Source: Myxococcus hansupus (GTDB lineage: Bacteria; Myxococcota; Myxococcia; Myxococcales; Myxococcaceae). From it: a stretch of 64,000 nt of DNA. This document shows, one piece after another, positions 1-64,000 of this stretch (positions are counted from its first letter, which is position 1; the number at the start of each line of letters is the position of its first letter). Under the pieces are notes generated by a model, which was given only the letters and a program-made list of their open reading frames with translations, searched no databases and was not told the DNA's origin. The stretch covers positions 3,306,501 through 3,370,500 of the forward strand of contig NZ_CP012109.1 in the NCBI RefSeq assembly GCF_000280925.3. Direction: 5' to 3'. Position numbers and translations under genes: made by a program.

Positions 1-608
1 GTGCCACCCGAGACGTTGTTCGTGGCCGAGGCGATGATGACGCCCGGCTGGATGGTCCGCTCCAGGATGGTGCCCGGGCTGGGCGCGATGATGGTGACGT
101 CCCGGCTGCGCTCGCGGGCCAACTGGAGGTTGGTCTCCGCGCGGACCTTCGTCGCCCGCGCCGTGGCCGAGGCGTCCACCGCCGTCTCGTACTCCTGCAG
201 CGTCACGTAGCCGTCCTTGCGCAGCGTCTCCATGCGCTGACGCTGGGCCTCGGTGGTGTTCAGCCGCACCCGCGCGGACTCCAGGTCGGCCTGGGCCTGC
301 GCCAGCGCGTTCTGCACGTCGCGCGGCTCAATCTCCGCCAGCAGCGTGCCCTTGGCCACGGTGTCGCCCGTGTCGAAGTGGACCTTCAGCACCTCACCGG
401 AGGCCTGGGACTTCACCTCCACCACGCGCAAGGGCTCGACCAGTCCCGCGGACTCCGCCACCACTTCCATGTCCCGGCGCTCCGCCGCCGCCAGCGCGGA
501 CGAGCGCTCCTGCTGCGGGGGCGCCACGTCGCGCTGGGTGATGTACACACCCGCTCCCAGCAGGAGCGCCGCGCTGCCCGAGATGATCCATGTCTTCGTC
601 TTGCTCAC
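1..608 (-). CDS. MacA/HlyD-type periplasmic adaptor of an efflux pump (partial)
   Basis: Membrane fusion protein that would link an inner-membrane MacB-type ABC transporter to an outer membrane channel. The reading frame starts at a GTG at 608 preceded by GGGAGG, and runs off the left edge after about 202 residues, so the C-terminal part is missing. Residues about 7-23 are one hydrophobic anchor (WIISGSAALLLGAGVYI). A lipoyl/biotinyl-like half follows (VKSQASGEVLKVHFDTGDTV), then an Ala/Gln/Arg-rich hairpin, then the second lipoyl half (TIMAPSPGTILERTIQPGV), which is the usual HlyD/MacA order. It is the third gene of a run with the ATPase at 654-1400 and the TolC-like gene at 1397-2737. A permease gene is expected beyond the window edge. 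Confidence 0.88.
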   Translation of the reverse strand, partial: MSKTKTWIISGSAALLLGAGVYITQRDVAPPQQERSSALAAAERRDMEVVAESAGLVEPLRVVEVKSQASGEVLKVHFDTGDTVAKGTLLAEIEPRDVQNALAQAQADLESARVRLNTTEAQRQRMETLRKDGYVTLQEYETAVDASATARATKVRAETNLQLARERSRDVTIIAPSPGTILERTIQPGVIIASATNNVSGG

Positions 609-653
609 GACGACCTCCCGTTCCCTGTCCCACGCAGCGAGCGTGGCGAAAAT

Positions 654-1400
654 TCAGTGCTGATTCCGCTCGTCCCGCTCGATGACGCCGTCCTTCAAGA
701 ACAGCACCCGATGCGCATGCGCCGCGATGTCCGCTTCGTGGGTGACGACCATCAGGGTCTGCCCTTGCGTGTGCAGCTCGCCGAAGAGCGCCATGATCTC
801 CTCGCCGGTGCGGCTGTCGAGCGCGCCCGTGGGCTCGTCCGCCAGCAGCAGCGCGGGTTGCGTCACCAGCGCACGGGCAATGGCCACGCGCTGGCGCTGA
901 CCGCCGGACAGCTCGTTGGGCCGGTGGTCCTTGCGTGCGCCCAGGCCCACCTTGTCCAGCATCGCCGCCGCGCGCTCGCGGCGTTCCTTCTTGGGCACGC
1001 GGGCGTAGATGAGCGGCAGCGCCACGTTGTCCAGCGCCGACGCGCGGGGCAGCAGGTTGAAGCTCTGGAACACGAAGCCCAGCTCCCGGTTCCGGATGCG
1101 GGCCAGCGCGTTCTCCGACATGCCCGCCACCGGCTGGCCGTTGAGCCAGTACTGCCCGTCACTGGGGACGTCCAGGCAGCCGATGAGGTTCATGAAGGTG
1201 GACTTGCCCGAGCCGGACGGCCCCATGACGGCCACGTACTCGTTGCGCTGGATGGTGAGGTCGACACCGCGCAGCGCGCGCACCACCTCGGAGCCCATCG
1301 TGTATTCCTTGCGCAGGCCTTCGACGCGGATGATGACGTTGGCGATGTCCCGAGCGGCGCCCGGGCCCTGCGTCGGCTGCGGCTGGGTGGTCGTGCTCAT
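654..1400 (-). CDS. MacB/LolD-type ABC transporter ATP-binding protein
   Basis: Cytoplasmic ATPase of an ABC exporter, 248 aa. It has Walker [10 protein letters not shown] (about residues 57-65), the signature [15 protein letters not shown] (about 160), Walker [13 protein letters not shown] with its catalytic Glu (about 180) and the switch His in VVTHE. The GCLD and LNG segments after Walker A are typical of the MacB/LolD subfamily, which energises tripartite MacAB-TolC pumps or lipoprotein release. Its ATG overlaps the TGA of the upstream TolC-like gene by four bases, and the adaptor gene follows 45 bp downstream, so the three are very probably cotranscribed. Substrate cannot be read from sequence; export of the nearby polyketide is possible but unproven. 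Confidence 0.93.
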
Positions 1401-2737
1401 AGCGGCCTCCCCGCGAGTGCGACCAACGCCGCGCGCGAGATGCGGTACTCGAAGCGGAAGGCCACCAGGTTGATCTCCGCCTGCACCAGGTTCTCCTGGG
1501 ACGTCAGCAGCTCGAGGATGGTGGTGGCCCCCAGCTTGTAGCGCTCCTGCTGCACCTTCAGGTCTTCCTTCGCCACCTCGACGGACTCGGTCGCCAGGGT
1601 GATGCGGTTCGACGCCAGCTTGAGCTGGCTCAGGGAGGTTCCCACGCTGGAGCGCACCGCGCGCCGGGTATCGGCCAGCGTGGCCTGCGCCACCGACGCC
1701 TGCGTCCGGGCGTTCACCACGCGCTCCTCTCGGACGAAGCCGTCGAAGATGGGGTAGGAGAGGCCCAAGCGCACCGACCAGCTCGTGCGGCCACCGTTGA
1801 AGGCCGGCTCGTCGTTGAACCAGTCATACCCGCCCGACAGGCGCACCGTGGGGAGGTAGGTCGACTTGGCCGCGCCCACGCTGGCCTCCGCCGCGCGCAG
1901 GTCCGCCTCCGCCGCCAGCACCGAGGGGGCCCGGGCGGTGATTTCGTCGGCCAGCGCCTGCTCCGTGAGCGCGAACGGCGCCTCGTCCTGGTTCTCCAGG
2001 GGCTGGGCATCCACCGGGACGTCCTCGCCAATGAGTCGCCCCAGGGACAGCGCGGCGGCCATGTGCTGCGTCTGCGCGGAGAGCAGCGCCTCCATCGCGG
2101 ACGTCAGGTCGTATCTGGCGCGCAGCACGTCGGAGCGCGTCGCGGAGCCCACCGTCATCCGGCGCTCGGCGGCCTCCGCGTTCTGCTTCGCGCGCTCGAT
2201 GCGGGAGTTCGCGACGTCCTCCAGGCCCCCGGCGCGCAGCACCTCGTAGTAGGCGCGCTCGACGTCGAGCACCGCGGACGCGCGCTGCGCCGTCAGTCCG
2301 GCCTGGGCCGCGTTGGAGCGCGCCTGGGCCTGCCGGTTGTTGGCGCCCCGCAGGCCACCCGTGAAGACGTTCCACGACGCCGAGACACCCGCGCTGTACG
2401 TGTCGCTGGGCGCGGTGAACACCACGCCCGTGCCAGGGTCCAGGCGCTGGCTGCTCGCCAGCGAGCTGTTGGCGTTCGCCGTCAGGTTCGGCAGGTAGGC
2501 GCCGAACGCGCTGCGCTTGGCCGCGTCCGTCGTCGCGACGCTGCCGGCGGCCTGCGCCACCTGGGGGCTCGTCTTGAGCGCCCGGGCGATGGCCTCCTCC
2601 AGCGACACGCTCATGTGCTGCTGCGCTTCCTGCGCCAGACCGACACCCGGCGCCGTCACCAGCCCGAGGAAGCCCAGGGCCAGGGCCGTCATCCGGTACT
2701 GTTTCCGCTTCCACCACGGTGTTTGTCCGTTTGTCAT
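1397..2737 (-). CDS. TolC-family outer membrane efflux protein
   Basis: Outer membrane channel subunit of a tripartite pump, 446 aa from the ATG at 2737. That start gives a signal peptide with a basic n-region (WWKRKQYR), a hydrophobic core ([13 protein letters not shown]) and a probable cleavage site at GLAQ-EA. The mature protein has two repeated Ala/Gln-rich helical hairpins and the family pattern near the C terminus ([21 protein letters not shown]). The frame is open back to 2806, but that position lies upstream of the predicted sigma-54 transcription start near 2743. From 2737 the leader would be only about six bases with no visible ribosome site, so initiation may be nearly leaderless. 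An internal ATG at 2692 is possible but would lose the basic n-region. Confidence 0.9.
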
Positions 2738-2753
2738 CGCAACCGGGTGCCAT

Positions 2754-2769
2754 TGCACTTGCCTTGCCA
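2754..2769 (-). promoter_or_regulatory. Putative sigma-54 (-24/-12) promoter for the efflux operon
   Basis: Read on the minus strand the bases are TGGCAAGGCAAGTGCA. GG and GC are separated by exactly ten bases, and most other positions match the TGGCACG-N4-TTGCA consensus. The predicted start of transcription is near 2743, just upstream of the TolC-like ATG at 2737. A sigma-54 activator (4478-5830) is encoded 1.7 kb away, and two identical-type palindromes sit about 75 and 95 bp upstream, which is normal enhancer spacing. Confidence 0.7.
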
Positions 2770-2811
2770 GGGGCCAACCTCTGGAAATGAGGCGGGAAAT
2801 GGGCACCGGGG

Positions 2812-2846
2812 CTGCGGGAACCGCAGCGTGAGTGCGGATTCCGCAT
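2812..2846. promoter_or_regulatory. Tandem palindromes, putative activator (UAS) sites
   Basis: Two 13-bp inverted repeats of the form TGCGG-N3-CCGCA lie at 2813-2825 (spacer GAA, extendable to CTGCGG/CCGCAG) and 2833-2845 (spacer ATT). Their centres are 20 bp apart, about two helical turns, so bound dimers would sit on one face. They are about 75 and 95 bp upstream of the predicted sigma-54 start, where NtrC-type hexameric activators bind. A third copy is at 3101-3115. Confidence 0.6.
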
Positions 2847-3100
2847 CGCCCCTTGGCGGTTTCGGCATCCGCGCGGCGGGCCCCCGGCGCATTCGAGGGC
2901 CGCGCCCCTCAACAGCGGGCGTGGGCCCCGTGATTGCACTGGCCGTCCGTGACGGGTCGCCTCGCGGGAGTGCCGAGGCCGCTCCGTCGCCCTGCCAGCG
3001 GCCTCGTGGCCGCCCTCCACCCCCCGGGAGAGAAGCCCATGCCCCCTGAGATGCCCGGACGACGTACGGCCCGCAAGGCGCACCTGGCCGACGGAAGAGG

Positions 3101-3115
3101 GTGCGGATTCCGCAC
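3101..3115. promoter_or_regulatory. Third copy of the TGCGG-N3-CCGCA palindrome
   Basis: GTGCGGATTCCGCAC is a perfect inverted repeat with the same core, including the ATT spacer, as the site at 2833-2845. It lies 70-85 bp upstream of the preferred kinase start at 3185. It could mediate autoregulation of the two-component operon or add a distal site for the efflux promoter. Confidence 0.5.
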
Positions 3116-3184
3116 TCCCCATGCAGAGTTCACAGCCTGTGGAGGTGTGCGATGGAGTTGGAGTCCCCCCAGCGGAGGTCGACG

Positions 3185-4474
<1,290 letters not shown>

Positions 4475-4477
4475 GCC

Positions 4478-5830
4478 ATGGCGCGAATCCTGGTGGCGGA
4501 TGACGAAGAGGGCGTGCGCTCGTTCCTCGCGGAGGCGTTGGAGTTCGAAGGCCACTCGGTGACGACGGCCGCCGACGGCGAGGAGGCCGCGCGGCTGCTG
4601 GCGAAGCAGGGCGTGGACCTGTTGCTCACGGACCTGCGGATGCCGGGCCTGGATGGGCTGTCCCTGCTGCGCAAGGTGAAGGAGGAGCAGCCGGACGTGG
4701 AGGTGGTGGTGCTGACCGCCGTGGGCACCGTGGAGAGCGCGGTGGCGGCGATGAAGGCGGGCGCCTTCGACTACCTCCTGAAGCCGGTGGGCAGTCCCGC
4801 GGAGCTGCGCCTCACGGTGGCGCGGGCGCTGGAGCGGCGCGCGCTGCTCAATTGGAAGACGGAGGCGAGGCAGTCCACGAGCGAGGTGGAGCTGAGCTGG
4901 GGCGCCGCCGCCATGTCGCCAGTGGTGGAGGCGCTGCGCAAGGTGGCGCCCACGCAGGCCACGGTGCTGCTGGTGGGGGAGAGCGGCACCGGCAAGGAGG
5001 TGACGGCGCGGGCCCTCCACCAGTGGAGCGAGCGCGCCGAAGGGCCCTTCGTGGCCGTCAACTGCGCGGCCCTGACGGAGACGCTCCTGGAGAGCGAGCT
5101 GTTCGGCCATGAGAAGGGCGCCTTCACGGGAGCGGTGGCGCAGCGGCGGGGCCGCATCGAGCTGGCCCAGGGCGGCACGTTCTTCCTCGACGAGGTGGGC
5201 GAGCTGAAGGCGGAGCTCCAGGCCAAGCTGCTGCGCGTCCTGCAAGAGCGGCGCTTCGAGCGCGTGGGCGGCACGCGGACGCTGGAGGCCGACGTGCGTT
5301 GGGTGGCCGCCACCAACCGCGACCTCAAGGGGATGATGGCGCGCGGTGAGTTTCGCGAGGACCTGTATCACCGGCTCGCGGTGTTCCCCATCCGGCTGCC
5401 CTCGCTGCGAGAGCGGCGCGAGGACTTGCGCCCGCTGGCGGAGCTGTTGCTGCGCCGCATCGGCGAGGAGCTGGGCCGGCCGGGGCTGCGCCTGTCTCCG
5501 GAGGCCGTGGCGCGGTTGGAGGGCTTCTCGTGGCCGGGGAATGTCCGCGAGCTGCGAAACGCGCTCGAGCGGGCGGCCATCCTCGCGGACGGACCGGTGG
5601 TGGAGCCTCGGCACCTGTGGCTGGACCCGACGGGGGCCTCGGCGCCCGTGGATGCGCCGGCGCCGGAGGGGACCCGGCTTCCCAGCCTGACGCTGGAAGA
5701 GCTGGAGCGGCGGGCCATCGAACAGGCCATCGCGGACGAGGCGGGGAACCGCAAGCGGGCGGCCCAGCGGCTGGGCATTGGCCTGCGGACGCTGTACGAC
5801 AAGCTGCGGCGCTACGAGACGCCTGAATGA
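4478..5830 (+). CDS. NtrC-family sigma-54-dependent response regulator
   Basis: Transcription activator of 450 aa. The receiver domain (residues 1-120) has the acidic pocket ADDEE, the phosphorylated Asp about 52 ([10 protein letters not shown]) and a conserved Lys (YLLKPVG). The AAA+ domain (about 140-375) has Walker A GESGTGKE, the sigma-54 contact loop GAFTGA (about 215), Walker [13 protein letters not shown] and the arginine-rich sensor region. The C terminus has a Fis-type helix-turn-helix ([20 protein letters not shown]). The intact GAFTGA loop implies true sigma-54 activation. It is in an operon with the kinase at 3185-4474, and its likely target is the divergent efflux operon, whose promoter region carries a -24/-12 element and upstream palindromes. 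Confidence 0.94.
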
Positions 5831-5833
5831 CGC

Positions 5834-5865
5834 GGGCGGCGGGGAGGAACACTCCCTCGCCGCCC
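5834..5865. terminator. Hairpin between convergent genes, probable bidirectional terminator
   Basis: GGGCGGC (5834-5840) pairs with GCCGCCC (5859-5865), with further GAGG/CCTC pairing inside. It lies between the end of the response regulator gene (5830) and the end of the minus-strand gene at 5890. There is no U-run, which is common in high-GC genomes. Confidence 0.5.
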
Positions 5866-5889
5866 CGGTGCTTCGGACCTGCTCGCGGC

Positions 5890-6483
5890 CTACGGAGGGC
5901 CGTTGCCCTGGGCCTTCGAGTACAGCTCCACCGCGGTGGCGTAGATCTGCGCCCACGAGCGGTACTTCACGCGGTCCAGGAAACCCTTCTGGTCGTTCGC
6001 GTAGTCGAACATGTCCTTGCGGAACAGGGCGTCAGCGGCCTTGCGCGCGTCGGGCCCCAGCGGCGTGCCCTTCTTCTCGAAGTAGCGCAGCAGGTCGTAG
6101 CCGTAGTCGTGCGTCTTGGCGGCGGGGTCGAACTCCTTGACCGGGCCAATCTGGAACGGCACGGAGGCGTAGCCCAGCGGGTCCTGCATCCGCTGCCCGT
6201 GCGGCGTCTGGATGGCGTAGGGCTTGTAGCCGATGACCTGCTCGAAGTCCGCCGGGGGCGGACGCGCGCCGGTCAGGTACTCCGTCATCAGCTTGCCGTG
6301 GTCTCCAGCGGGCGCCGCGCCGACCTTCGCCGTGCGAGCCAGCGCCGAGGCCGGGGCGCTGAAAGAGTCCTTCTGGTGGATGGCCGCGGTACCGGCTGCG
6401 GCATTGGGCTTTTCCGCGGCGGGCGACTCCGAGGGGGAAGTCGCAGGGCGGCGAGCCGAGACGGGAGAGTTTCGAACTTGCAT
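5890..6483 (-). CDS. Phospholipase A2-like hypothetical protein
   Basis: Protein of 197 aa from the ATG at 6483; the frame is open further upstream but that extension looks non-coding. The first 60 residues are Ala/Pro/Ser-rich and probably disordered, with no clear signal peptide. The C-terminal half resembles the prokaryotic phospholipase A2 fold (PF09056). A His-Asp pair in AKTHDYGYDLLRYF (about residue 124) sits where the family has a catalytic HDFGYR motif, and ADALFRKDMFDYAND matches the following helix that ends in an acidic residue. The cysteines usual in secreted members are absent. If the resemblance is right it would hydrolyse phospholipids or have lost that activity. The family call is from motif memory only. 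Confidence 0.6.
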   Translation of the reverse strand: MQVRNSPVSARRPATSPSESPAAEKPNAAAGTAAIHQKDSFSAPASALARTAKVGAAPAGDHGKLMTEYLTGARPPPADFEQVIGYKPYAIQTPHGQRMQDPLGYASVPFQIGPVKEFDPAAKTHDYGYDLLRYFEKKGTPLGPDARKAADALFRKDMFDYANDQKGFLDRVKYRSWAQIYATAVELYSKAQGNGPP

Positions 6484-6583
6484 GATGATGTCCGGGGGAA
6501 AGCTTCCTCTCAGTTTGTCGCAGTTTGTAGACTGGAAGTTGCGTGGAAATGACCGACGCACCGCGTGGTGCCAGGAGAACTCA

Positions 6584-7051
6584 GTGGGAACGGACCTTTA
6601 TCGCGACGGAATGGCCCGGTTGGACGCAGGGGATGTGGCGGAAGGCCGCCGCCTGCTGGAGGAGGCCCTTCGGAAATCCCCCGGCGATGTGTCGGTGATG
6701 CACGGATTGTCTCGGGCCTTGGATCTGGCGGGGGAACGCGAGCGTTCCGTGGAACTCCTGGAACACGCTCACGCGAAGGCTCCTTCGGACCCGGGCCCGG
6801 CGCGGGACCTCGCCATGGCACTGCTGGAGCGGGAGGAGGACGCACGTGCGGTGCAGGTCCTCACGCCCGTGCTCGAGGCGAACCCGGATGACTCGCGGGC
6901 GAACCTCTACATGGCCATGGCCCTGGCCAAGTCGGACGCGGCGCGGGCCCGGATTCACACGGCGAAGGCCCTGACGGACCCGGACCCCGAGCTGAAGATG
7001 CAGGCGCAGGCCCTGGATGGCGTGCTCGCCGCGCACTTGAGCGCGTCCTGA
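6584..7051 (+). CDS. TPR-repeat protein
   Basis: Small soluble protein of 155 aa. The start is a GTG at 6584 with a strong AGGAG six bases upstream; the open frame extends far upstream but overlaps the divergent gene. It contains at least three tetratricopeptide-like helical hairpins (for example LDAGDVAEGRRLLEEALRKS and DLAMALLEREEDARAVQVL), with the usual Ala, Gly and Pro positions. TPR proteins act as protein-binding scaffolds; no enzyme motif is present. It is transcribed away from the phospholipase-like gene and is followed by a strong inverted repeat at 7061-7096, so it is probably monocistronic. Confidence 0.82.
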   Translation: MGTDLYRDGMARLDAGDVAEGRRLLEEALRKSPGDVSVMHGLSRALDLAGERERSVELLEHAHAKAPSDPGPARDLAMALLEREEDARAVQVLTPVLEANPDDSRANLYMAMALAKSDAARARIHTAKALTDPDPELKMQAQALDGVLAAHLSAS

Positions 7052-7060
7052 GCGTGTTTC

Positions 7061-7096
7061 ACGGCGCCCGGCTGTATCAACCGGCTCGGGCGCCGT
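7061..7096. terminator. Perfect 10-bp inverted repeat, probable terminator
   Basis: ACGGCGCCCG (7061-7070) and CGGGCGCCGT (7087-7096) form a perfect 10-bp GC-rich stem with a 16-base loop, starting 9 bp after the TPR gene stop. No T-run follows. Confidence 0.5.
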
Positions 7097-7228
7097 GAGT
7101 TACCAGGGCATGGCCTCGATGGCGGCCATCCTCCGGTGTGCTGCTCTGGCCGCCACCTGTTGGCTGGGGCTCAGGGAGCACCGCGGTGTGATTGAGATTT
7201 CCTGGGGGGATGAAACAGAGTTCGTCGC

Positions 7229-8032
7229 ATGACTGGCATGGACAATCATGACCCGCTGGGAACGGAGTCCTCCGCGACGGTTTCGCTGGGCATGGTGCGC
7301 CATGGCGTGCCGGTGCCGGCGGTGCTGGCCTGCGTCCACCAGGAGTCCGCGGCTACGCTCTCCGATGCGCAACTGGCGGTGCTTCATCCGAATGAACGGG
7401 CGCGGCTGGATGGCTTCCGCGCGGATTCGCGCCGGTTGGGGTTCTTCCTGGGACGCTACGCGGCGAAGCGCGCGCTCTCCGTGTTGGGCGTCCAGGCCGC
7501 GATGCAGGCAGTGGAGATCGCGCCGGGGGTGTTCGAGCAGCCCGTGGTGAAGGGCGCGGGCTCGGACGCCCCCGTGGTGTCCTTGAGTCATGCCCGGTCG
7601 GTGGCGGCGGCGGTGGCTTGTGGGCCGGAGCACATCATCGGCGTGGACGTCGAGCAGCTCTCTCCGGAGCGGACAGATGTCTTCGAATCGGTGATGCCGC
7701 CGCGCGAGCTGGCCATGGCCCGGCACGTCTCCGGTGGTGGCGAGCTGGCATCGAATGTCATCTGGACCATGAAGGAAGCGCTGTCCAAGGCCCTTCGGTG
7801 CGGCCTCACCGCGCCCTTCGAGGTCCTGGAGGTCGACGCCTTCGAGGCGAACGTCGCCGGAGGCTACGGCTGCCTCTTCCGCAACTTCGCCCAGTACCGG
7901 GCCCGGGCGTGGGTGCTCGGGGGCTACGTATTGGCGGTCGTGTCGCCCAAGCACTCACTGCTTCACGTGGCGCCGTCGGACCTGGAGCGCATCGAGCAGG
8001 TCTTCGGGCGCGACGTGCCTCGGAGCCCGTGA
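7229..8032 (+). CDS. Sfp-type 4'-phosphopantetheinyl transferase
   Basis: Transfers phosphopantetheine from CoA to the active serine of carrier domains, converting apo- to holo-ACP. It is 267 aa, the normal Sfp-type length. The Mg-binding motif IGVDVEQL is at about residue 137 and the second motif WTMKEALSKAL, containing the catalytic Glu and Lys, at about 178. A conserved His in SLSHARSVAAAVA precedes them. The ATG at 7229 is used; a second ATG at 7238 is possible and neither has a strong ribosome site. Its position about 0.9 kb beyond the end of the PKS operon, on the opposite strand, suggests that it primes those carrier domains, though it may serve the whole cell. Confidence 0.92.
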   Translation: MTGMDNHDPLGTESSATVSLGMVRHGVPVPAVLACVHQESAATLSDAQLAVLHPNERARLDGFRADSRRLGFFLGRYAAKRALSVLGVQAAMQAVEIAPGVFEQPVVKGAGSDAPVVSLSHARSVAAAVACGPEHIIGVDVEQLSPERTDVFESVMPPRELAMARHVSGGGELASNVIWTMKEALSKALRCGLTAPFEVLEVDAFEANVAGGYGCLFRNFAQYRARAWVLGGYVLAVVSPKHSLLHVAPSDLERIEQVFGRDVPRSP

Positions 8033-8168
8033 GGCGACAGAGAAAGGTTCAGTGTCACCGTCCTGCGAATGACGTGGCGTGAGATGGCGAGAAGGCATGC
8101 GCCGGCGTGAGCCGCTGGGGCGCGCGGGCTATGCTCGGCGGAAGGACACTCCCTTCGTTGGAGCACCC

Positions 8169-8723
8169 ATGCAATCGCCGCGACAGTACGATGCGCCCGT
8201 TGGTTTCACCCTGAAGACCCTTCTGTCTGTGGTGATTGGCGTCCCCGCCTGCACTGCCTGCGGCCTCTTCTTCTCCGGTGCCTTCGTCACGATCCTCATG
8301 AATGGGGGCTCGTTCAATCTGTCCGGGATGGCGTTCTGGAGTGGGGTTGCCTTCTTCGTGGGCTCGCTAGGAGTGGTGACGCTGGCCTTGCGCGCCTGGG
8401 TACGGGTGCGGAGGGGGGCGCCGAGCTTCCTCCCGTTGGGCGTGACGCGCCTCGTGCCTGCTTTTATCGGACTGGGCGTCCTCGCCGCTCTTGGGCTCGG
8501 TGGATACGGGTGGAGCCACTACCTCTCTCAGGTCGAGCAGGGCGCAAGCCGTTTCTGCTGGACCTGGCCGCACAAGAGCGAGGTCTCCGCCCCAGACTGC
8601 GACGCTGCCGCACGCGTGTGCTTCAAGAGTCGCCCCATTGACGAGGACTTCAGCTCGAGCAAGTACCGGAACGCGATGGAGACCTGCATGATGGAGTGGT
8701 TACAAACCCGTCATCAGTCTTGA
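8169..8723 (+). CDS. Small integral membrane protein, unknown function
   Basis: Protein of 184 aa from the ATG at 8169, with GGAG five bases upstream. Three membrane helices are visible: about residues 15-43 (SVVIGVPACTACGLFFSGAF), 57-77 (SGVAFFVGSLGVVTLAL) and 95-118 (VPAFIGLGVLAALGLGGYGW). A C-terminal tail of about 65 residues carries four cysteines (RFCWTW, PDCDAA, RVCFK, ETCMM) that could form disulfides if extracytoplasmic. I do not recognise a family. It lies between the PPTase gene and the end of the PKS operon. Its base composition is less GC-biased than its neighbours. Confidence 0.7.
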   Translation: MQSPRQYDAPVGFTLKTLLSVVIGVPACTACGLFFSGAFVTILMNGGSFNLSGMAFWSGVAFFVGSLGVVTLALRAWVRVRRGAPSFLPLGVTRLVPAFIGLGVLAALGLGGYGWSHYLSQVEQGASRFCWTWPHKSEVSAPDCDAAARVCFKSRPIDEDFSSSKYRNAMETCMMEWLQTRHQS

Positions 8724-8974
8724 TGCGGTGGCGTCGAAACCAATCAACGGAGAATCTACGTTACGGTCTGCCCAGGAATCGTTGTGCCTGGACCGTCCGG
8801 TGGACGTCGCGCAGCGAGCCTTCGATGACGCCGATCGTCCATACCTTGGCGTGGTTCGCGCCTCTCCACCGAACGGTCGGACTTGGTTCCGTATCTCGAA
8901 TTCAATGGCAGTCCGAAGTCGAGGCAGATTTGCGATTGCGGTAGAGCACCTTGGCGATACCTGCTTTGCCTGCG
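8724..8974. other. Atypical lower-GC intergenic stretch at the cluster edge
   Basis: These 251 bp separate the membrane protein gene from the end of the PKS operon. By eye they are clearly lower in GC than the surroundings. Short open frames cross them on both strands, but none has a ribosome site, third-position GC bias or a recognisable family, so I call no gene. Decayed coding or mobile-element sequence is possible. Confidence 0.4.
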
Positions 8975-11416
8975 CTACGCGCCGGGCATGAGTCCACGCC
9001 ATCGCGCTTCGAGGATGCGGGCCGCGTTCTCCATCACATGGTTCGCGAGCACGTCGACGTGCCGGTTGCGCCAGTCCTCCAGCGGCGTGCCCTTCACCGA
9101 GCGATTGAACGAGCCGAGCGCCGGGCCGCTGTGAATCTGGAAGTTGACCCTGTCCGCGGCATCGCCTCTTCGCGCGCGGCGCATGGTGTCCACGAAGTAC
9201 CAGCGGAAGACGAGCGCCATCCGGTGTCGCGGATTCTTCTGGGCGCGGTCGAGCTGCGACGGGTCGGTCCGTGCGTAGTACGCCTGCGTCTCCGCCCACG
9301 CCGCATCGATGGGCTTCTTGAAATACTGCTTCTCGATTTGCTCACGCGTCGCCGTATCGATGGCTTCGAGTGACTCGTGACGTTGATACAACTCGTACAG
9401 CTTGTTCCCTCGGGCCGGGAAGAAGACGCCCTTGCGAAACACCTGGATGCGCGCGCCCAGCTCGAACATGTCGCCCGCTGGTGCCATCGCGAAGTCCTGG
9501 ATGTCCGCGTCCGCGAGCATGTCCTTCACCAGGTCGCTGGTGCCCGCTTGGGGCGTGCACTGGTTGATGGACCCCGTGAGGATGAAATCCGCGCCGAGGA
9601 TGAACGAGGCCGCGGCGGCCTCTGGCGTGCCAATCCCTCCCGCTGCACCTACGCGGATACGCACCGGATACCCAAACTCGGTCATGGCCTCGTCGCGCAG
9701 GTGCATCATCGCGGGAAGCAGGCTGAAGGCGACGGCCTTGTCGGTATGGCCTCCCGAGTCAGCCTCGGCGCAGAGGTCATCCGCCATGGGCAGCCGCGCC
9801 GCGGCCCGTGCCTCTTCGTCGGTGATGAGTCCCTTCTCCTGGATCGCCTGGACGATGCGCGCGGGCGGCGGCGCGAGAAACTGCCGCGCGACCTCGGGCC
9901 GGGACAGCTTCGCCATCAGTCGATTCGCCGCGACGGCCCGGCCACCTTCCAACCGCGCCCCCTTGAGCCTGTATCGGACCAGGGCGGGTGTGAGCACCGT
10001 GTACGCGGAGGCTTCGACGCTGCGAACGCCGAGCCGAAGGAAGAGGTCGACCGTGCGTTCCTCAGTCGCGGGGTGGTTGACGTTGTGGAGGAGGTTCACG
10101 CCCCAGGGGGCGCCTGGGGGAAGGGCGGCCTGGATTCTCCGGAGGCCTGATTCAATGTCCTCGAGGCTCAGCCCCCCGGACCCGAAGTAGCTCAACAGGC
10201 CCGCGCGTCCCATCTGGATGACCAGCTCCGGAGACGCAATGCCCTTCACCATGGCCCCTGCGACATAAGCAAGGCGCACCCCGTGTTCCACGCGGAACGT
10301 CGCGTCACCGAGTTGCTCGGCGTGGATTCCGTGTCGTGGGGGCGTTTGTCCCCGCGCCGGCTGTTTTACCTGCGCGTGGACCTCATAAGGGGCTGGGCGC
10401 GGAGGTTCGGCTGGACGCGATGTCCCCGTCGTCTCTCGCGGAACGCGACCTTCTGGGGGGACGTAGTCCCGGAGCACGGCCTCCAGTTCCGTGGCCTTGG
10501 TGATGGCCGTCACGGGCGTGCCGAGCGTCTGGAAGAACTTGGCGAGCGGTGCTCCAGGGCCCATTTCGAAGACGCGGCGTGCCCCGCTGCGCAGCGCGTT
10601 CATGTTGTCGAGCCAGCGCACCGAGCCCGCAATCTGCCGGACCAGGTTCTCTGTCAGCGCATCGGACGTATGGAATGCACCCGTGAAGTTCGACGTCACG
10701 GCTGTCGCGAGCTCCGGCCGGAGCTTCCCAGCGAGTGCCGCGAGACTGGCACGAAACGCGGGCTCGATGGACTGCATCAGGCTCGAATGAAAAGGCGCGC
10801 TGACCTGGAGCCGGATGAAGGTCAGCGTGGGCATCGCCTCCGCGAGCGCCGCCTTGGCCCGGTCGATGGACTCCGCCGTGCCACTGATGACGACCTGGTT
10901 TCGCGAGTTGGCGTTGGCGACCTCCGCTCCCGCACGGAGGGCAAGCTGAAGCGCCGGGGTGCCCTGGATGTCATCGGCAACCAAAGCGGCCATGGCGCCC
11001 TTGCCGGACGGCACCGCCTGCTGCATCAGCGCCCCACGCCTGCGCACGAGCCGCACCGCGTCCGCGAAGGGCATGACACCCGCCGCCACGAGCGCCGAGT
11101 ACTCGCCCAGACTGTGGCCACCAAACGCACGGGCTTGAAGTCCGAAGACCTCGACCGCCGTCCTGTACGCGGCGACCTCCATTGTGAGGATGCACGGTTG
11201 CGTGAACTCGGTCAGGTTCAGCCGCGCGTCTTTTTCGAAACACAGGCGCGCGAGGTCCTCGCCCGTGGCGTCGCTGGCTTCCTCGAACGTCCGCCGAGCC
11301 GCAGGCCACTGTTTGTGGAAGTCCGCCCCCATGCCCGGACGCTGTGAGCCCTGGCCGGGAAACACGACGGCATCGTGCGCCATGTCGTGGCGCTCCTTTC
11401 CCGAAAGTGAACTCAT
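8975..11416 (-). CDS. Trans-acting acyltransferase/enoyl reductase (AT-ER) of a trans-AT PKS
   Basis: Bifunctional 813-aa protein that supplies the activities missing from the megasynthases. Residues about 12-320 are a FabD-type malonyl-CoA:ACP transacylase, with VVFPGQGSQ, the nucleophile in GGHSLGEYSALVAAGV (Ser about 102) and the His motif SAPFHSSLM. Residues about 360-810 are a PfaD-type flavin-dependent enoyl reductase of the 2-nitropropane dioxygenase fold (AGMVKG-like start, IQMGRAGLLSYFGSGGLSLE, RIRVGAAGGIGTPEAAAASF). AT-ER fusions of this kind are a hallmark of trans-AT PKS clusters. The ATG overlaps the PKS C stop by four bases; an internal ATG at 11383 has AAGGAG upstream and may be the real start. 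It is the last gene of the operon. Confidence 0.95.
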   Translation of the reverse strand: MSSLSGKERHDMAHDAVVFPGQGSQRPGMGADFHKQWPAARRTFEEASDATGEDLARLCFEKDARLNLTEFTQPCILTMEVAAYRTAVEVFGLQARAFGGHSLGEYSALVAAGVMPFADAVRLVRRRGALMQQAVPSGKGAMAALVADDIQGTPALQLALRAGAEVANANSRNQVVISGTAESIDRAKAALAEAMPTLTFIRLQVSAPFHSSLMQSIEPAFRASLAALAGKLRPELATAVTSNFTGAFHTSDALTENLVRQIAGSVRWLDNMNALRSGARRVFEMGPGAPLAKFFQTLGTPVTAITKATELEAVLRDYVPPEGRVPRETTGTSRPAEPPRPAPYEVHAQVKQPARGQTPPRHGIHAEQLGDATFRVEHGVRLAYVAGAMVKGIASPELVIQMGRAGLLSYFGSGGLSLEDIESGLRRIQAALPPGAPWGVNLLHNVNHPATEERTVDLFLRLGVRSVEASAYTVLTPALVRYRLKGARLEGGRAVAANRLMAKLSRPEVARQFLAPPPARIVQAIQEKGLITDEEARAAARLPMADDLCAEADSGGHTDKAVAFSLLPAMMHLRDEAMTEFGYPVRIRVGAAGGIGTPEAAAASFILGADFILTGSINQCTPQAGTSDLVKDMLADADIQDFAMAPAGDMFELGARIQVFRKGVFFPARGNKLYELYQRHESLEAIDTATREQIEKQYFKKPIDAAWAETQAYYARTDPSQLDRAQKNPRHRMALVFRWYFVDTMRRARRGDAADRVNFQIHSGPALGSFNRSVKGTPLEDWRNRHVDVLANHVMENAARILEARWRGLMPGA

Positions 11417-14400
11417 CCCGCCCGAGCCTTCGCATCCGTCACGAGCACTGATGCCGCTGTCCGAGGCGCCCCAGGTGGCGGCGGTACGTAGCCGTTCTCG
11501 ATGCAGTGATCGAGGTAGACGGGGAGGAGCTGCGCGATCGTCGGACAGTGGATGCCCACGGGAGCCAGGACGCTCCGCGTATAGGTGCAGTCCGCGTACG
11601 AGCTCTCCTCGTAGTGAATCTTCCCGAAGATCTCGACGCCGTACTTGAACACCTCCAACGTTTGGCTCTCATAGGGCGCGTCGGTGCCCGGCCGCCGCAA
11701 TGAACGGTCGGTCGCCATGCGGAAGTAGTCGTCGATGGGAACGAGGCGGATGTCGTAGCCGAAGTCCCGGATGCCATTGACGACGTCGTAGTAGCGCCGG
11801 ATGTCCGGGTTGGTGAGGTGGTAGGTCTCCCGGTACGACGGCCGCTGAAGCGCCAGGTGAATCATCGCGGCCGTCACGTAGTCGACCGGCGTGATGTCCC
11901 AGTGCACGGGGGAGAGCATCGACACGCCCGTGTCGATGACGGTCTTCACGATGTCGTAGTAGACGCCTTTGACGCTGACTTCCGCGAAGGGATACCGGCC
12001 GTTGGTGCCGTCGCCCATGATGTTGCCCGGGCGGAAGATGTTCCACACGAGCCCTCGCGAGCTGGCTTCGCGGATGAGCTTCTCCGCCTGGTACTTCGTC
12101 TCTTGATAGGGCAGGTGGTCGTAGCCCTGGCCCAGGTCTAGGTCCTTCTCCGTGAAGGGCGGATGGTTGAAGTTGAGCCGGTCCCCCATGGCGCTGAAGC
12201 TCGACACGTAGACCATGTATCGGTGCTTCGTCAGGAGCGCGAAGTCCACGACGCGGCGGGTGCCCTCGACGTTGATGGGCGCCAGCGCCTCGTAGAAGGT
12301 CACCAGGGTGGTCTTGCCCGCCGCGTGGAACGTGACATCCGTCTCGGCGGCGAGCCGGGCATACGTCTCCGCGTCGAGCCCGAAGCGGTCCAGGGTGACG
12401 TCACCTAGCAGCGGCGTGACGCGGCGCTGGAAGGCCTTCGTGAGGCGGCCCTGGGGGTCGTACGTCTGAAGGAAGTAGAGAATGCGCTTCCGTGCCGCAT
12501 CGACGCTCTCGCCACGCACCAGACAGGCGATGCGTGCCTCCGTGGTGTCGAGGAGGTCATGAAGCAGCTTCCCCCCGAGCACCCCCGTCACCCCCGTGAT
12601 GAAGATGTGCTGGACGGGGAAGGGCGCGTCCCGCGTGAGTTTCTCCGGCGTGCCGAGGGGGACGGAGGGTTCCGTCGGTGCGCGAGGCTCGACAAGAGGT
12701 GTCGGTGTGACGGCGCGTTCCTGGATGTAGCCCGCCTGGACGATGTGCTCCACGAACGTGCGGATGGTCGTGTACTCCTGCATCGCCGTGGCCGGGACGC
12801 GAGCACCGTAGAGCTTCATCAACCGGTTGAGCATCCGGACCGACGCGACGGAGTCGAAGCCGAAGTCGAGGAAGTCCGCGTCGAGGTCCAACTCGGACTC
12901 AGGCAGCTTCGTCAGCTCCGCGAAGATGCGCGTGACCTGGCTTTCCAACCGCGTGCGCAGGTCATCGGAGGACTCGGCAACGGGGGCGGGTCGCGCTGGT
13001 TCGACAGGGGGAGCCGAAGTGTGTCGTGGAGCCGTCATCGTCGCGGGGAGTGGCCGCTGCGCGCGCTGGAACTCCTCGGGCACGATCCAGTACCGCTCCC
13101 GCGCGAAGGGGTAGGCGGGCAGACTGACAATCTGGCCCCGCCGTGCGCCGCGCAGCGCTTCCCAGTCGATGATCCAACCCTGCGTCCAGAACTCGCCCAG
13201 CCGTGTCAGGTGTCCACGGTCGAAAAGACTCCGCAGATAATCCCTGTCCGTCTCCGTCTCTCCTGGGAGGTCATCGGTCTCCTGGTAGGAGCGCGCGACC
13301 GCTGAGAATCCACCAGGGACCTTCTGCCCGGCGAGGAACGTCTCGAGCTGACCCGCCAGTTCTTCGCGAGACCCTGTCACCAGGGCCAGCCGGTGCTCGA
13401 AGGCCTCGCGGCCCACCATCAACGTCCAAGCGACATCGGCCAGGGACGTGCGCTGTCCCCGTTCGGTGCGCAGGAAGCGGAGCAGGTTGCCGGCCGCCGC
13501 CTCCAGCCGATCCGCACGGCGGGCCGAGAGCAAGATGAGCCGCGGTCCCTCCGGGTCCGCCCGCGCCGTGGTGTCGAGGTGCTCTTCGAGAATCACGTGG
13601 GCATTCGACCCGCCCGCGCCAAAGGAGCTGACCGTCGCGAGCCGCGGACGCGTCGCATCCCCCATGGCCCCGCGAAGCCATGGGCGGACGCCGCGCACGA
13701 GATAGAAAGGGCTCTGGCCAAAGTCGATGTTCGGATTGACCGTCTCCGCGTGCAGCGAAGGCACGAGCGTCTCGTGTTGGAGCTGGAGCAGTGCCTTGAC
13801 GATGCCCGTCGCCCCAGCCGCGGCCTCCAGGTGACCGACGTTCGATTTCGCGGACCCGATGGCACAGAACTGCCGGTCCTGCGTGAAGCGCCGGTAGGCC
13901 TTCGTCAGCGCGGTGATTTCAATCGGGTCGCCCAGTGAGGTCCCCGTGCCATGCGCCTCCACGTAGCTCACCGCGCGCGGATGGACACCGGCCTGGTCGA
14001 GCGCCTCGGAGATGAGGTCCGCCTGCGCATGGGGATTGGGGACGGTGAAGCCGTGGGTGTGTCCGCCGTGGTTGATGGTGCTCGCGCGGATGACGCCGTA
14101 GATGCGGTCTCCGTCCGCGCGTGCGTCCTCGAGCGGCTTGAGAATCAGCGCGACCACGCCCTCTCCAGGGACGTAGCCGTCACCCCCCGCGCCGAAGGAG
14201 CGGCACCGGCCGTCGCTCGACGCGAACCGGCCATAGGCCATGAGCTGATACTTCCCGGGATGGATGGAGACGTTGACGCCGCCCGCGATGGCGTAGGCGC
14301 ATTCTCCGCGTCGGAGGCTCTCGCAGGCGAGGTGAACCGCCGTCAGCGACGCGGAGCATGCGGTGTCCACCGCGAAGCTCGGACCGTTGAATCCGAGGTG

Positions 14401-16068
14401 ATACGAGACGCGGTTGGGGACCGCCCAGTATCCCGCGATGGGGATGTCGACGAAGAAGCTGTACTCGCCATAGATGACGCCCGCGAAGACGCCCGCGTCC
14501 TTCAAACCGCGCCGCGCCGCGCTGGCCCGGATGCGCTGGGGCGTGTATCCGGCGTCCTCGATGGCGGCCCAGGCCGTCTCCAGGAAGAGCCGCTGTTGCG
14601 GGTCCATCGTCTCCGCTTCCTTCGGGGTGATGCTGAAGAAGCGCGGGTCGAACTTGTCGACGTCGGACAGGAAGCCGCCCCATTTCGCGTACGTGGTGCC
14701 AGGGGCGTCACGGTCCTCGCTGAGATAGGCCTCGTGGTTCCACCGGTCCTTGGGGACCTCCACGATGCCGTCGCGGCCCGCGAGCAGGTTCTCCCAGAAC
14801 GCCTCGTTGTCCGAGGCCATGGGGTATCGCCCCGACATGCCAATCACGGCGATGTCCTGATGCTCGGCGTTTCGGGACACCGGGCGAGGCGACGCACGTC
14901 GTTCCTTCGTGGGCACGGCATCCTCGTCGTGTGTGGGCGGTGTGGGGGGCACAGCGGCGCTAGGAAGTGGCGCGCGCTCAGGAGGGGCCCCGACCAGCGC
15001 GGACAACCTCGCTGGATGGTGCTGGGCGAGGTATCGCGCGAGTTCGTTCACGGTCTGGTACTCGAACAGCAGCGTCTTCGGAAGCGCACCGAAGGCCTCT
15101 TCGAGCTGCTGGTTGAAGCGCTGGATGAGGACCGAGTCGATGCCGTACTCCTGCAGCGGCGTCCGGGTTCGGATGCGCTCGGCCGGCAATCGGAACGCGG
15201 CCGCGAGCTCTCGCTTCATGAGGTCTTCCGCGAGGCGGACCAGACCTTCGTCGATGGCAGTCATGGTGGATGGGGTGGGACGTGCGTCCGCGGCCGTCAC
15301 GGGCGCCGAACGAGGGAGTGGGGACTCCGTGATGCGCTGTGACAGGTCCGCCAGGTTCATTCCGACCGTGAAGGCCGAGACATCGAGCGCAGAGCCGAGG
15401 TCCTGGTTCAACTGCTCGACCAGGGTCGCGCGAGTCACCTCATCGAACCCCAGTTCCTCCGAGGGCGCGCGGAGGTCGAGCTCTTCCTCCGTGACGCTGA
15501 GCAGCCGCGCGGCGGCCCGGAGGACACCTGTTGGAGGCGACCCCACGGGCCTGGCACGGGCCGGCGCCTCTTCATGCGAAGGGAGCGGGGCCTCTGGCAA
15601 CCAGCAGCGTTCGCGAGCGAAGGCGTAGCCGGGCAGGGGAATCCGGCGCGGCGAGGCGCCTGCATACAGTCCACGGAAATCAAAGGTCGCGCCCGAGACC
15701 CATGCGGCACCCGTTGCGTGCAGCTCCGCGTCTGGCGAAAGCGCAAGCGGGGATGACATCGCGTCCGGGTTTGCTTCGCCGTGGTGAACACCGAGCGCGG
15801 GCGTGCCCGCTGCCACGGAGGCGAGTCCGTCGCGCAGGGCGTCCACCGAGCCGGCGATGATGGCAACGCGGTGCTCGAAGAGTACGCGTCCGGTTTGTAG
15901 CGTCGCCGCGAGGTCATGGAGTGACGTCTGGGGATGCTCCGTGAGGAACCGCGCCAACGCCTTCGCGGACCGGCGGAGCGAGTCCTGGGTCTTCGCGGAG
16001 AGGGGGACCAGGACTTTGGAAGGCCTGGTCTCGGGCTGGGCCCTGGCCGAGACGTGCTCTTCGACCAC
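11413..16068 (-). CDS. PKS C, C-terminal part: KS linker, ACP-like, ACP, KS8, ACP, thioester reductase
   Basis: Downstream piece of a frameshifted PKS, 1551 aa as read. It is really the continuation of the gene beginning at 23267, because bases 16069-16216 in this frame encode the missing end of KS7 (FFVNTELRDW, then SSFGFSGTNCHLV). Domains in order, numbered for the joined protein: an ACP-like domain (about 2608) with GFDEV where the modified Ser should be, so probably inactive; an ACP with GIDSV (about 2708); KS8 (about 2825-3230) with DTACSAS, EAHGTGT and SNVGH all intact; an ACP with GFDSV (about 3472); and a terminal thioester reductase (about 3550-3951) with the NAD(P)H loop FITGVTGVLGG and catalytic YQETK. 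The reductase would release the chain as an aldehyde or alcohol. Confidence 0.93.
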   Translation of the reverse strand: MVEEHVSARAQPETRPSKVLVPLSAKTQDSLRRSAKALARFLTEHPQTSLHDLAATLQTGRVLFEHRVAIIAGSVDALRDGLASVAAGTPALGVHHGEANPDAMSSPLALSPDAELHATGAAWVSGATFDFRGLYAGASPRRIPLPGYAFARERCWLPEAPLPSHEEAPARARPVGSPPTGVLRAAARLLSVTEEELDLRAPSEELGFDEVTRATLVEQLNQDLGSALDVSAFTVGMNLADLSQRITESPLPRSAPVTAADARPTPSTMTAIDEGLVRLAEDLMKRELAAAFRLPAERIRTRTPLQEYGIDSVLIQRFNQQLEEAFGALPKTLLFEYQTVNELARYLAQHHPARLSALVGAPPERAPLPSAAVPPTPPTHDEDAVPTKERRASPRPVSRNAEHQDIAVIGMSGRYPMASDNEAFWENLLAGRDGIVEVPKDRWNHEAYLSEDRDAPGTTYAKWGGFLSDVDKFDPRFFSITPKEAETMDPQQRLFLETAWAAIEDAGYTPQRIRASAARRGLKDAGVFAGVIYGEYSFFVDIPIAGYWAVPNRVSYHLGFNGPSFAVDTACSASLTAVHLACESLRRGECAYAIAGGVNVSIHPGKYQLMAYGRFASSDGRCRSFGAGGDGYVPGEGVVALILKPLEDARADGDRIYGVIRASTINHGGHTHGFTVPNPHAQADLISEALDQAGVHPRAVSYVEAHGTGTSLGDPIEITALTKAYRRFTQDRQFCAIGSAKSNVGHLEAAAGATGIVKALLQLQHETLVPSLHAETVNPNIDFGQSPFYLVRGVRPWLRGAMGDATRPRLATVSSFGAGGSNAHVILEEHLDTTARADPEGPRLILLSARRADRLEAAAGNLLRFLRTERGQRTSLADVAWTLMVGREAFEHRLALVTGSREELAGQLETFLAGQKVPGGFSAVARSYQETDDLPGETETDRDYLRSLFDRGHLTRLGEFWTQGWIIDWEALRGARRGQIVSLPAYPFARERYWIVPEEFQRAQRPLPATMTAPRHTSAPPVEPARPAPVAESSDDLRTRLESQVTRIFAELTKLPESELDLDADFLDFGFDSVASVRMLNRLMKLYGARVPATAMQEYTTIRTFVEHIVQAGYIQERAVTPTPLVEPRAPTEPSVPLGTPEKLTRDAPFPVQHIFITGVTGVLGGKLLHDLLDTTEARIACLVRGESVDAARKRILYFLQTYDPQGRLTKAFQRRVTPLLGDVTLDRFGLDAETYARLAAETDVTFHAAGKTTLVTFYEALAPINVEGTRRVVDFALLTKHRYMVYVSSFSAMGDRLNFNHPPFTEKDLDLGQGYDHLPYQETKYQAEKLIREASSRGLVWNIFRPGNIMGDGTNGRYPFAEVSVKGVYYDIVKTVIDTGVSMLSPVHWDITPVDYVTAAMIHLALQRPSYRETYHLTNPDIRRYYDVVNGIRDFGYDIRLVPIDDYFRMATDRSLRRPGTDAPYESQTLEVFKYGVEIFGKIHYEESSYADCTYTRSVLAPVGIHCPTIAQLLPVYLDHCIENGYVPPPPGAPRTAASVLVTDAKARAG

Positions 16069-19000
16069 GAGGTGGCAGTTCGTGCCGCTGAAGCCGAACG
16101 AGCTGATGGCGGCCCGTCGAGGGCCATGGCTCGTCCAGTCACGCAGCTCCGTGTTGACGAAGAAGGGCGTCTTGTCGAAGTCGATGTGCCGGTTGGGCGT
16201 CTGGAAGTGGAGCGACGGGGGAGCTGGCCTTGCCGAAGCGACAGCAGGACCTTGATGAGGCTCGCGACGCCCGCGGCGTGGGATGCGTGCCCGATGTTCG
16301 ACTTGATGGACCCGATCGCGCAGAACCGCAGGCGGCCGGTCGAACGGCGGAACGCGGCGGTCAGCGCCTCGAGTTCGATGGGGTCTCCCAACCGCGTGCC
16401 CGTGCCATGTGTCTCCACATAACCAAGGGTCTCCGGAGGGATGCCGTAGCGCTCGTAGACCTCCGCTTCGAGTTCCTGCTGTGACAGCGAGCTGGGCGCG
16501 GTGATGCCGTTGGTTCGCCCGTCCTGGTTGACGGCGGACCCCTTGATGACGCCGTGAATCGGATCGCCATCCTCGAGCGCGCGTGCAAGCGGCTTGAGCA
16601 CCACGACGCCCACGCCTTCGCCAATCACGAAGCCGTCACCCGCGTCATCAAACGACCTGCACCGCCCCGTGGGGGACAGCATCCCGAGCGACGACGCCAG
16701 CAGGTGGTACTCCGGCGTCGTGAAGACCGACACGCCCCCGGCGAGCGCCACTTCACATTCGCCGCTCAGCAAGCTCTGACAGGCTTGATGGAGCGCGACC
16801 AGGGAGGACGAGCACGCCGTGTCGACCGCGACGCACGGCCCCTTCAGGTTGAGGAAGTAGGCGACTCGGGCAGGAAGGATGGCGAGGCTGTTGCCCGTGA
16901 ACACGTGATGCGAGCCCGCGAGACCCCGCTGCCGGACGAGGCTCGCGTAGTCAGGTGAGGTCGCGCCAATGAAGACGCCGCACCGGCGGTTCGACAAGCT
17001 CCGAGCATCCAACCCCGCATCCTCCAGTGCCTTCCAGCTCTCTTCGAGGAGCAGGCGCTGCTGCGGATCCATGAAGTCCGCTTCCGCGGGCACGATGTTG
17101 AAGAACAGCGGGTCGAACCGGTCCACGTCCGAGAGGTAGCCGCCCCATTTCGAGTACGTTTTGCCCGGCGACGGCGGCCCCGCTTGGAAGTGGTCCTCGA
17201 TGCGCCAGCGATCAACGGGAATCTCCGTGACGGCATCGTGGCCAGCGCACAGGTTCTTCCACAGCGCGCGATAGTCTCCGGCGCCTGGGAATCGTCCCGC
17301 CATTCCGATGACGGCGATGTCCATGGATGCGCCTGGGGCGGAGCGCGGCGCGGCGGGGGCGGGGGCGGGCCGTACGGCCTCTTCCGAGAGGTGTGATGGC
17401 GCGGCCGCCTGGGCTCCAAGCGACATGGCATGTCGTGCCAGGGCTCGGACGGACGAATGGTCGAAGAGCACCGTCGGCTTGAGCTCCAGGGCGAATCGCG
17501 CGTTGAGCTGGTCGACAATCTTCACCGCCAGCAGGGAGTCGACGCCGTACTCCGAGAACGCCAGGTCGGGCCGAATGTCGTCGACGGTCGTCCCAAGCCC
17601 GGCGGCGACGATCGCGGCGACCTCACGCTCCAGCGTTGCCGGTGTCCCTGGCTGAGGGCCGCCGCTCGACGGAGCGGCCGTCGAGTGGGTGGGTTTCGTG
17701 AGCGGGATGCTCGCGGGTTGCTTCGATGGACGCCCGTCGTTCGCCGCCAGGATGACGCGTTGGCTGGGGTCCGGGTCGGCGGAGAGCCCGGGGCCGTAGG
17801 CCATGACGTGGCTGTAGCCACTGCGCAGCAGCGCCGTACGCCAGCCCTCCGAGGAGAGCAGCGGGGAGTTCGGGATGCGCCGTTCGGGGTCGCGGTAGCG
17901 ATGCCAGCCCTCAAGCAGCCCGAACGTGAGTGCCAGCACCTCTGTGTTCGTGGTCGCCTCACCGAGGACCAGGAGCCCGTCGCTGACGAGGAGGTTCTTG
18001 ACCCTGCCCAACGCCTCATCGACGTCCGAGGCGACATGCAATGCATTCGCGGCGAAGACCACGTCGAAGCTGTTCGGCGTGAACCCCTGCGCGGCCGGGT
18101 CCTTCTCGATGTCGAGGCTGCGAAACCGTGCGAACGGATACGCATTGCCAAAGGTCTCCCGGCCATGGGCGACGAAGCCATCGGCGACATCGGTGTAATG
18201 CGCCTCGACGTCGACACCCAGGCTGGCGAGTGCCTCGAACACCGGGCCGGAGGTTCCACCCGTCCCAGCGCCAACCTCCAGGACACGAACGGGTCGCCGG
18301 CCCGCCGAGGCGCGGAGTTTCACGGCGGTCGAGATGAGCCGGGCCATGAGCGCGTTGGTGAACGCGTAGGAGCGGCTGCCTCGGTAGATGGCGCTGGTCA
18401 GCTCCAGGCTCGCGGCGGGAAAGAGCACGCTCGTCGCCGAGCGCTCGCCCCGCAGTGTTTCAGGGTACGCCGCGAGGCAGGTGTCGAGCAGCCGCACATA
18501 CGGTGCTGTTTCAGGGTGCCGCTCCAAGAGTGTCGAGCGCAGCTCGGACGGTGACCGAGATGCTCCCGTCGAACGGAGGCCCGTGTCCGTGCGTTCGAGG
18601 TAGCCATGGCGTTCGAGAACCTCCAGGCATGCGGCGAGGAAGCGGTCGAACCGAGGCTGCAGGCGCAAGCGCTCCTTCAGGGCCCGCGCCGTGGTGAAGT
18701 GTCCCGTGGGAGGCAGCCCGAGGTCACTGAGTCGCGCATGGAGCGCCGCCGCCGAGTACTCCGCCAGCAGCGGTCCACCGGCTTCAAGGGCCTCCGAGGT
18801 GGGCGTGAGCGAAGCTTCGAAGGCGCGTTGGACGTCGGTGGTGAAGCGAGGAGGTTCGACCCAGAATCGCTTGCGCTCGAAAGGGATTCCCGGGACGGGG
18901 ACCCGGCGAACGGGGCCACGAGAGAGGGCGCGCCAATCCATCCGGGTTCCTCGGACCCACAGCTCGGCGGCGCCATCGAGGTCACCGGCGACGTACCGAT

Positions 19001-22000
19001 CCTGGAGCAGACGCTCATCCCCGGGAGAGGTCGCGGCGCCGTGGTGGATGCCACCCTGGCCCTTCAGGTATCGCTCCAGTTGTGCGGCGGCATCCCCCGC
19101 GCTCGAAGCGACGAGCGCGAGCCGCATCTCTCGCTCTGGGCGTCCCACCCGCAGCGTTCGAGCGACGTCTGCGAAGTCCTCCGCGCCGAGGGTCTGAAGG
19201 AAGCGCACCAGGAGGTCCGTGTAGCGGCGTAGCTGCGCTTCGGACCTCGCGGACAGGACGAACAGCTCCCGGTCCGAGGGGCGCGCCGTCGGCTGACCCC
19301 GTTCGATGTGTTCCTCGAGGACGACGTGCGCGTTGGAGCCTCCGGCGCCAAAGGAGCTGACGCCAGCGCGGCGAGGAAGCACTCCGTTCGCACCCTCCAT
19401 CCGGGGCCATGGTTCGGAGGCCTGGGGCACACGGAAGGGTGTCGATGCGAAGTCGATGGTCGGGTTGAGCGCCGCGGAATGAAGGGAGGGCGCAATCCGG
19501 CCGTGCCGAAGCTGGAGCAGGGCTCGCGTCACGGCTGCGACGCCCGCCGCTGCTTCGAGGTGCCCGATGTTCGACTTCACCGAACCGATGGGCAGCGGAT
19601 GGGTGCGCCCCGCGAAGGCGCGGCTGAGCCCGACCACCTCGACCGGGTCCCCGAGCGCGGTCCCTGTTCCGTGGGCCTCGATGTAGCCGATGCTGTCGGG
19701 CGTGGCGTCCGCAGCTTCGAGCGCTCGGCGGATGGCATCTGCCTGCGCGGTGGGGTGGGGCACGGTGTATCCGGCCGCGCGCCCCCCGTGATTGATCGCC
19801 GTGCCGCGAATGACACCGTGAACGGTGTCACCGTCCGCGAGCGCCTGATCGAGCCGCTTGAGGAACAGGGCTCCAACACCCTCGCCCGGGACGTAACCAT
19901 CACCGCCCTCTCCGAAGGAGCGGCACCGCCCATCGGAGGAGGTCATGTTCATTTGCCGGAGCAGCAGATACTTGTCCGGGTGGAGCAGCAGGTTGACGCC
20001 ACCCGCGATGGCCGCGTCACATTCACCTCGGGCGAGGCTGGCGCAGGCGAGGTGGATGGCCGTCAGCGATGAAGAGCACGCGGTGTCCACCGCCATGCTC
20101 GGGCCCACGAAGTCGAAGAAGTACGAGACCCGGTTCGCGACGGAAGAGAAGAGTGACGACGTGGCGACGGGGGTGGCGTGGCGCGCCGCCTCCGCGCCGA
20201 CGAGCCGGTAGTCCCCCCACATGACGCCGACGAAGACGCCGACCCGGTTCCTCGGGGCCGTGAAGTCATCCGGTTGGTAGCCCGCGTGCTCGACCGCGCG
20301 ATAGGCCGTCTCCAGAAACAGTCGTTCTTGAGGGTCGATGAGCGGCGCGGTCCCCGGAGGAATCCGGAAGAAGAGCGGGTCGAACTGGTCCACTTCGGAC
20401 AGGAAGCCGCCGAACCCGCACAGCGGGTTGCCATCCCCTGGATACGCGTTGGAGGGCCAACGCTCGGGCGGCACTTCCGTCACGCTGTCTCGGCCTGCCT
20501 CGAGGTTCGCCCAGAATGCGTCCACGTCCTCGGCGCCGGGGTATCTGCCGCTGAGCCCCACCACGGCGATGTCGACGCGGTGGTTCGCCACGGGAGCCGC
20601 GGGCTTTGGGCGTTGAACGCCGAGGTGTGCCTGAAGCCGTTCCGTGTCGCCCCAGGCGACGGCGAGTTGGGGCCGGGCGCCGCCAAGGCACGCATCGAGC
20701 AGGTCCAGCCCGGCTTCATCGGGAAGCAGGCTCAGGCCCGTGCTCCGCCGAAGCGCGTCCGCGTGCGCGGCGGAAACACTCATGCCTCCATCGCGCCAGA
20801 GAGGCCAGTTGATGCTGACGGTCCGCCAGGCGTGTTCGCCTCGGTGACGCTGGGCCTCGCATTCCTCCGCGAAGGCATCGAGGAATCGGTTCGCCGCCGC
20901 GTAGTCACTCTGCCCGGGATTCCCGATGACCGCGGACAGCGATGAGAACAGGACGAGCCATTCGAGGTCATTGTCCACCGCACGCACCAGATTCAGCGCA
21001 CCGGCGACCTTGGGGCGCATGACGGCCGCCGCCGATTCATTGGGCGTTCCTCGCAGGAAGCCATCCTTGAGGACGCCTGCCGCGTGGATGATGGCGTGAA
21101 GGCCGCCGAAGCGTTCGCGAGCGCGCCGCACCACGTCCCGAGCTTCTGTTTCAACGGACACGTCGGCGCGGAAGTAGACCGCTTCACCACCGAGTGACCG
21201 GAGCTCCTCGCAGAAGGACGCTGCCTCCGTGTTTCGCTCATGGCGTCCCGTCAGGACGATTCGCGCCCGGTGCCGCGTGGCCAGACGACGCGCGATACGG
21301 CGCCCCAGCCCACCAATGCCCCCGGTGATGAGGACCACGGCCTCATCACGCAGCACCGCGTCAGCGCGCGGCGCGGCCACGGGAGCGAGCCTGCGGACCT
21401 CGCGGCGGCCCTGTGTGTAGCGAACCTCTGTGTCCGGTGCATCGAGCGAGACCTCGCGCGCCGTGAGGCCGAGCAGCTCACGCGCACTGGGGGCGTCGAG
21501 GAGCACGCTCCGCATGCTGGGATGCTTGAGCTCTAGCCGCGTCGAACGCGCAAGTCCCCCCAGTGCCGCTGCGCACGTCCGGCCCGACGCGGTCTCAGCG
21601 GGAAGGACCGCCAGCAGCCGGTCACTCACGGACGGCAGATGGGCGAGCGTCCTCGCCAGTTCTCGAAAGGGCAGGAGGACGGACTCGAGGCTCGCGGCCC
21701 CGGCGAATTCGCTCGCGCGGAGATCGCCATACCCCCAGCAGTAGAGGGTCACGTCGAAGGGGGGCTGGCTTGCTTGAAGCTGCCGGATGACGCGGTGCAG
21801 GTCCTCCGGTTCAGCGGCGTTGACGGTGAACGTGTCCCCATTCGCGCTGAAGTGCGTGCCCCGGCGGACGCGCACCACGGAGGCCCCGGGCGGGACGTCC
21901 AGGGTCAGCCCTTCGTCCTCGAACAGGAGGATGCGCTCCAGGGGACGGGCTTCCGCCGCTGGCAACGCAGCGGACTCCCAGTCGAAGCCCAGGAACAGTG

Positions 22001-23267
22001 CTCCATCGTTCGCCGCCGAGGACGTCTCCTCGCTCCGAGGCTTCGCGTCGGGCGACTGGGGCGCCTTTGGCAACTGGTACTGGTCACCCAGCTCGGTGTC
22101 GAGGTACCCGGCGAGCGCGTCGAGCGTCTGGTACTCGAAGAGCAGGGTCGGGTAGAGCGCTTTGCCTGCGCGGCCCTCCAGGGCCCTGGCGACTTCGAGG
22201 AGATGGGAAGACTCGAGCCCCAGGTCGTAGAACCCGATGTTGCCCGTGACCTCCGCGCGCGGGCGTTGGCAGAGCGCGGCGATGATGTCTCGCAAGTCCT
22301 CCGCGATGGCCGCGCGCCGGGTGCTCCGGGTCGGAGTCTCCGTTGTCGCGGACGCGGTGGGCCGTTCCTCGCGCACCGGGTGCGGTGCGGGACGGGTTCC
22401 ATTGGAAGTGCCTGTGAGTCGCCGAATCAGGTCCGTGCTGCGGACTCGCTTGACGGTGAGCCGTTCGAACTCGGCGATGAGCGCGCCGTGTGCATCGAAG
22501 AGCCACAGGTCTGCTTCGAGGACGTCCTTCTCCCGAACGGCGGGACCCACACGTGCTTCGACGTACACCGTGTCTCCCGAGGGTCCCCACGCGCGGAAGG
22601 CCTGGATGAACATCGGAATGTAGGCGCAGTCCGCTTCGCCCTCGGTGGGGAATCCGGCGAAGGGAATGAGGGTCGAAGTGTCGAGGAACGCCGGGTGGAG
22701 ATAGAAGTCCTCTCGCTGGAGCGAAGCCTCCTCACCCAGGGTCAGCTTCGCGACCACTCGGTCTCCGGCCGTGTACACGGTACCCGAGGTCCGCATGAAG
22801 CCACGGTGCTCGATGCCCAGCCGTTCGGTCCTGGCATAGAGCGTCTCCATCGGAGCGCCTTCCCCCAGTGACTCGATGTCGAACCGCCGCGTGGGCCGCG
22901 CGCGCTCCAGCTCTTGGAGCGAGCACGAGGCGATGGCCTCCTCGTTGCCGACCTCCTGTTCGTTCGCGACCCGCTGTGCGCTGATGCGGACGCGGGTGGC
23001 GCGGGCCTCCGGCTCAGCGCGAAAGTAGATGCGTTGGTCGAAATCCCCGGTCAGCGCGACGGGCGTTTCGAACAGGATGTCGCGCAGCTCCAGGTGACTG
23101 GGCGCGACCCCACTGGCATGCGCGATGCGGCAGAGCCCGTCCAGGTAGACCACGCCAGGCAGGATGCGGACTCCGTGGACGCGGTGGTCCCGGACCACGG
23201 CATCGTCGTGGCGAAGCAGGGTCTGGGCGCTCGCGATGTCGATACTCGTCATGGGGCTTGGGCTCAC
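15435..23267 (-). CDS. PKS C, N-terminal part: DH, ACP, KR, KS6, cMT, ACP, KS7 (frameshifted)
   Basis: Reads from a GTG at 23267 that overlaps the PKS B stop (an ATG at 23252 is an alternative). The true frame ends at the indel at 16217-16221; the last roughly 260 residues down to 15435 are out-of-frame, Arg/Ser-rich and not real protein. Domains: a dehydratase-like domain (HxxxGxxxxP in DHRVHGVRILPG about 30; the second motif is FLDTSTL, keeping Asp but lacking the usual Gln/His); an ACP with GLESS (about 352); KR3 (LITGGIGGLG about 645, Tyr in SDYAAANRF about 788); KS6 (about 885-1310); a C-methyltransferase (SAM motif LEVGAGTGGTSG about 1665); an ACP with GVDSL (about 1908); and KS7 (about 1985-2410) with DTACSSS, ETHGTGT and SNIGH. 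Joined with the downstream frame it makes a 3951-aa protein. Confidence 0.92.
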   Translation of the reverse strand: MSPSPMTSIDIASAQTLLRHDDAVVRDHRVHGVRILPGVVYLDGLCRIAHASGVAPSHLELRDILFETPVALTGDFDQRIYFRAEPEARATRVRISAQRVANEQEVGNEEAIASCSLQELERARPTRRFDIESLGEGAPMETLYARTERLGIEHRGFMRTSGTVYTAGDRVVAKLTLGEEASLQREDFYLHPAFLDTSTLIPFAGFPTEGEADCAYIPMFIQAFRAWGPSGDTVYVEARVGPAVREKDVLEADLWLFDAHGALIAEFERLTVKRVRSTDLIRRLTGTSNGTRPAPHPVREERPTASATTETPTRSTRRAAIAEDLRDIIAALCQRPRAEVTGNIGFYDLGLESSHLLEVARALEGRAGKALYPTLLFEYQTLDALAGYLDTELGDQYQLPKAPQSPDAKPRSEETSSAANDGALFLGFDWESAALPAAEARPLERILLFEDEGLTLDVPPGASVVRVRRGTHFSANGDTFTVNAAEPEDLHRVIRQLQASQPPFDVTLYCWGYGDLRASEFAGAASLESVLLPFRELARTLAHLPSVSDRLLAVLPAETASGRTCAAALGGLARSTRLELKHPSMRSVLLDAPSARELLGLTAREVSLDAPDTEVRYTQGRREVRRLAPVAAPRADAVLRDEAVVLITGGIGGLGRRIARRLATRHRARIVLTGRHERNTEAASFCEELRSLGGEAVYFRADVSVETEARDVVRRARERFGGLHAIIHAAGVLKDGFLRGTPNESAAAVMRPKVAGALNLVRAVDNDLEWLVLFSSLSAVIGNPGQSDYAAANRFLDAFAEECEAQRHRGEHAWRTVSINWPLWRDGGMSVSAAHADALRRSTGLSLLPDEAGLDLLDACLGGARPQLAVAWGDTERLQAHLGVQRPKPAAPVANHRVDIAVVGLSGRYPGAEDVDAFWANLEAGRDSVTEVPPERWPSNAYPGDGNPLCGFGGFLSEVDQFDPLFFRIPPGTAPLIDPQERLFLETAYRAVEHAGYQPDDFTAPRNRVGVFVGVMWGDYRLVGAEAARHATPVATSSLFSSVANRVSYFFDFVGPSMAVDTACSSSLTAIHLACASLARGECDAAIAGGVNLLLHPDKYLLLRQMNMTSSDGRCRSFGEGGDGYVPGEGVGALFLKRLDQALADGDTVHGVIRGTAINHGGRAAGYTVPHPTAQADAIRRALEAADATPDSIGYIEAHGTGTALGDPVEVVGLSRAFAGRTHPLPIGSVKSNIGHLEAAAGVAAVTRALLQLRHGRIAPSLHSAALNPTIDFASTPFRVPQASEPWPRMEGANGVLPRRAGVSSFGAGGSNAHVVLEEHIERGQPTARPSDRELFVLSARSEAQLRRYTDLLVRFLQTLGAEDFADVARTLRVGRPEREMRLALVASSAGDAAAQLERYLKGQGGIHHGAATSPGDERLLQDRYVAGDLDGAAELWVRGTRMDWRALSRGPVRRVPVPGIPFERKRFWVEPPRFTTDVQRAFEASLTPTSEALEAGGPLLAEYSAAALHARLSDLGLPPTGHFTTARALKERLRLQPRFDRFLAACLEVLERHGYLERTDTGLRSTGASRSPSELRSTLLERHPETAPYVRLLDTCLAAYPETLRGERSATSVLFPAASLELTSAIYRGSRSYAFTNALMARLISTAVKLRASAGRRPVRVLEVGAGTGGTSGPVFEALASLGVDVEAHYTDVADGFVAHGRETFGNAYPFARFRSLDIEKDPAAQGFTPNSFDVVFAANALHVASDVDEALGRVKNLLVSDGLLVLGEATTNTEVLALTFGLLEGWHRYRDPERRIPNSPLLSSEGWRTALLRSGYSHVMAYGPGLSADPDPSQRVILAANDGRPSKQPASIPLTKPTHSTAAPSSGGPQPGTPATLEREVAAIVAAGLGTTVDDIRPDLAFSEYGVDSLLAVKIVDQLNARFALELKPTVLFDHSSVRALARHAMSLGAQAAAPSHLSEEAVRPAPAPAAPRSAPGASMDIAVIGMAGRFPGAGDYRALWKNLCAGHDAVTEIPVDRWRIEDHFQAGPPSPGKTYSKWGGYLSDVDRFDPLFFNIVPAEADFMDPQQRLLLEESWKALEDAGLDARSLSNRRCGVFIGATSPDYASLVRQRGLAGSHHVFTGNSLAILPARVAYFLNLKGPCVAVDTACSSSLVALHQACQSLLSGECEVALAGGVSVFTTPEYHLLASSLGMLSPTGRCRSFDDAGDGFVIGEGVGVVVLKPLARALEDGDPIHGVIKGSAVNQDGRTNGITAPSSLSQQELEAEVYERYGIPPETLGYVETHGTGTRLGDPIELEALTAAFRRSTGRLRFCAIGSIKSNIGHASHAAGVASLIKVLLSLRQGQLPRRSTSRRPTGTSTSTRRPSSSTRSCVTGRAMALDGPPSARSASAARTATSWSKSTSRPGPSPRPGLPKSWSPSPRRPRTRSAGPRRRWRGSSRSIPRRHSMTSRRRYKPDAYSSSTALPSSPARWTPCATDSPPWQRARPRSVFTTAKQTRTRCHPRLRFRQTRSCTQRVPHGSRARPLISVDCMQAPRRAGFPCPATPSLANAAGCQRPRSLRMKRRRPVPGPWGRLQQVSSGPPRGCSASRRKSSTSARPRRNWGSMR
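16217..16221. other. Frameshift site in a homopolymer within KS7
   Basis: The plus strand has five G here (five C in the mRNA). One more base would join the two frames exactly, changing the mRNA from CUC CCC CGU to CUC CCC CCG UCG and restoring the KS consensus LPPSLHFQTPN. The total length from 23267 to 11413 is 11855 bp, one short of a multiple of three. A sequencing error, a real deletion or slippage on the C-run are the options. Confidence 0.85.
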
Positions 23268-26200
23268 GGCGCGGAGACTCGGTTCACTCGGCTGGGCGCG
23301 ATGGGCTCGAACCGGAGCATGGCCGGGGCGCGGGCCTCGTTCCGTGGCCTCGCGGGGAGCAGGTATCGCTGTTTCGAGAATGCAGGCGCGGGCAGGGGGG
23401 CCCGGCCGGGTTCGGTTCCGTCAGGACGCTCTTCGAGGACCATGTGGCAGTTCGTTCCACCGAAGCCGAACGCGCTGATTCCGGCGCGCCTGGGGTGGCC
23501 CTCCACCGCGTGCCAGTCGCGCAGATCGCGGTTGACGTAGAAGGGCGACTCGCTGAACGCGAAGCGAGGGTTGGGGCGCTCACAGTGAAGCGTGGGGGGC
23601 AGTTGCTTCCTGTCCAGGGCGAGCGCTGTCTTCACCAGCCCCGCGATGCCCGCGGCGGACAACAGATGGCCGATGTTGGTCTTCACGCTGCCCACGGCGC
23701 AGAAGCCCCGTGCTTCCGTGGCCCGTTTGAACACCGTGGCCAGCGCCTTGAGCTCAATGGGGTCACCGATCATCGTCCCGGTGCCGTGCGCTTCCACGTA
23801 GGACAGCGTGTTGGCGGTGACGCCCGCCTTCGCGAGCGCCGCTTCGATGACCTCGACCTGGGCCTCCATGTTCGGAGTCGTGATGCCCATCGTGCGGCCG
23901 TCGTTGTTCACAGCCGAGCCTCGGATGACGGCGTGGATGCGGTCGCCATCGCGCAGGGCGTCGTCCAAGCGCTTCAACAGCAAGGCGCCCGCGCCTTCGC
24001 CTGGCACGAAGCCGTTCGCCCGTTCATCGAACGTGTGGCAGCGCCCATCCGGCGAGAGCGCCCCTGCCGCGCTCAGGGTCAGGTAGGGAAGTTCATCGAG
24101 GATGAGGTCCACACCTCCGGCCAGCGCTGCTTCGATTTCACCCTCGCGGAGCGCCTGGCAGGCGAGGTGGACGCTCACGAGCGACGACGAACACGCCGTG
24201 TCGATGACCAGGTTGTTTCCACGCCAGTTGAAGTAGTCAGAGATGCGCGCGCCGATGAAGTTCTGTCCGATGCCGACAATCGTGCTCTTCTCTGGCTGCT
24301 CGATACGGTTCGGGTACGCCCCGGTGCGTGCCCCGATGTAGACGCCGACCTTTCGGTTCGACAGCTCCTCACGGGAGTACCCCGCATCGAGTGTCGCCAG
24401 GAGCGACGTCTCCAGCATCAGCCGCTGGAGCGGGTCCATCTGGATCGCGAATGACTCGCTGATGCGGAAGTAGGCGGGGTCGAACAGGTCGATGCCGTCG
24501 ACGAAGCCTCCCCATTTGCTGTTCGTGCGCCCGGGGCCCGGCTGGGGTGAATAGAACCGGCCTGCGTCCCAGCGCTCCGTCGGGACTTCTCGAATGGCGC
24601 TCGTGCCGTGCGCCAGCGTCTCCCAAAACCGCGCTGTGTCGGCTCCACCGGGAAAACGGCAGGCCATGCCCACGATGGCGATGGGCACGGTGGCACGGGA
24701 GGGACTTGGGGGCCGAGGCGGCTCGGCGTGGTGCTTGACCGGCGGCTGGACGAACGCGCCCGTGGAATGCACGGGTGCGGACGGTGCGGCCACCTCGGTG
24801 ACGAATCTCGATGGGTGGCGCTCCGCGAGGAACGCCGAGAGTGTGCCGAGGGTGGGGTACTCCAGAAGGAAACCCGGCTCAATGGGCGCGCCCACGAGGG
24901 TTTCAATCTGCTTCACCGCGGAGGCGATGAGCACCGAGTCCACGCCGTACTCTTCGAAACGGACATCCCCCTTGAGCCGCGCCGGATCAAGCTTCAGCTC
25001 GGCCGCGAACAGGTGCAGGAGCGCGTCGAAGGCGTGGGATTTGGCGGAGGCGTCGCTCGCCACCCTGGGCGCGCTTGCAGGCGTCGCGGGACGAGGCGCC
25101 TGCGACGAAGCCGCGCTGGCGAGCAGCGTGGACGCGTCGAAGTCGCTCGCGGCGAGACAGGGGAGGACGACGGGCGCGTTGTCGATGCCCAGGACGCGCT
25201 CGAAGAGCGAGAAACCTTGTTCGACTGAAAGCGCCGCGAGTTGGGCACCTCGATAGGCCGCCGTCGTCGTCTCTCCAAAACCAGCGTCCCGGAATGAAGG
25301 CCAGTTCAGCGCGCGAAACCCGGTGCGTCCGTGACGGTGCTGGTACTCCGCGAAGCGGTCGAGGAACGCGTTCGCGAGCGCATAGTCCGAAAGTCCCACC
25401 GCGAGGTTGGGGACGATGGATGCCACGGAGGAGAAGAGGACAAAGAAGTCGGGCTGGTCGTCCTCGAGCAAGTCCGCAAGGACCTGCGTGCCACCCAGCT
25501 TGGGTTCGAGCACCCGGCCGATGCCCTCGGGGCTCTTGTGCAGGAACGCGGGGCTTTCATCCGAAACCGTCCCCGCGCAGTGCAGCACGCCGGCGACAGG
25601 CCCCAGGGTCGACCGCACGTCGTCGAAGAATCGGCGGAGGGCCCCGCGGTCTAGCAGGGGCCCCGTGTAGACGCGGACCTCTGCCCCCCGTGCTTCCAGC
25701 TCCAGCAGCGCGCGCACCTTGCGACCGTCCACGGATTCGTCAGCCGCGACCCGCTGCCACGCCGCTCGGGGTGGGAGGGTCTGGGCTCCCAGCAGCGCCA
25801 GTTTCCGTGCCCCACGTTCGACGAGCATCCGTGCGAAGCCCGCGCCCAGTCCGCGTGTCCCTCCGCTGATGACGTAGGTCTTGTCCGGTGACACTTGAAG
25901 GCGTTGCGCCAGCGGCAGCTCGCGGAGCGTCAGCGCCTCACGCCGACCCTTCCGGTATCGCGCCTGCCGGGCGTCGGTTCCAGGCGTCCGGACATCGGTG
26001 GCCTCCTGGGCCAGCAAGGCGAACAGGTGCTCCGGGGGCAGGTCCGCGTGTTCCACATCGACGCTGCGGACGGTGACGCCTCGGTACTCGCCGGAGAGCG
26101 CCGTCACCAGTCCATGGATGGGGGCGCCGGTCAGCGTCTCGCCTGAGAGCAAACCCGCCGTGACGTGGAGGAGCAGGAGCGACCGGGTGTCTCGGCCAGC

Positions 26201-28951
26201 CAGGAGCCCCTGGTAGAACCCCATCCGGCCCGGATGGACCTGACCGCCGTCATCGGAGCGCGTGAGGTCGCAGAGGTCGAGCAGTCCATCGACGCCGTGC
26301 GCTTCCGCGACCAGTTCACGTGCCAACGCGGCCGCGGCCTGGAAGTCGTCTCGCGCCAGGGCGGGCCTGCCAGAGGCGGTGCTCCGGCTGACACGGCCCA
26401 CTTCGACGACATGCCGTTCGCTGGCGGCCAAGGAGAGCAGGTGCTCGCGGAAGGACGCGGACGCGGAGGCATCGTGCAGGATGATGAGGCGCCGCCTGTT
26501 CAGCGGTCCCTGCGCGGCCTCGGTGAGGGGCGCTTCTTGCCAGACGCGTCCAAAGCAGCGCTCGACGAGGCCAGATGGCCCTGCGTCCTGCTTCGCCCGT
26601 GGCGGTGGGAACTTCGCTTCGGCGGGCGTGGTTTCGAACCAGAAGCGCTCTCGTGCGAAGGGATACCCGGGCAGGGGGATTCTTCTGCCGCCATTGGGAC
26701 GGAGCTGTGCCCAGTCGATGTCCGAACCGGACGTCCAGAACGCGGCGAGCCGTTCCAGCTTCCCACGCTCGAAGAGGCTGGCGACGTAGGCCCGGTCTTC
26801 CGCATCGGCGCCGCTGAGCCGGGGGCCCTTCGTGGCTTCCTCGCTGATGTACACCTGCTCCGCGCGTTCATCTCCGGCGACGAACGCCGCGAGCTTCGAG
26901 CGCAGGTCCTCGTGGTCGCGGACGATCAGCGCCAAGCGGTCTGGCATGGCCTCGCGACCCACCTGCAAGGTGTGCGCAATCTCGCTGAGCGGTGGCCGGT
27001 AGGTCTCCAGTGCATCGCGGAGCTTCGCGGCGTACTCCCGAAGCCGTTCACGGTTCTTCGCGGAGAGCAGGATGAGTTCACGCCCCGAGGGAGCGGGAGC
27101 TGCACCTCGCCGCGTATCAACGTACTCCTCGATGACGACGTGTCCGTTGGAGCCCCCCGCACCGAAGGAGCTCACCGTTGCGCGTCGAGGCGCCTCCTGG
27201 CCATTGGCTAGCACGGGGCGCCGCCAGGGCGTCAGCGCGGTGACGACGTGGAAGGGCGAGTTGTCGAAGTCGATCGCGGGGTTGAGCGGGGTGCTGTGAA
27301 GCGACGGTGCCAACGTCTGGTGTTCGAGCTGCAAGAGCACCTTCGTCAGCGCGGCGATTCCGGCGGCGGCTTCCAGGTGCCCGATGTTCGACTTCACCGA
27401 GCCCATGGGGCACACCCCGATGCCCGTCAGGTGTCCCTGGAACGCCTGATGGAGCCCGGCCATCTCGATGGGGTCTCCCAGCGAGGTCCCCGTCCCGTGG
27501 GCCTCGACGTAGCTGATGGTCGCCGGGTCCACGTCCGCTCGCTTCAGCGCCCTGCGAATCAGCGCCGCCTGTGCGTTCGGGTTCGGGACGGTGAAGCCAT
27601 TCGCCCGCCCGCCGTGATTGAGGGCGGTGCCTTTGATGACGGCGTAGATGGGGTCGCCATCGCGCTCCGCGTCCTCGAGCCGGCGGAGGACCACCGCTCC
27701 CACGCCTTCGCCGGGCACGTAACCATCCCCGCCTTCGCCAAAGCTCCGGCACCGGCCCTCACCCGAGAGAAACCGCCAGTTCCCCAACGTGAGGTACTTG
27801 TACGGGTGGGTGGAGAGATTGACCCCGCCCGCCAGGGCCAGGCGGCACTCGCCGCTGCGCAGGCTCTCACACGCTAGGTGCAGCGCCGTCAGCGACGACG
27901 AGCACGCCGTGTCCACCGCCATGCTCGGGCCCTGGAAGTCGAAGAAGTAGGAGACGCGATTCGCGATGACCCAATGGGCCGCCACGGGGAGCGCCTCGTG
28001 GCCCAGGCGCACCTGTTCAGGGCCGTGGAGCTGGTAGGTGTCCCACATCACGCCAACGAAGACGCCGGCTTCCTCCGGCGCGATGCCGCTGCGGCGCAGG
28101 CCCGCCCGGGCGTACCCCGCGTCTTCGAGCGCGCTCCACGCTGTTTGGAGGAACAGGCGCTCCTGCGGGTCCAGGATCTCCGCCTCGCGCGGCGAGATGT
28201 TGAAGAAGAGCGGGTCGAACATGTCCGCGTCCTCGACGAACCCGCCCCACTTGCTGATGGCGGTTCCCTTCGTGCCCGCCACCGGATGGAAGTAACGCTC
28301 CCAATCCCAGCGCTCGCGGGGAATCTCGGTGATGCAGTCACGGCCTTCCGAGAGGACGCGCCAGTACTCTTCGAGGTTCCGCGCGCCCGGGTAGCGGCCG
28401 CTCACTCCGACAATGGCGATGTCCCCCGAAAATGACGGCGCGTACGAGGCTCGGGGCTGCTCCCGGGGGCTGGGCGGAGCGACTGGCGCGGGAACGGGCG
28501 CCCGAGGCTTCACCGGCTCGGGAGCCACTGGCCGCGCTTCCAGCAGCGCGCGCATCCGGTCCCCGTGGCTCTCCGCGAAGTAGGTGGCCAGCGCGTCGAG
28601 GGTGGGGTGCTCGAAGAAGAGCGTGGGAAACAGCTCCATCCCCAGCGCCCGTTCGAGGTGCTGGGTCGCCGAGAGCAGCGATGCCGAGCTCGCGCCCAGG
28701 CTCATGAACGCGCTGTCGGCGGGAATCTCCCCGTGAAGTTGAAGCACCTGCCGGAGCCGGGTTTCGAGATACCGGAAGACCTGCTCGTGCAGCGATGACG
28801 ACGTCAGCTCGGCGTCGCGGGCCTCGGTGGGCCGGGGCGCGTCTGGCGCGGAGGACTGCAGCTCCAGTCGGGCCAGGAGTTCCATCGCCGCCTCGACCGA
28901 GAGCTCCTTGCGTGCGACGCGCTCGTAGATGTCCCGTTCACTCAGACTCAT
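23264..28951 (-). CDS. PKS B: ACP, KS4, KR, ACP, KS5
   Basis: Trans-AT PKS subunit of 1895 aa. It begins with a short helical docking-like segment (ERDIYERVARKELSVEAAME), then an ACP with the atypical motif SLGASSAS (about 87; the Ser is kept, the preceding Asp is replaced). KS4 (about 165-590) follows, with DTACSSS (about 348), EAHGTGT and SNIGH. KR2 has ISGGTRGLGAG (about 1028) and the catalytic Tyr in SDYALANAF (about 1190). An ACP with GVDSV (about 1338) precedes KS5 (about 1420-1840), which has the full Cys-His-His set and lies near the C terminus. There is no acyltransferase. The first ACP completes the module whose KS3 ends PKS A, and KS5 is completed by the domains opening PKS C, so modules are split across all three proteins. 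The ATG is 12 bp after PKS A and the stop overlaps the PKS C start. Confidence 0.95.
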   Translation of the reverse strand: MSLSERDIYERVARKELSVEAAMELLARLELQSSAPDAPRPTEARDAELTSSSLHEQVFRYLETRLRQVLQLHGEIPADSAFMSLGASSASLLSATQHLERALGMELFPTLFFEHPTLDALATYFAESHGDRMRALLEARPVAPEPVKPRAPVPAPVAPPSPREQPRASYAPSFSGDIAIVGVSGRYPGARNLEEYWRVLSEGRDCITEIPRERWDWERYFHPVAGTKGTAISKWGGFVEDADMFDPLFFNISPREAEILDPQERLFLQTAWSALEDAGYARAGLRRSGIAPEEAGVFVGVMWDTYQLHGPEQVRLGHEALPVAAHWVIANRVSYFFDFQGPSMAVDTACSSSLTALHLACESLRSGECRLALAGGVNLSTHPYKYLTLGNWRFLSGEGRCRSFGEGGDGYVPGEGVGAVVLRRLEDAERDGDPIYAVIKGTALNHGGRANGFTVPNPNAQAALIRRALKRADVDPATISYVEAHGTGTSLGDPIEMAGLHQAFQGHLTGIGVCPMGSVKSNIGHLEAAAGIAALTKVLLQLEHQTLAPSLHSTPLNPAIDFDNSPFHVVTALTPWRRPVLANGQEAPRRATVSSFGAGGSNGHVVIEEYVDTRRGAAPAPSGRELILLSAKNRERLREYAAKLRDALETYRPPLSEIAHTLQVGREAMPDRLALIVRDHEDLRSKLAAFVAGDERAEQVYISEEATKGPRLSGADAEDRAYVASLFERGKLERLAAFWTSGSDIDWAQLRPNGGRRIPLPGYPFARERFWFETTPAEAKFPPPRAKQDAGPSGLVERCFGRVWQEAPLTEAAQGPLNRRRLIILHDASASASFREHLLSLAASERHVVEVGRVSRSTASGRPALARDDFQAAAALARELVAEAHGVDGLLDLCDLTRSDDGGQVHPGRMGFYQGLLAGRDTRSLLLLHVTAGLLSGETLTGAPIHGLVTALSGEYRGVTVRSVDVEHADLPPEHLFALLAQEATDVRTPGTDARQARYRKGRREALTLRELPLAQRLQVSPDKTYVISGGTRGLGAGFARMLVERGARKLALLGAQTLPPRAAWQRVAADESVDGRKVRALLELEARGAEVRVYTGPLLDRGALRRFFDDVRSTLGPVAGVLHCAGTVSDESPAFLHKSPEGIGRVLEPKLGGTQVLADLLEDDQPDFFVLFSSVASIVPNLAVGLSDYALANAFLDRFAEYQHRHGRTGFRALNWPSFRDAGFGETTTAAYRGAQLAALSVEQGFSLFERVLGIDNAPVVLPCLAASDFDASTLLASAASSQAPRPATPASAPRVASDASAKSHAFDALLHLFAAELKLDPARLKGDVRFEEYGVDSVLIASAVKQIETLVGAPIEPGFLLEYPTLGTLSAFLAERHPSRFVTEVAAPSAPVHSTGAFVQPPVKHHAEPPRPPSPSRATVPIAIVGMACRFPGGADTARFWETLAHGTSAIREVPTERWDAGRFYSPQPGPGRTNSKWGGFVDGIDLFDPAYFRISESFAIQMDPLQRLMLETSLLATLDAGYSREELSNRKVGVYIGARTGAYPNRIEQPEKSTIVGIGQNFIGARISDYFNWRGNNLVIDTACSSSLVSVHLACQALREGEIEAALAGGVDLILDELPYLTLSAAGALSPDGRCHTFDERANGFVPGEGAGALLLKRLDDALRDGDRIHAVIRGSAVNNDGRTMGITTPNMEAQVEVIEAALAKAGVTANTLSYVEAHGTGTMIGDPIELKALATVFKRATEARGFCAVGSVKTNIGHLLSAAGIAGLVKTALALDRKQLPPTLHCERPNPRFAFSESPFYVNRDLRDWHAVEGHPRRAGISAFGFGGTNCHMVLEERPDGTEPGRAPLPAPAFSKQRYLLPARPRNEARAPAMLRFEPIAPSRVNRVSAP

Positions 28952-28963
28952 GTCGGTGTCTCG

Positions 28964-39007
<10,044 letters not shown>

Positions 39008-39371
39008 CAACGATGCGGGGACAGTCGGGCAGTCTGGCGTTGCCCTCGGTGCGGTGGAGTGATTGCGAGCGTGGGGGCCTCGAGGCCTCGGACTCACCAG
39101 GTAGGGGCGGCGTGAAACATGGAACGTGAATCGCGTGGGGGGATCCACAGCATGACATGCCCCAGTGGGAATAACGTAAGCGATAGGTCTGACATTGCTC
39201 TGATACGTGCCGTCGGGTCCGTTTGGGTGTCGTCGTGAACGAACGCACGCTTTTCTTGAATTGACGTGTTGCGTCAATCATTGATCATGATTGGCGTTGA
39301 CCCACCGGAATGGCGCCGGAATACTGAATCAACTGCGTGCGAATGGGCCACAATCCATTTGCCTCCCCCCT
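39008..39371. other. 364-bp divergent regulatory region of the PKS operon
   Basis: This gap separates PKS A (minus) from the type II thioesterase gene (plus). It contains nested palindromes at 39261-39293 and is visibly lower in GC than the coding DNA around 39130-39330. A minus-strand element resembling a sigma-54 promoter near 39200-39215 has the wrong spacing (11 bases between GG and GC). If transcription of PKS A starts near the palindromes its leader would be over 200 nt. Confidence 0.55.
39261..39293. promoter_or_regulatory. Overlapping palindromes, candidate operator of the PKS cluster
   Basis: TTGACGTGTTGCGTCAA (39261-39277) has perfect 6-bp arms and a 5-base spacer. CAATCATTGATCATGATTG (39275-39293) has perfect 7-bp arms and a 5-base spacer and overlaps it by three bases. 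TCAATCATTGA (39274-39284) is a third palindrome across the junction. Such an arrangement in a divergent promoter region is typical of dimeric repressors or activators. No matching regulator gene is adjacent. The TTGACG arm also gives a -35-like hexamer on both strands. Confidence 0.5.
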
Positions 39372-40136
39372 ATGCGTGAAAAATGGATCTACCGTCGGTC
39401 GATCCCGACGGCGCGACTACGGCTGTTTTGCTTTCCGTACGCGGGGGGCGGTGCGTCCATCTACAGCCGGTGGCAGGACGCGTTCGCGGACGACATCGAG
39501 GTGTGCGCGGTGGAACTTCCGGGCCGGCGCGCCCGGCTTCGTGAAACGCCCATTCGTCAGGCGGAGGCCCTGGTCCAGGCCACGGCGGGGGCGCTGTCCG
39601 CGCTTCAGGATCTGCCCTTTGCCTTCTTCGGTCACAGCATGGGCGCGCTGCTGGCCTTCGAGCTGGCCTTGCACCTGCGTCGGGCCGGTCAGCCGGGGCC
39701 GCGCGCGCTCTTCCTCAGCGCCGCGGCGGCGCCCCAGCTCCCTCGGCGGCATCGGCCGATGTGGAACCTTCCCGACGCCGAGTTCCTCAAGGAGCTCCGC
39801 CACTACGGAGGCACGCCCGAGGAGGTCTTCGCCGATCCCGCGATGGTGTCCCTGTTCCTGCCGGCCCTGCGCGCCGACTTCGAGCTCTTCGATACCTACG
39901 CATACGGCGGCGCCACCCTGGAGGACGTCCCCCTTTACGTCTACGGCGGGCGAGACGACGTCCGGGTGACGCCCGGAAGCCTCCGAGCCTGGGGCGAGGT
40001 CGCGCCGGGGCTCCAGGCCGTGGAGCTGTTCCCAGGCGGGCACTTCTATCTGCACGAGCAGCGAGCCGCGCTCATCGCGGGCCTCCGCCGAGAGCTCCAG
40101 GCCCATGTGCCTGGGCATCTCGAGGTCGCCGGGTGA
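39372..40136 (+). CDS. Type II thioesterase (GrsT-like), PKS editing enzyme
   Basis: Stand-alone alpha/beta-hydrolase of 254 aa that typically removes wrong or stalled acyl groups from carrier domains. The triad is visible: Ser in FFGHSMGALLAFELA (about 88), Asp in YGGRDDVRV (about 194) and His in FPGGHFYL (about 222). The N-terminal strand FCFPYAGGGASIYSRW is characteristic of this family. I use the ATG at 39372; a TTG at 39291 lies in the same frame, but the added residues are not family-like. The gene diverges from the PKS operon and shares its control region. Since the PKS already has a terminal reductase for release, this enzyme is probably for editing rather than product release. Confidence 0.93.
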   Translation: MREKWIYRRSIPTARLRLFCFPYAGGGASIYSRWQDAFADDIEVCAVELPGRRARLRETPIRQAEALVQATAGALSALQDLPFAFFGHSMGALLAFELALHLRRAGQPGPRALFLSAAAAPQLPRRHRPMWNLPDAEFLKELRHYGGTPEEVFADPAMVSLFLPALRADFELFDTYAYGGATLEDVPLYVYGGRDDVRVTPGSLRAWGEVAPGLQAVELFPGGHFYLHEQRAALIAGLRRELQAHVPGHLEVAG

Positions 40137-40150
40137 GGGCTCGGGGCGCG

Positions 40151-41446
40151 TCAGCCCAGCTTCCGCAGGTGGTTGCCGACGTGGTGCAGGTACTCCTGCT
40201 TCTCGACGACCAGGGGATACTCCTGGGCGTTGTAGAAGTGGATGCCCGCGAGCAGGTCCGGTTGAGGGCCACGGCGGACGCGCTCCAGGTGCCGTGCCTT
40301 GTCGGGTGCTCGGGTCCGAGCCTGCAGGTAGGCCGCGATGAGCTGCCCCTGGGATTCGTAGATGTCCCAGTGGGCGCCCACGGGGCGCACGAGCCCCGCG
40401 ACGAACAGCATGTCGGTCTCGGGCGGGAAGATGTGCAGGTAGAGCGAAGGGTGGTGCGCGCTCTCCGGCCAGTTGAGGTGCTTCCGGTCGATGAAGGGAT
40501 ACGAGGGCTGATAGCCCGTGGCGAGGAAGATGACGTCGATCTGCTCATCCGTCCCGTCATCGAAGAACACCCGGTCGCCTTCGACGCGCAGCACGTCTCC
40601 TTTATGGTGGATGTCGCCGTGCGTGTAGTGGTGATGGAGCTGGTCGCCGAGGATGGGGATGACCAGACCTCGCTCCGCCGCGGGAATGGGGATGCCCAGC
40701 GCGCGCGAGCGGCGCTTGAGGAAGCCGAAGAACAGGGCATAGGCCACGCGCCGCAGGAAGGTGGGGGCCCGGAGCTGGAGCAGCGTGTCGGTGGGCCGGC
40801 CCATCAGGTACTTGGGCATGCAGTAGAAGCCCCGGCGCGTGCTGTGGAAGGTGCGCGCGGCGTTCATGGCGGACTCGCAGAGGACGTCCGCCGCGGACTG
40901 GCCCGCGCCCACGACGAGCACGCGCTTGTTCCACAGTTGCTGCGGGTGCTTGAAGTCCTGCGAGTGCAGCACCTGGAGCGTGGGCTCGCCAGGGAAGCGG
41001 GGGACGCGCGCCAGGCGGTCATGCCCGGTGGCCACCACCACGCCGGCGTATTCGCGCGGTGCTTCGCCTTCCACCTCCACGCGCCAGGCCGTGCCGGACG
41101 GCTCCATGCGCGCCACGCGGGTGTTGAAGCGAAGGTGCGGCTCGAGCCCGAAGTGCCGCGCGTAGGCCCGCAGGTAGTCCAACACCAACGCATGGCTGGG
41201 GTAGTCCGGGTACGTGGCGGGCATGGGGAAGCCCGGGAACGCCTGGATGGTCTTGGACGCGATGATGTGCGTGTTGCGGCTCATGGGCGAGTCCGCGCGC
41301 GCGGCATCCCAGATGCCACCCAACCCGGAGGCGGACTCCAGCACCTCGAAGGGCAGTCCGGCCGCCTTGAATGCCTTTGCAACAGCCAGTCCCGCGGCGC
41401 CAGCGCCAATAATACAAAACGTCTGACCGGTTTGATTCCCGCTCAT
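40151..41446 (-). CDS. Flavin-containing monooxygenase (FMO/Baeyer-Villiger type)
   Basis: FAD- and NADPH-dependent oxygenase of 431 aa. The FAD loop IIGAGAAGLAVAKAF is at about residues 12-26, the NADPH loop VLVVGAGQSAADVL at about 174, and the C-terminal FLATGYQPS at about 305. An LHSQDFKHP segment lies where family members have their FxGxxxHxxxW/D-type fingerprint. Such enzymes oxygenate heteroatoms or insert oxygen next to ketones, and related ones tailor trans-AT polyketides. The gene converges on the thioesterase gene with a 14-bp gap and starts 56 bp from the divergent fusion gene at 41503. A tailoring role in the polyketide pathway is plausible but not shown; a general detoxifying FMO is the alternative. 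Confidence 0.88.
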   Translation of the reverse strand: MSGNQTGQTFCIIGAGAAGLAVAKAFKAAGLPFEVLESASGLGGIWDAARADSPMSRNTHIIASKTIQAFPGFPMPATYPDYPSHALVLDYLRAYARHFGLEPHLRFNTRVARMEPSGTAWRVEVEGEAPREYAGVVVATGHDRLARVPRFPGEPTLQVLHSQDFKHPQQLWNKRVLVVGAGQSAADVLCESAMNAARTFHSTRRGFYCMPKYLMGRPTDTLLQLRAPTFLRRVAYALFFGFLKRRSRALGIPIPAAERGLVIPILGDQLHHHYTHGDIHHKGDVLRVEGDRVFFDDGTDEQIDVIFLATGYQPSYPFIDRKHLNWPESAHHPSLYLHIFPPETDMLFVAGLVRPVGAHWDIYESQGQLIAAYLQARTRAPDKARHLERVRRGPQPDLLAGIHFYNAQEYPLVVEKQEYLHHVGNHLRKLG

Positions 41447-41502
41447 GTCAGTGATAGTCGCAGTATGGATTGGGAATGGTCTAAAAGGCGGGCGAGTGTG
41501 TC

Positions 41503-43107
41503 ATGAAGCGTATCTGGGTGCAAACCTTGGTGGCGGTCCTGATACTGCTTGGTGTCGGGCTTGCCATTGTCAATTCGCTGGACACCTTTCATGAGTATCA
41601 GATCCCCGGATGCGTGCTGGGGATTTTCGAGATCGCATCGCCGCTTTCCCTTTCCGCATGTGTGGGTTTGAGCGCGGTGTTGACCGCGTGCAACCTGACG
41701 GGGCGGTATCTCAAATGGATGGTGTTGCTTCGGGCCGGGCACGTGCTTGCCCCGAGCCGCAAGCTGTTCTTCGCGTTCCTGTCCGCCTTCATCGGTAACC
41801 TGACGCCGTTCTATCTGCTGTATGTCTTGCGTATCGCGCCGTTGCGCGCGCGCTTCCTGCGCGCAGGGCTCCTGCTGGCGGCGGATCTCGCCACGGACGC
41901 GGTGGCCATCGTGCTGCTGGCCCGGGTGTCCACCGTCCCGTTGCTTGGCGCGGCGGCGCTCGTGTTCGGCGTGGGGGCGTTCGCGCTGGCGCTGTTCCCC
42001 AGCAAGAGCCAGGAGCGCGCGGTGGGATTGCTGCCCCTGGTCACCAGCCTGTTCTTCGCCCAGGGCTTCGCGGTGCTCATCTGGGCGGTGACGGGCCTGT
42101 CGCTGTGGGTGGCTCTCCAGTCATTCGGCGTGGACACCGCGATGGTGGAGGCCCTGCGCATCTACGCGGCCAGTCACGCGGAGGGCGCCGCCTCCGTGAC
42201 GCTGCCGGGCTTCCTGCGCGTGGGCCGGAGCATGATTGCCCTGCTCATGGACGGGGGCGTGCCGGTGGAGAAGGCCGTCTTCGCGGTGGCGCTGGTGCGC
42301 GCCTTCACCTACTGGCTCGTCATCCTGGCCGCGCTCTGGGGGCTGCTGCGCCTGCGCCGCCTCTTCGCGAGCCGGCAGGAGGACGCCAATCACTTCGACC
42401 TGATCGCGGATGCGTACCGTGCCAACGTCCCCGAGCACATCCGCGTGCGCCTGCTGAACCGGAAGATCGAACTGAACCTGCACCACCTTCCTCGCGAGCA
42501 GTACGTCCGAGGCGTGGACGCGGGCTGCGGGCAGGGGTGGTACCTGAAGGAGATGCGCAGTCAGGGCTACGTGGTGGAGGGCATCGACTTTTCCGACAAC
42601 CAGGTGCGGCAGGCCCGGATGTACCTGGGGGAGGATGCCGGCGGGGTGCGGCAGGGCTCCATCTCCGCGCTGCCCTTCGCGGACGCCTCACAGGACTTCG
42701 TCTATGCCGTCAACGTCATCCACCACCTGCCCGGGGTGGAGCACCAGCAGCAGGCGTTCGAGGAGGTCCGCCGGGTGCTGCGGCCCGGGGGGCGCTTCGT
42801 GGTGCACGAGATGAACGTGAACAACCCCCTGTTCCGCTTCTACATGAGCTACGTCTTCCCGCTGCTCAAGGACATCGACGACGGCACCGAGGTCTGGCTG
42901 AAGGCGCCGCAAGGCCGGTTCCGCGAAGGGTGGACGCTCGTGAAGACGGAGTACCGCACGTTCCTGCCCGACTTCATTCCGGAGTTCGCCTATCGATGGC
43001 TCTGGGGCGTGGAGCGGTTCCTGGAGCGGAACCGCCACGCCGCGCCGTTCTCCGCGCACGTCACCTTCGTGCTGGAGAAGACTGTTCCTCCGTCCGCCAC
43101 GCCGTAA
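41503..43107 (+). CDS. Fusion of a flippase-like membrane domain and a SAM methyltransferase
   Basis: Protein of 534 aa in two parts. Residues 1 to about 290 form about eight membrane helices resembling the lysylphosphatidylglycerol synthase transmembrane domain family (PF03706; AglD/YbhN-like), including the conserved LSAFIGNLTPFYLLYVLR segment. Residues about 300-530 are a class I SAM-dependent methyltransferase with motif I VDAGCGQGWYLKEM, an acidic motif II (VEGIDFSDNQ), ALPFADASQDFVYAV and VLRPGGRFVVHE. Membrane proteins of the first kind often act in polyprenyl or glycolipid metabolism. The fusion and the GT87-like gene 18 bp downstream suggest modification of a membrane-linked glycan or lipid. 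The substrate is unknown. It is divergent from the monooxygenase gene. Confidence 0.85.
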   Translation: MKRIWVQTLVAVLILLGVGLAIVNSLDTFHEYQIPGCVLGIFEIASPLSLSACVGLSAVLTACNLTGRYLKWMVLLRAGHVLAPSRKLFFAFLSAFIGNLTPFYLLYVLRIAPLRARFLRAGLLLAADLATDAVAIVLLARVSTVPLLGAAALVFGVGAFALALFPSKSQERAVGLLPLVTSLFFAQGFAVLIWAVTGLSLWVALQSFGVDTAMVEALRIYAASHAEGAASVTLPGFLRVGRSMIALLMDGGVPVEKAVFAVALVRAFTYWLVILAALWGLLRLRRLFASRQEDANHFDLIADAYRANVPEHIRVRLLNRKIELNLHHLPREQYVRGVDAGCGQGWYLKEMRSQGYVVEGIDFSDNQVRQARMYLGEDAGGVRQGSISALPFADASQDFVYAVNVIHHLPGVEHQQQAFEEVRRVLRPGGRFVVHEMNVNNPLFRFYMSYVFPLLKDIDDGTEVWLKAPQGRFREGWTLVKTEYRTFLPDFIPEFAYRWLWGVERFLERNRHAAPFSAHVTFVLEKTVPPSATP

Positions 43108-43125
43108 GCCCGAGAGCGCCTCGCC

Positions 43126-44679
43126 ATGTCCGCTGCGTCCACCTCTCCGTTTCGTGCCTCGCTCAACGCCCGTTCGGGCTTCATGGCGGGCTTCATCGCC
43201 GGAGTCCTGGCGCCCTTGCTGGCCGTGCTCCTGTCCTTGACGGGCGCGCCGCTCGCCGTGTTGCTGCTCGCGGCCCTGGGAGCCTGGGCGGGCCTCTTCT
43301 ATGTGCTGGTTCCGAAGGTGCCCGCCTCCTGGGTGGCCATCCTCCAGGGCTGGTCCCGGACCGCGTTCACCTTCTGGGCCGTCGCCTGCGTCCTGGTGGT
43401 GGTGCTCATGGGGCGCTTGGGTGTCTTCATGGCCGACCCGAACCTGAAGCAGTACTCGCTGGCCCCCATGGTGGAGTTCATGGTCAAGCACACGTGCTTG
43501 TCCGGCTACCTGAGCGCGGCGGTGCTGGCGGACCTGGGGACGGAGAACCTCTACATCCTGAGCCACTACAAGTCGCCAGAGATGGAGGCGGTGTTGCCAG
43601 CGGTGGCGCCGCTCGAACGCGACTTCTATGCGTACCCGCCCCAGTTCCTGTTGCTGCCCAAGTTGATGCTCGCGATGAGCGGCGACTTCTTCGCGCTGCG
43701 AACGGGCTGGTACGTCTTCTACGCGTCGGCGGCGTTGATGGCGATGCTGGCGGTGGCCTTCTGGGTCGGGGGCAGGGAAGGGGCGTGGCTTGGGGTGCTC
43801 ACACCGGTCATCTGGTTGTCGCTGCCCACCCTGGTGAACATCCAACTGGGGAACATCCACCTGCTCATCTACGCGCTGTGCCTGGGGGCGATGATCTGCT
43901 TCGAGCGAAAGCGCGAGGCCCTGGGCGGCGCGCTGCTGGCGTTCGCCATCCTGTCGAAGCTCTTCCCCGGCCTGCTGGGCATCTACCTGCTCCTCCAGCG
44001 GCGGTGGAAGGCGGCGGCGTGGTCCGCGTTCTTCGGGCTCGTGTATTCCGGCGTGGCGTACGCGGTGCTCGGACCGAAGCCCTTCGTGGACTACATCACC
44101 TACGACGTCCCGCGCATCTCCAGCGGTGAGCTGTTCGACTTCGTGTGGAACTTCGTGCCCGCCATCCTGGTGAACTACTCGCCGTTCGGGCTGCCCTTCA
44201 AGCTGCAGCTCGTGGGCGTGGACATCGCGGACCCGCTCGTGGTCGCCCGCACCGTCATGACGCTCTACACGCTGCTGCTGCTGGCGCTCGTGGTGCGGGT
44301 GTCATTGCGGCTCGCCCGGCGTCAGGCCAGCGGTGCACAGGGGTCGCGCTTCCGGCTGAGTCAGGTGGTGGTGTGGATTGCCCTGCTGAGCCTCGCGTCC
44401 TTCCGGAGCCCCTTCGCCCCATGGACGTACTGCGCGGTGGGTGGCGTGTGGTTGATGGCGGCGTACGCACCGCTGCGGAGCTTGGGCACCCGGAGCCGCG
44501 TGGCGTTCATCGCCGGCTGGGTGCTCATCTCCATCTACGGCCCGCCTGTCGTCGGCCCCATGGTCGCCTTCACGCTGGTGGCGCAGACGATTCTGTACGT
44601 GTCGGGCTTCTGGATCGCGCTGAAGGCGAGCGCGCCCGACGTGGAAGAAGAGAAGGCCCCCGTGCCGCTGGCGGCGTGA
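43126..44679 (+). CDS. GT87-like (DUF2029) integral membrane glycosyltransferase
   Basis: Polytopic protein of 517 aa with about ten to twelve hydrophobic helices. The pattern resembles polyprenyl-phosphate-sugar-dependent mannosyltransferases (GT87, PF09594): a large non-cytoplasmic loop after the early helices (YAYPPQFLLLPKLMLA), the characteristic ERKREALGGALLAFAILSK followed by LFPGLLGIYLLLQRRWKAA, and a downstream PRISSGELFDFVWN loop. It would transfer a sugar from a lipid-linked donor on the outer face of the inner membrane. The start is an ATG 18 bp after the fusion gene, with which it probably forms an operon. The acceptor cannot be deduced. A strong terminator-like hairpin follows. 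Confidence 0.8.
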   Translation: MSAASTSPFRASLNARSGFMAGFIAGVLAPLLAVLLSLTGAPLAVLLLAALGAWAGLFYVLVPKVPASWVAILQGWSRTAFTFWAVACVLVVVLMGRLGVFMADPNLKQYSLAPMVEFMVKHTCLSGYLSAAVLADLGTENLYILSHYKSPEMEAVLPAVAPLERDFYAYPPQFLLLPKLMLAMSGDFFALRTGWYVFYASAALMAMLAVAFWVGGREGAWLGVLTPVIWLSLPTLVNIQLGNIHLLIYALCLGAMICFERKREALGGALLAFAILSKLFPGLLGIYLLLQRRWKAAAWSAFFGLVYSGVAYAVLGPKPFVDYITYDVPRISSGELFDFVWNFVPAILVNYSPFGLPFKLQLVGVDIADPLVVARTVMTLYTLLLLALVVRVSLRLARRQASGAQGSRFRLSQVVVWIALLSLASFRSPFAPWTYCAVGGVWLMAAYAPLRSLGTRSRVAFIAGWVLISIYGPPVVGPMVAFTLVAQTILYVSGFWIALKASAPDVEEEKAPVPLAA

Positions 44680-44704
44680 CGGCGCTCCCGTCCATCAAAG
44701 CGAA

Positions 44705-44740
44705 GGGCCGGAGGCCGCTGTTTCCAGCAACCTCCGGCCC
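44705..44740. terminator. Perfect 10-bp inverted repeat, bidirectional terminator
   Basis: GGGCCGGAGG (44705-44714) and CCTCCGGCCC (44731-44740) form a perfect stem with a 16-base loop between the ends of the GT87-like gene and the convergent mutS2 gene. Confidence 0.6.
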
Positions 44741-44775
44741 CGAATGCTTCGGTGTCGGGACGGCGTGGCCTCTGG

Positions 44776-47190
44776 CTACGCCCGCAGGGCCACCACCGTG
44801 ACGCCGTCGCCGCCTTCGTGGCCTTCGCCCGGGCGGTACATGCGGATGTAGGGCGAGGCGGACAGGTAGTCACGGATGGCCTGCTTCAGCGCCCCCGTGC
44901 CGTGGCCGTGGATGACGAGCGCGGCTTCCTCGCCGCTGCGCATGCCCCGGTCCAGGAAGGACTCCAGCTCCGCCAGCGCGTCGTCCGTGCGCATGCCGCG
45001 CACGTCGCAGCGGAAGTTCGTGGCCTCCACCTCCGCGGGCGCCGCCGAGGCCGCGCGCTTGAGGGAGGCTTCCTGCTTCTGCCGTTCCGGGAACTTCGCT
45101 TGCTGCGGCTTGCGCGTGCGCGCGCCCGACAGCTCCGAGATGGGCACGCGCATCTTCAGCGCGCCACCCGCGGACACCACCGCGTGGCTGTCCACCAGCT
45201 CCAGGATTTCGACGTCGCGGCTCAACCCCGAGTGGTGCACCCACGCGCCCACCTTCAGGTTCGCGGGCCCCGGTGCCTCCACCTGGAACAGCTCCGCCCT
45301 GGCGGCCAGGGCGCGCTTGTTCGCCTCGTCCGCGCGCTGCTGGAGCTGCTGCCGGGCCTCGGCCAGCGCCTTCTCGTTCTGCTCGGCGCGCAGCTTCGTC
45401 AGCAGCTTCTGCACCTCCGCCGCGGCGTGCTCGCTGGCCGAGTGCACGTCCTCGTTGAACTGCATCATCTTCGCGCGGCGCTCCCGCTCGAAGGTCTGCT
45501 TCTGCTTCTCCAGGTCGGCCCGGAGCGCCTCGGCCTCGTTCGTCGCCACGCGGGCGCGCTCCAGCTCCTCGGAGAGCTTGCGCCGCTCCTCCTCGGCCGC
45601 CGCCAGCGCCTTGCTCAGCGGGCCACCGGCGTTGACGGAGAGTTCACGGGCACGCTCGCACACGTTCGTGGGCAGGCCCACGCGCGCCGCCATTTCGATG
45701 GCCGACGACTGGCCCGAAGCACCCATCTGCAGCCGGTAGGTGGGGGCCATGCGCTTGGAGTCGAAGCCCACGCGCGCGTTGAGGAAGCGCGGGTCCATGT
45801 GGGCCAGGGCTTTGAGCTCCTCGAGGTGCGTGGTGACGAGCACCACCACGCCCTTGGACATCAGCTCCTCCAGCACGGCGATGGCGATGGCCGCGCCCTC
45901 GCGCGGGTCGGTGTCCGCGGCGATTTCGTCGATGAGGACCAGCGAGCCTTCGCCTACGGCCCCGATGATGTCGCGCAGCATCACCACGTGCGCGCTGAAC
46001 GTGGACAGGCCCTGTTCCAGGTCCTGCGCGTCGCCCACGGTGGAGTGGACGGAGCGGTACAGCGGCATCCGGGAGCCCTCCGCCACCGGAATGGGCAGCG
46101 CGGCGCGCAGCATCAGCGCGCAGAGGCCCACGCCCGTCAGCGTCACCGTCTTTCCGCCCGCGTTGGGGCCGGAGACGACCAGCGCCTTGGCGTCTCCCGA
46201 GAGCGTCACGTCGTTGGCGACGACCTCCGCGCCCTTGAGCACCAGCCGTGGGTGGCGCAACTGGCGGAGCTGCAGGTCCGCCACGTCAACGAACTCCGGC
46301 GTGTTCGCGCCCAGGTCGGAGGCGAGGATGGCCACCGACTCGACTTCGTCCAGCTCCGCGACGGCGTCGATGCCTTCGAGGATGCGGTCCGACTCGCCGC
46401 CCAACAGCTCACTGAGGGCCTGGAGCACCTTGCGCTCCTCCTCCGTGACTTCCGACTGGGCGATGGCCAGGTCGTTGCCCAGGCCCACCATGGCCTGCGG
46501 CTCCATGAAGAGCGTCTGGCCCGTCTGGCTGGCGTTGTGGACGATGCCGTCCACCTCCGAGCGGTAGTTGGACACCACCGGCACCACGTAGCGTCCGTTG
46601 CGGATCGAGTAGTAGTTCTCGCGGAGCTTGTTCGTGAAGGTCTCGTCGTGGAGCAGCTCGTCCAGACGGCTCTTGATGCGGCGGTGCAGGCCGCGCGCCC
46701 GGTCACGCGCCTCGCGGAGCTCGGGGCTGGCGCGGTCGGAAATCTCACCGTCCGGTTCGAAACACTGGTCGATGCGGCGCGCCATCGATTCCAGGGCGGG
46801 CATCCGGCGGGAGATTTCCACGAGCCGGGGGACGCGGGCCTTGCGCTCGTCCAGGGCCTCCCGGGTGCGCGCGAAGGCGAAGAGGAGCTGGGCCGCGTTG
46901 ATGAGCTGGCGGGGTTCCAGCATGCCGCCCTTGGCGGCGTGGCCCAGGGGCGTGCGCAGGTCCGTCACGCCGCCGAGGGGGAGGGAGAACTGCTCCTGGG
47001 AGAGGGCGCGGGCCTCGGTGACGAGGGCCAGGGCCTCCGTGACCTCCTCCGGCGTGTCGAGAAACGGCCGGGCGAGCACTCGCTCTCTGCCGGGCTCCGT
47101 CCTGCACCGTTGCGCCAGCGCGCGGAGCACGTCGGAGAAGCCAAGGTCTTCCAGCGTTCTTTGCGATATCTGCACAGTCATGGGTTTCAT
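44776..47190 (-). CDS. mutS2: Endonuclease MutS2
   Basis: DNA-binding ATPase of 804 aa that limits recombination and processes branched DNA or, in some bacteria, rescues collided ribosomes. The ATPase core has Walker A SGPNAGGKTVTL (about 341), Walker B LVLIDEIAADTDPREG and the conserved LVTTHLEELKALA. A long coiled coil follows (about residues 505-630). The C-terminal Smr nuclease domain has DVRGMRTDDALAELE and VIHGHGTGALK (about 760). The mismatch-recognition domain of MutS is absent, as expected for MutS2. The ATG at 47190 is chosen; ATG 47181 and TTG 47211 are alternatives and none has a clear ribosome site. It is divergent from the TPR gene at 47257. Confidence 0.95.
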   Translation of the reverse strand: MKPMTVQISQRTLEDLGFSDVLRALAQRCRTEPGRERVLARPFLDTPEEVTEALALVTEARALSQEQFSLPLGGVTDLRTPLGHAAKGGMLEPRQLINAAQLLFAFARTREALDERKARVPRLVEISRRMPALESMARRIDQCFEPDGEISDRASPELREARDRARGLHRRIKSRLDELLHDETFTNKLRENYYSIRNGRYVVPVVSNYRSEVDGIVHNASQTGQTLFMEPQAMVGLGNDLAIAQSEVTEEERKVLQALSELLGGESDRILEGIDAVAELDEVESVAILASDLGANTPEFVDVADLQLRQLRHPRLVLKGAEVVANDVTLSGDAKALVVSGPNAGGKTVTLTGVGLCALMLRAALPIPVAEGSRMPLYRSVHSTVGDAQDLEQGLSTFSAHVVMLRDIIGAVGEGSLVLIDEIAADTDPREGAAIAIAVLEELMSKGVVVLVTTHLEELKALAHMDPRFLNARVGFDSKRMAPTYRLQMGASGQSSAIEMAARVGLPTNVCERARELSVNAGGPLSKALAAAEEERRKLSEELERARVATNEAEALRADLEKQKQTFERERRAKMMQFNEDVHSASEHAAAEVQKLLTKLRAEQNEKALAEARQQLQQRADEANKRALAARAELFQVEAPGPANLKVGAWVHHSGLSRDVEILELVDSHAVVSAGGALKMRVPISELSGARTRKPQQAKFPERQKQEASLKRAASAAPAEVEATNFRCDVRGMRTDDALAELESFLDRGMRSGEEAALVIHGHGTGALKQAIRDYLSASPYIRMYRPGEGHEGGDGVTVVALRA

Positions 47191-47256
47191 GCGCGGCCGT
47201 TCGGCCGTCAAGAGGATCTATTGAGACGCCCCGCCTGGCTCTGCTATCAGCCGCAC

Positions 47257-47985
47257 ATGAGGTGGGTCATCCTGGTGGCCTTGGTGGCGGGCGCGGCGGA
47301 CGCGGCGGAGTCTTCCGCCCTGACGCGGGCCCCCGCGCGCCCCGTGATTTCACTGCCGGATGCCTTGTCCCTGGAGACGGAAGGGGACGATGCGGGCGCC
47401 ATCGCCGCGCTGGACGCCCTGATTGGCGCCCAGCCCGCCTGGGAGCTGCCCCGGTTGGAGATGGCCCGGCTCTTGTTGAAGACAGGGGGCGCGCTGGCGC
47501 GAGCCGAGGCCCACCTGGACGTCGCCCTCCAGCAAGCCCCTCATAATCCCCGCGCCTGGTACCTGCGGGGTTTGTTGTGGGAGGAGCGGGATGACCGCAG
47601 GCAGGCCGTGCAGGCGTACGAGCAGGCCGTGAAGCTGCGCGGCTCCTACGAGGACGCCCGCCTCCGGCTGGGGATGCTCTGGTTCGACCTGGGTGACACG
47701 CTCAAGTCGGAGATGCACTACCGCTACCTGTCACGCCTCAAGCCCGAGTGGGTGCAGGTGCGCCTCCTGCTCGCGGAGGTGCTGGAGAAGCAGGAGCGCC
47801 CCTTGGACGCGGAGAAGGAGCTGCTGGCCGCGCGCGACTACCAGCCGTCCAGCCCCCTGGTGCTCCGGCGGCTGGCGGATTTCTACGCGCGGACCGGGCG
47901 GCCCCAGCTCGCGGAGCGGGTGCGCAAGTCGATGGAAGCGCCACCGAAGAAGCGGATGCGCGAACTCAAACCATCACGTCGCTGA
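47257..47985 (+). CDS. Secreted TPR-repeat protein
   Basis: Protein of 242 aa beginning with a short signal peptide (MRWVILVALVAGAADAAESS), so probably periplasmic. Four or more tetratricopeptide units follow: EGDDAGAIAALDALIGAQP, ARAEAHLDVALQQAPHNPRA, DDRRQAVQAYEQAVKLRGS and RPLDAEKELLAARDYQPSSP, with the usual 34-residue spacing. The basic C terminus ends KPSRR. TPR proteins of this kind assemble envelope complexes; no specific partner is visible. It is transcribed toward the cyclase gene at 48054, with about 70 bp between them, so an operon is possible. The long open frame extending upstream of 47257 is an antisense shadow of mutS2. Confidence 0.85.
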   Translation: MRWVILVALVAGAADAAESSALTRAPARPVISLPDALSLETEGDDAGAIAALDALIGAQPAWELPRLEMARLLLKTGGALARAEAHLDVALQQAPHNPRAWYLRGLLWEERDDRRQAVQAYEQAVKLRGSYEDARLRLGMLWFDLGDTLKSEMHYRYLSRLKPEWVQVRLLLAEVLEKQERPLDAEKELLAARDYQPSSPLVLRRLADFYARTGRPQLAERVRKSMEAPPKKRMRELKPSRR

Positions 47986-48053
47986 CAGCGGGCGGGCTCT
48001 GGGAACGCGGTTGCGATTGCACCTCGGGCAGTGGCGCATACACTGCGCGGGCT

Positions 48054-49340
48054 TTGAAGACCGCCAACCTCGCCATCGTCTTCACCGACATCAAGGGCTT
48101 CACGGAGCGGACCAGCCGGCAGACGCTGGAGGAGAACCAGCGCCTGCTCCAGGTCCACGGTGCCCTGCTGTCGCCGCTGTTCAAGGCGTTTGGTGGGCGC
48201 ATCGTCAAGTCCATCGGTGACGCGTTCCTCGTCACCTTCGAGTCGCCCACCCAGGCGGTGCTCAGTGGCATCGCCATCCAGGACCGGCTGTGGCACCACA
48301 ACCGGACGATGGAGGAGGCGGAGCAGATTCACGTCCGCGTGGCCATCAACGTGGGTGAGGTCCGGCTGGACGGCAACGACATCTTCGGTGAGCCCGTCAA
48401 CATCGCCGCCCGGGTGGAGGGCATCGCCGAGGCGGGCGAGGTGTACTTCACCGAGGCCGTCTACCTGGCGATGAACAAGGCCGAGGTTCCGTCGAAGGAA
48501 GTGGGCGCCTACGAGTTGAAGGGCATCCCCGGGAAGATTCGCGTCTTCCACGTGCCCCGCGCGCCGTACCGCGTGGAGGCCCCCGCCGCCAGCGCCATCG
48601 CCGAGGCGCCGGGCGCGGAGTCGGTGCCGCCCTTCGGCAACCTGGCCCTGGCGCGCGTGGCGGCGGAGGCGTCATCTCAGTCGCAGCCGGTGGACCTGTC
48701 CGGGCTGGGCCAGCGCGCGGCGGCGGGCGCCACGGTGCTGGGGCAGCAGGCCGCGGTGCTCGGGCGTCAGGCTCGCACCGTGGGGGGCTCGCTCTTTTCG
48801 CGCGCCATGGTGGCCCTGCCGGAGCCCGTGGCGAAGAACCGGGTGGCGTTGGGCGCGGGGGCGGTGCTCCTGTTGGTGGGCATCCTGGCGCTGTCTTTCA
48901 GCGGTGATTCGACCCTGCGCGCCATCAGCGCGGTGGAGCGGGCACCGGAGGACGAGCGGGCGGCGCTGGCGAAGGACGTTCGGGCCGTCATCCTGCGGGA
49001 GGAGGACTCCGGACGGCGTCACTTCCTCCTGGGCCGCCTGACGGAGGCGACGGGCAAGCCGGACGAAGCCTTGAAGAGTTACGCCCTGGCCGTGAAGGCG
49101 GGCAGTGCCGACGCGGAGAAGCGCGTCGTCGACCTGTTCGAGCATGCGCGGTGCGACGTGCGCTCGGACGCCGCGTCCACCGCGGGCAAGCTCCAGTTGA
49201 AGCGGGCGGTGCGCGCGCTGGAGCGGTTGAAGTCGGACGGCGGCCCTGACGACGGTTCTCGGACAGGGCTCTTCGGGCTGTCGAAGTGCGACTCCAAGGT
49301 GGCCGCGGAGAGCGCGCTCAAGAGCTTCAAGGACCGTTGA
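48054..49340 (+). CDS. Adenylate/guanylate cyclase with a C-terminal membrane anchor
   Basis: Class III nucleotide cyclase of 428 aa that makes cAMP or cGMP. The start is probably a TTG at 48054, directly before KTANLAIVFTDIKGFTERTS; the only upstream in-frame alternatives lie in non-family sequence. The catalytic domain (residues 1 to about 175) has the two metal Asp residues in VFTDIKGF and KSIGDAFLVTF, and FGEPVNIAARVEGIAEAGEV near the transition-state residues. A Pro/Ala-rich linker leads to one membrane helix (ALGAGAVLLLVGILALSFS, about 262-281), followed by about 145 residues with TPR-like helices. Having the anchor after the catalytic domain is unusual. Signals and targets are unknown. 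Confidence 0.85.
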   Translation: MKTANLAIVFTDIKGFTERTSRQTLEENQRLLQVHGALLSPLFKAFGGRIVKSIGDAFLVTFESPTQAVLSGIAIQDRLWHHNRTMEEAEQIHVRVAINVGEVRLDGNDIFGEPVNIAARVEGIAEAGEVYFTEAVYLAMNKAEVPSKEVGAYELKGIPGKIRVFHVPRAPYRVEAPAASAIAEAPGAESVPPFGNLALARVAAEASSQSQPVDLSGLGQRAAAGATVLGQQAAVLGRQARTVGGSLFSRAMVALPEPVAKNRVALGAGAVLLLVGILALSFSGDSTLRAISAVERAPEDERAALAKDVRAVILREEDSGRRHFLLGRLTEATGKPDEALKSYALAVKAGSADAEKRVVDLFEHARCDVRSDAASTAGKLQLKRAVRALERLKSDGGPDDGSRTGLFGLSKCDSKVAAESALKSFKDR

Positions 49341-49378
49341 CGTTCAGGCCCTCGGGGCCGGTTGAGGAAGGGAAGGCC

Positions 49379-50560
49379 GTGACGAAGGTGAAGACGGGAC
49401 TGGACGTGTGGGTCGAGCAGGGCTTCTCCTCGCTGAAGGGCAAGCGCGTGGGCGCCATCGTGAATCCCACCAGCGTGGACTCGCGCTTCCGCCACCTGGC
49501 GGACCTGCTGGCCGGCGCGGAGGGCGTCACGCTGGCGGCGCTCTTCGGTCCGGAGCACGGCATCCGCGGTGAGGCGCAGTACATGGTCGCCGTGGACGAG
49601 GCGAAGGACCGCCGCACGGGCGTGCCGGTGTTCAGCCTCTACGGCTCCACCTTCGAGTCGCTGTCGCCGCGCCAGGAGTCGCTCCAGGGGCTGGAGGCGC
49701 TCGTCTTCGACATCCAGGACGTGGGCAGCCGCTACTACACCTACGTCTACACCATGGCGCTGGCCATGAAGGCCGCGGCCCAGGCGCGCGTGCCCTTCTA
49801 CGTGCTGGACCGGCCCAACCCGCTCAACGGCGCGGCCCTGGAAGGCAACCTGGTGGGGGAGGGGTTCCGCTCCTTCGTGGGGTTGTACGCGCTGCCCAAC
49901 CGCCACGGCATGACGGCGGGCGAGCTGGCCCGTCTGTTCAACGCGCAGGAGGGCTTCGGCTGCGAGCTGACGGTGGTGCCGTGCGAGGGCTGGCGCCGGG
50001 GCCAGTTCTGGGACGAGACGGGGCTGCCGTTCATCTCCCCGTCACCGAACATGCCCACGCCGGACACCGCGCTGGTGTACCCGGGCATGTGCCTGGGCGA
50101 GGGCACCAATGTCTCCGAGGGCCGTGGCACCTGCCGGCCCTTCGAGCAGTTCGGCGCGCCATGGGTGGACACGGACGCGCTGCTCGCGCGGCTGGCGAAG
50201 GAGGACCTCCCAGGGGTGGCGTTCCGGGCCGTGGGCTTCACGCCCACGTTCGACAAGTACACGGGCCAGTCCTGCAACGGCGCCTTCATCCACGTGACGG
50301 ACCGGCGGGTGTTCCAGCCGCTGCGCACCGGCGTCGCCATCTTCCAGGCGCTGCATGACATCGGGCCCGGGCAGTTCGGCTGGCGCGCGGACGCGTACGA
50401 GTTCGTCGAGGACGTTCCCGCCTTCGACCTGCTCTGTGGGACGGACCAGGTCCGCCGGGGCATCGAGGCGGGGTGGCCGTTGGACAGGCTGCTGGAGGGT
50501 TTCTCCGCGCAGACGGAAATGTTCGCGCGGCAGAGGACGCCCTACCTGCTATACGCTTGA
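49379..50560 (+). CDS. DUF1343 / NamZ-type exo-N-acetylmuramidase-like protein
   Basis: Protein of 393 aa from a GTG at 49379 with GGAAGGGAAGG upstream. It matches the DUF1343 family, whose studied member NamZ removes terminal N-acetylmuramic acid from peptidoglycan fragments during cell wall recycling. Family landmarks are FGPEHGIRGEAQ near the N terminus, VFDIQDVGSRYYTY, VLDRPNPL, and SEGRGTCRPFEQFGAPW. No signal peptide is visible from this start, suggesting a cytoplasmic location. It is followed after 3 bp by the metallophosphoesterase-like gene and then the NadD-like gene, all on the plus strand, so a three-gene operon is likely. Confidence 0.88.
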   Translation: MTKVKTGLDVWVEQGFSSLKGKRVGAIVNPTSVDSRFRHLADLLAGAEGVTLAALFGPEHGIRGEAQYMVAVDEAKDRRTGVPVFSLYGSTFESLSPRQESLQGLEALVFDIQDVGSRYYTYVYTMALAMKAAAQARVPFYVLDRPNPLNGAALEGNLVGEGFRSFVGLYALPNRHGMTAGELARLFNAQEGFGCELTVVPCEGWRRGQFWDETGLPFISPSPNMPTPDTALVYPGMCLGEGTNVSEGRGTCRPFEQFGAPWVDTDALLARLAKEDLPGVAFRAVGFTPTFDKYTGQSCNGAFIHVTDRRVFQPLRTGVAIFQALHDIGPGQFGWRADAYEFVEDVPAFDLLCGTDQVRRGIEAGWPLDRLLEGFSAQTEMFARQRTPYLLYA

Positions 50561-50563
50561 GCG

Positions 50564-51235
50564 GTGATTGGCGTCTTCTCCGACAGTCATGGGGATCTCG
50601 AAGCCTTCGACGCGGCCTATGAGCTGCTGCGCTCCAAGGGGGCGCGGCGCTTTTTGTTCACGGGCGCGCGCTACACGGACCTGGATGAATGGGTCCTGTG
50701 GCGGCGCCAGAAGAGCCGGGGCGGGCGGGAGTACTCGGACGCGGATTTTCTCGCGGACGTGACGAGCTGGCTCGGGAGCCAGGATGCGCTCCCGCGGACG
50801 CCGTCACGCGCGGAGGCCCCGACGGATGTGTCGTCCGAGGACGACCGGCGGCTCGTCATGGAGCGCTTCGTCCGGGTGCCCGAGCGCGAGTCGCTCCAGT
50901 TCCGGGACCCCTCCATCAACAACAAGGCCATGGACCTGGTCGGGGACACGCTGTGCTGCGTGGTCCACGACAAGAACGACCTCACGCGCGATGACCTGCT
51001 CAACGCGCTGGTCTTCGTCCACGGCAAGGAGCCGGAGCCCAAGGTGGTTCAGATCGGGCCGCGCTTCTTCCTCACGCCGGGACGGCTGACAGGCGCTGCC
51101 GAGCAGACCTGCGCGCTGCTGGAGAAGGTGGACCGGAACCTGCGCTTCTCCGCCTTCCGGCTGGACGGGCACGTGGTGCTGGAGCCCCAGACGGTGGTGC
51201 TGGAGAAGAAGTCCCCGAAGTTGTCCCTCAAGTGA
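50564..51235 (+). CDS. Degenerate metallophosphoesterase-like protein
   Basis: Protein of 223 aa starting at a GTG 3 bp after the NamZ-like gene. The first residues IGVFSDSHGDLEAFDAAYELL match the D-x-H metal motif and first helix of YfcE/MJ0936-type calcineurin-like phosphoesterases. The next expected motif (GD near FLFTG) is replaced by FTGARYTDLDEWV, and the usual GNHE is absent. The family GHTH-type histidines are also not evident, although HGKEPEPKVVQIGPRFFLTPG resembles the closing strands of the fold. It may have lost catalysis or use a rearranged site. Function is unknown. Confidence 0.65.
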   Translation: MIGVFSDSHGDLEAFDAAYELLRSKGARRFLFTGARYTDLDEWVLWRRQKSRGGREYSDADFLADVTSWLGSQDALPRTPSRAEAPTDVSSEDDRRLVMERFVRVPERESLQFRDPSINNKAMDLVGDTLCCVVHDKNDLTRDDLLNALVFVHGKEPEPKVVQIGPRFFLTPGRLTGAAEQTCALLEKVDRNLRFSAFRLDGHVVLEPQTVVLEKKSPKLSLK

Positions 51236-51248
51236 CGTGAGGCCCGCC

Positions 51249-51809
51249 GTGCAGGTCGCGATCCTCGGAGGCTCGTTCAACCCGCCGCACGTGGGCCACC
51301 TCATGGCCGCGACCTACGTCCACGCGACGCAGGGCGTGGACGAGGTCTGGTTGATGCCGTCCTGGCAGCACCCGTTCGGCAAGCAGATGGAGCCCTTCGA
51401 GCACCGCGTCGCCATGTGTGACGCGCTCTGCGCCGAGACGTCGGGCTGGCTGAAGACGAGCCTCGTCGAGCAGGAGCCAGGGCTTTCGGGGCGCACGGTG
51501 GACACGTTGACGCTGCTGGTGGACCGGCATCCCGACATCCGGTGGTCCATCATCATCGGGAGCGACATCCTGCGGGATTTGCCGCACTGGAAGGACTTCC
51601 ACCGCATCGAGGAGCTGTCGCGGGTCATCGTGCTCAACCGCGCGGGCTACCCGGCGCCCAGCACCGTGGGCCCGCCGTTGGCCGAGGTGTCCTCGACGTT
51701 GATTCGCGACCTGCTGGCGCGAGGTGAGGCGCCCGCGGAGCTGGTGCCCGCGCGGGCCATCGCCTATGCGCGCGAGCACGGCCTGTATGGCCTGAAGCCC
51801 GCGCCCTGA
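51249..51809 (+). CDS. NadD-like nicotinate-nucleotide adenylyltransferase
   Basis: Protein of 186 aa of the nucleotidyltransferase superfamily that in NAD synthesis joins NaMN and ATP. The ATP motif GGSFNPPHVGHLMAA is at the N terminus and the second motif VSSTLIRDLLARGE near the C terminus. Other family features are WLMPSWQHPFGKQ and SIIIGSDILRDLPHWKDF. I prefer the GTG at 51249, which has GAGG six bases upstream, over the GTG at 51237. The length fits NadD, but NadD-like paralogues with other pyridine or small-molecule substrates exist, so the exact reaction is not certain. It is the last gene of a likely operon and is followed by a hairpin. Confidence 0.85.
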   Translation: MQVAILGGSFNPPHVGHLMAATYVHATQGVDEVWLMPSWQHPFGKQMEPFEHRVAMCDALCAETSGWLKTSLVEQEPGLSGRTVDTLTLLVDRHPDIRWSIIIGSDILRDLPHWKDFHRIEELSRVIVLNRAGYPAPSTVGPPLAEVSSTLIRDLLARGEAPAELVPARAIAYAREHGLYGLKPAP

Positions 51810-51812
51810 CGC

Positions 51813-51833
51813 CTGGGCCTGTTACAGGCCCAG
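51813..51833. terminator. Hairpin terminator whose loop is a stop codon
   Basis: CTGGGCCTG (51813-51821) and CAGGCCCAG (51825-51833) form a perfect 9-bp stem around the loop TTA, which is the TAA stop of the minus-strand gene. It lies 4 bp after the nadD-like stop. Confidence 0.6.
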
Positions 51834-54800
51834 CCCGACGAGGTGCAGGTGGTCCAGGCCGCGTTCGAATCGGTACGCGTATTGGTAGTAGAGCGACACC
51901 GGCACGGACTGCCCGAAGGTGAGCCGGAGCGACGCCGAGCCTCCGACGGCCGCGTAGTTGGCCCGGTTGTCCGTGCGGGCCAGGGCCCCGAAGGCGTCGA
52001 AGCCGATGTCCCGGACGAAGAGCGACGGGAAGAGCCAGAGGGTGGAGGCCCAGCCGTAGTCGATGGGCACTCGGTATTGGTACGAGGCGGAGCCGATGAG
52101 CGCGTTGCGTGCGCGAATCTCCAGGTCCTCGTAGCCGCGCAGGTACTCGCTGAAGGCGATGCCGGGCTGGAGCAGCAAGGGCAGGGGCTCGGTCTGCTGG
52201 CTGGGGCGGCTGCTGTACCAAGTCTGGCCCGCGGTCAGCCCGCCCACCTGGAGCAGCCCGGAGGTCGCGCCCGGTAGGAAACGGCCCACGGCGGAGAGCC
52301 GGAAGTTGTCGCGCCCCGTGAAGGGCAGGCCCCCGAAGAAGCCGTCCATGCCCAGGCGCAGGTCGGCGATGGTCGAGTCGCGGAGGAACGCGCCGGGGTA
52401 CACGCCCACGGCACCGGTGATGCCCAGGCCGCGCTGCGTGCTGCCGTACGAGGTGGAGTCTCCGGCGAAGTACGAGGCGGAGATTTCCGGGCCGATGATG
52501 CGCGTTTCGAGCGCGGGGAAGCGGTCCGTGGCGTCGTACTTCCGGTTCAGCGCGAGCACGCCGAACGTTACCGGCGTGGTCCAGAATGTCCGCGACGCGA
52601 ATGCCGTGGCTTGGAGGTCGGTGCGCTCGTTCTGGCGGATGCGTGCGCCGGAGACCTGGATGTACCAGGGCGCGAGGCTCGCGTTGCCGTAGGCCAGCGT
52701 GAGGCTTGGGGCGTCGTCTCTCGAATCGAAGGTGAGCAGCAGGGAATAGGCGTGGCGACCGAGCCGGTCCTGTCCCGCGAGGGCCAGGCCGCCCATGGCG
52801 TACGTCTCATCCGTGTTGTCGGGATTGGCCGCCGCGTACAGGTACGGCAGGCGGAACTCGGGGATGAAGAAGCGCTCCAGCGGCGAGTACGGCTCGTCCG
52901 ACAGGATGACGAGCTCGGCGCCCGGGTCAGGGGGCGCGATGACGGGCGTATCCAGGCCGGACAGCGCGGTGGGTGCGTCGTTGCTGGTGGGGGTGGGCGC
53001 TTCGGTGCCGACGGAGGTGGGCTGCGCTTCGTCTGTGGCGTTTGGAGGCTGCGGGGGCTCCGTGGCGGCCGAATCGGTTTGGCCAGGCAGGGGCGACGCC
53101 ACCTCCGGCGCGGGCGTCGGGGTCAGAGGGCTCTGTGCCACAGCCGTCGGAGCCGTCTCGGGCGACCCGTTGGGGGCCGTGGGGAAGGCGACGAACGGCT
53201 GGTCCGGTTCCACGGGAGTCGCGGCGGTCGGAGGCGCATCCGCGTTGTGCTCCCCACCAGGCGCCAGCGACGTGGCTCCGGAGGTCAGGCCAGGGGGCGT
53301 GCCGGGTGGGGCCGCTTCATCGGGAATGGCCTCTCCATCGACCGGCGTCGTGGCCGCAGCGATGGACTCAGGCGCACCGGGCTCGCTCTGCGCGATGGGC
53401 GCGGTGTCCCGTGTTGGCACCGGACCTTCCAACGACGCGGCAGCCCCTGCGACCTCCTCGGCGGCAATCGGCACGATGGGCGCCCGGTCGATGCTGAAGT
53501 CGAGCCCATCGCGGTTGAGGAACACGATCTGGTCCGTACCCACCGGATGCGCGTCCATCACCAGGTGCGGCGCGTCGGTGATGCGGACCACCTCGCGCGT
53601 AGGCACCGTCAGCAGGTGGGCCTGCAGTCGGCCCTCGTGCTTGCGGAGGAACACGAGGCGTTCCTCGTCCAACCAATGCGGCGAGTAGTTGAACTGCCCA
53701 TCCCGCGTCAGCCAGCGCAGGCTGCCGTCCGCTTCGCGAAGCACCAGGTCCCAGCCCGAACCCGCCGAGATGGGGAACACCACCCGGACACCATCCGGCG
53801 CGACCGCCGGTGGACCCACGGAGGTGCTCGCTGCGAACGCGGTCAGCGCCTCACGTGCCCCCGTCTCAAGATTGAGCCGCACCACGTTCGCCGAGTCGCC
53901 TTCAACCTGGACATAGACGTACCCCGTCTCATCCGGAGTGACGCTGCCGCCCATCCCCTCCACGTCATCCCAGAGGCGGACCACGTCACCGTTGCGCGCG
54001 TCCACCTTCCACAGCCGGGCCGTGTAGCCACCCTCCGAGTTCAGGTCCGCCATCACCAGGTACAGCCAAGCGCCATCTCGGCTGAACGACATGCCGCTGA
54101 CGAGCGTCGGAGCGCCCAGCACCCAGCGGCGCAAGGGCACCAGCTCCACCAGGGGACGCTCGAAGCGCACACGGCCATCCGCCTCCAGCACGGTGAGCCG
54201 GGAGTAGCGCTCCCGTCCCACGCCCACCGTCGCGCTGACGCCGCTGCCCGCATGCGTCGCCAACCGAGAGAAGTAGCCCGCGTCCGGGACCCAGGTGTGT
54301 TGCGACGCCGGCCGCTGGCGCACGCTCAGCTCGCGGCGGAGGGCCTGCGTGTACTCCTGGAACAGGTCCCCGATGTCCCGCCCGTACACGCGCTTGAAGC
54401 GCAGCGTCACGGCGATGGGCGGCACGAACGAGCCGCCCTGTTCATCCACCAGCTTCCACAGCTTGGGCTCGCCGTACGTCTTCGCGAGGTACTCCACGAA
54501 GTGCATGCCCGTCATGTAGTTGCCGCCGAAGGGGTCCAGTGCCCGCTGCTCGGGCGACAGGTAGCCGGGGTTCAGCCGGCCTTCCTTGACCTGCACCACG
54601 GAGTCGAACCAGCCGCGCCAAATGGGGCTGTGGGGCCGCCCGGCGTCCTTCTCGAACTGGCCCTCGTAGTAGGTGGCCAGGCCCTCCAGGAACCACGACT
54701 CCGTGTAGGAGTTGGGCTGGAACAGGCCGCCGGTGAGCAGGTTGAGGAAGCCCCAGACGCCGTCCGTCTGCTGGAGCTGCACGTAGTGGACGGCCTCGTG

Positions 54801-55247
54801 GCAGGCCACGTCCCCGACGTCCACCTCGCCCAGGTTGAAGAGGTGGAACAGCTCCAGCGTCAGGTGCGACGGCATCACCATCTGCTGGGGCACGCTGGCG
54901 TAGTCCGGGACCACGTACGCGTTGTTGAAGTTGGAGCTCGTCAGGTAGACGAGCACCCGGTCCCGCGGCTTCTTTCGCCACGTCTGCTCCCGGAGGTTCG
55001 CCACGCACCCCTCCAGCCGCGACGCCATGCGGAGCGCGGCCCCCCGGAGGTGCGCCGGGTAGTAGAGTTCCAGGCTCTCCGTGGTGAGCTTGCGCATCTC
55101 GTCTCGAGCGAACGAGGCCTGGATGTTCTGGGGGAAACGGGGTGTGACGAAAGCACACCCGCCGTTTGTCATCAGGAGACAGGTGGCGAGGACTGCCCAG
55201 CGCAGCCACCAGCGGGAAGCGGGCATGCAGGCCATCCTACAGGCCAC
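51822..55247 (-). CDS. Predicted metalloprotease / beta-propeller / barrel-like surface protein
   Basis: Large envelope protein of 1141 aa. The N terminus is a signal sequence ending TNGGC, a possible lipobox. Residues about 40-330 look like a gluzincin peptidase: the zinc motif HEAVHYVQ is about residue 157, and ESWFLEGLATYYEG supplies the downstream Glu. Residues about 345-610 contain WD40/TolB-like blades (SFSRDGAWLYLVMADLNSEG, SPHWLDEERLVFL). About 615-770 is a Pro/Ala/Thr-rich low-complexity linker. The last 350 residues alternate aromatic and polar positions like an outer-membrane beta-barrel and end YRFERGLDHLHLVGLGL. The start could also be the ATG at 55235 or 55226. Processing or reporting of surface proteins is possible; I know no characterised protein with exactly this order. 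Confidence 0.72.
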   Translation of the reverse strand: MACRMACMPASRWWLRWAVLATCLLMTNGGCAFVTPRFPQNIQASFARDEMRKLTTESLELYYPAHLRGAALRMASRLEGCVANLREQTWRKKPRDRVLVYLTSSNFNNAYVVPDYASVPQQMVMPSHLTLELFHLFNLGEVDVGDVACHEAVHYVQLQQTDGVWGFLNLLTGGLFQPNSYTESWFLEGLATYYEGQFEKDAGRPHSPIWRGWFDSVVQVKEGRLNPGYLSPEQRALDPFGGNYMTGMHFVEYLAKTYGEPKLWKLVDEQGGSFVPPIAVTLRFKRVYGRDIGDLFQEYTQALRRELSVRQRPASQHTWVPDAGYFSRLATHAGSGVSATVGVGRERYSRLTVLEADGRVRFERPLVELVPLRRWVLGAPTLVSGMSFSRDGAWLYLVMADLNSEGGYTARLWKVDARNGDVVRLWDDVEGMGGSVTPDETGYVYVQVEGDSANVVRLNLETGAREALTAFAASTSVGPPAVAPDGVRVVFPISAGSGWDLVLREADGSLRWLTRDGQFNYSPHWLDEERLVFLRKHEGRLQAHLLTVPTREVVRITDAPHLVMDAHPVGTDQIVFLNRDGLDFSIDRAPIVPIAAEEVAGAAASLEGPVPTRDTAPIAQSEPGAPESIAAATTPVDGEAIPDEAAPPGTPPGLTSGATSLAPGGEHNADAPPTAATPVEPDQPFVAFPTAPNGSPETAPTAVAQSPLTPTPAPEVASPLPGQTDSAATEPPQPPNATDEAQPTSVGTEAPTPTSNDAPTALSGLDTPVIAPPDPGAELVILSDEPYSPLERFFIPEFRLPYLYAAANPDNTDETYAMGGLALAGQDRLGRHAYSLLLTFDSRDDAPSLTLAYGNASLAPWYIQVSGARIRQNERTDLQATAFASRTFWTTPVTFGVLALNRKYDATDRFPALETRIIGPEISASYFAGDSTSYGSTQRGLGITGAVGVYPGAFLRDSTIADLRLGMDGFFGGLPFTGRDNFRLSAVGRFLPGATSGLLQVGGLTAGQTWYSSRPSQQTEPLPLLLQPGIAFSEYLRGYEDLEIRARNALIGSASYQYRVPIDYGWASTLWLFPSLFVRDIGFDAFGALARTDNRANYAAVGGSASLRLTFGQSVPVSLYYQYAYRFERGLDHLHLVGLGL

Positions 55248-55325
55248 AATTCATAGCCACGACCGCGATTTTCACGGTAAGGGGTGGGCCCGTCGCCTCC
55301 CTTATTACCGAGTCTGGATTCCGCC

Positions 55326-56651
55326 ATGTCCGAACCCGCCACCCAGGCGCATCCCGTTCCGCAGCACGTCCACAACGCACAGATGCAGGTCGCCGCCGCC
55401 ATCGAGCAGGCCGAAGGCAAGCCGGTCGACTTGCTCAAGGCGCCGTGGACGGAGGTCGAGACCGCCATCGCCAAGCTGACGGGTGGCGCGTTCCAGGTGA
55501 ACAAGCCGGAGCACCAGACGCTGGCGCTCGGTCTGGCCGGCGCGTTCGCCCTGCGCCTCATCCAGGAGCACCAGGCGTTCTGGTTCCCCAACCGGGACTC
55601 GCCGGAGGGGGCCACGCTGGGCTTCCCCGAGGCCATCATCATGCTGTCGCCGTTCGGCGCGGTGATGGACTCCCTGGGGCAGGGCAAGCTCGCCCGGCTC
55701 GAGGACCTGGCCGCGGACATCCGCAAGTCGCTGGGGCAGGCCCGCTTTGGCGCCAACCCCGCCCAGGCCCTGGGGGGCCAGGCCCCGAAGCTGACGCCGG
55801 TGGACTACCAGCGCCTGTTCGACCCCGGGTTCCTCCAGTTCGTCGTGCTGGACCCGAAGAAGGCGACCACCGCCCTGGAGACGAAGCCGGACGGGCTCGC
55901 TCGGGACGTGCGCAACGCGCTGGGCCGCACCCAGCCGCCGCTGCCGCCCGAGGCGCGCCAGCAGTTCGAGGGGCAGATTGTCCAGTCCCTCCAGCGACTG
56001 GACACGACCAAGTCGCTCATCGACCAGGCCGAGCGCGCGCCCCGTCTGGCGGAGCTGATGGCGCACCTGTTCGGCACCGTGGGTGGCACGGGCTCGGCGC
56101 CCGAGGACTTCTGGCACGACCTGGTGCTGCCGCTGCTGTTCATCGGCAACCCGGCGAGCTTCCCGCCGCTGGACGATGAGGAGCTGGAGATGTTCCGCCA
56201 GGGCGCGGATCCGCTGCCGCTCTTCGTGGACGTGGTGCCGCACGCGCACAAGGCTCCGGACGAGGGGCTGCTGGGCGCCTTCGAGATGAGCGACATCGGT
56301 CTGGTGCACCCGGGCTTTGGCCGCGTGGGCGCGCTGCGCCTCATCCGCATCAACGCCGCCCGCATCCAGTCGCTGCTGGAGCAGTTCGACCCGGCGAAGA
56401 CGGCGGACACGCTCCAGCGCTTCACGGAGTACGTGGCGAAGTCCGCGGGCAAGCCCGCCACCGAGTCGCCGCAGGGCAAGGAGATGCTGCAGGCCGCGCT
56501 GACGCTGCTCTCCGACCTGAAGCGCTCCGTGACGCAGGTTCAGGGTGGCGCGCTGGCGCTGCGCCGGCTCACCGAGGCCGAGGCCGCGTCCGAGCAGGCC
56601 CTGGCCGTGGTCCGCAAGGCCCTGCAGGGTTCCATCATCCTGACGGCGTAA
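55326..56651 (+). CDS. Conserved-looking hypothetical soluble protein
   Basis: Protein of 441 aa from the ATG at 55326; the frame extends to 55284 but those residues are not convincing. There is no signal peptide and no membrane segment. It is rich in amphipathic helices with good codon bias. One region (AIIMLSPFGAVMDSLGQGKLARLEDLAADIRKSL) is strongly helical, and near the middle is PEDFWHDLVLPLLFIGNPASFPPLDDEELEMF. The C terminus has a coiled-coil-like stretch (LSDLKRSVTQVQGGALALRRL). I do not recognise a family. The gene starts 78 bp from the divergent metalloprotease-like gene, and its 3' end overlaps the convergent DUF2520 gene by 17 bp. Confidence 0.75.
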   Translation: MSEPATQAHPVPQHVHNAQMQVAAAIEQAEGKPVDLLKAPWTEVETAIAKLTGGAFQVNKPEHQTLALGLAGAFALRLIQEHQAFWFPNRDSPEGATLGFPEAIIMLSPFGAVMDSLGQGKLARLEDLAADIRKSLGQARFGANPAQALGGQAPKLTPVDYQRLFDPGFLQFVVLDPKKATTALETKPDGLARDVRNALGRTQPPLPPEARQQFEGQIVQSLQRLDTTKSLIDQAERAPRLAELMAHLFGTVGGTGSAPEDFWHDLVLPLLFIGNPASFPPLDDEELEMFRQGADPLPLFVDVVPHAHKAPDEGLLGAFEMSDIGLVHPGFGRVGALRLIRINAARIQSLLEQFDPAKTADTLQRFTEYVAKSAGKPATESPQGKEMLQAALTLLSDLKRSVTQVQGGALALRRLTEAEAASEQALAVVRKALQGSIILTA

Positions 56652-57504
56652 GCAGTCGTTCCAACGCGGTGCGCGCCGCGGGCTCCAGCCGGTCTCCGGC
56701 CAGCCCCAGCGCGCGCCGCGACAGCAGCCGGTAGAGCGGCGCGACGTCCTCCGGGAGCGCCTCCAGGTGCGCGCCCACGACGCCCGCGTCTCCGCGGACG
56801 ATGGGCCCGGTGAGGCCCCCCGCGAGGCCCCGGCTCTCCAGTCCCCGAATCGCCGACTGCATCAGCGGAAGCAGCGCCGCCAGGGCGTCCTCGCGGCCAA
56901 TGCCCGCCGCGCCCAGCGCCGCCACGGCCGCGTCCGCCAGGGACACCAGGCCCCCCGCGCTCAGCACCGCGCCCGCGTGGTACGCCGCGCGGTGTGCTTC
57001 CGGCACCTCGATGATGCGAAGCCCCGCATCCACGGCCATGCGCCGGAGGATGTCCCGCAGCGCGGGGGAGCGGGTGCTCACCGCCACGGTGCTGCCCACG
57101 AGCGAGTCGCGAGGCGAGGACACGGCGCAGAGTGGATGGAACGAACCCCGGCTCCGGCCTCGCGCGGGCCCCAGCGCGTCGAGCGAGAGCGCTCCAGCCG
57201 TGTGCACCAGCGCGGCGGAGCGGGGAAGGGTGGCTGACATCGCCTGCGCGACGGAGGGCACCGAGGCGTCGGGGACGCAGAGCAGCGCGACGCGGGCCCG
57301 CTTCAGGTCCGCGGAAGTGGCGGGCTTCAGGCCCAGTGCCTCCGCGCGCTGACGTCCTTCGTCCGTGCGCGAATGGATGCGCACGGGCCACTTCTTCGCC
57401 TGCAGCGCGAGCCCGAGCGCGCCGCCGAGCCGGCCCATCCCGACAATCACCACGGGAGGGCGACGGCCGGACGTTCCGGTGCGACGGCGGGGCGCGGGGC
57501 TCAT
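56635..57504 (-). CDS. Rossmann-fold protein with a DUF2520 domain
   Basis: Putative NAD(P)-dependent oxidoreductase of 289 aa. The dinucleotide loop VVIVGMGRLGGALGLALQ is at about residues 18-35, and the Rossmann part continues with VALLCVPDASV. The C-terminal half matches DUF2520, a helical domain related to 6-phosphogluconate dehydrogenase C termini (GSFHPLCAVSSP, then AAYHAGAVLSAGGLVSLADAA). Members are often annotated near pantothenate genes but no reaction is firmly established here. The ATG overlaps the stop of the Clp-type ATPase gene by four bases, so the two are probably cotranscribed. The 3' end overlaps the convergent gene by 17 bp. Confidence 0.85.
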   Translation of the reverse strand: MSPAPRRRTGTSGRRPPVVIVGMGRLGGALGLALQAKKWPVRIHSRTDEGRQRAEALGLKPATSADLKRARVALLCVPDASVPSVAQAMSATLPRSAALVHTAGALSLDALGPARGRSRGSFHPLCAVSSPRDSLVGSTVAVSTRSPALRDILRRMAVDAGLRIIEVPEAHRAAYHAGAVLSAGGLVSLADAAVAALGAAGIGREDALAALLPLMQSAIRGLESRGLAGGLTGPIVRGDAGVVGAHLEALPEDVAPLYRLLSRRALGLAGDRLEPAARTALERLLTPSG

Positions 57505-60032
57505 CGCTCCCGCTGGAACTGGAGCTGCCCGGAGCGCACGGCGATGCGCACGCGGTCTCCCGAGCCGAACTCACCCGACAGGATGCGCTCCGCGAGAGGA
57601 CCTTCCACCAGCCGCTGCACCATCTGCCGCATGGGGCGAGCGCCCAGCATGGGGTCGAAGCCGCCGGACTTGAGCAGGTGGCCCACGACGTCGTCGCCGG
57701 CCACGTACTCGATGCCGCGCTCGGTGGCGAGCCGCTTGCTGCTCTCCTCCAGCAGCAGCGTGGCGATGCGCGCGACCTCCACCTCCGCCAGGGGGCGGAA
57801 GGGGAGCCGCTCATCGATGCGGTTCCACAGCTCCGGCGGCAGCGCCTTGCGCGCCACCGCGGAGGCCGCGTCCATGGCGTCGCCGGGGCCCGCCGCGTCG
57901 GCGCCGAAGCCCACCGGCCGACCCGTGCGGGAGAAGGCCTCCGCGCCCAGGTTCGTCGTCATCACGATGACGGTGTTGGAGAAGTCGATGTGCCGACCCT
58001 TGCCGTCCGTCAGGCGGCCTTCCTCCAGAACCTGGAGGAGGAGCATCTGCACCTCGCGGTGCGCCTTCTCGATTTCGTCCAGCACCACCACAGAGGACGG
58101 GCGGCGGCGCACCGGCTCCGTGAGCTGGCCACCCTCGCCGAAGCCCACGTAGCCGGCGGGCGAGCCGATGAGGCGCGAGACGCCGTGCTGCTCGGACATC
58201 TCGCTCATGTCCAGGCGCACCATCGCGTCCCGGTTGCCGAAGAGCACGTCCGCCAGCGCGCGCGCCATCTCCGTCTTGCCCACGCCCGTGGGGCCCAGGA
58301 AGAGGAAGCTGCCCATGGGGCGGCGCGACGCGAAGCCGGCGTAGTTGCGGCGGATGACCTTGGCGATGCGGGTGACGGCCTCCGAGTGGCCGATGACGCG
58401 CTCCGCCAGGTCTTGCTCCAGTCGGAGGAGGCGCGACGAGTCGTTCATCAACAGCCGCTCCTCGGGCACGCCCGCGAGCTTGGCCACCACCCGCGCCACG
58501 TCGGACGGCTCCACCACCTCGCGGCCCTCGCGATGGCAGCGGCTGCCCGCCAGGTCCACCACGGAGATGGCCTTGTCCGGCATGAAGCGGTCCGTCACGT
58601 AGCGGCTCGCCAGGGACGCCGCGGCCTCCAGGGCCTCGGGCGTGTAGCGCAGGCCGTGGTGCTCCTCGTAGCGGCCAATGATGCCGCGGAGGATTTCCAC
58701 CGTCTCCGGGACGGAGGGCTCGTTGACCACCACCGCGGTGAAGCGGCGCTCCAGCGCCGGGTCGGTGCTGATGAACTTGCGGTACTCGTCGTGCGTGGTG
58801 GCTCCGATGCAGGGGAACTCGCCCCGCGCCATGGCCGTCTTCAGCTCGTTGGCCGCGTCCTGGGGGCCTTCACCCGTGGAGCCCGCGCCCACCAGCGTGT
58901 GGATTTCGTCGATGAACACCACCACGCGGCCCTCGGCGCGGCGGACCTCGTCCTTCAACGCGTTGAGCTTCTCGGAGAACGAGCCGCGAAGCTGGGTGCC
59001 CGCCACGAGCGAGGCCATGTCCAGCTCCACCAGCACCTTCTCCGACAGCGAGCCGCGCAGCTCGAGCAGCCGCTGAGCCACGCCTTCCACCACCGCCGTC
59101 TTGCCCACGCCGGGCTCGCCCAGCAGGCAGGGGTTGTTGGTGCGGCGCTTGCCCAGGATGTCGATGACCTCCTCGACTTCGCGGGCGCGGCCCACCACGG
59201 GGTCCAGGCGCCCCTCGTGCGCGGCCTGGCTCAGGTTGCGGCCCAGCGAGGTGAGCAGCGGGTAGTTCTTGGCGTCCAGCACCGGGGATGCGGAGGCGGG
59301 CGCAGCGGGACGCGCCACGGGAGACGGGGCGGCGGCCGGGGGCGGCGTCGCGGGAGCGGGGGCGGCGCGAGCCACCGGTGGGGCGACGGGGGGCGGCGGG
59401 AGCGCCTCCGGCTCCTCGTCCACGTCGATGAGGTCTCGCGGCGACAGCGCCGGGGTGCTGTAGCGCGGCGGCAGGGACGGAAGGGTGAAGGGCGAGGGCG
59501 GCGGCGCGCTGGGCCGCGAGCGCGGCAGGCTGATGGCGACGGCCGAGGCGGGCAGGGGGGACGGCGGGGCGCCCAGGGGGCGGTTCGAGGGGCGCGGCCC
59601 CGTGGCCGACGCGCGGCCCAGTTGGAGCCGGCGCGGCATGTGCCCGCTGGTGAAGTAGGACATCGCCACGCGCATCAGGCCGCCTAGGTCGAGCCCGGCC
59701 TGCTGCAGCAGCTCCTGCGCCGCGCAGCGCACCCGCGCCACGGCGATGAGGAGATGGAGGCAGTCCGCCTCTTGCGAACCCACATTGGAGGCAATCTCGC
59801 GGGTCTTCTCGCGCAACTCACGAAGCAGCCCGTCCGGCTCGGCCGGGGCGGACGTCAGGAGTTGGAGGATGGCGTCCTCGTCCACGCCCCGCTCCTTGAG
59901 GAGCACCTGCGCACGGTTCTCCACCGTGAACAGCGCCAGGAGCACGTGGGCAGAGGTGACCCTCTGGACCACGCTTTGTGCGATGTCATTCGCCTCGTGG
60001 AGGACCTGCGCGAGGTCCGTGCTATCGACCAT
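57501..60032 (-). CDS. Clp-type AAA+ ATPase (ClpA/ClpC-like, no middle domain)
   Basis: Hexameric protein unfoldase or disaggregase of 843 aa. The ATG at 60032 has GGAG five bases upstream. Residues 1 to about 150 are a double Clp N-terminal domain, followed by an unusually long Pro/Ala-rich linker (about 150-270). AAA1 has Walker A GEPGVGKTAVVEG and Walker B VVVFIDEIHTLVGAG. AAA2 has LGPTGVGKTEMARALADVLFG and SVVVLDEIEKAH. The roughly 120-residue coiled-coil middle domain of ClpB is missing between them, so ClpA/ClpC is the closer type. I could not confirm a ClpP-binding loop. Its promoter region shares an inverted repeat with the divergent Yip1-like gene. Confidence 0.88.
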   Translation of the reverse strand: MVDSTDLAQVLHEANDIAQSVVQRVTSAHVLLALFTVENRAQVLLKERGVDEDAILQLLTSAPAEPDGLLRELREKTREIASNVGSQEADCLHLLIAVARVRCAAQELLQQAGLDLGGLMRVAMSYFTSGHMPRRLQLGRASATGPRPSNRPLGAPPSPLPASAVAISLPRSRPSAPPPSPFTLPSLPPRYSTPALSPRDLIDVDEEPEALPPPPVAPPVARAAPAPATPPPAAAPSPVARPAAPASASPVLDAKNYPLLTSLGRNLSQAAHEGRLDPVVGRAREVEEVIDILGKRRTNNPCLLGEPGVGKTAVVEGVAQRLLELRGSLSEKVLVELDMASLVAGTQLRGSFSEKLNALKDEVRRAEGRVVVFIDEIHTLVGAGSTGEGPQDAANELKTAMARGEFPCIGATTHDEYRKFISTDPALERRFTAVVVNEPSVPETVEILRGIIGRYEEHHGLRYTPEALEAAASLASRYVTDRFMPDKAISVVDLAGSRCHREGREVVEPSDVARVVAKLAGVPEERLLMNDSSRLLRLEQDLAERVIGHSEAVTRIAKVIRRNYAGFASRRPMGSFLFLGPTGVGKTEMARALADVLFGNRDAMVRLDMSEMSEQHGVSRLIGSPAGYVGFGEGGQLTEPVRRRPSSVVVLDEIEKAHREVQMLLLQVLEEGRLTDGKGRHIDFSNTVIVMTTNLGAEAFSRTGRPVGFGADAAGPGDAMDAASAVARKALPPELWNRIDERLPFRPLAEVEVARIATLLLEESSKRLATERGIEYVAGDDVVGHLLKSGGFDPMLGARPMRQMVQRLVEGPLAERILSGEFGSGDRVRIAVRSGQLQFQRER

Positions 60033-60081
60033 TCGAACTCCGGCAAGCGGCCAGACGAGCGCAATACACCCTCTCCGGGTC

Positions 60082-60164
60082 GGCAGCAAAATTTCCGCTA
60101 CAGGGCGCTACATGTGCCTTAAAGCACTGGAGTAGAAAGCGTCCGGCAGCGGAATTTGGCTGCC
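60082..60164. promoter_or_regulatory. Long imperfect inverted repeat in a divergent promoter region
   Basis: GGCAGCAAAATTTCCGCT (60082-60099) and AGCGGAATTTGGCTGCC (60148-60164) are near-perfect inverted copies separated by 48 bp, between the Clp-type gene (minus) and the Yip1-like gene (plus). Paired operators for one regulator, or a structure in the leader of either gene, would explain them. Confidence 0.45.
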
Positions 60165-60249
60165 TGCCCGCCTGTTTGGCGCCTTTCTTCGGCTGGCCAG
60201 GCAATTGCCTGAGGGCGAGCGACGTACTTCGCTCCGAGACCTCCACCAT

Positions 60250-60954
60250 ATGACTTCTCTCGTTCAACCGGCTCGCGTCTTCATCGACCCCCTCGATGGG
60301 ACACGTGCCGCCGTCGAGGCGCGCCGCTGGGTGTGGCCTCTCCTGATCCTGGCCCTGTGCGTGTCCGCTTCCGGGACACTCTTTTCCCTCCGGTGGGACG
60401 CCACCCCGGATGTGATCCGCCAGCTCCAGAGCTCTGGTCAGCTCACGGGGCTGTCGGAGGCGGACCTGCTCGACAAGATTCAGACCGAGTCGCGCAAGGC
60501 GCTGGTGGGCGGCATCGCCAAGGGGATGTTGCTGATGCCCCTGATGGCGCTGCTGCTGGCCTGCATCCTCTGGGTGGTGAGCTGGCTCTTCGACCGGCCG
60601 GCGCCGTTCGAGCAGCTCCTGTCGGCGGCGGTGCTGGCGCTGCTGCCCATCGCGCTCTATCACCTCATCTTCACCCTCTGTGTCGCGGCGCAGCACACCG
60701 TGACACTGTCTCGCGTGGCCAACCTCGTGCCGTCAAACCTGGGAGCGGTGTTGCAAGGGCTGAGTCCGAAGATGCAGCGCGTGGCGTCCTCCGTGGACTT
60801 CTTCAACCTCTGGAGCACGGCCTTGTTGGGCCTGGGCTTCTCGGCGGCCACGGGCATGCGCCGGGGCCGGGCGGTGCTGCTCGCGGTGGCGCTGTACGCC
60901 ATGTACGCGGGCGTGTTCCTCATCGGGCTTCCGGGACAGGCGGGTGGGCAATGA
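60250..60954 (+). CDS. Yip1-like membrane protein of an efflux operon
   Basis: Integral membrane protein of 234 aa from the ATG at 60250. Five hydrophobic helices are visible (for example WPLLILALCVSASGTLFSL, GMLLMPLMALLLACILWVV and LLSAAVLALLPIALYHLIF). The layout and the N-terminal PARVFIDPLDG segment resemble the Yip1 domain family (PF04893), common in bacteria beside transporters. Its stop overlaps the ATG of the TolC-like gene by four bases, placing it first in an operon of Yip1-like, TolC, adaptor and ATPase genes. A role in assembling or regulating the pump is likely but not established. Confidence 0.8.
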   Translation: MTSLVQPARVFIDPLDGTRAAVEARRWVWPLLILALCVSASGTLFSLRWDATPDVIRQLQSSGQLTGLSEADLLDKIQTESRKALVGGIAKGMLLMPLMALLLACILWVVSWLFDRPAPFEQLLSAAVLALLPIALYHLIFTLCVAAQHTVTLSRVANLVPSNLGAVLQGLSPKMQRVASSVDFFNLWSTALLGLGFSAATGMRRGRAVLLAVALYAMYAGVFLIGLPGQAGGQ

Positions 60955-62363
60955 ACGCGTTCGTCATCGCGGCCGCGCTGGCGGCCACTCCGGCTCCGAC
61001 GCCCGCCACCACGCCGGCGCCTCCCATCGACGCGGCGCCCGTCACGCCTCCGCCTCCCGTCAGCTCGGGCGCGCCCATCTCCCTGGCGCAGGTGCGCAGC
61101 GAGGGGCGCCAGAACGTCAGCGCCATCCAGGCGCTGCTGGACGTGGCCATCGCGAACGAGGACGTGAAGCTGTCCCGCTCCGCGTTGCTGCCCCAGATCT
61201 CGCTCGATTCCTCGGCGGGTAAAATCTGGTTCGGCCGCCGGCAGGAGTTCATCACCGTTCCGGACCCGGCCAACCCCGGCCAGTTCATCCGCAACGCCGT
61301 CGAGACGCCGACCACCAGCACCCAGAACTACGACCTGGGCATGTCGCTCACGCAGGTCATCTATGACCGGGCGCGCTGGAAGCAGTTGGAGCAGAGCGGC
61401 GTGGTGCGCGACGCCCAGAAGGACCAGGCGCGCGAGGAGGCGGACACCTCCGAGCTGGAGGCCATCCGCCGCTTCTTCACCTTGTTCCGCACCCAGGCGA
61501 CGCTCGGCGTGCTCAAGGCCACCGTCGAGCGCAGCGAGCAGCAGGTCGAGCGCGCCCAGGCCCTCTTCCAGGCGGGCCGGACCGGACGCAACGAGGAGAT
61601 CACCGCGCAGGTGAACCTGGGGACCGACCGCATCAACTACACGTCGACGCTGGGGCAGTTGGTCGCGGACCAGACCCAGCTCGCGGTGTGGCTGGCGCGT
61701 CCTGGCACCGAGGCGCTGTCGGCCGAGGACCCGGGGGTGCTCACGACCGAGCCGCCTCCCGCGCCGTCCATCAACGAGGCGCTGGCGTCGGCCCGGGTGA
61801 ACCGGCCGCTGCTCAAGGCGCTCGGGCTGCGCATCCGCGCCGCGGAGCTGCAGCAGTCCATTGCCCGCTCGGAGTACCTGCCGCGGCTGATCGCGCAGGG
61901 CCTCTACAACCGTGGTGGTCCGGACGCGACGCTGGTGTTCACCGAGCCGCGCCTGCAGAACCGCTTCTCGGCGGCCGTGGGCCTGAGCTGGGACGTGTTC
62001 ACCGGGCTGTCCACGCCGGCGAGCACCCGCCGCGCCGAGGCGGACACGCGCAAGGCGCAGCTCAACCTGGAGCAGGCCGCTCGGGAGATCGAGGGCGAGG
62101 TCCGCGCCGCGCACCGCAGGCTGGAGGCCCAGCTCGAGGCCGCCCGTCTGGCCGCGCAGAACGTCGAGGCCGCCGCCTTGGGCCTCAACGTCCAGGACAC
62201 GCGCTTCAAAGCTGGCGCGGGCTCCACCCTGGATGTTCGTGACGCGCAGCTCAGCCTCACGCGGGCCGAGCTGGCGCTGCTGGAAAACAGAATCGATGTC
62301 GAAATCGCCCGCTATACGCTGTTGCGGGCCATGGGCGCCCTGAGCCCGGGAGAATCGAAATGA
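60951..62363 (+). CDS. TolC-family outer membrane efflux protein
   Basis: Outer membrane channel of 470 aa. The ATG at 60951 overlaps the previous stop; the open frame further upstream is a shadow of the Yip1-like gene. A short hydrophobic leader (MNAFVIAAALAATPAP) is followed by a Pro/Thr-rich stretch and then two TolC-type helical hairpin repeats. Family features include the alternating LSRSALLPQISLDSSAG strand, ALFQAGRTGRNEEITAQVNL and, near the C terminus, FKAGAGSTLDVRDAQLSLTRAE. The signal peptide has no basic residues, which is weak. It is coupled to the adaptor gene by a four-base overlap and completes a tripartite pump. Confidence 0.9.
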   Translation: MNAFVIAAALAATPAPTPATTPAPPIDAAPVTPPPPVSSGAPISLAQVRSEGRQNVSAIQALLDVAIANEDVKLSRSALLPQISLDSSAGKIWFGRRQEFITVPDPANPGQFIRNAVETPTTSTQNYDLGMSLTQVIYDRARWKQLEQSGVVRDAQKDQAREEADTSELEAIRRFFTLFRTQATLGVLKATVERSEQQVERAQALFQAGRTGRNEEITAQVNLGTDRINYTSTLGQLVADQTQLAVWLARPGTEALSAEDPGVLTTEPPPAPSINEALASARVNRPLLKALGLRIRAAELQQSIARSEYLPRLIAQGLYNRGGPDATLVFTEPRLQNRFSAAVGLSWDVFTGLSTPASTRRAEADTRKAQLNLEQAAREIEGEVRAAHRRLEAQLEAARLAAQNVEAAALGLNVQDTRFKAGAGSTLDVRDAQLSLTRAELALLENRIDVEIARYTLLRAMGALSPGESK

Positions 62364-63619
62364 AGTGGTGGAAGGGTGCCATTGCAGGCGCGTTGTTCCT
62401 GGGAGCCGCTGCCATCACCGCGGGCGGGTTGAAGGACCGGCCGCCGCCGTCGCTCGAAGTCCAGCTTTCGAAGGCCCGCAAGGGCACCATCACCCGCACC
62501 ATCACGGGCGCGGGCAAGGTGCAGGCGGCCACGACGGTGAAGATTTCGTCCAGCCTCTCCGGCGACCTGGTGGAGCTGTCCGTGAAGGACGGCGAGGCCG
62601 TGTCGAAGGGGCAGGTGCTGGGCCGCATCGACCCGCGCCTCTATCAGGCCGCGCACAAGCAGGCGCTGGCGTCGCTCAACGCCTCGCGCGCCGACGTGCA
62701 GGTCGCGGAGGTGGAGGTGGGCCGCGCGCAGTTGGAGTTCAAGCGCGTGGAGGAGCTCGCGACCAAGGGCCTGGCCTCCGCCGCCGAGGTGGACACGGTG
62801 CGGGCGCAGAAGAGCACGGCGGATGCGCGGCTGACGGCCGCCAAGCAGATGCTGGCGCGGAACATGGCCATCGTGGACCAGGCGCAGACGGACCTGCAGC
62901 GCACCACGCTGCTGTCGCCCATCGACGGCAACGTCATCGAGCTGTCGCGCGAGGTGGGTGAGCGCGTGCGTGGCTCGGACCTCTCCGAGGACGTGGTGAT
63001 GACCATCGCCGCGCTCAGCGCCATGGAGGTGAAGTTCGAGGTGGGTGAGCACGAGGTGGTCCACCTCAAGCCGGGCCAGCCCGCGGAAATCACGTTGGAC
63101 GCGCTGGAGGGCCAGACGTACTCGGGCTCGGTGGTGGAGATTGCGCAGAAGGCGCTCATCAAGAACGAGGGCACCGAGGCGGAGGTGACGAGCTTCCCCA
63201 TCACGGTGGCGCTGGACACCCGGCCGCCCAACGTGCTGCCCGGCATGAGCGCCGAGGCCCGCATCTCCGCGGAGACGCACAACGACGTGGTGCTGGTGCC
63301 CATCCAGGCGGTGACGGTGCGCTCGGAGCGCACGCTGCCGGACTACAAGGCCCCCATCGAGGGTGGCGGCCTGACGGCGAAGCGCACGGAGTCGCTGGCC
63401 AAGGTGGTGTTCGTGGTGGACGCCAACAACAAGGCGCAGGTCCGCCGGGTGCAGACGGGCATCGCGTCCGACACGGAGCTGGAGATCCTCACCGGAATCA
63501 ACGACGGGGACCGGGTGATTGAAGGTCCGTACCGGACGCTGTCGAAGGAGCTGAGCGACGGCGACATCGTGCGCGAGCCCGAGCAGGGCGCCGGAATGAA
63601 GGGCGGTCGCAAGTCGTGA
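62360..63619 (+). CDS. MacA/HlyD-type periplasmic adaptor of an efflux pump
   Basis: Membrane fusion protein of 419 aa. The N-terminal anchor is [19 protein letters not shown]. The first lipoyl half ([20 protein letters not shown]) is followed by a coiled-coil hairpin (about residues 95-180), the second half ([20 protein letters not shown]), and a beta-barrel and membrane-proximal part with [20 protein letters not shown] and [14 protein letters not shown]-terminal insertion (about 320-350) precedes the last strands. It overlaps the TolC-like gene and the following ATPase gene by four bases each. It is the same type as the partial adaptor at 1-608. Confidence 0.92.
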
Positions 63620-64000
63620 GTGCAGCCAGCGGCAGCGCGGGAAAGCTCATCCAGGTGGAGGACATCACCCGCGTCTTCCACGTGGGTGGCGAGGAGGTCC
63701 GCGCCCTGCGCGGGGTCTCCTTCGGCATCGGCCGGGGTGAATGGGTGGCCATCATTGGCCAGTCGGGTTCCGGCAAGAGCACGATGATGAACGTGCTCGG
63801 CTGCCTGGATACGCCCTCCAGCGGTCGGTACATGCTGAACGGCAAGGACGTGTCGCGGATGAGCGATGACGAACTCGCCGTCATCCGCAACGTGGAGATT
63901 GGCTTCATCTTCCAGACGTTCCAGCTCCTGCCCAAGGAGACGGCGCTGGCCAACGTGGAGCTGCCGCTGGTGTACCGTGGGATGGGGGCTCGGGAGCGGC
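63616..64000 (+). CDS. MacB-type ABC transporter ATP-binding protein (partial)
   Basis: Starts at a GTG at 63616 overlapping the adaptor stop and is cut by the right window edge after about 128 residues. Walker A is [17 protein letters not shown], followed by [17 protein letters not shown] and the Q-loop [22 protein letters not shown], all typical of MacB/LolD ATPases. The signature and Walker B lie beyond the edge. It is the last visible gene of the second efflux operon and resembles the ATPase at 654-1400. Confidence 0.92.

What the first reader, a model, noticed from the sequence alone, without database searches (positions are those of the whole stretch)
8975..40136. Unrecognised eight-KS trans-AT PKS cluster with reductive release
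The sequence shows three megasynthases with eight ketosynthases, all keeping Cys, HGTGT His and the GH His. They carry no working in-line AT and are coupled to an AT-ER protein. The order is KS-(AT)-DH-KR-ACP, KS-DH-ACP, KS|ACP, KS-KR-ACP, KS|DH-ACP-KR, KS-cMT-ACP, KS-ACP*-ACP, KS-ACP-reductase. I cannot match this to a known myxobacterial product, so it may encode an undescribed polyketide with an aldehyde or alcohol end and one alpha-methyl branch.
Basis: partly seen in the sequence, partly recalled or inferred. Interest (0 to 1): 0.85.

Follow-up and report, generated by a model that had tools for sequence, protein, structure and literature searches.

The report
Orphan trans-AT polyketide synthase gene cluster
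A predatory soil bacterium carries genes for an assembly line, so far without a known product, that seems to build a polyketide and cut it off as an aldehyde or alcohol; the same genes sit in at least four related species, while this genome's copy is split by a one-base frameshift that may be a sequencing slip.

Summary
The observation largely holds. Window 8975-40136 encodes an AT-less (trans-AT) type I PKS: eight ketosynthases with all catalytic residues, a separate AT-ER, one C-methyltransferase, a C-terminal thioester reductase. The genome is Myxococcus (Pyxidicoccus) hansupus by exact size. Four amendments. (1) The third megasynthase is split here by a one-base frameshift in KS7 near 16.2 kb; four relatives have it intact and both halves are equally conserved, so it is recent or an assembly error. 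(2) Comparison with empty sites puts the island at about 8038-44677, adding a flavin monooxygenase, a methyltransferase and a GT87 glycosyltransferase. (3) KS1 plus the dead AT aligns colinearly with the first module of what I take to be the macrolactin synthase, suggesting similar initiation. (4) KS3 and KS5 fall in a clade made only of subunit-terminal KSs, one of which lacks the HGTGT His, so fewer than eight extensions are possible. The cluster is in 5 of 27 genomes held of the genus and 5 of 195 of the phylum; no product was found in the papers searched. It is an orphan cluster of a known kind, moderately interesting.

The parts
8038..44677 (.). Extent of the cluster island: present here, absent at the same site in relatives G024, G006 and G021
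   Evidence: blastn of window against the G024 site: 1-7128, 7139-8037, then 44678 onward align at 90-94%, the last two about 0.6 kb apart in G024; G006 and G021 likewise lack the middle; tblastn finds none of the cluster proteins in the stretches read
28964..39007 (-). PKS A: KS1 - dead AT - DH - KR - ACP - KS2 - DH - ACP - KS3 (frame open to 39277; ATG at 39007 likely start)
   Evidence: Pfam, profiles, motifs
36200..37650 (-). Dead AT-like region with the linker behind KS1 (approximate ends), homologous to the first module of a macrolactin-like PKS
   Evidence: Pfam sees only the linker
23264..28951 (-). PKS B: ACP - KS4 - KR - ACP - KS5
   Evidence: Pfam, profiles, motifs
15435..23267 (-). 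PKS C, first frame: DH - ACP - KR - KS6 - cMT - ACP - KS7 (N-terminal part); meaningful up to about 16.22 kb
11413..16209 (-). PKS C, second frame: rest of KS7 - ACP* (no Ser) - ACP - KS8 - ACP - thioester reductase
16200..16240 (-). One-base frameshift inside KS7 relative to four relatives
   Evidence: pairwise alignments, 4 of 4 relatives
8975..11416 (-). Trans-acting AT fused to PfaD-type enoyl reductase (AT-ER)
   Evidence: TIGR02814 652.7 bits (cut-off 449.25); TIGR00128 fabD 244.9 bits (under its cut-off 260.9); GHSLGE and PFHS in the sequence
39291..40136 (+). Stand-alone thioesterase, divergent from PKS A
   Evidence: PF00975 162.9 bits; kept in 4 of 4 relatives
40151..41446 (-). Flavin-binding monooxygenase
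   Evidence: PF00743 170.3 bits; kept in 4 of 4 relatives; inside the island
41503..43107 (+). SAM methyltransferase whose N-terminal 300 or so residues have no match
   Evidence: strong homologue (E below 1e-250) only in the 5 PKS-bearing genomes of 27; next best 5.6e-13
43126..44679 (+). GT87-family glycosyltransferase
   Evidence: PF09594 73.3 bits; kept in 4 of 4 relatives
7229..8032 (+). 4'-phosphopantetheinyl transferase next to the island, not part of it
   Evidence: ACPS Pfam match; also in cluster-free G024 and G006, no match in the G021 stretch; no match listed for cluster-bearing G010

Best explanation
An orphan trans-AT type I PKS cluster, kept in few species of the Myxococcus/Pyxidicoccus group. 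AT-ER loads malonyl onto the AT-less modules (inferred from motifs). KS1, at the bare N-terminus of the first subunit and followed by a dead AT as in a macrolactin-like synthase, starts the chain on a small starter, probably acetate (inferred). Modules 1-5 add and partly reduce or dehydrate units; KS3 and KS5 sit at subunit junctions and perhaps only pass the chain on (inferred). Module 6 adds an alpha-methyl branch; modules 7 and 8 have no reductive domain and leave beta-keto units unless a trans enzyme acts. The terminal reductase releases the chain as an aldehyde or primary alcohol (inferred). FMO, methyltransferase and GT87 are candidate tailoring enzymes. In this strain the line works only if the KS7 frameshift is an assembly error.
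For: Domain order and catalytic residues; same order in four other species; AT-ER; 1:1 KS orthology in five species, KS2/4/6/8 and KS7 in clades with other AT-less KSs, apart from this genome's cis-AT KSs; KS1 56.6% to the N-terminal KS of a B. velezensis PKS whose gene follows an AT-ER gene, and KS1 plus dead AT colinear with it over 946 columns at 35%; dead-AT part alone 50.8 bits against at most 21.6 in 50 shuffles; TR best solved match MxaA, 151 bits; similar conservation on both sides of the frameshift; empty sites.
Against: No product, expression, MIBiG or transATor test. TIGR01746 falls just under its cut-off (206.1 against 213.35). DH5 lacks the usual Gln/His after the catalytic Asp in the three species aligned. 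Module 2 has a DH but no KR. The frame of PKS C is broken in this genome. KS3 and KS5 keep all catalytic residues, so a non-elongating role is not shown; three other subunit-terminal KSs of the set fall outside their clade. KS3's best solved matches mix AT-less and cis-AT PKSs. The dead-AT query alone did not bring up the B. velezensis record in the plasmid collection at E 0.001, and Pfam does not call it an AT. That the B. velezensis genes make macrolactin is recalled, not annotated.
Confidence: 0.7

Rival explanations
1. The frameshift is real, so the cluster is a recent pseudogene in this strain and makes nothing or only a truncated product.
For: One-base difference from 4 of 4 relatives inside KS7; the assembly had 138x PacBio coverage with Quiver polishing (passages of PMC4765838).
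Against: In 3 of 4 alignments the difference lies beside a short homopolymer, and the assembly is PacBio-only; the rest of the operon is open and similarly conserved on both sides.
Confidence: 0.35
2. One reading: eight extensions in strict order, with an aldehyde or alcohol end.
For: All eight KS keep the catalytic triad.
Against: KS3 and KS5 lie in a 9-row clade (100/100) made only of subunit-terminal KSs (four of the nine rows are KS3/KS5 of the window and P. fallax), including a bacillaene-type KS reading NGSGS for HGTGT (long branch, placed at 90/76) and a G152 KS reading GA for GH; KS5 is followed by a split-off DH-ACP as in G152 and the bacillaene-type PKS.
Confidence: 0.25
3. The cluster makes an already described myxobacterial compound whose cluster I did not recognise.
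For: P. fallax DSM 14698 holds the cluster, and other strains of that species make known macrolide antibiotics; most subscription papers are not in the library searched; the survey lists trans-AT products such as myxovirescin and rhizopodin (their trans-AT nature recalled) for strains it does not name there.
Against: The P. fallax compounds described are arabinosylated 12-membered macrolides, not expected from reductive release; the survey section assigns no such product to this genome.
Confidence: 0.15
4. It is a member of the dawenol type of myxobacterial polyene synthases.
For: Dawenol is a polyene from a 'highly unusual' PKS of Stigmatella (title seen in a reference list).
Against: A survey reports the dawenol cluster absent from this genome. 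I did not compare the sequences.
Confidence: 0.04

Closest known systems
Macrolactin synthase (MlnA/MlnB) of Bacillus velezensis (identity of the genes recalled from position and order)
   Same: First subunit starts with a bare KS followed by a dead AT-like region, colinear over 946 columns at 35%; separate AT-ER gene; split modules (PMC4397504 passages)
   Different: No thioester reductase in the two PKS genes read; different module order after module 1; macrolactin has 11 KS and is a macrolactone; AT-ER lies before, not behind, the PKS genes
Bacillaene synthase, B. velezensis (identity recalled from gene content)
   Same: Subunit-terminal KS after KR-ACP, next subunit begins with DH-ACP, as KS5 here; KS clades shared
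   Different: NRPS and HMG-synthase-type genes; no thioester reductase found in the part read
Myxalamid reductase MxaA and myxochelin MxcG (reductive release)
   Same: Thioester reductase after a carrier domain
   Different: Those sit on NRPS modules (recalled); here the TR follows an AT-less PKS module
Unnamed AT-less PKS clusters in same-family genomes G152, G033, G023
   Same: KS3/KS5-type junction KSs, AT-ER, split modules
   Different: More KSs in G152 and G033 (11 or more each), different order, no TR found in the parts read
PKS of an Eleftheria terrae plasmid annotated 'thioester reductase domain-containing protein'
   Same: First KS 52% identical to KS1; cMT and a C-terminal TR on one chain; fabD-annotated gene nearby
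   Different: Loading ACP in front of the KS, two KSs only, about 700 residues not assigned between the last two ACPs, no dead AT match

Membership tests
trans-AT type I PKS | Modules lack a working AT | tested here: met
   No PF00698 at E 0.001 in PKS A, B, C; remnant in module 1 lacks GHSxG
trans-AT type I PKS | Stand-alone AT encoded nearby | tested here: met
   AT-ER 8975-11416
trans-AT type I PKS | KSs group with trans-AT KSs, not with cis-AT KSs | tested here: met
   KS2, 4, 6, 8 and 7 in supported clades with bacillaene- and thiomarinol-type KSs; KS3/KS5 with KSs of other AT-ER-bearing clusters; KS1 with a Methylosinus KS; none in the main cis-AT clade, though one own-genome reference KS also falls outside that clade. 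KS2's best solved matches include chains named AT-less PKS, PksJ and PksL, above CurL and EryAI; KS3's are mixed
trans-AT type I PKS | Split and unorthodox modules | tested here: met
   KS3|ACP, KS5|DH-ACP-KR, ACP*-ACP
Reductive chain release (thioester reductase) | C-terminal NAD(P)-binding reductase after the last ACP with YxxxK | tested here: met
   PF07993 166.7 bits, cut-off 20.1; TGxTGxLG and YxxxK invariant in five species
Reductive chain release (thioester reductase) | TIGR01746 over its curated cut-off | tested here: not met
   206.1 against 213.35 bits, full-length match 1-369 of 371
Reductive chain release (thioester reductase) | Releases aldehyde or alcohol | not testable with these tools
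   Needs biochemistry
Macrolactin-type starter module | N-terminal KS followed by colinear dead AT-like region | tested here: met
   the plasmid search with the dead AT alone did not list that record
Macrolactin-type starter module | Acetate starter | not testable with these tools
   Needs labelled feeding
Macrolactin synthase (product class) | Same overall domain order and macrolactone release | tested here: not met
   TR end here; order differs after module 1
Dawenol synthase | Sequence identity to BGC0000044 | not tested
   No sequence compared; a survey reports absence in this genome
Dehydrating bimodule with non-elongating KS (KS5) | KS-KR-ACP, then KS at subunit end, then DH-ACP at the next subunit start | tested here: met
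Dehydrating bimodule with non-elongating KS (KS5) | KS lacks the HGTGT His | tested here: not met
   EAHGTGT kept in KS5

The most novel reading that the evidence does not exclude
A bacterial modular trans-AT line that ends in an alpha-methylated, unreduced run of beta-keto units released by a reductase, so that the product folds into a methylated aromatic or pyrone-type aldehyde, a modular counterpart of fungal non-reducing synthases with cMT and reductase (that analogy is recalled), started by a macrolactin-type KS plus dead AT.
Probability: 0.1. Interest if true: 0.7.

Novelty: new member of a known kind. Interest (0 to 1): 0.42.

Why it matters
It gives a bounded (36.6 kb), five-species orphan cluster with a likely release chemistry and four intact relatives to test, P. 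fallax DSM 14698 among them. The shared KS1 plus dead-AT module links its initiation to a macrolactin-like line and makes the role of dead AT domains in chain initiation testable by deletion. It also warns that counting intact KS motifs can overstate the number of extensions in split trans-AT lines.

Tried and rejected
Rejected: three intact megasynthases in this genome; cis-AT system with lost ATs (KS clades); dead AT as chance similarity (controls; against: Pfam silent, 15% against trans-ATs alone); TE/FMO/MT/GT87 as unrelated neighbours (missing from the empty sites together with the PKS genes; strong MT hit only in the five PKS-bearing genomes of 27).

Led nowhere: viral contig scan with the TR tail (one pattern match, no relative); the one genome-contig scan used two narrow patterns and gave one relative, P. 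fallax; a search for KASIII (PF08541) in the own genome as a possible starter enzyme gave 8 places, none in the window; the dead-AT query in plasmids found weak matches in 8 records. The ten paper searches gave no paper on this cluster. A first set of domain profiles was misplaced by wrong offsets and was remade; only one search is used. Rows dropped before the KS trees: one search kept only KSs with recognisable Cys and HGTGT motifs, which removes some reference KSs, non-elongating ones above all; the own KS7 row was cut at the frameshift; one search collected 85 rows without such a motif filter, of which one search left out 7 named in its drop list; one search has no own KS7 row (P. fallax stands for it) and no macrolactin row. 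The label END covers 15 rows, of which 12 are true subunit ends; nine of those 12 are the KS3/KS5 clade. Structure prediction was not used: its stated rule admits only window sequence and loci from certain tools, and a single-sequence fold seemed of little value.
Full report
Identity and place. The window lies in a single-contig genome of 9,490,432 bp at 3306501-3370500. The genome paper of Myxococcus hansupus gives exactly that size and PacBio-only sequencing at 138x with Quiver polishing (passages of PMC4765838); a later paper calls it Pyxidicoccus hansupus.

The observation. One minus-strand row of genes runs PKS A (28964-39007, open to 39277), PKS B (23264-28951), PKS C (11413-23267 in two frames) and AT-ER (8975-11416), with four-base overlaps or a 12-base gap between genes. 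Pfam, and profiles built here from the five species, give: A = KS1-(dead AT)-DH-KR-ACP-KS2-DH-ACP-KS3; B = ACP-KS4-KR-ACP-KS5; C = DH-ACP-KR-KS6-cMT-ACP-KS7-ACP*-ACP-KS8-ACP-TR. All eight KSs keep Cys and both His motifs. PF00698 is not found in them. ACP* lacks the Ser in 5 of 5 species. The three KRs keep YxxxN. DH1 and DH2 look complete; DH5 has His and Asp but not the usual Gln/His in the three species aligned.

The frameshift. Stop-to-stop frames of PKS C are 2661 and 1740 aa here but 3993, 4068, 4105 and 4300 aa in the four relatives. Alignment shows a one-base difference in 4 of 4 relatives near 16.2 kb, inside KS7. Amino-acid identity to the relatives is 71.9-72.4% before and 72.1-73.7% after the break, with a similar codon-position pattern. 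So the change is recent or an assembly error; I cannot tell which.

Boundaries. In the close relative G024 the window's 1-8037 and 44678 onward lie about 0.6 kb apart; G006 and G021 also lack the middle, and tblastn finds none of the cluster proteins in the stretches read. The island therefore holds AT-ER, the PKSs, the thioesterase, FMO, methyltransferase and GT87. The PPTase at 7229 is outside: it is also in G024 and G006. The response regulator beside it is in 27 of 27 genomes of the genus, the methyltransferase with strong similarity only in the 5 with the PKS.

Distribution. The dead-AT/DH/KR part of PKS A matches at 51-65% identity in G002, G010, G012 and G020; the next genome reaches 33%, on the DH/KR part only (100 genomes, own included; 83 of 100 have some match, as expected for such domains). 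The TR tail at E up to 1e-60 is in 5 of 195 genomes held of the phylum, all of this genus; the genus has 27. The flanking kinase and regulator are beside the cluster in three of the four; in G012 the regulator is on another contig. Cluster proteins are roughly 62-80% identical per aligned piece between own and relatives, the flanking histidine kinase 72.5-74.6%, which fits common descent with losses elsewhere; the own regulator is closest to that of cluster-free G024 (97%). Common descent is inference.

KS trees. In one search (64 rows) each of the eight KSs is 1:1 orthologous in five species; KS2, 4, 6, 8 fall in a 100/100 clade with bacillaene-, thiomarinol-, Azospirillum and Methylosinus KSs, KS7 in a second such clade, and KS1 and KS3/KS5 apart from the own cis-AT KSs. 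The product names of these reference clusters are recalled; the records annotate only domains. Of KS7's five outside neighbours there, three directly follow cMT modules, matching its place after the cMT module; its nearest neighbours are mixed. In one search (78 rows) KS3 and KS5 lie in a 100/100 clade of nine rows, all subunit-terminal KSs; four of the nine are KS3 and KS5 of the window and P. fallax, and 3 of the 12 subunit-terminal rows of the set lie elsewhere. One member is a bacillaene-type KS with NGSGS for HGTGT, on a long branch and placed at 90/76; another, from G152, reads GA where others read GH. KS5 sits with G152 and G023 KSs that also follow KS-KR-ACP; in G152 and in the bacillaene-type PKS the next subunit begins with DH-ACP, as here. 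KS3 and KS5 keep their catalytic residues, so a mere transfer role is a hypothesis. By solved structures KS2 prefers AT-less PKSs, KS1 likewise, KS3 gives a mixed list.

Initiation. KS1's best match in the plasmid collection is the N-terminal KS of a B. velezensis PKS whose gene follows an AT-ER gene (56.6%). I take this as macrolactin MlnB from gene order and distance to bacillaene, which is recall, not annotation. PKS A residues 112-1027 align with it colinearly (946 columns, 35%), so the dead AT region is shared; the region alone scores 50.8 bits, E 5e-10, 21% identity, against at most 21.6 bits in 50 shuffles. Against it: the same region alone did not bring up that record in the plasmid collection at E 0.001. 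Nine pooled true ATs match the region at 92% hhalign probability, the six cis-ATs alone at 63%, three trans-ATs alone at 15%, four unrelated domains at most 0.4%; Pfam sees no AT there. A review says macrolactin uses only malonate and acetate (passages of PMC4397504); an acetate starter here is inference.

Release. The C-terminal reductase matches PF07993 well over cut-off, TIGR01746 over its full length but just under cut-off, and MxaA best among solved structures. MxaA is recalled as a four-electron reductase giving an alcohol; whether this one stops at the aldehyde is open.

Literature. A survey of BGCs in 15 species including this one reports no dawenol cluster in it, assigns it no trans-AT product in the section read, and finds no MIBiG hit for 280 of 567 clusters (one section of PMC12211065 read; further passages). 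PMC10435759, PMC6616573, PMC4765838, PMC12224551, PMC9684338, PMC9248904, PMC6163206, PMC4902038, PMC4397504 and PMC9919246 were seen only in passages found by search words. The ten searches were seen as listings with abstract openings. None showed this cluster or its product; most subscription papers are not in that library, and MIBiG was not available.

Verdict. A real, conserved, orphan trans-AT cluster with likely reductive release and a macrolactin-like start; a new member of a known kind, split by a frameshift in this assembly.

Noticed in passing
window 8033-8974: About 0.9 kb between PPTase and AT-ER, with a 214-aa frame (8079-8723) that has no Pfam match and no match in the four relatives' stretches; in G002 and G020 the two genes are only some 25-35 bp apart.
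   Followed up: partly
window 3101-5830: Histidine kinase and sigma-54-type response regulator flank the island; the regulator is in 27 of 27 genomes of the genus.
   Followed up: partly
window 49286-50560: NamZ-type exo-beta-N-acetylmuramidase near the island, conserved in the three cluster-free relatives looked at.
   Followed up: no
window 57501-60089: Clp/AAA+ ATPase (AAA_2, ClpB_D2-small) with a weak Clp_N match; possibly a secretion-type ClpV, not checked.
   Followed up: no
window 47748-49340: Protein with an adenylate/guanylate cyclase catalytic domain.
   Followed up: no
L038, L039, L075: The B. velezensis record called plasmid pDMB05-1 carries genes such as mutS, glnA and rnjA with two PKS clusters; it looks like a piece of chromosome.
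   Followed up: no
L076, 19602-31244: An Eleftheria terrae plasmid carries a two-KS PKS with cMT and a C-terminal thioester reductase; its first KS is 52% identical to KS1.
   Followed up: partly
L053, L054, L060-L065, L068: Unnamed same-family genomes G033 and G152 hold longer AT-less PKS clusters without a TR in the parts read, related through the junction KSs.
   Followed up: partly
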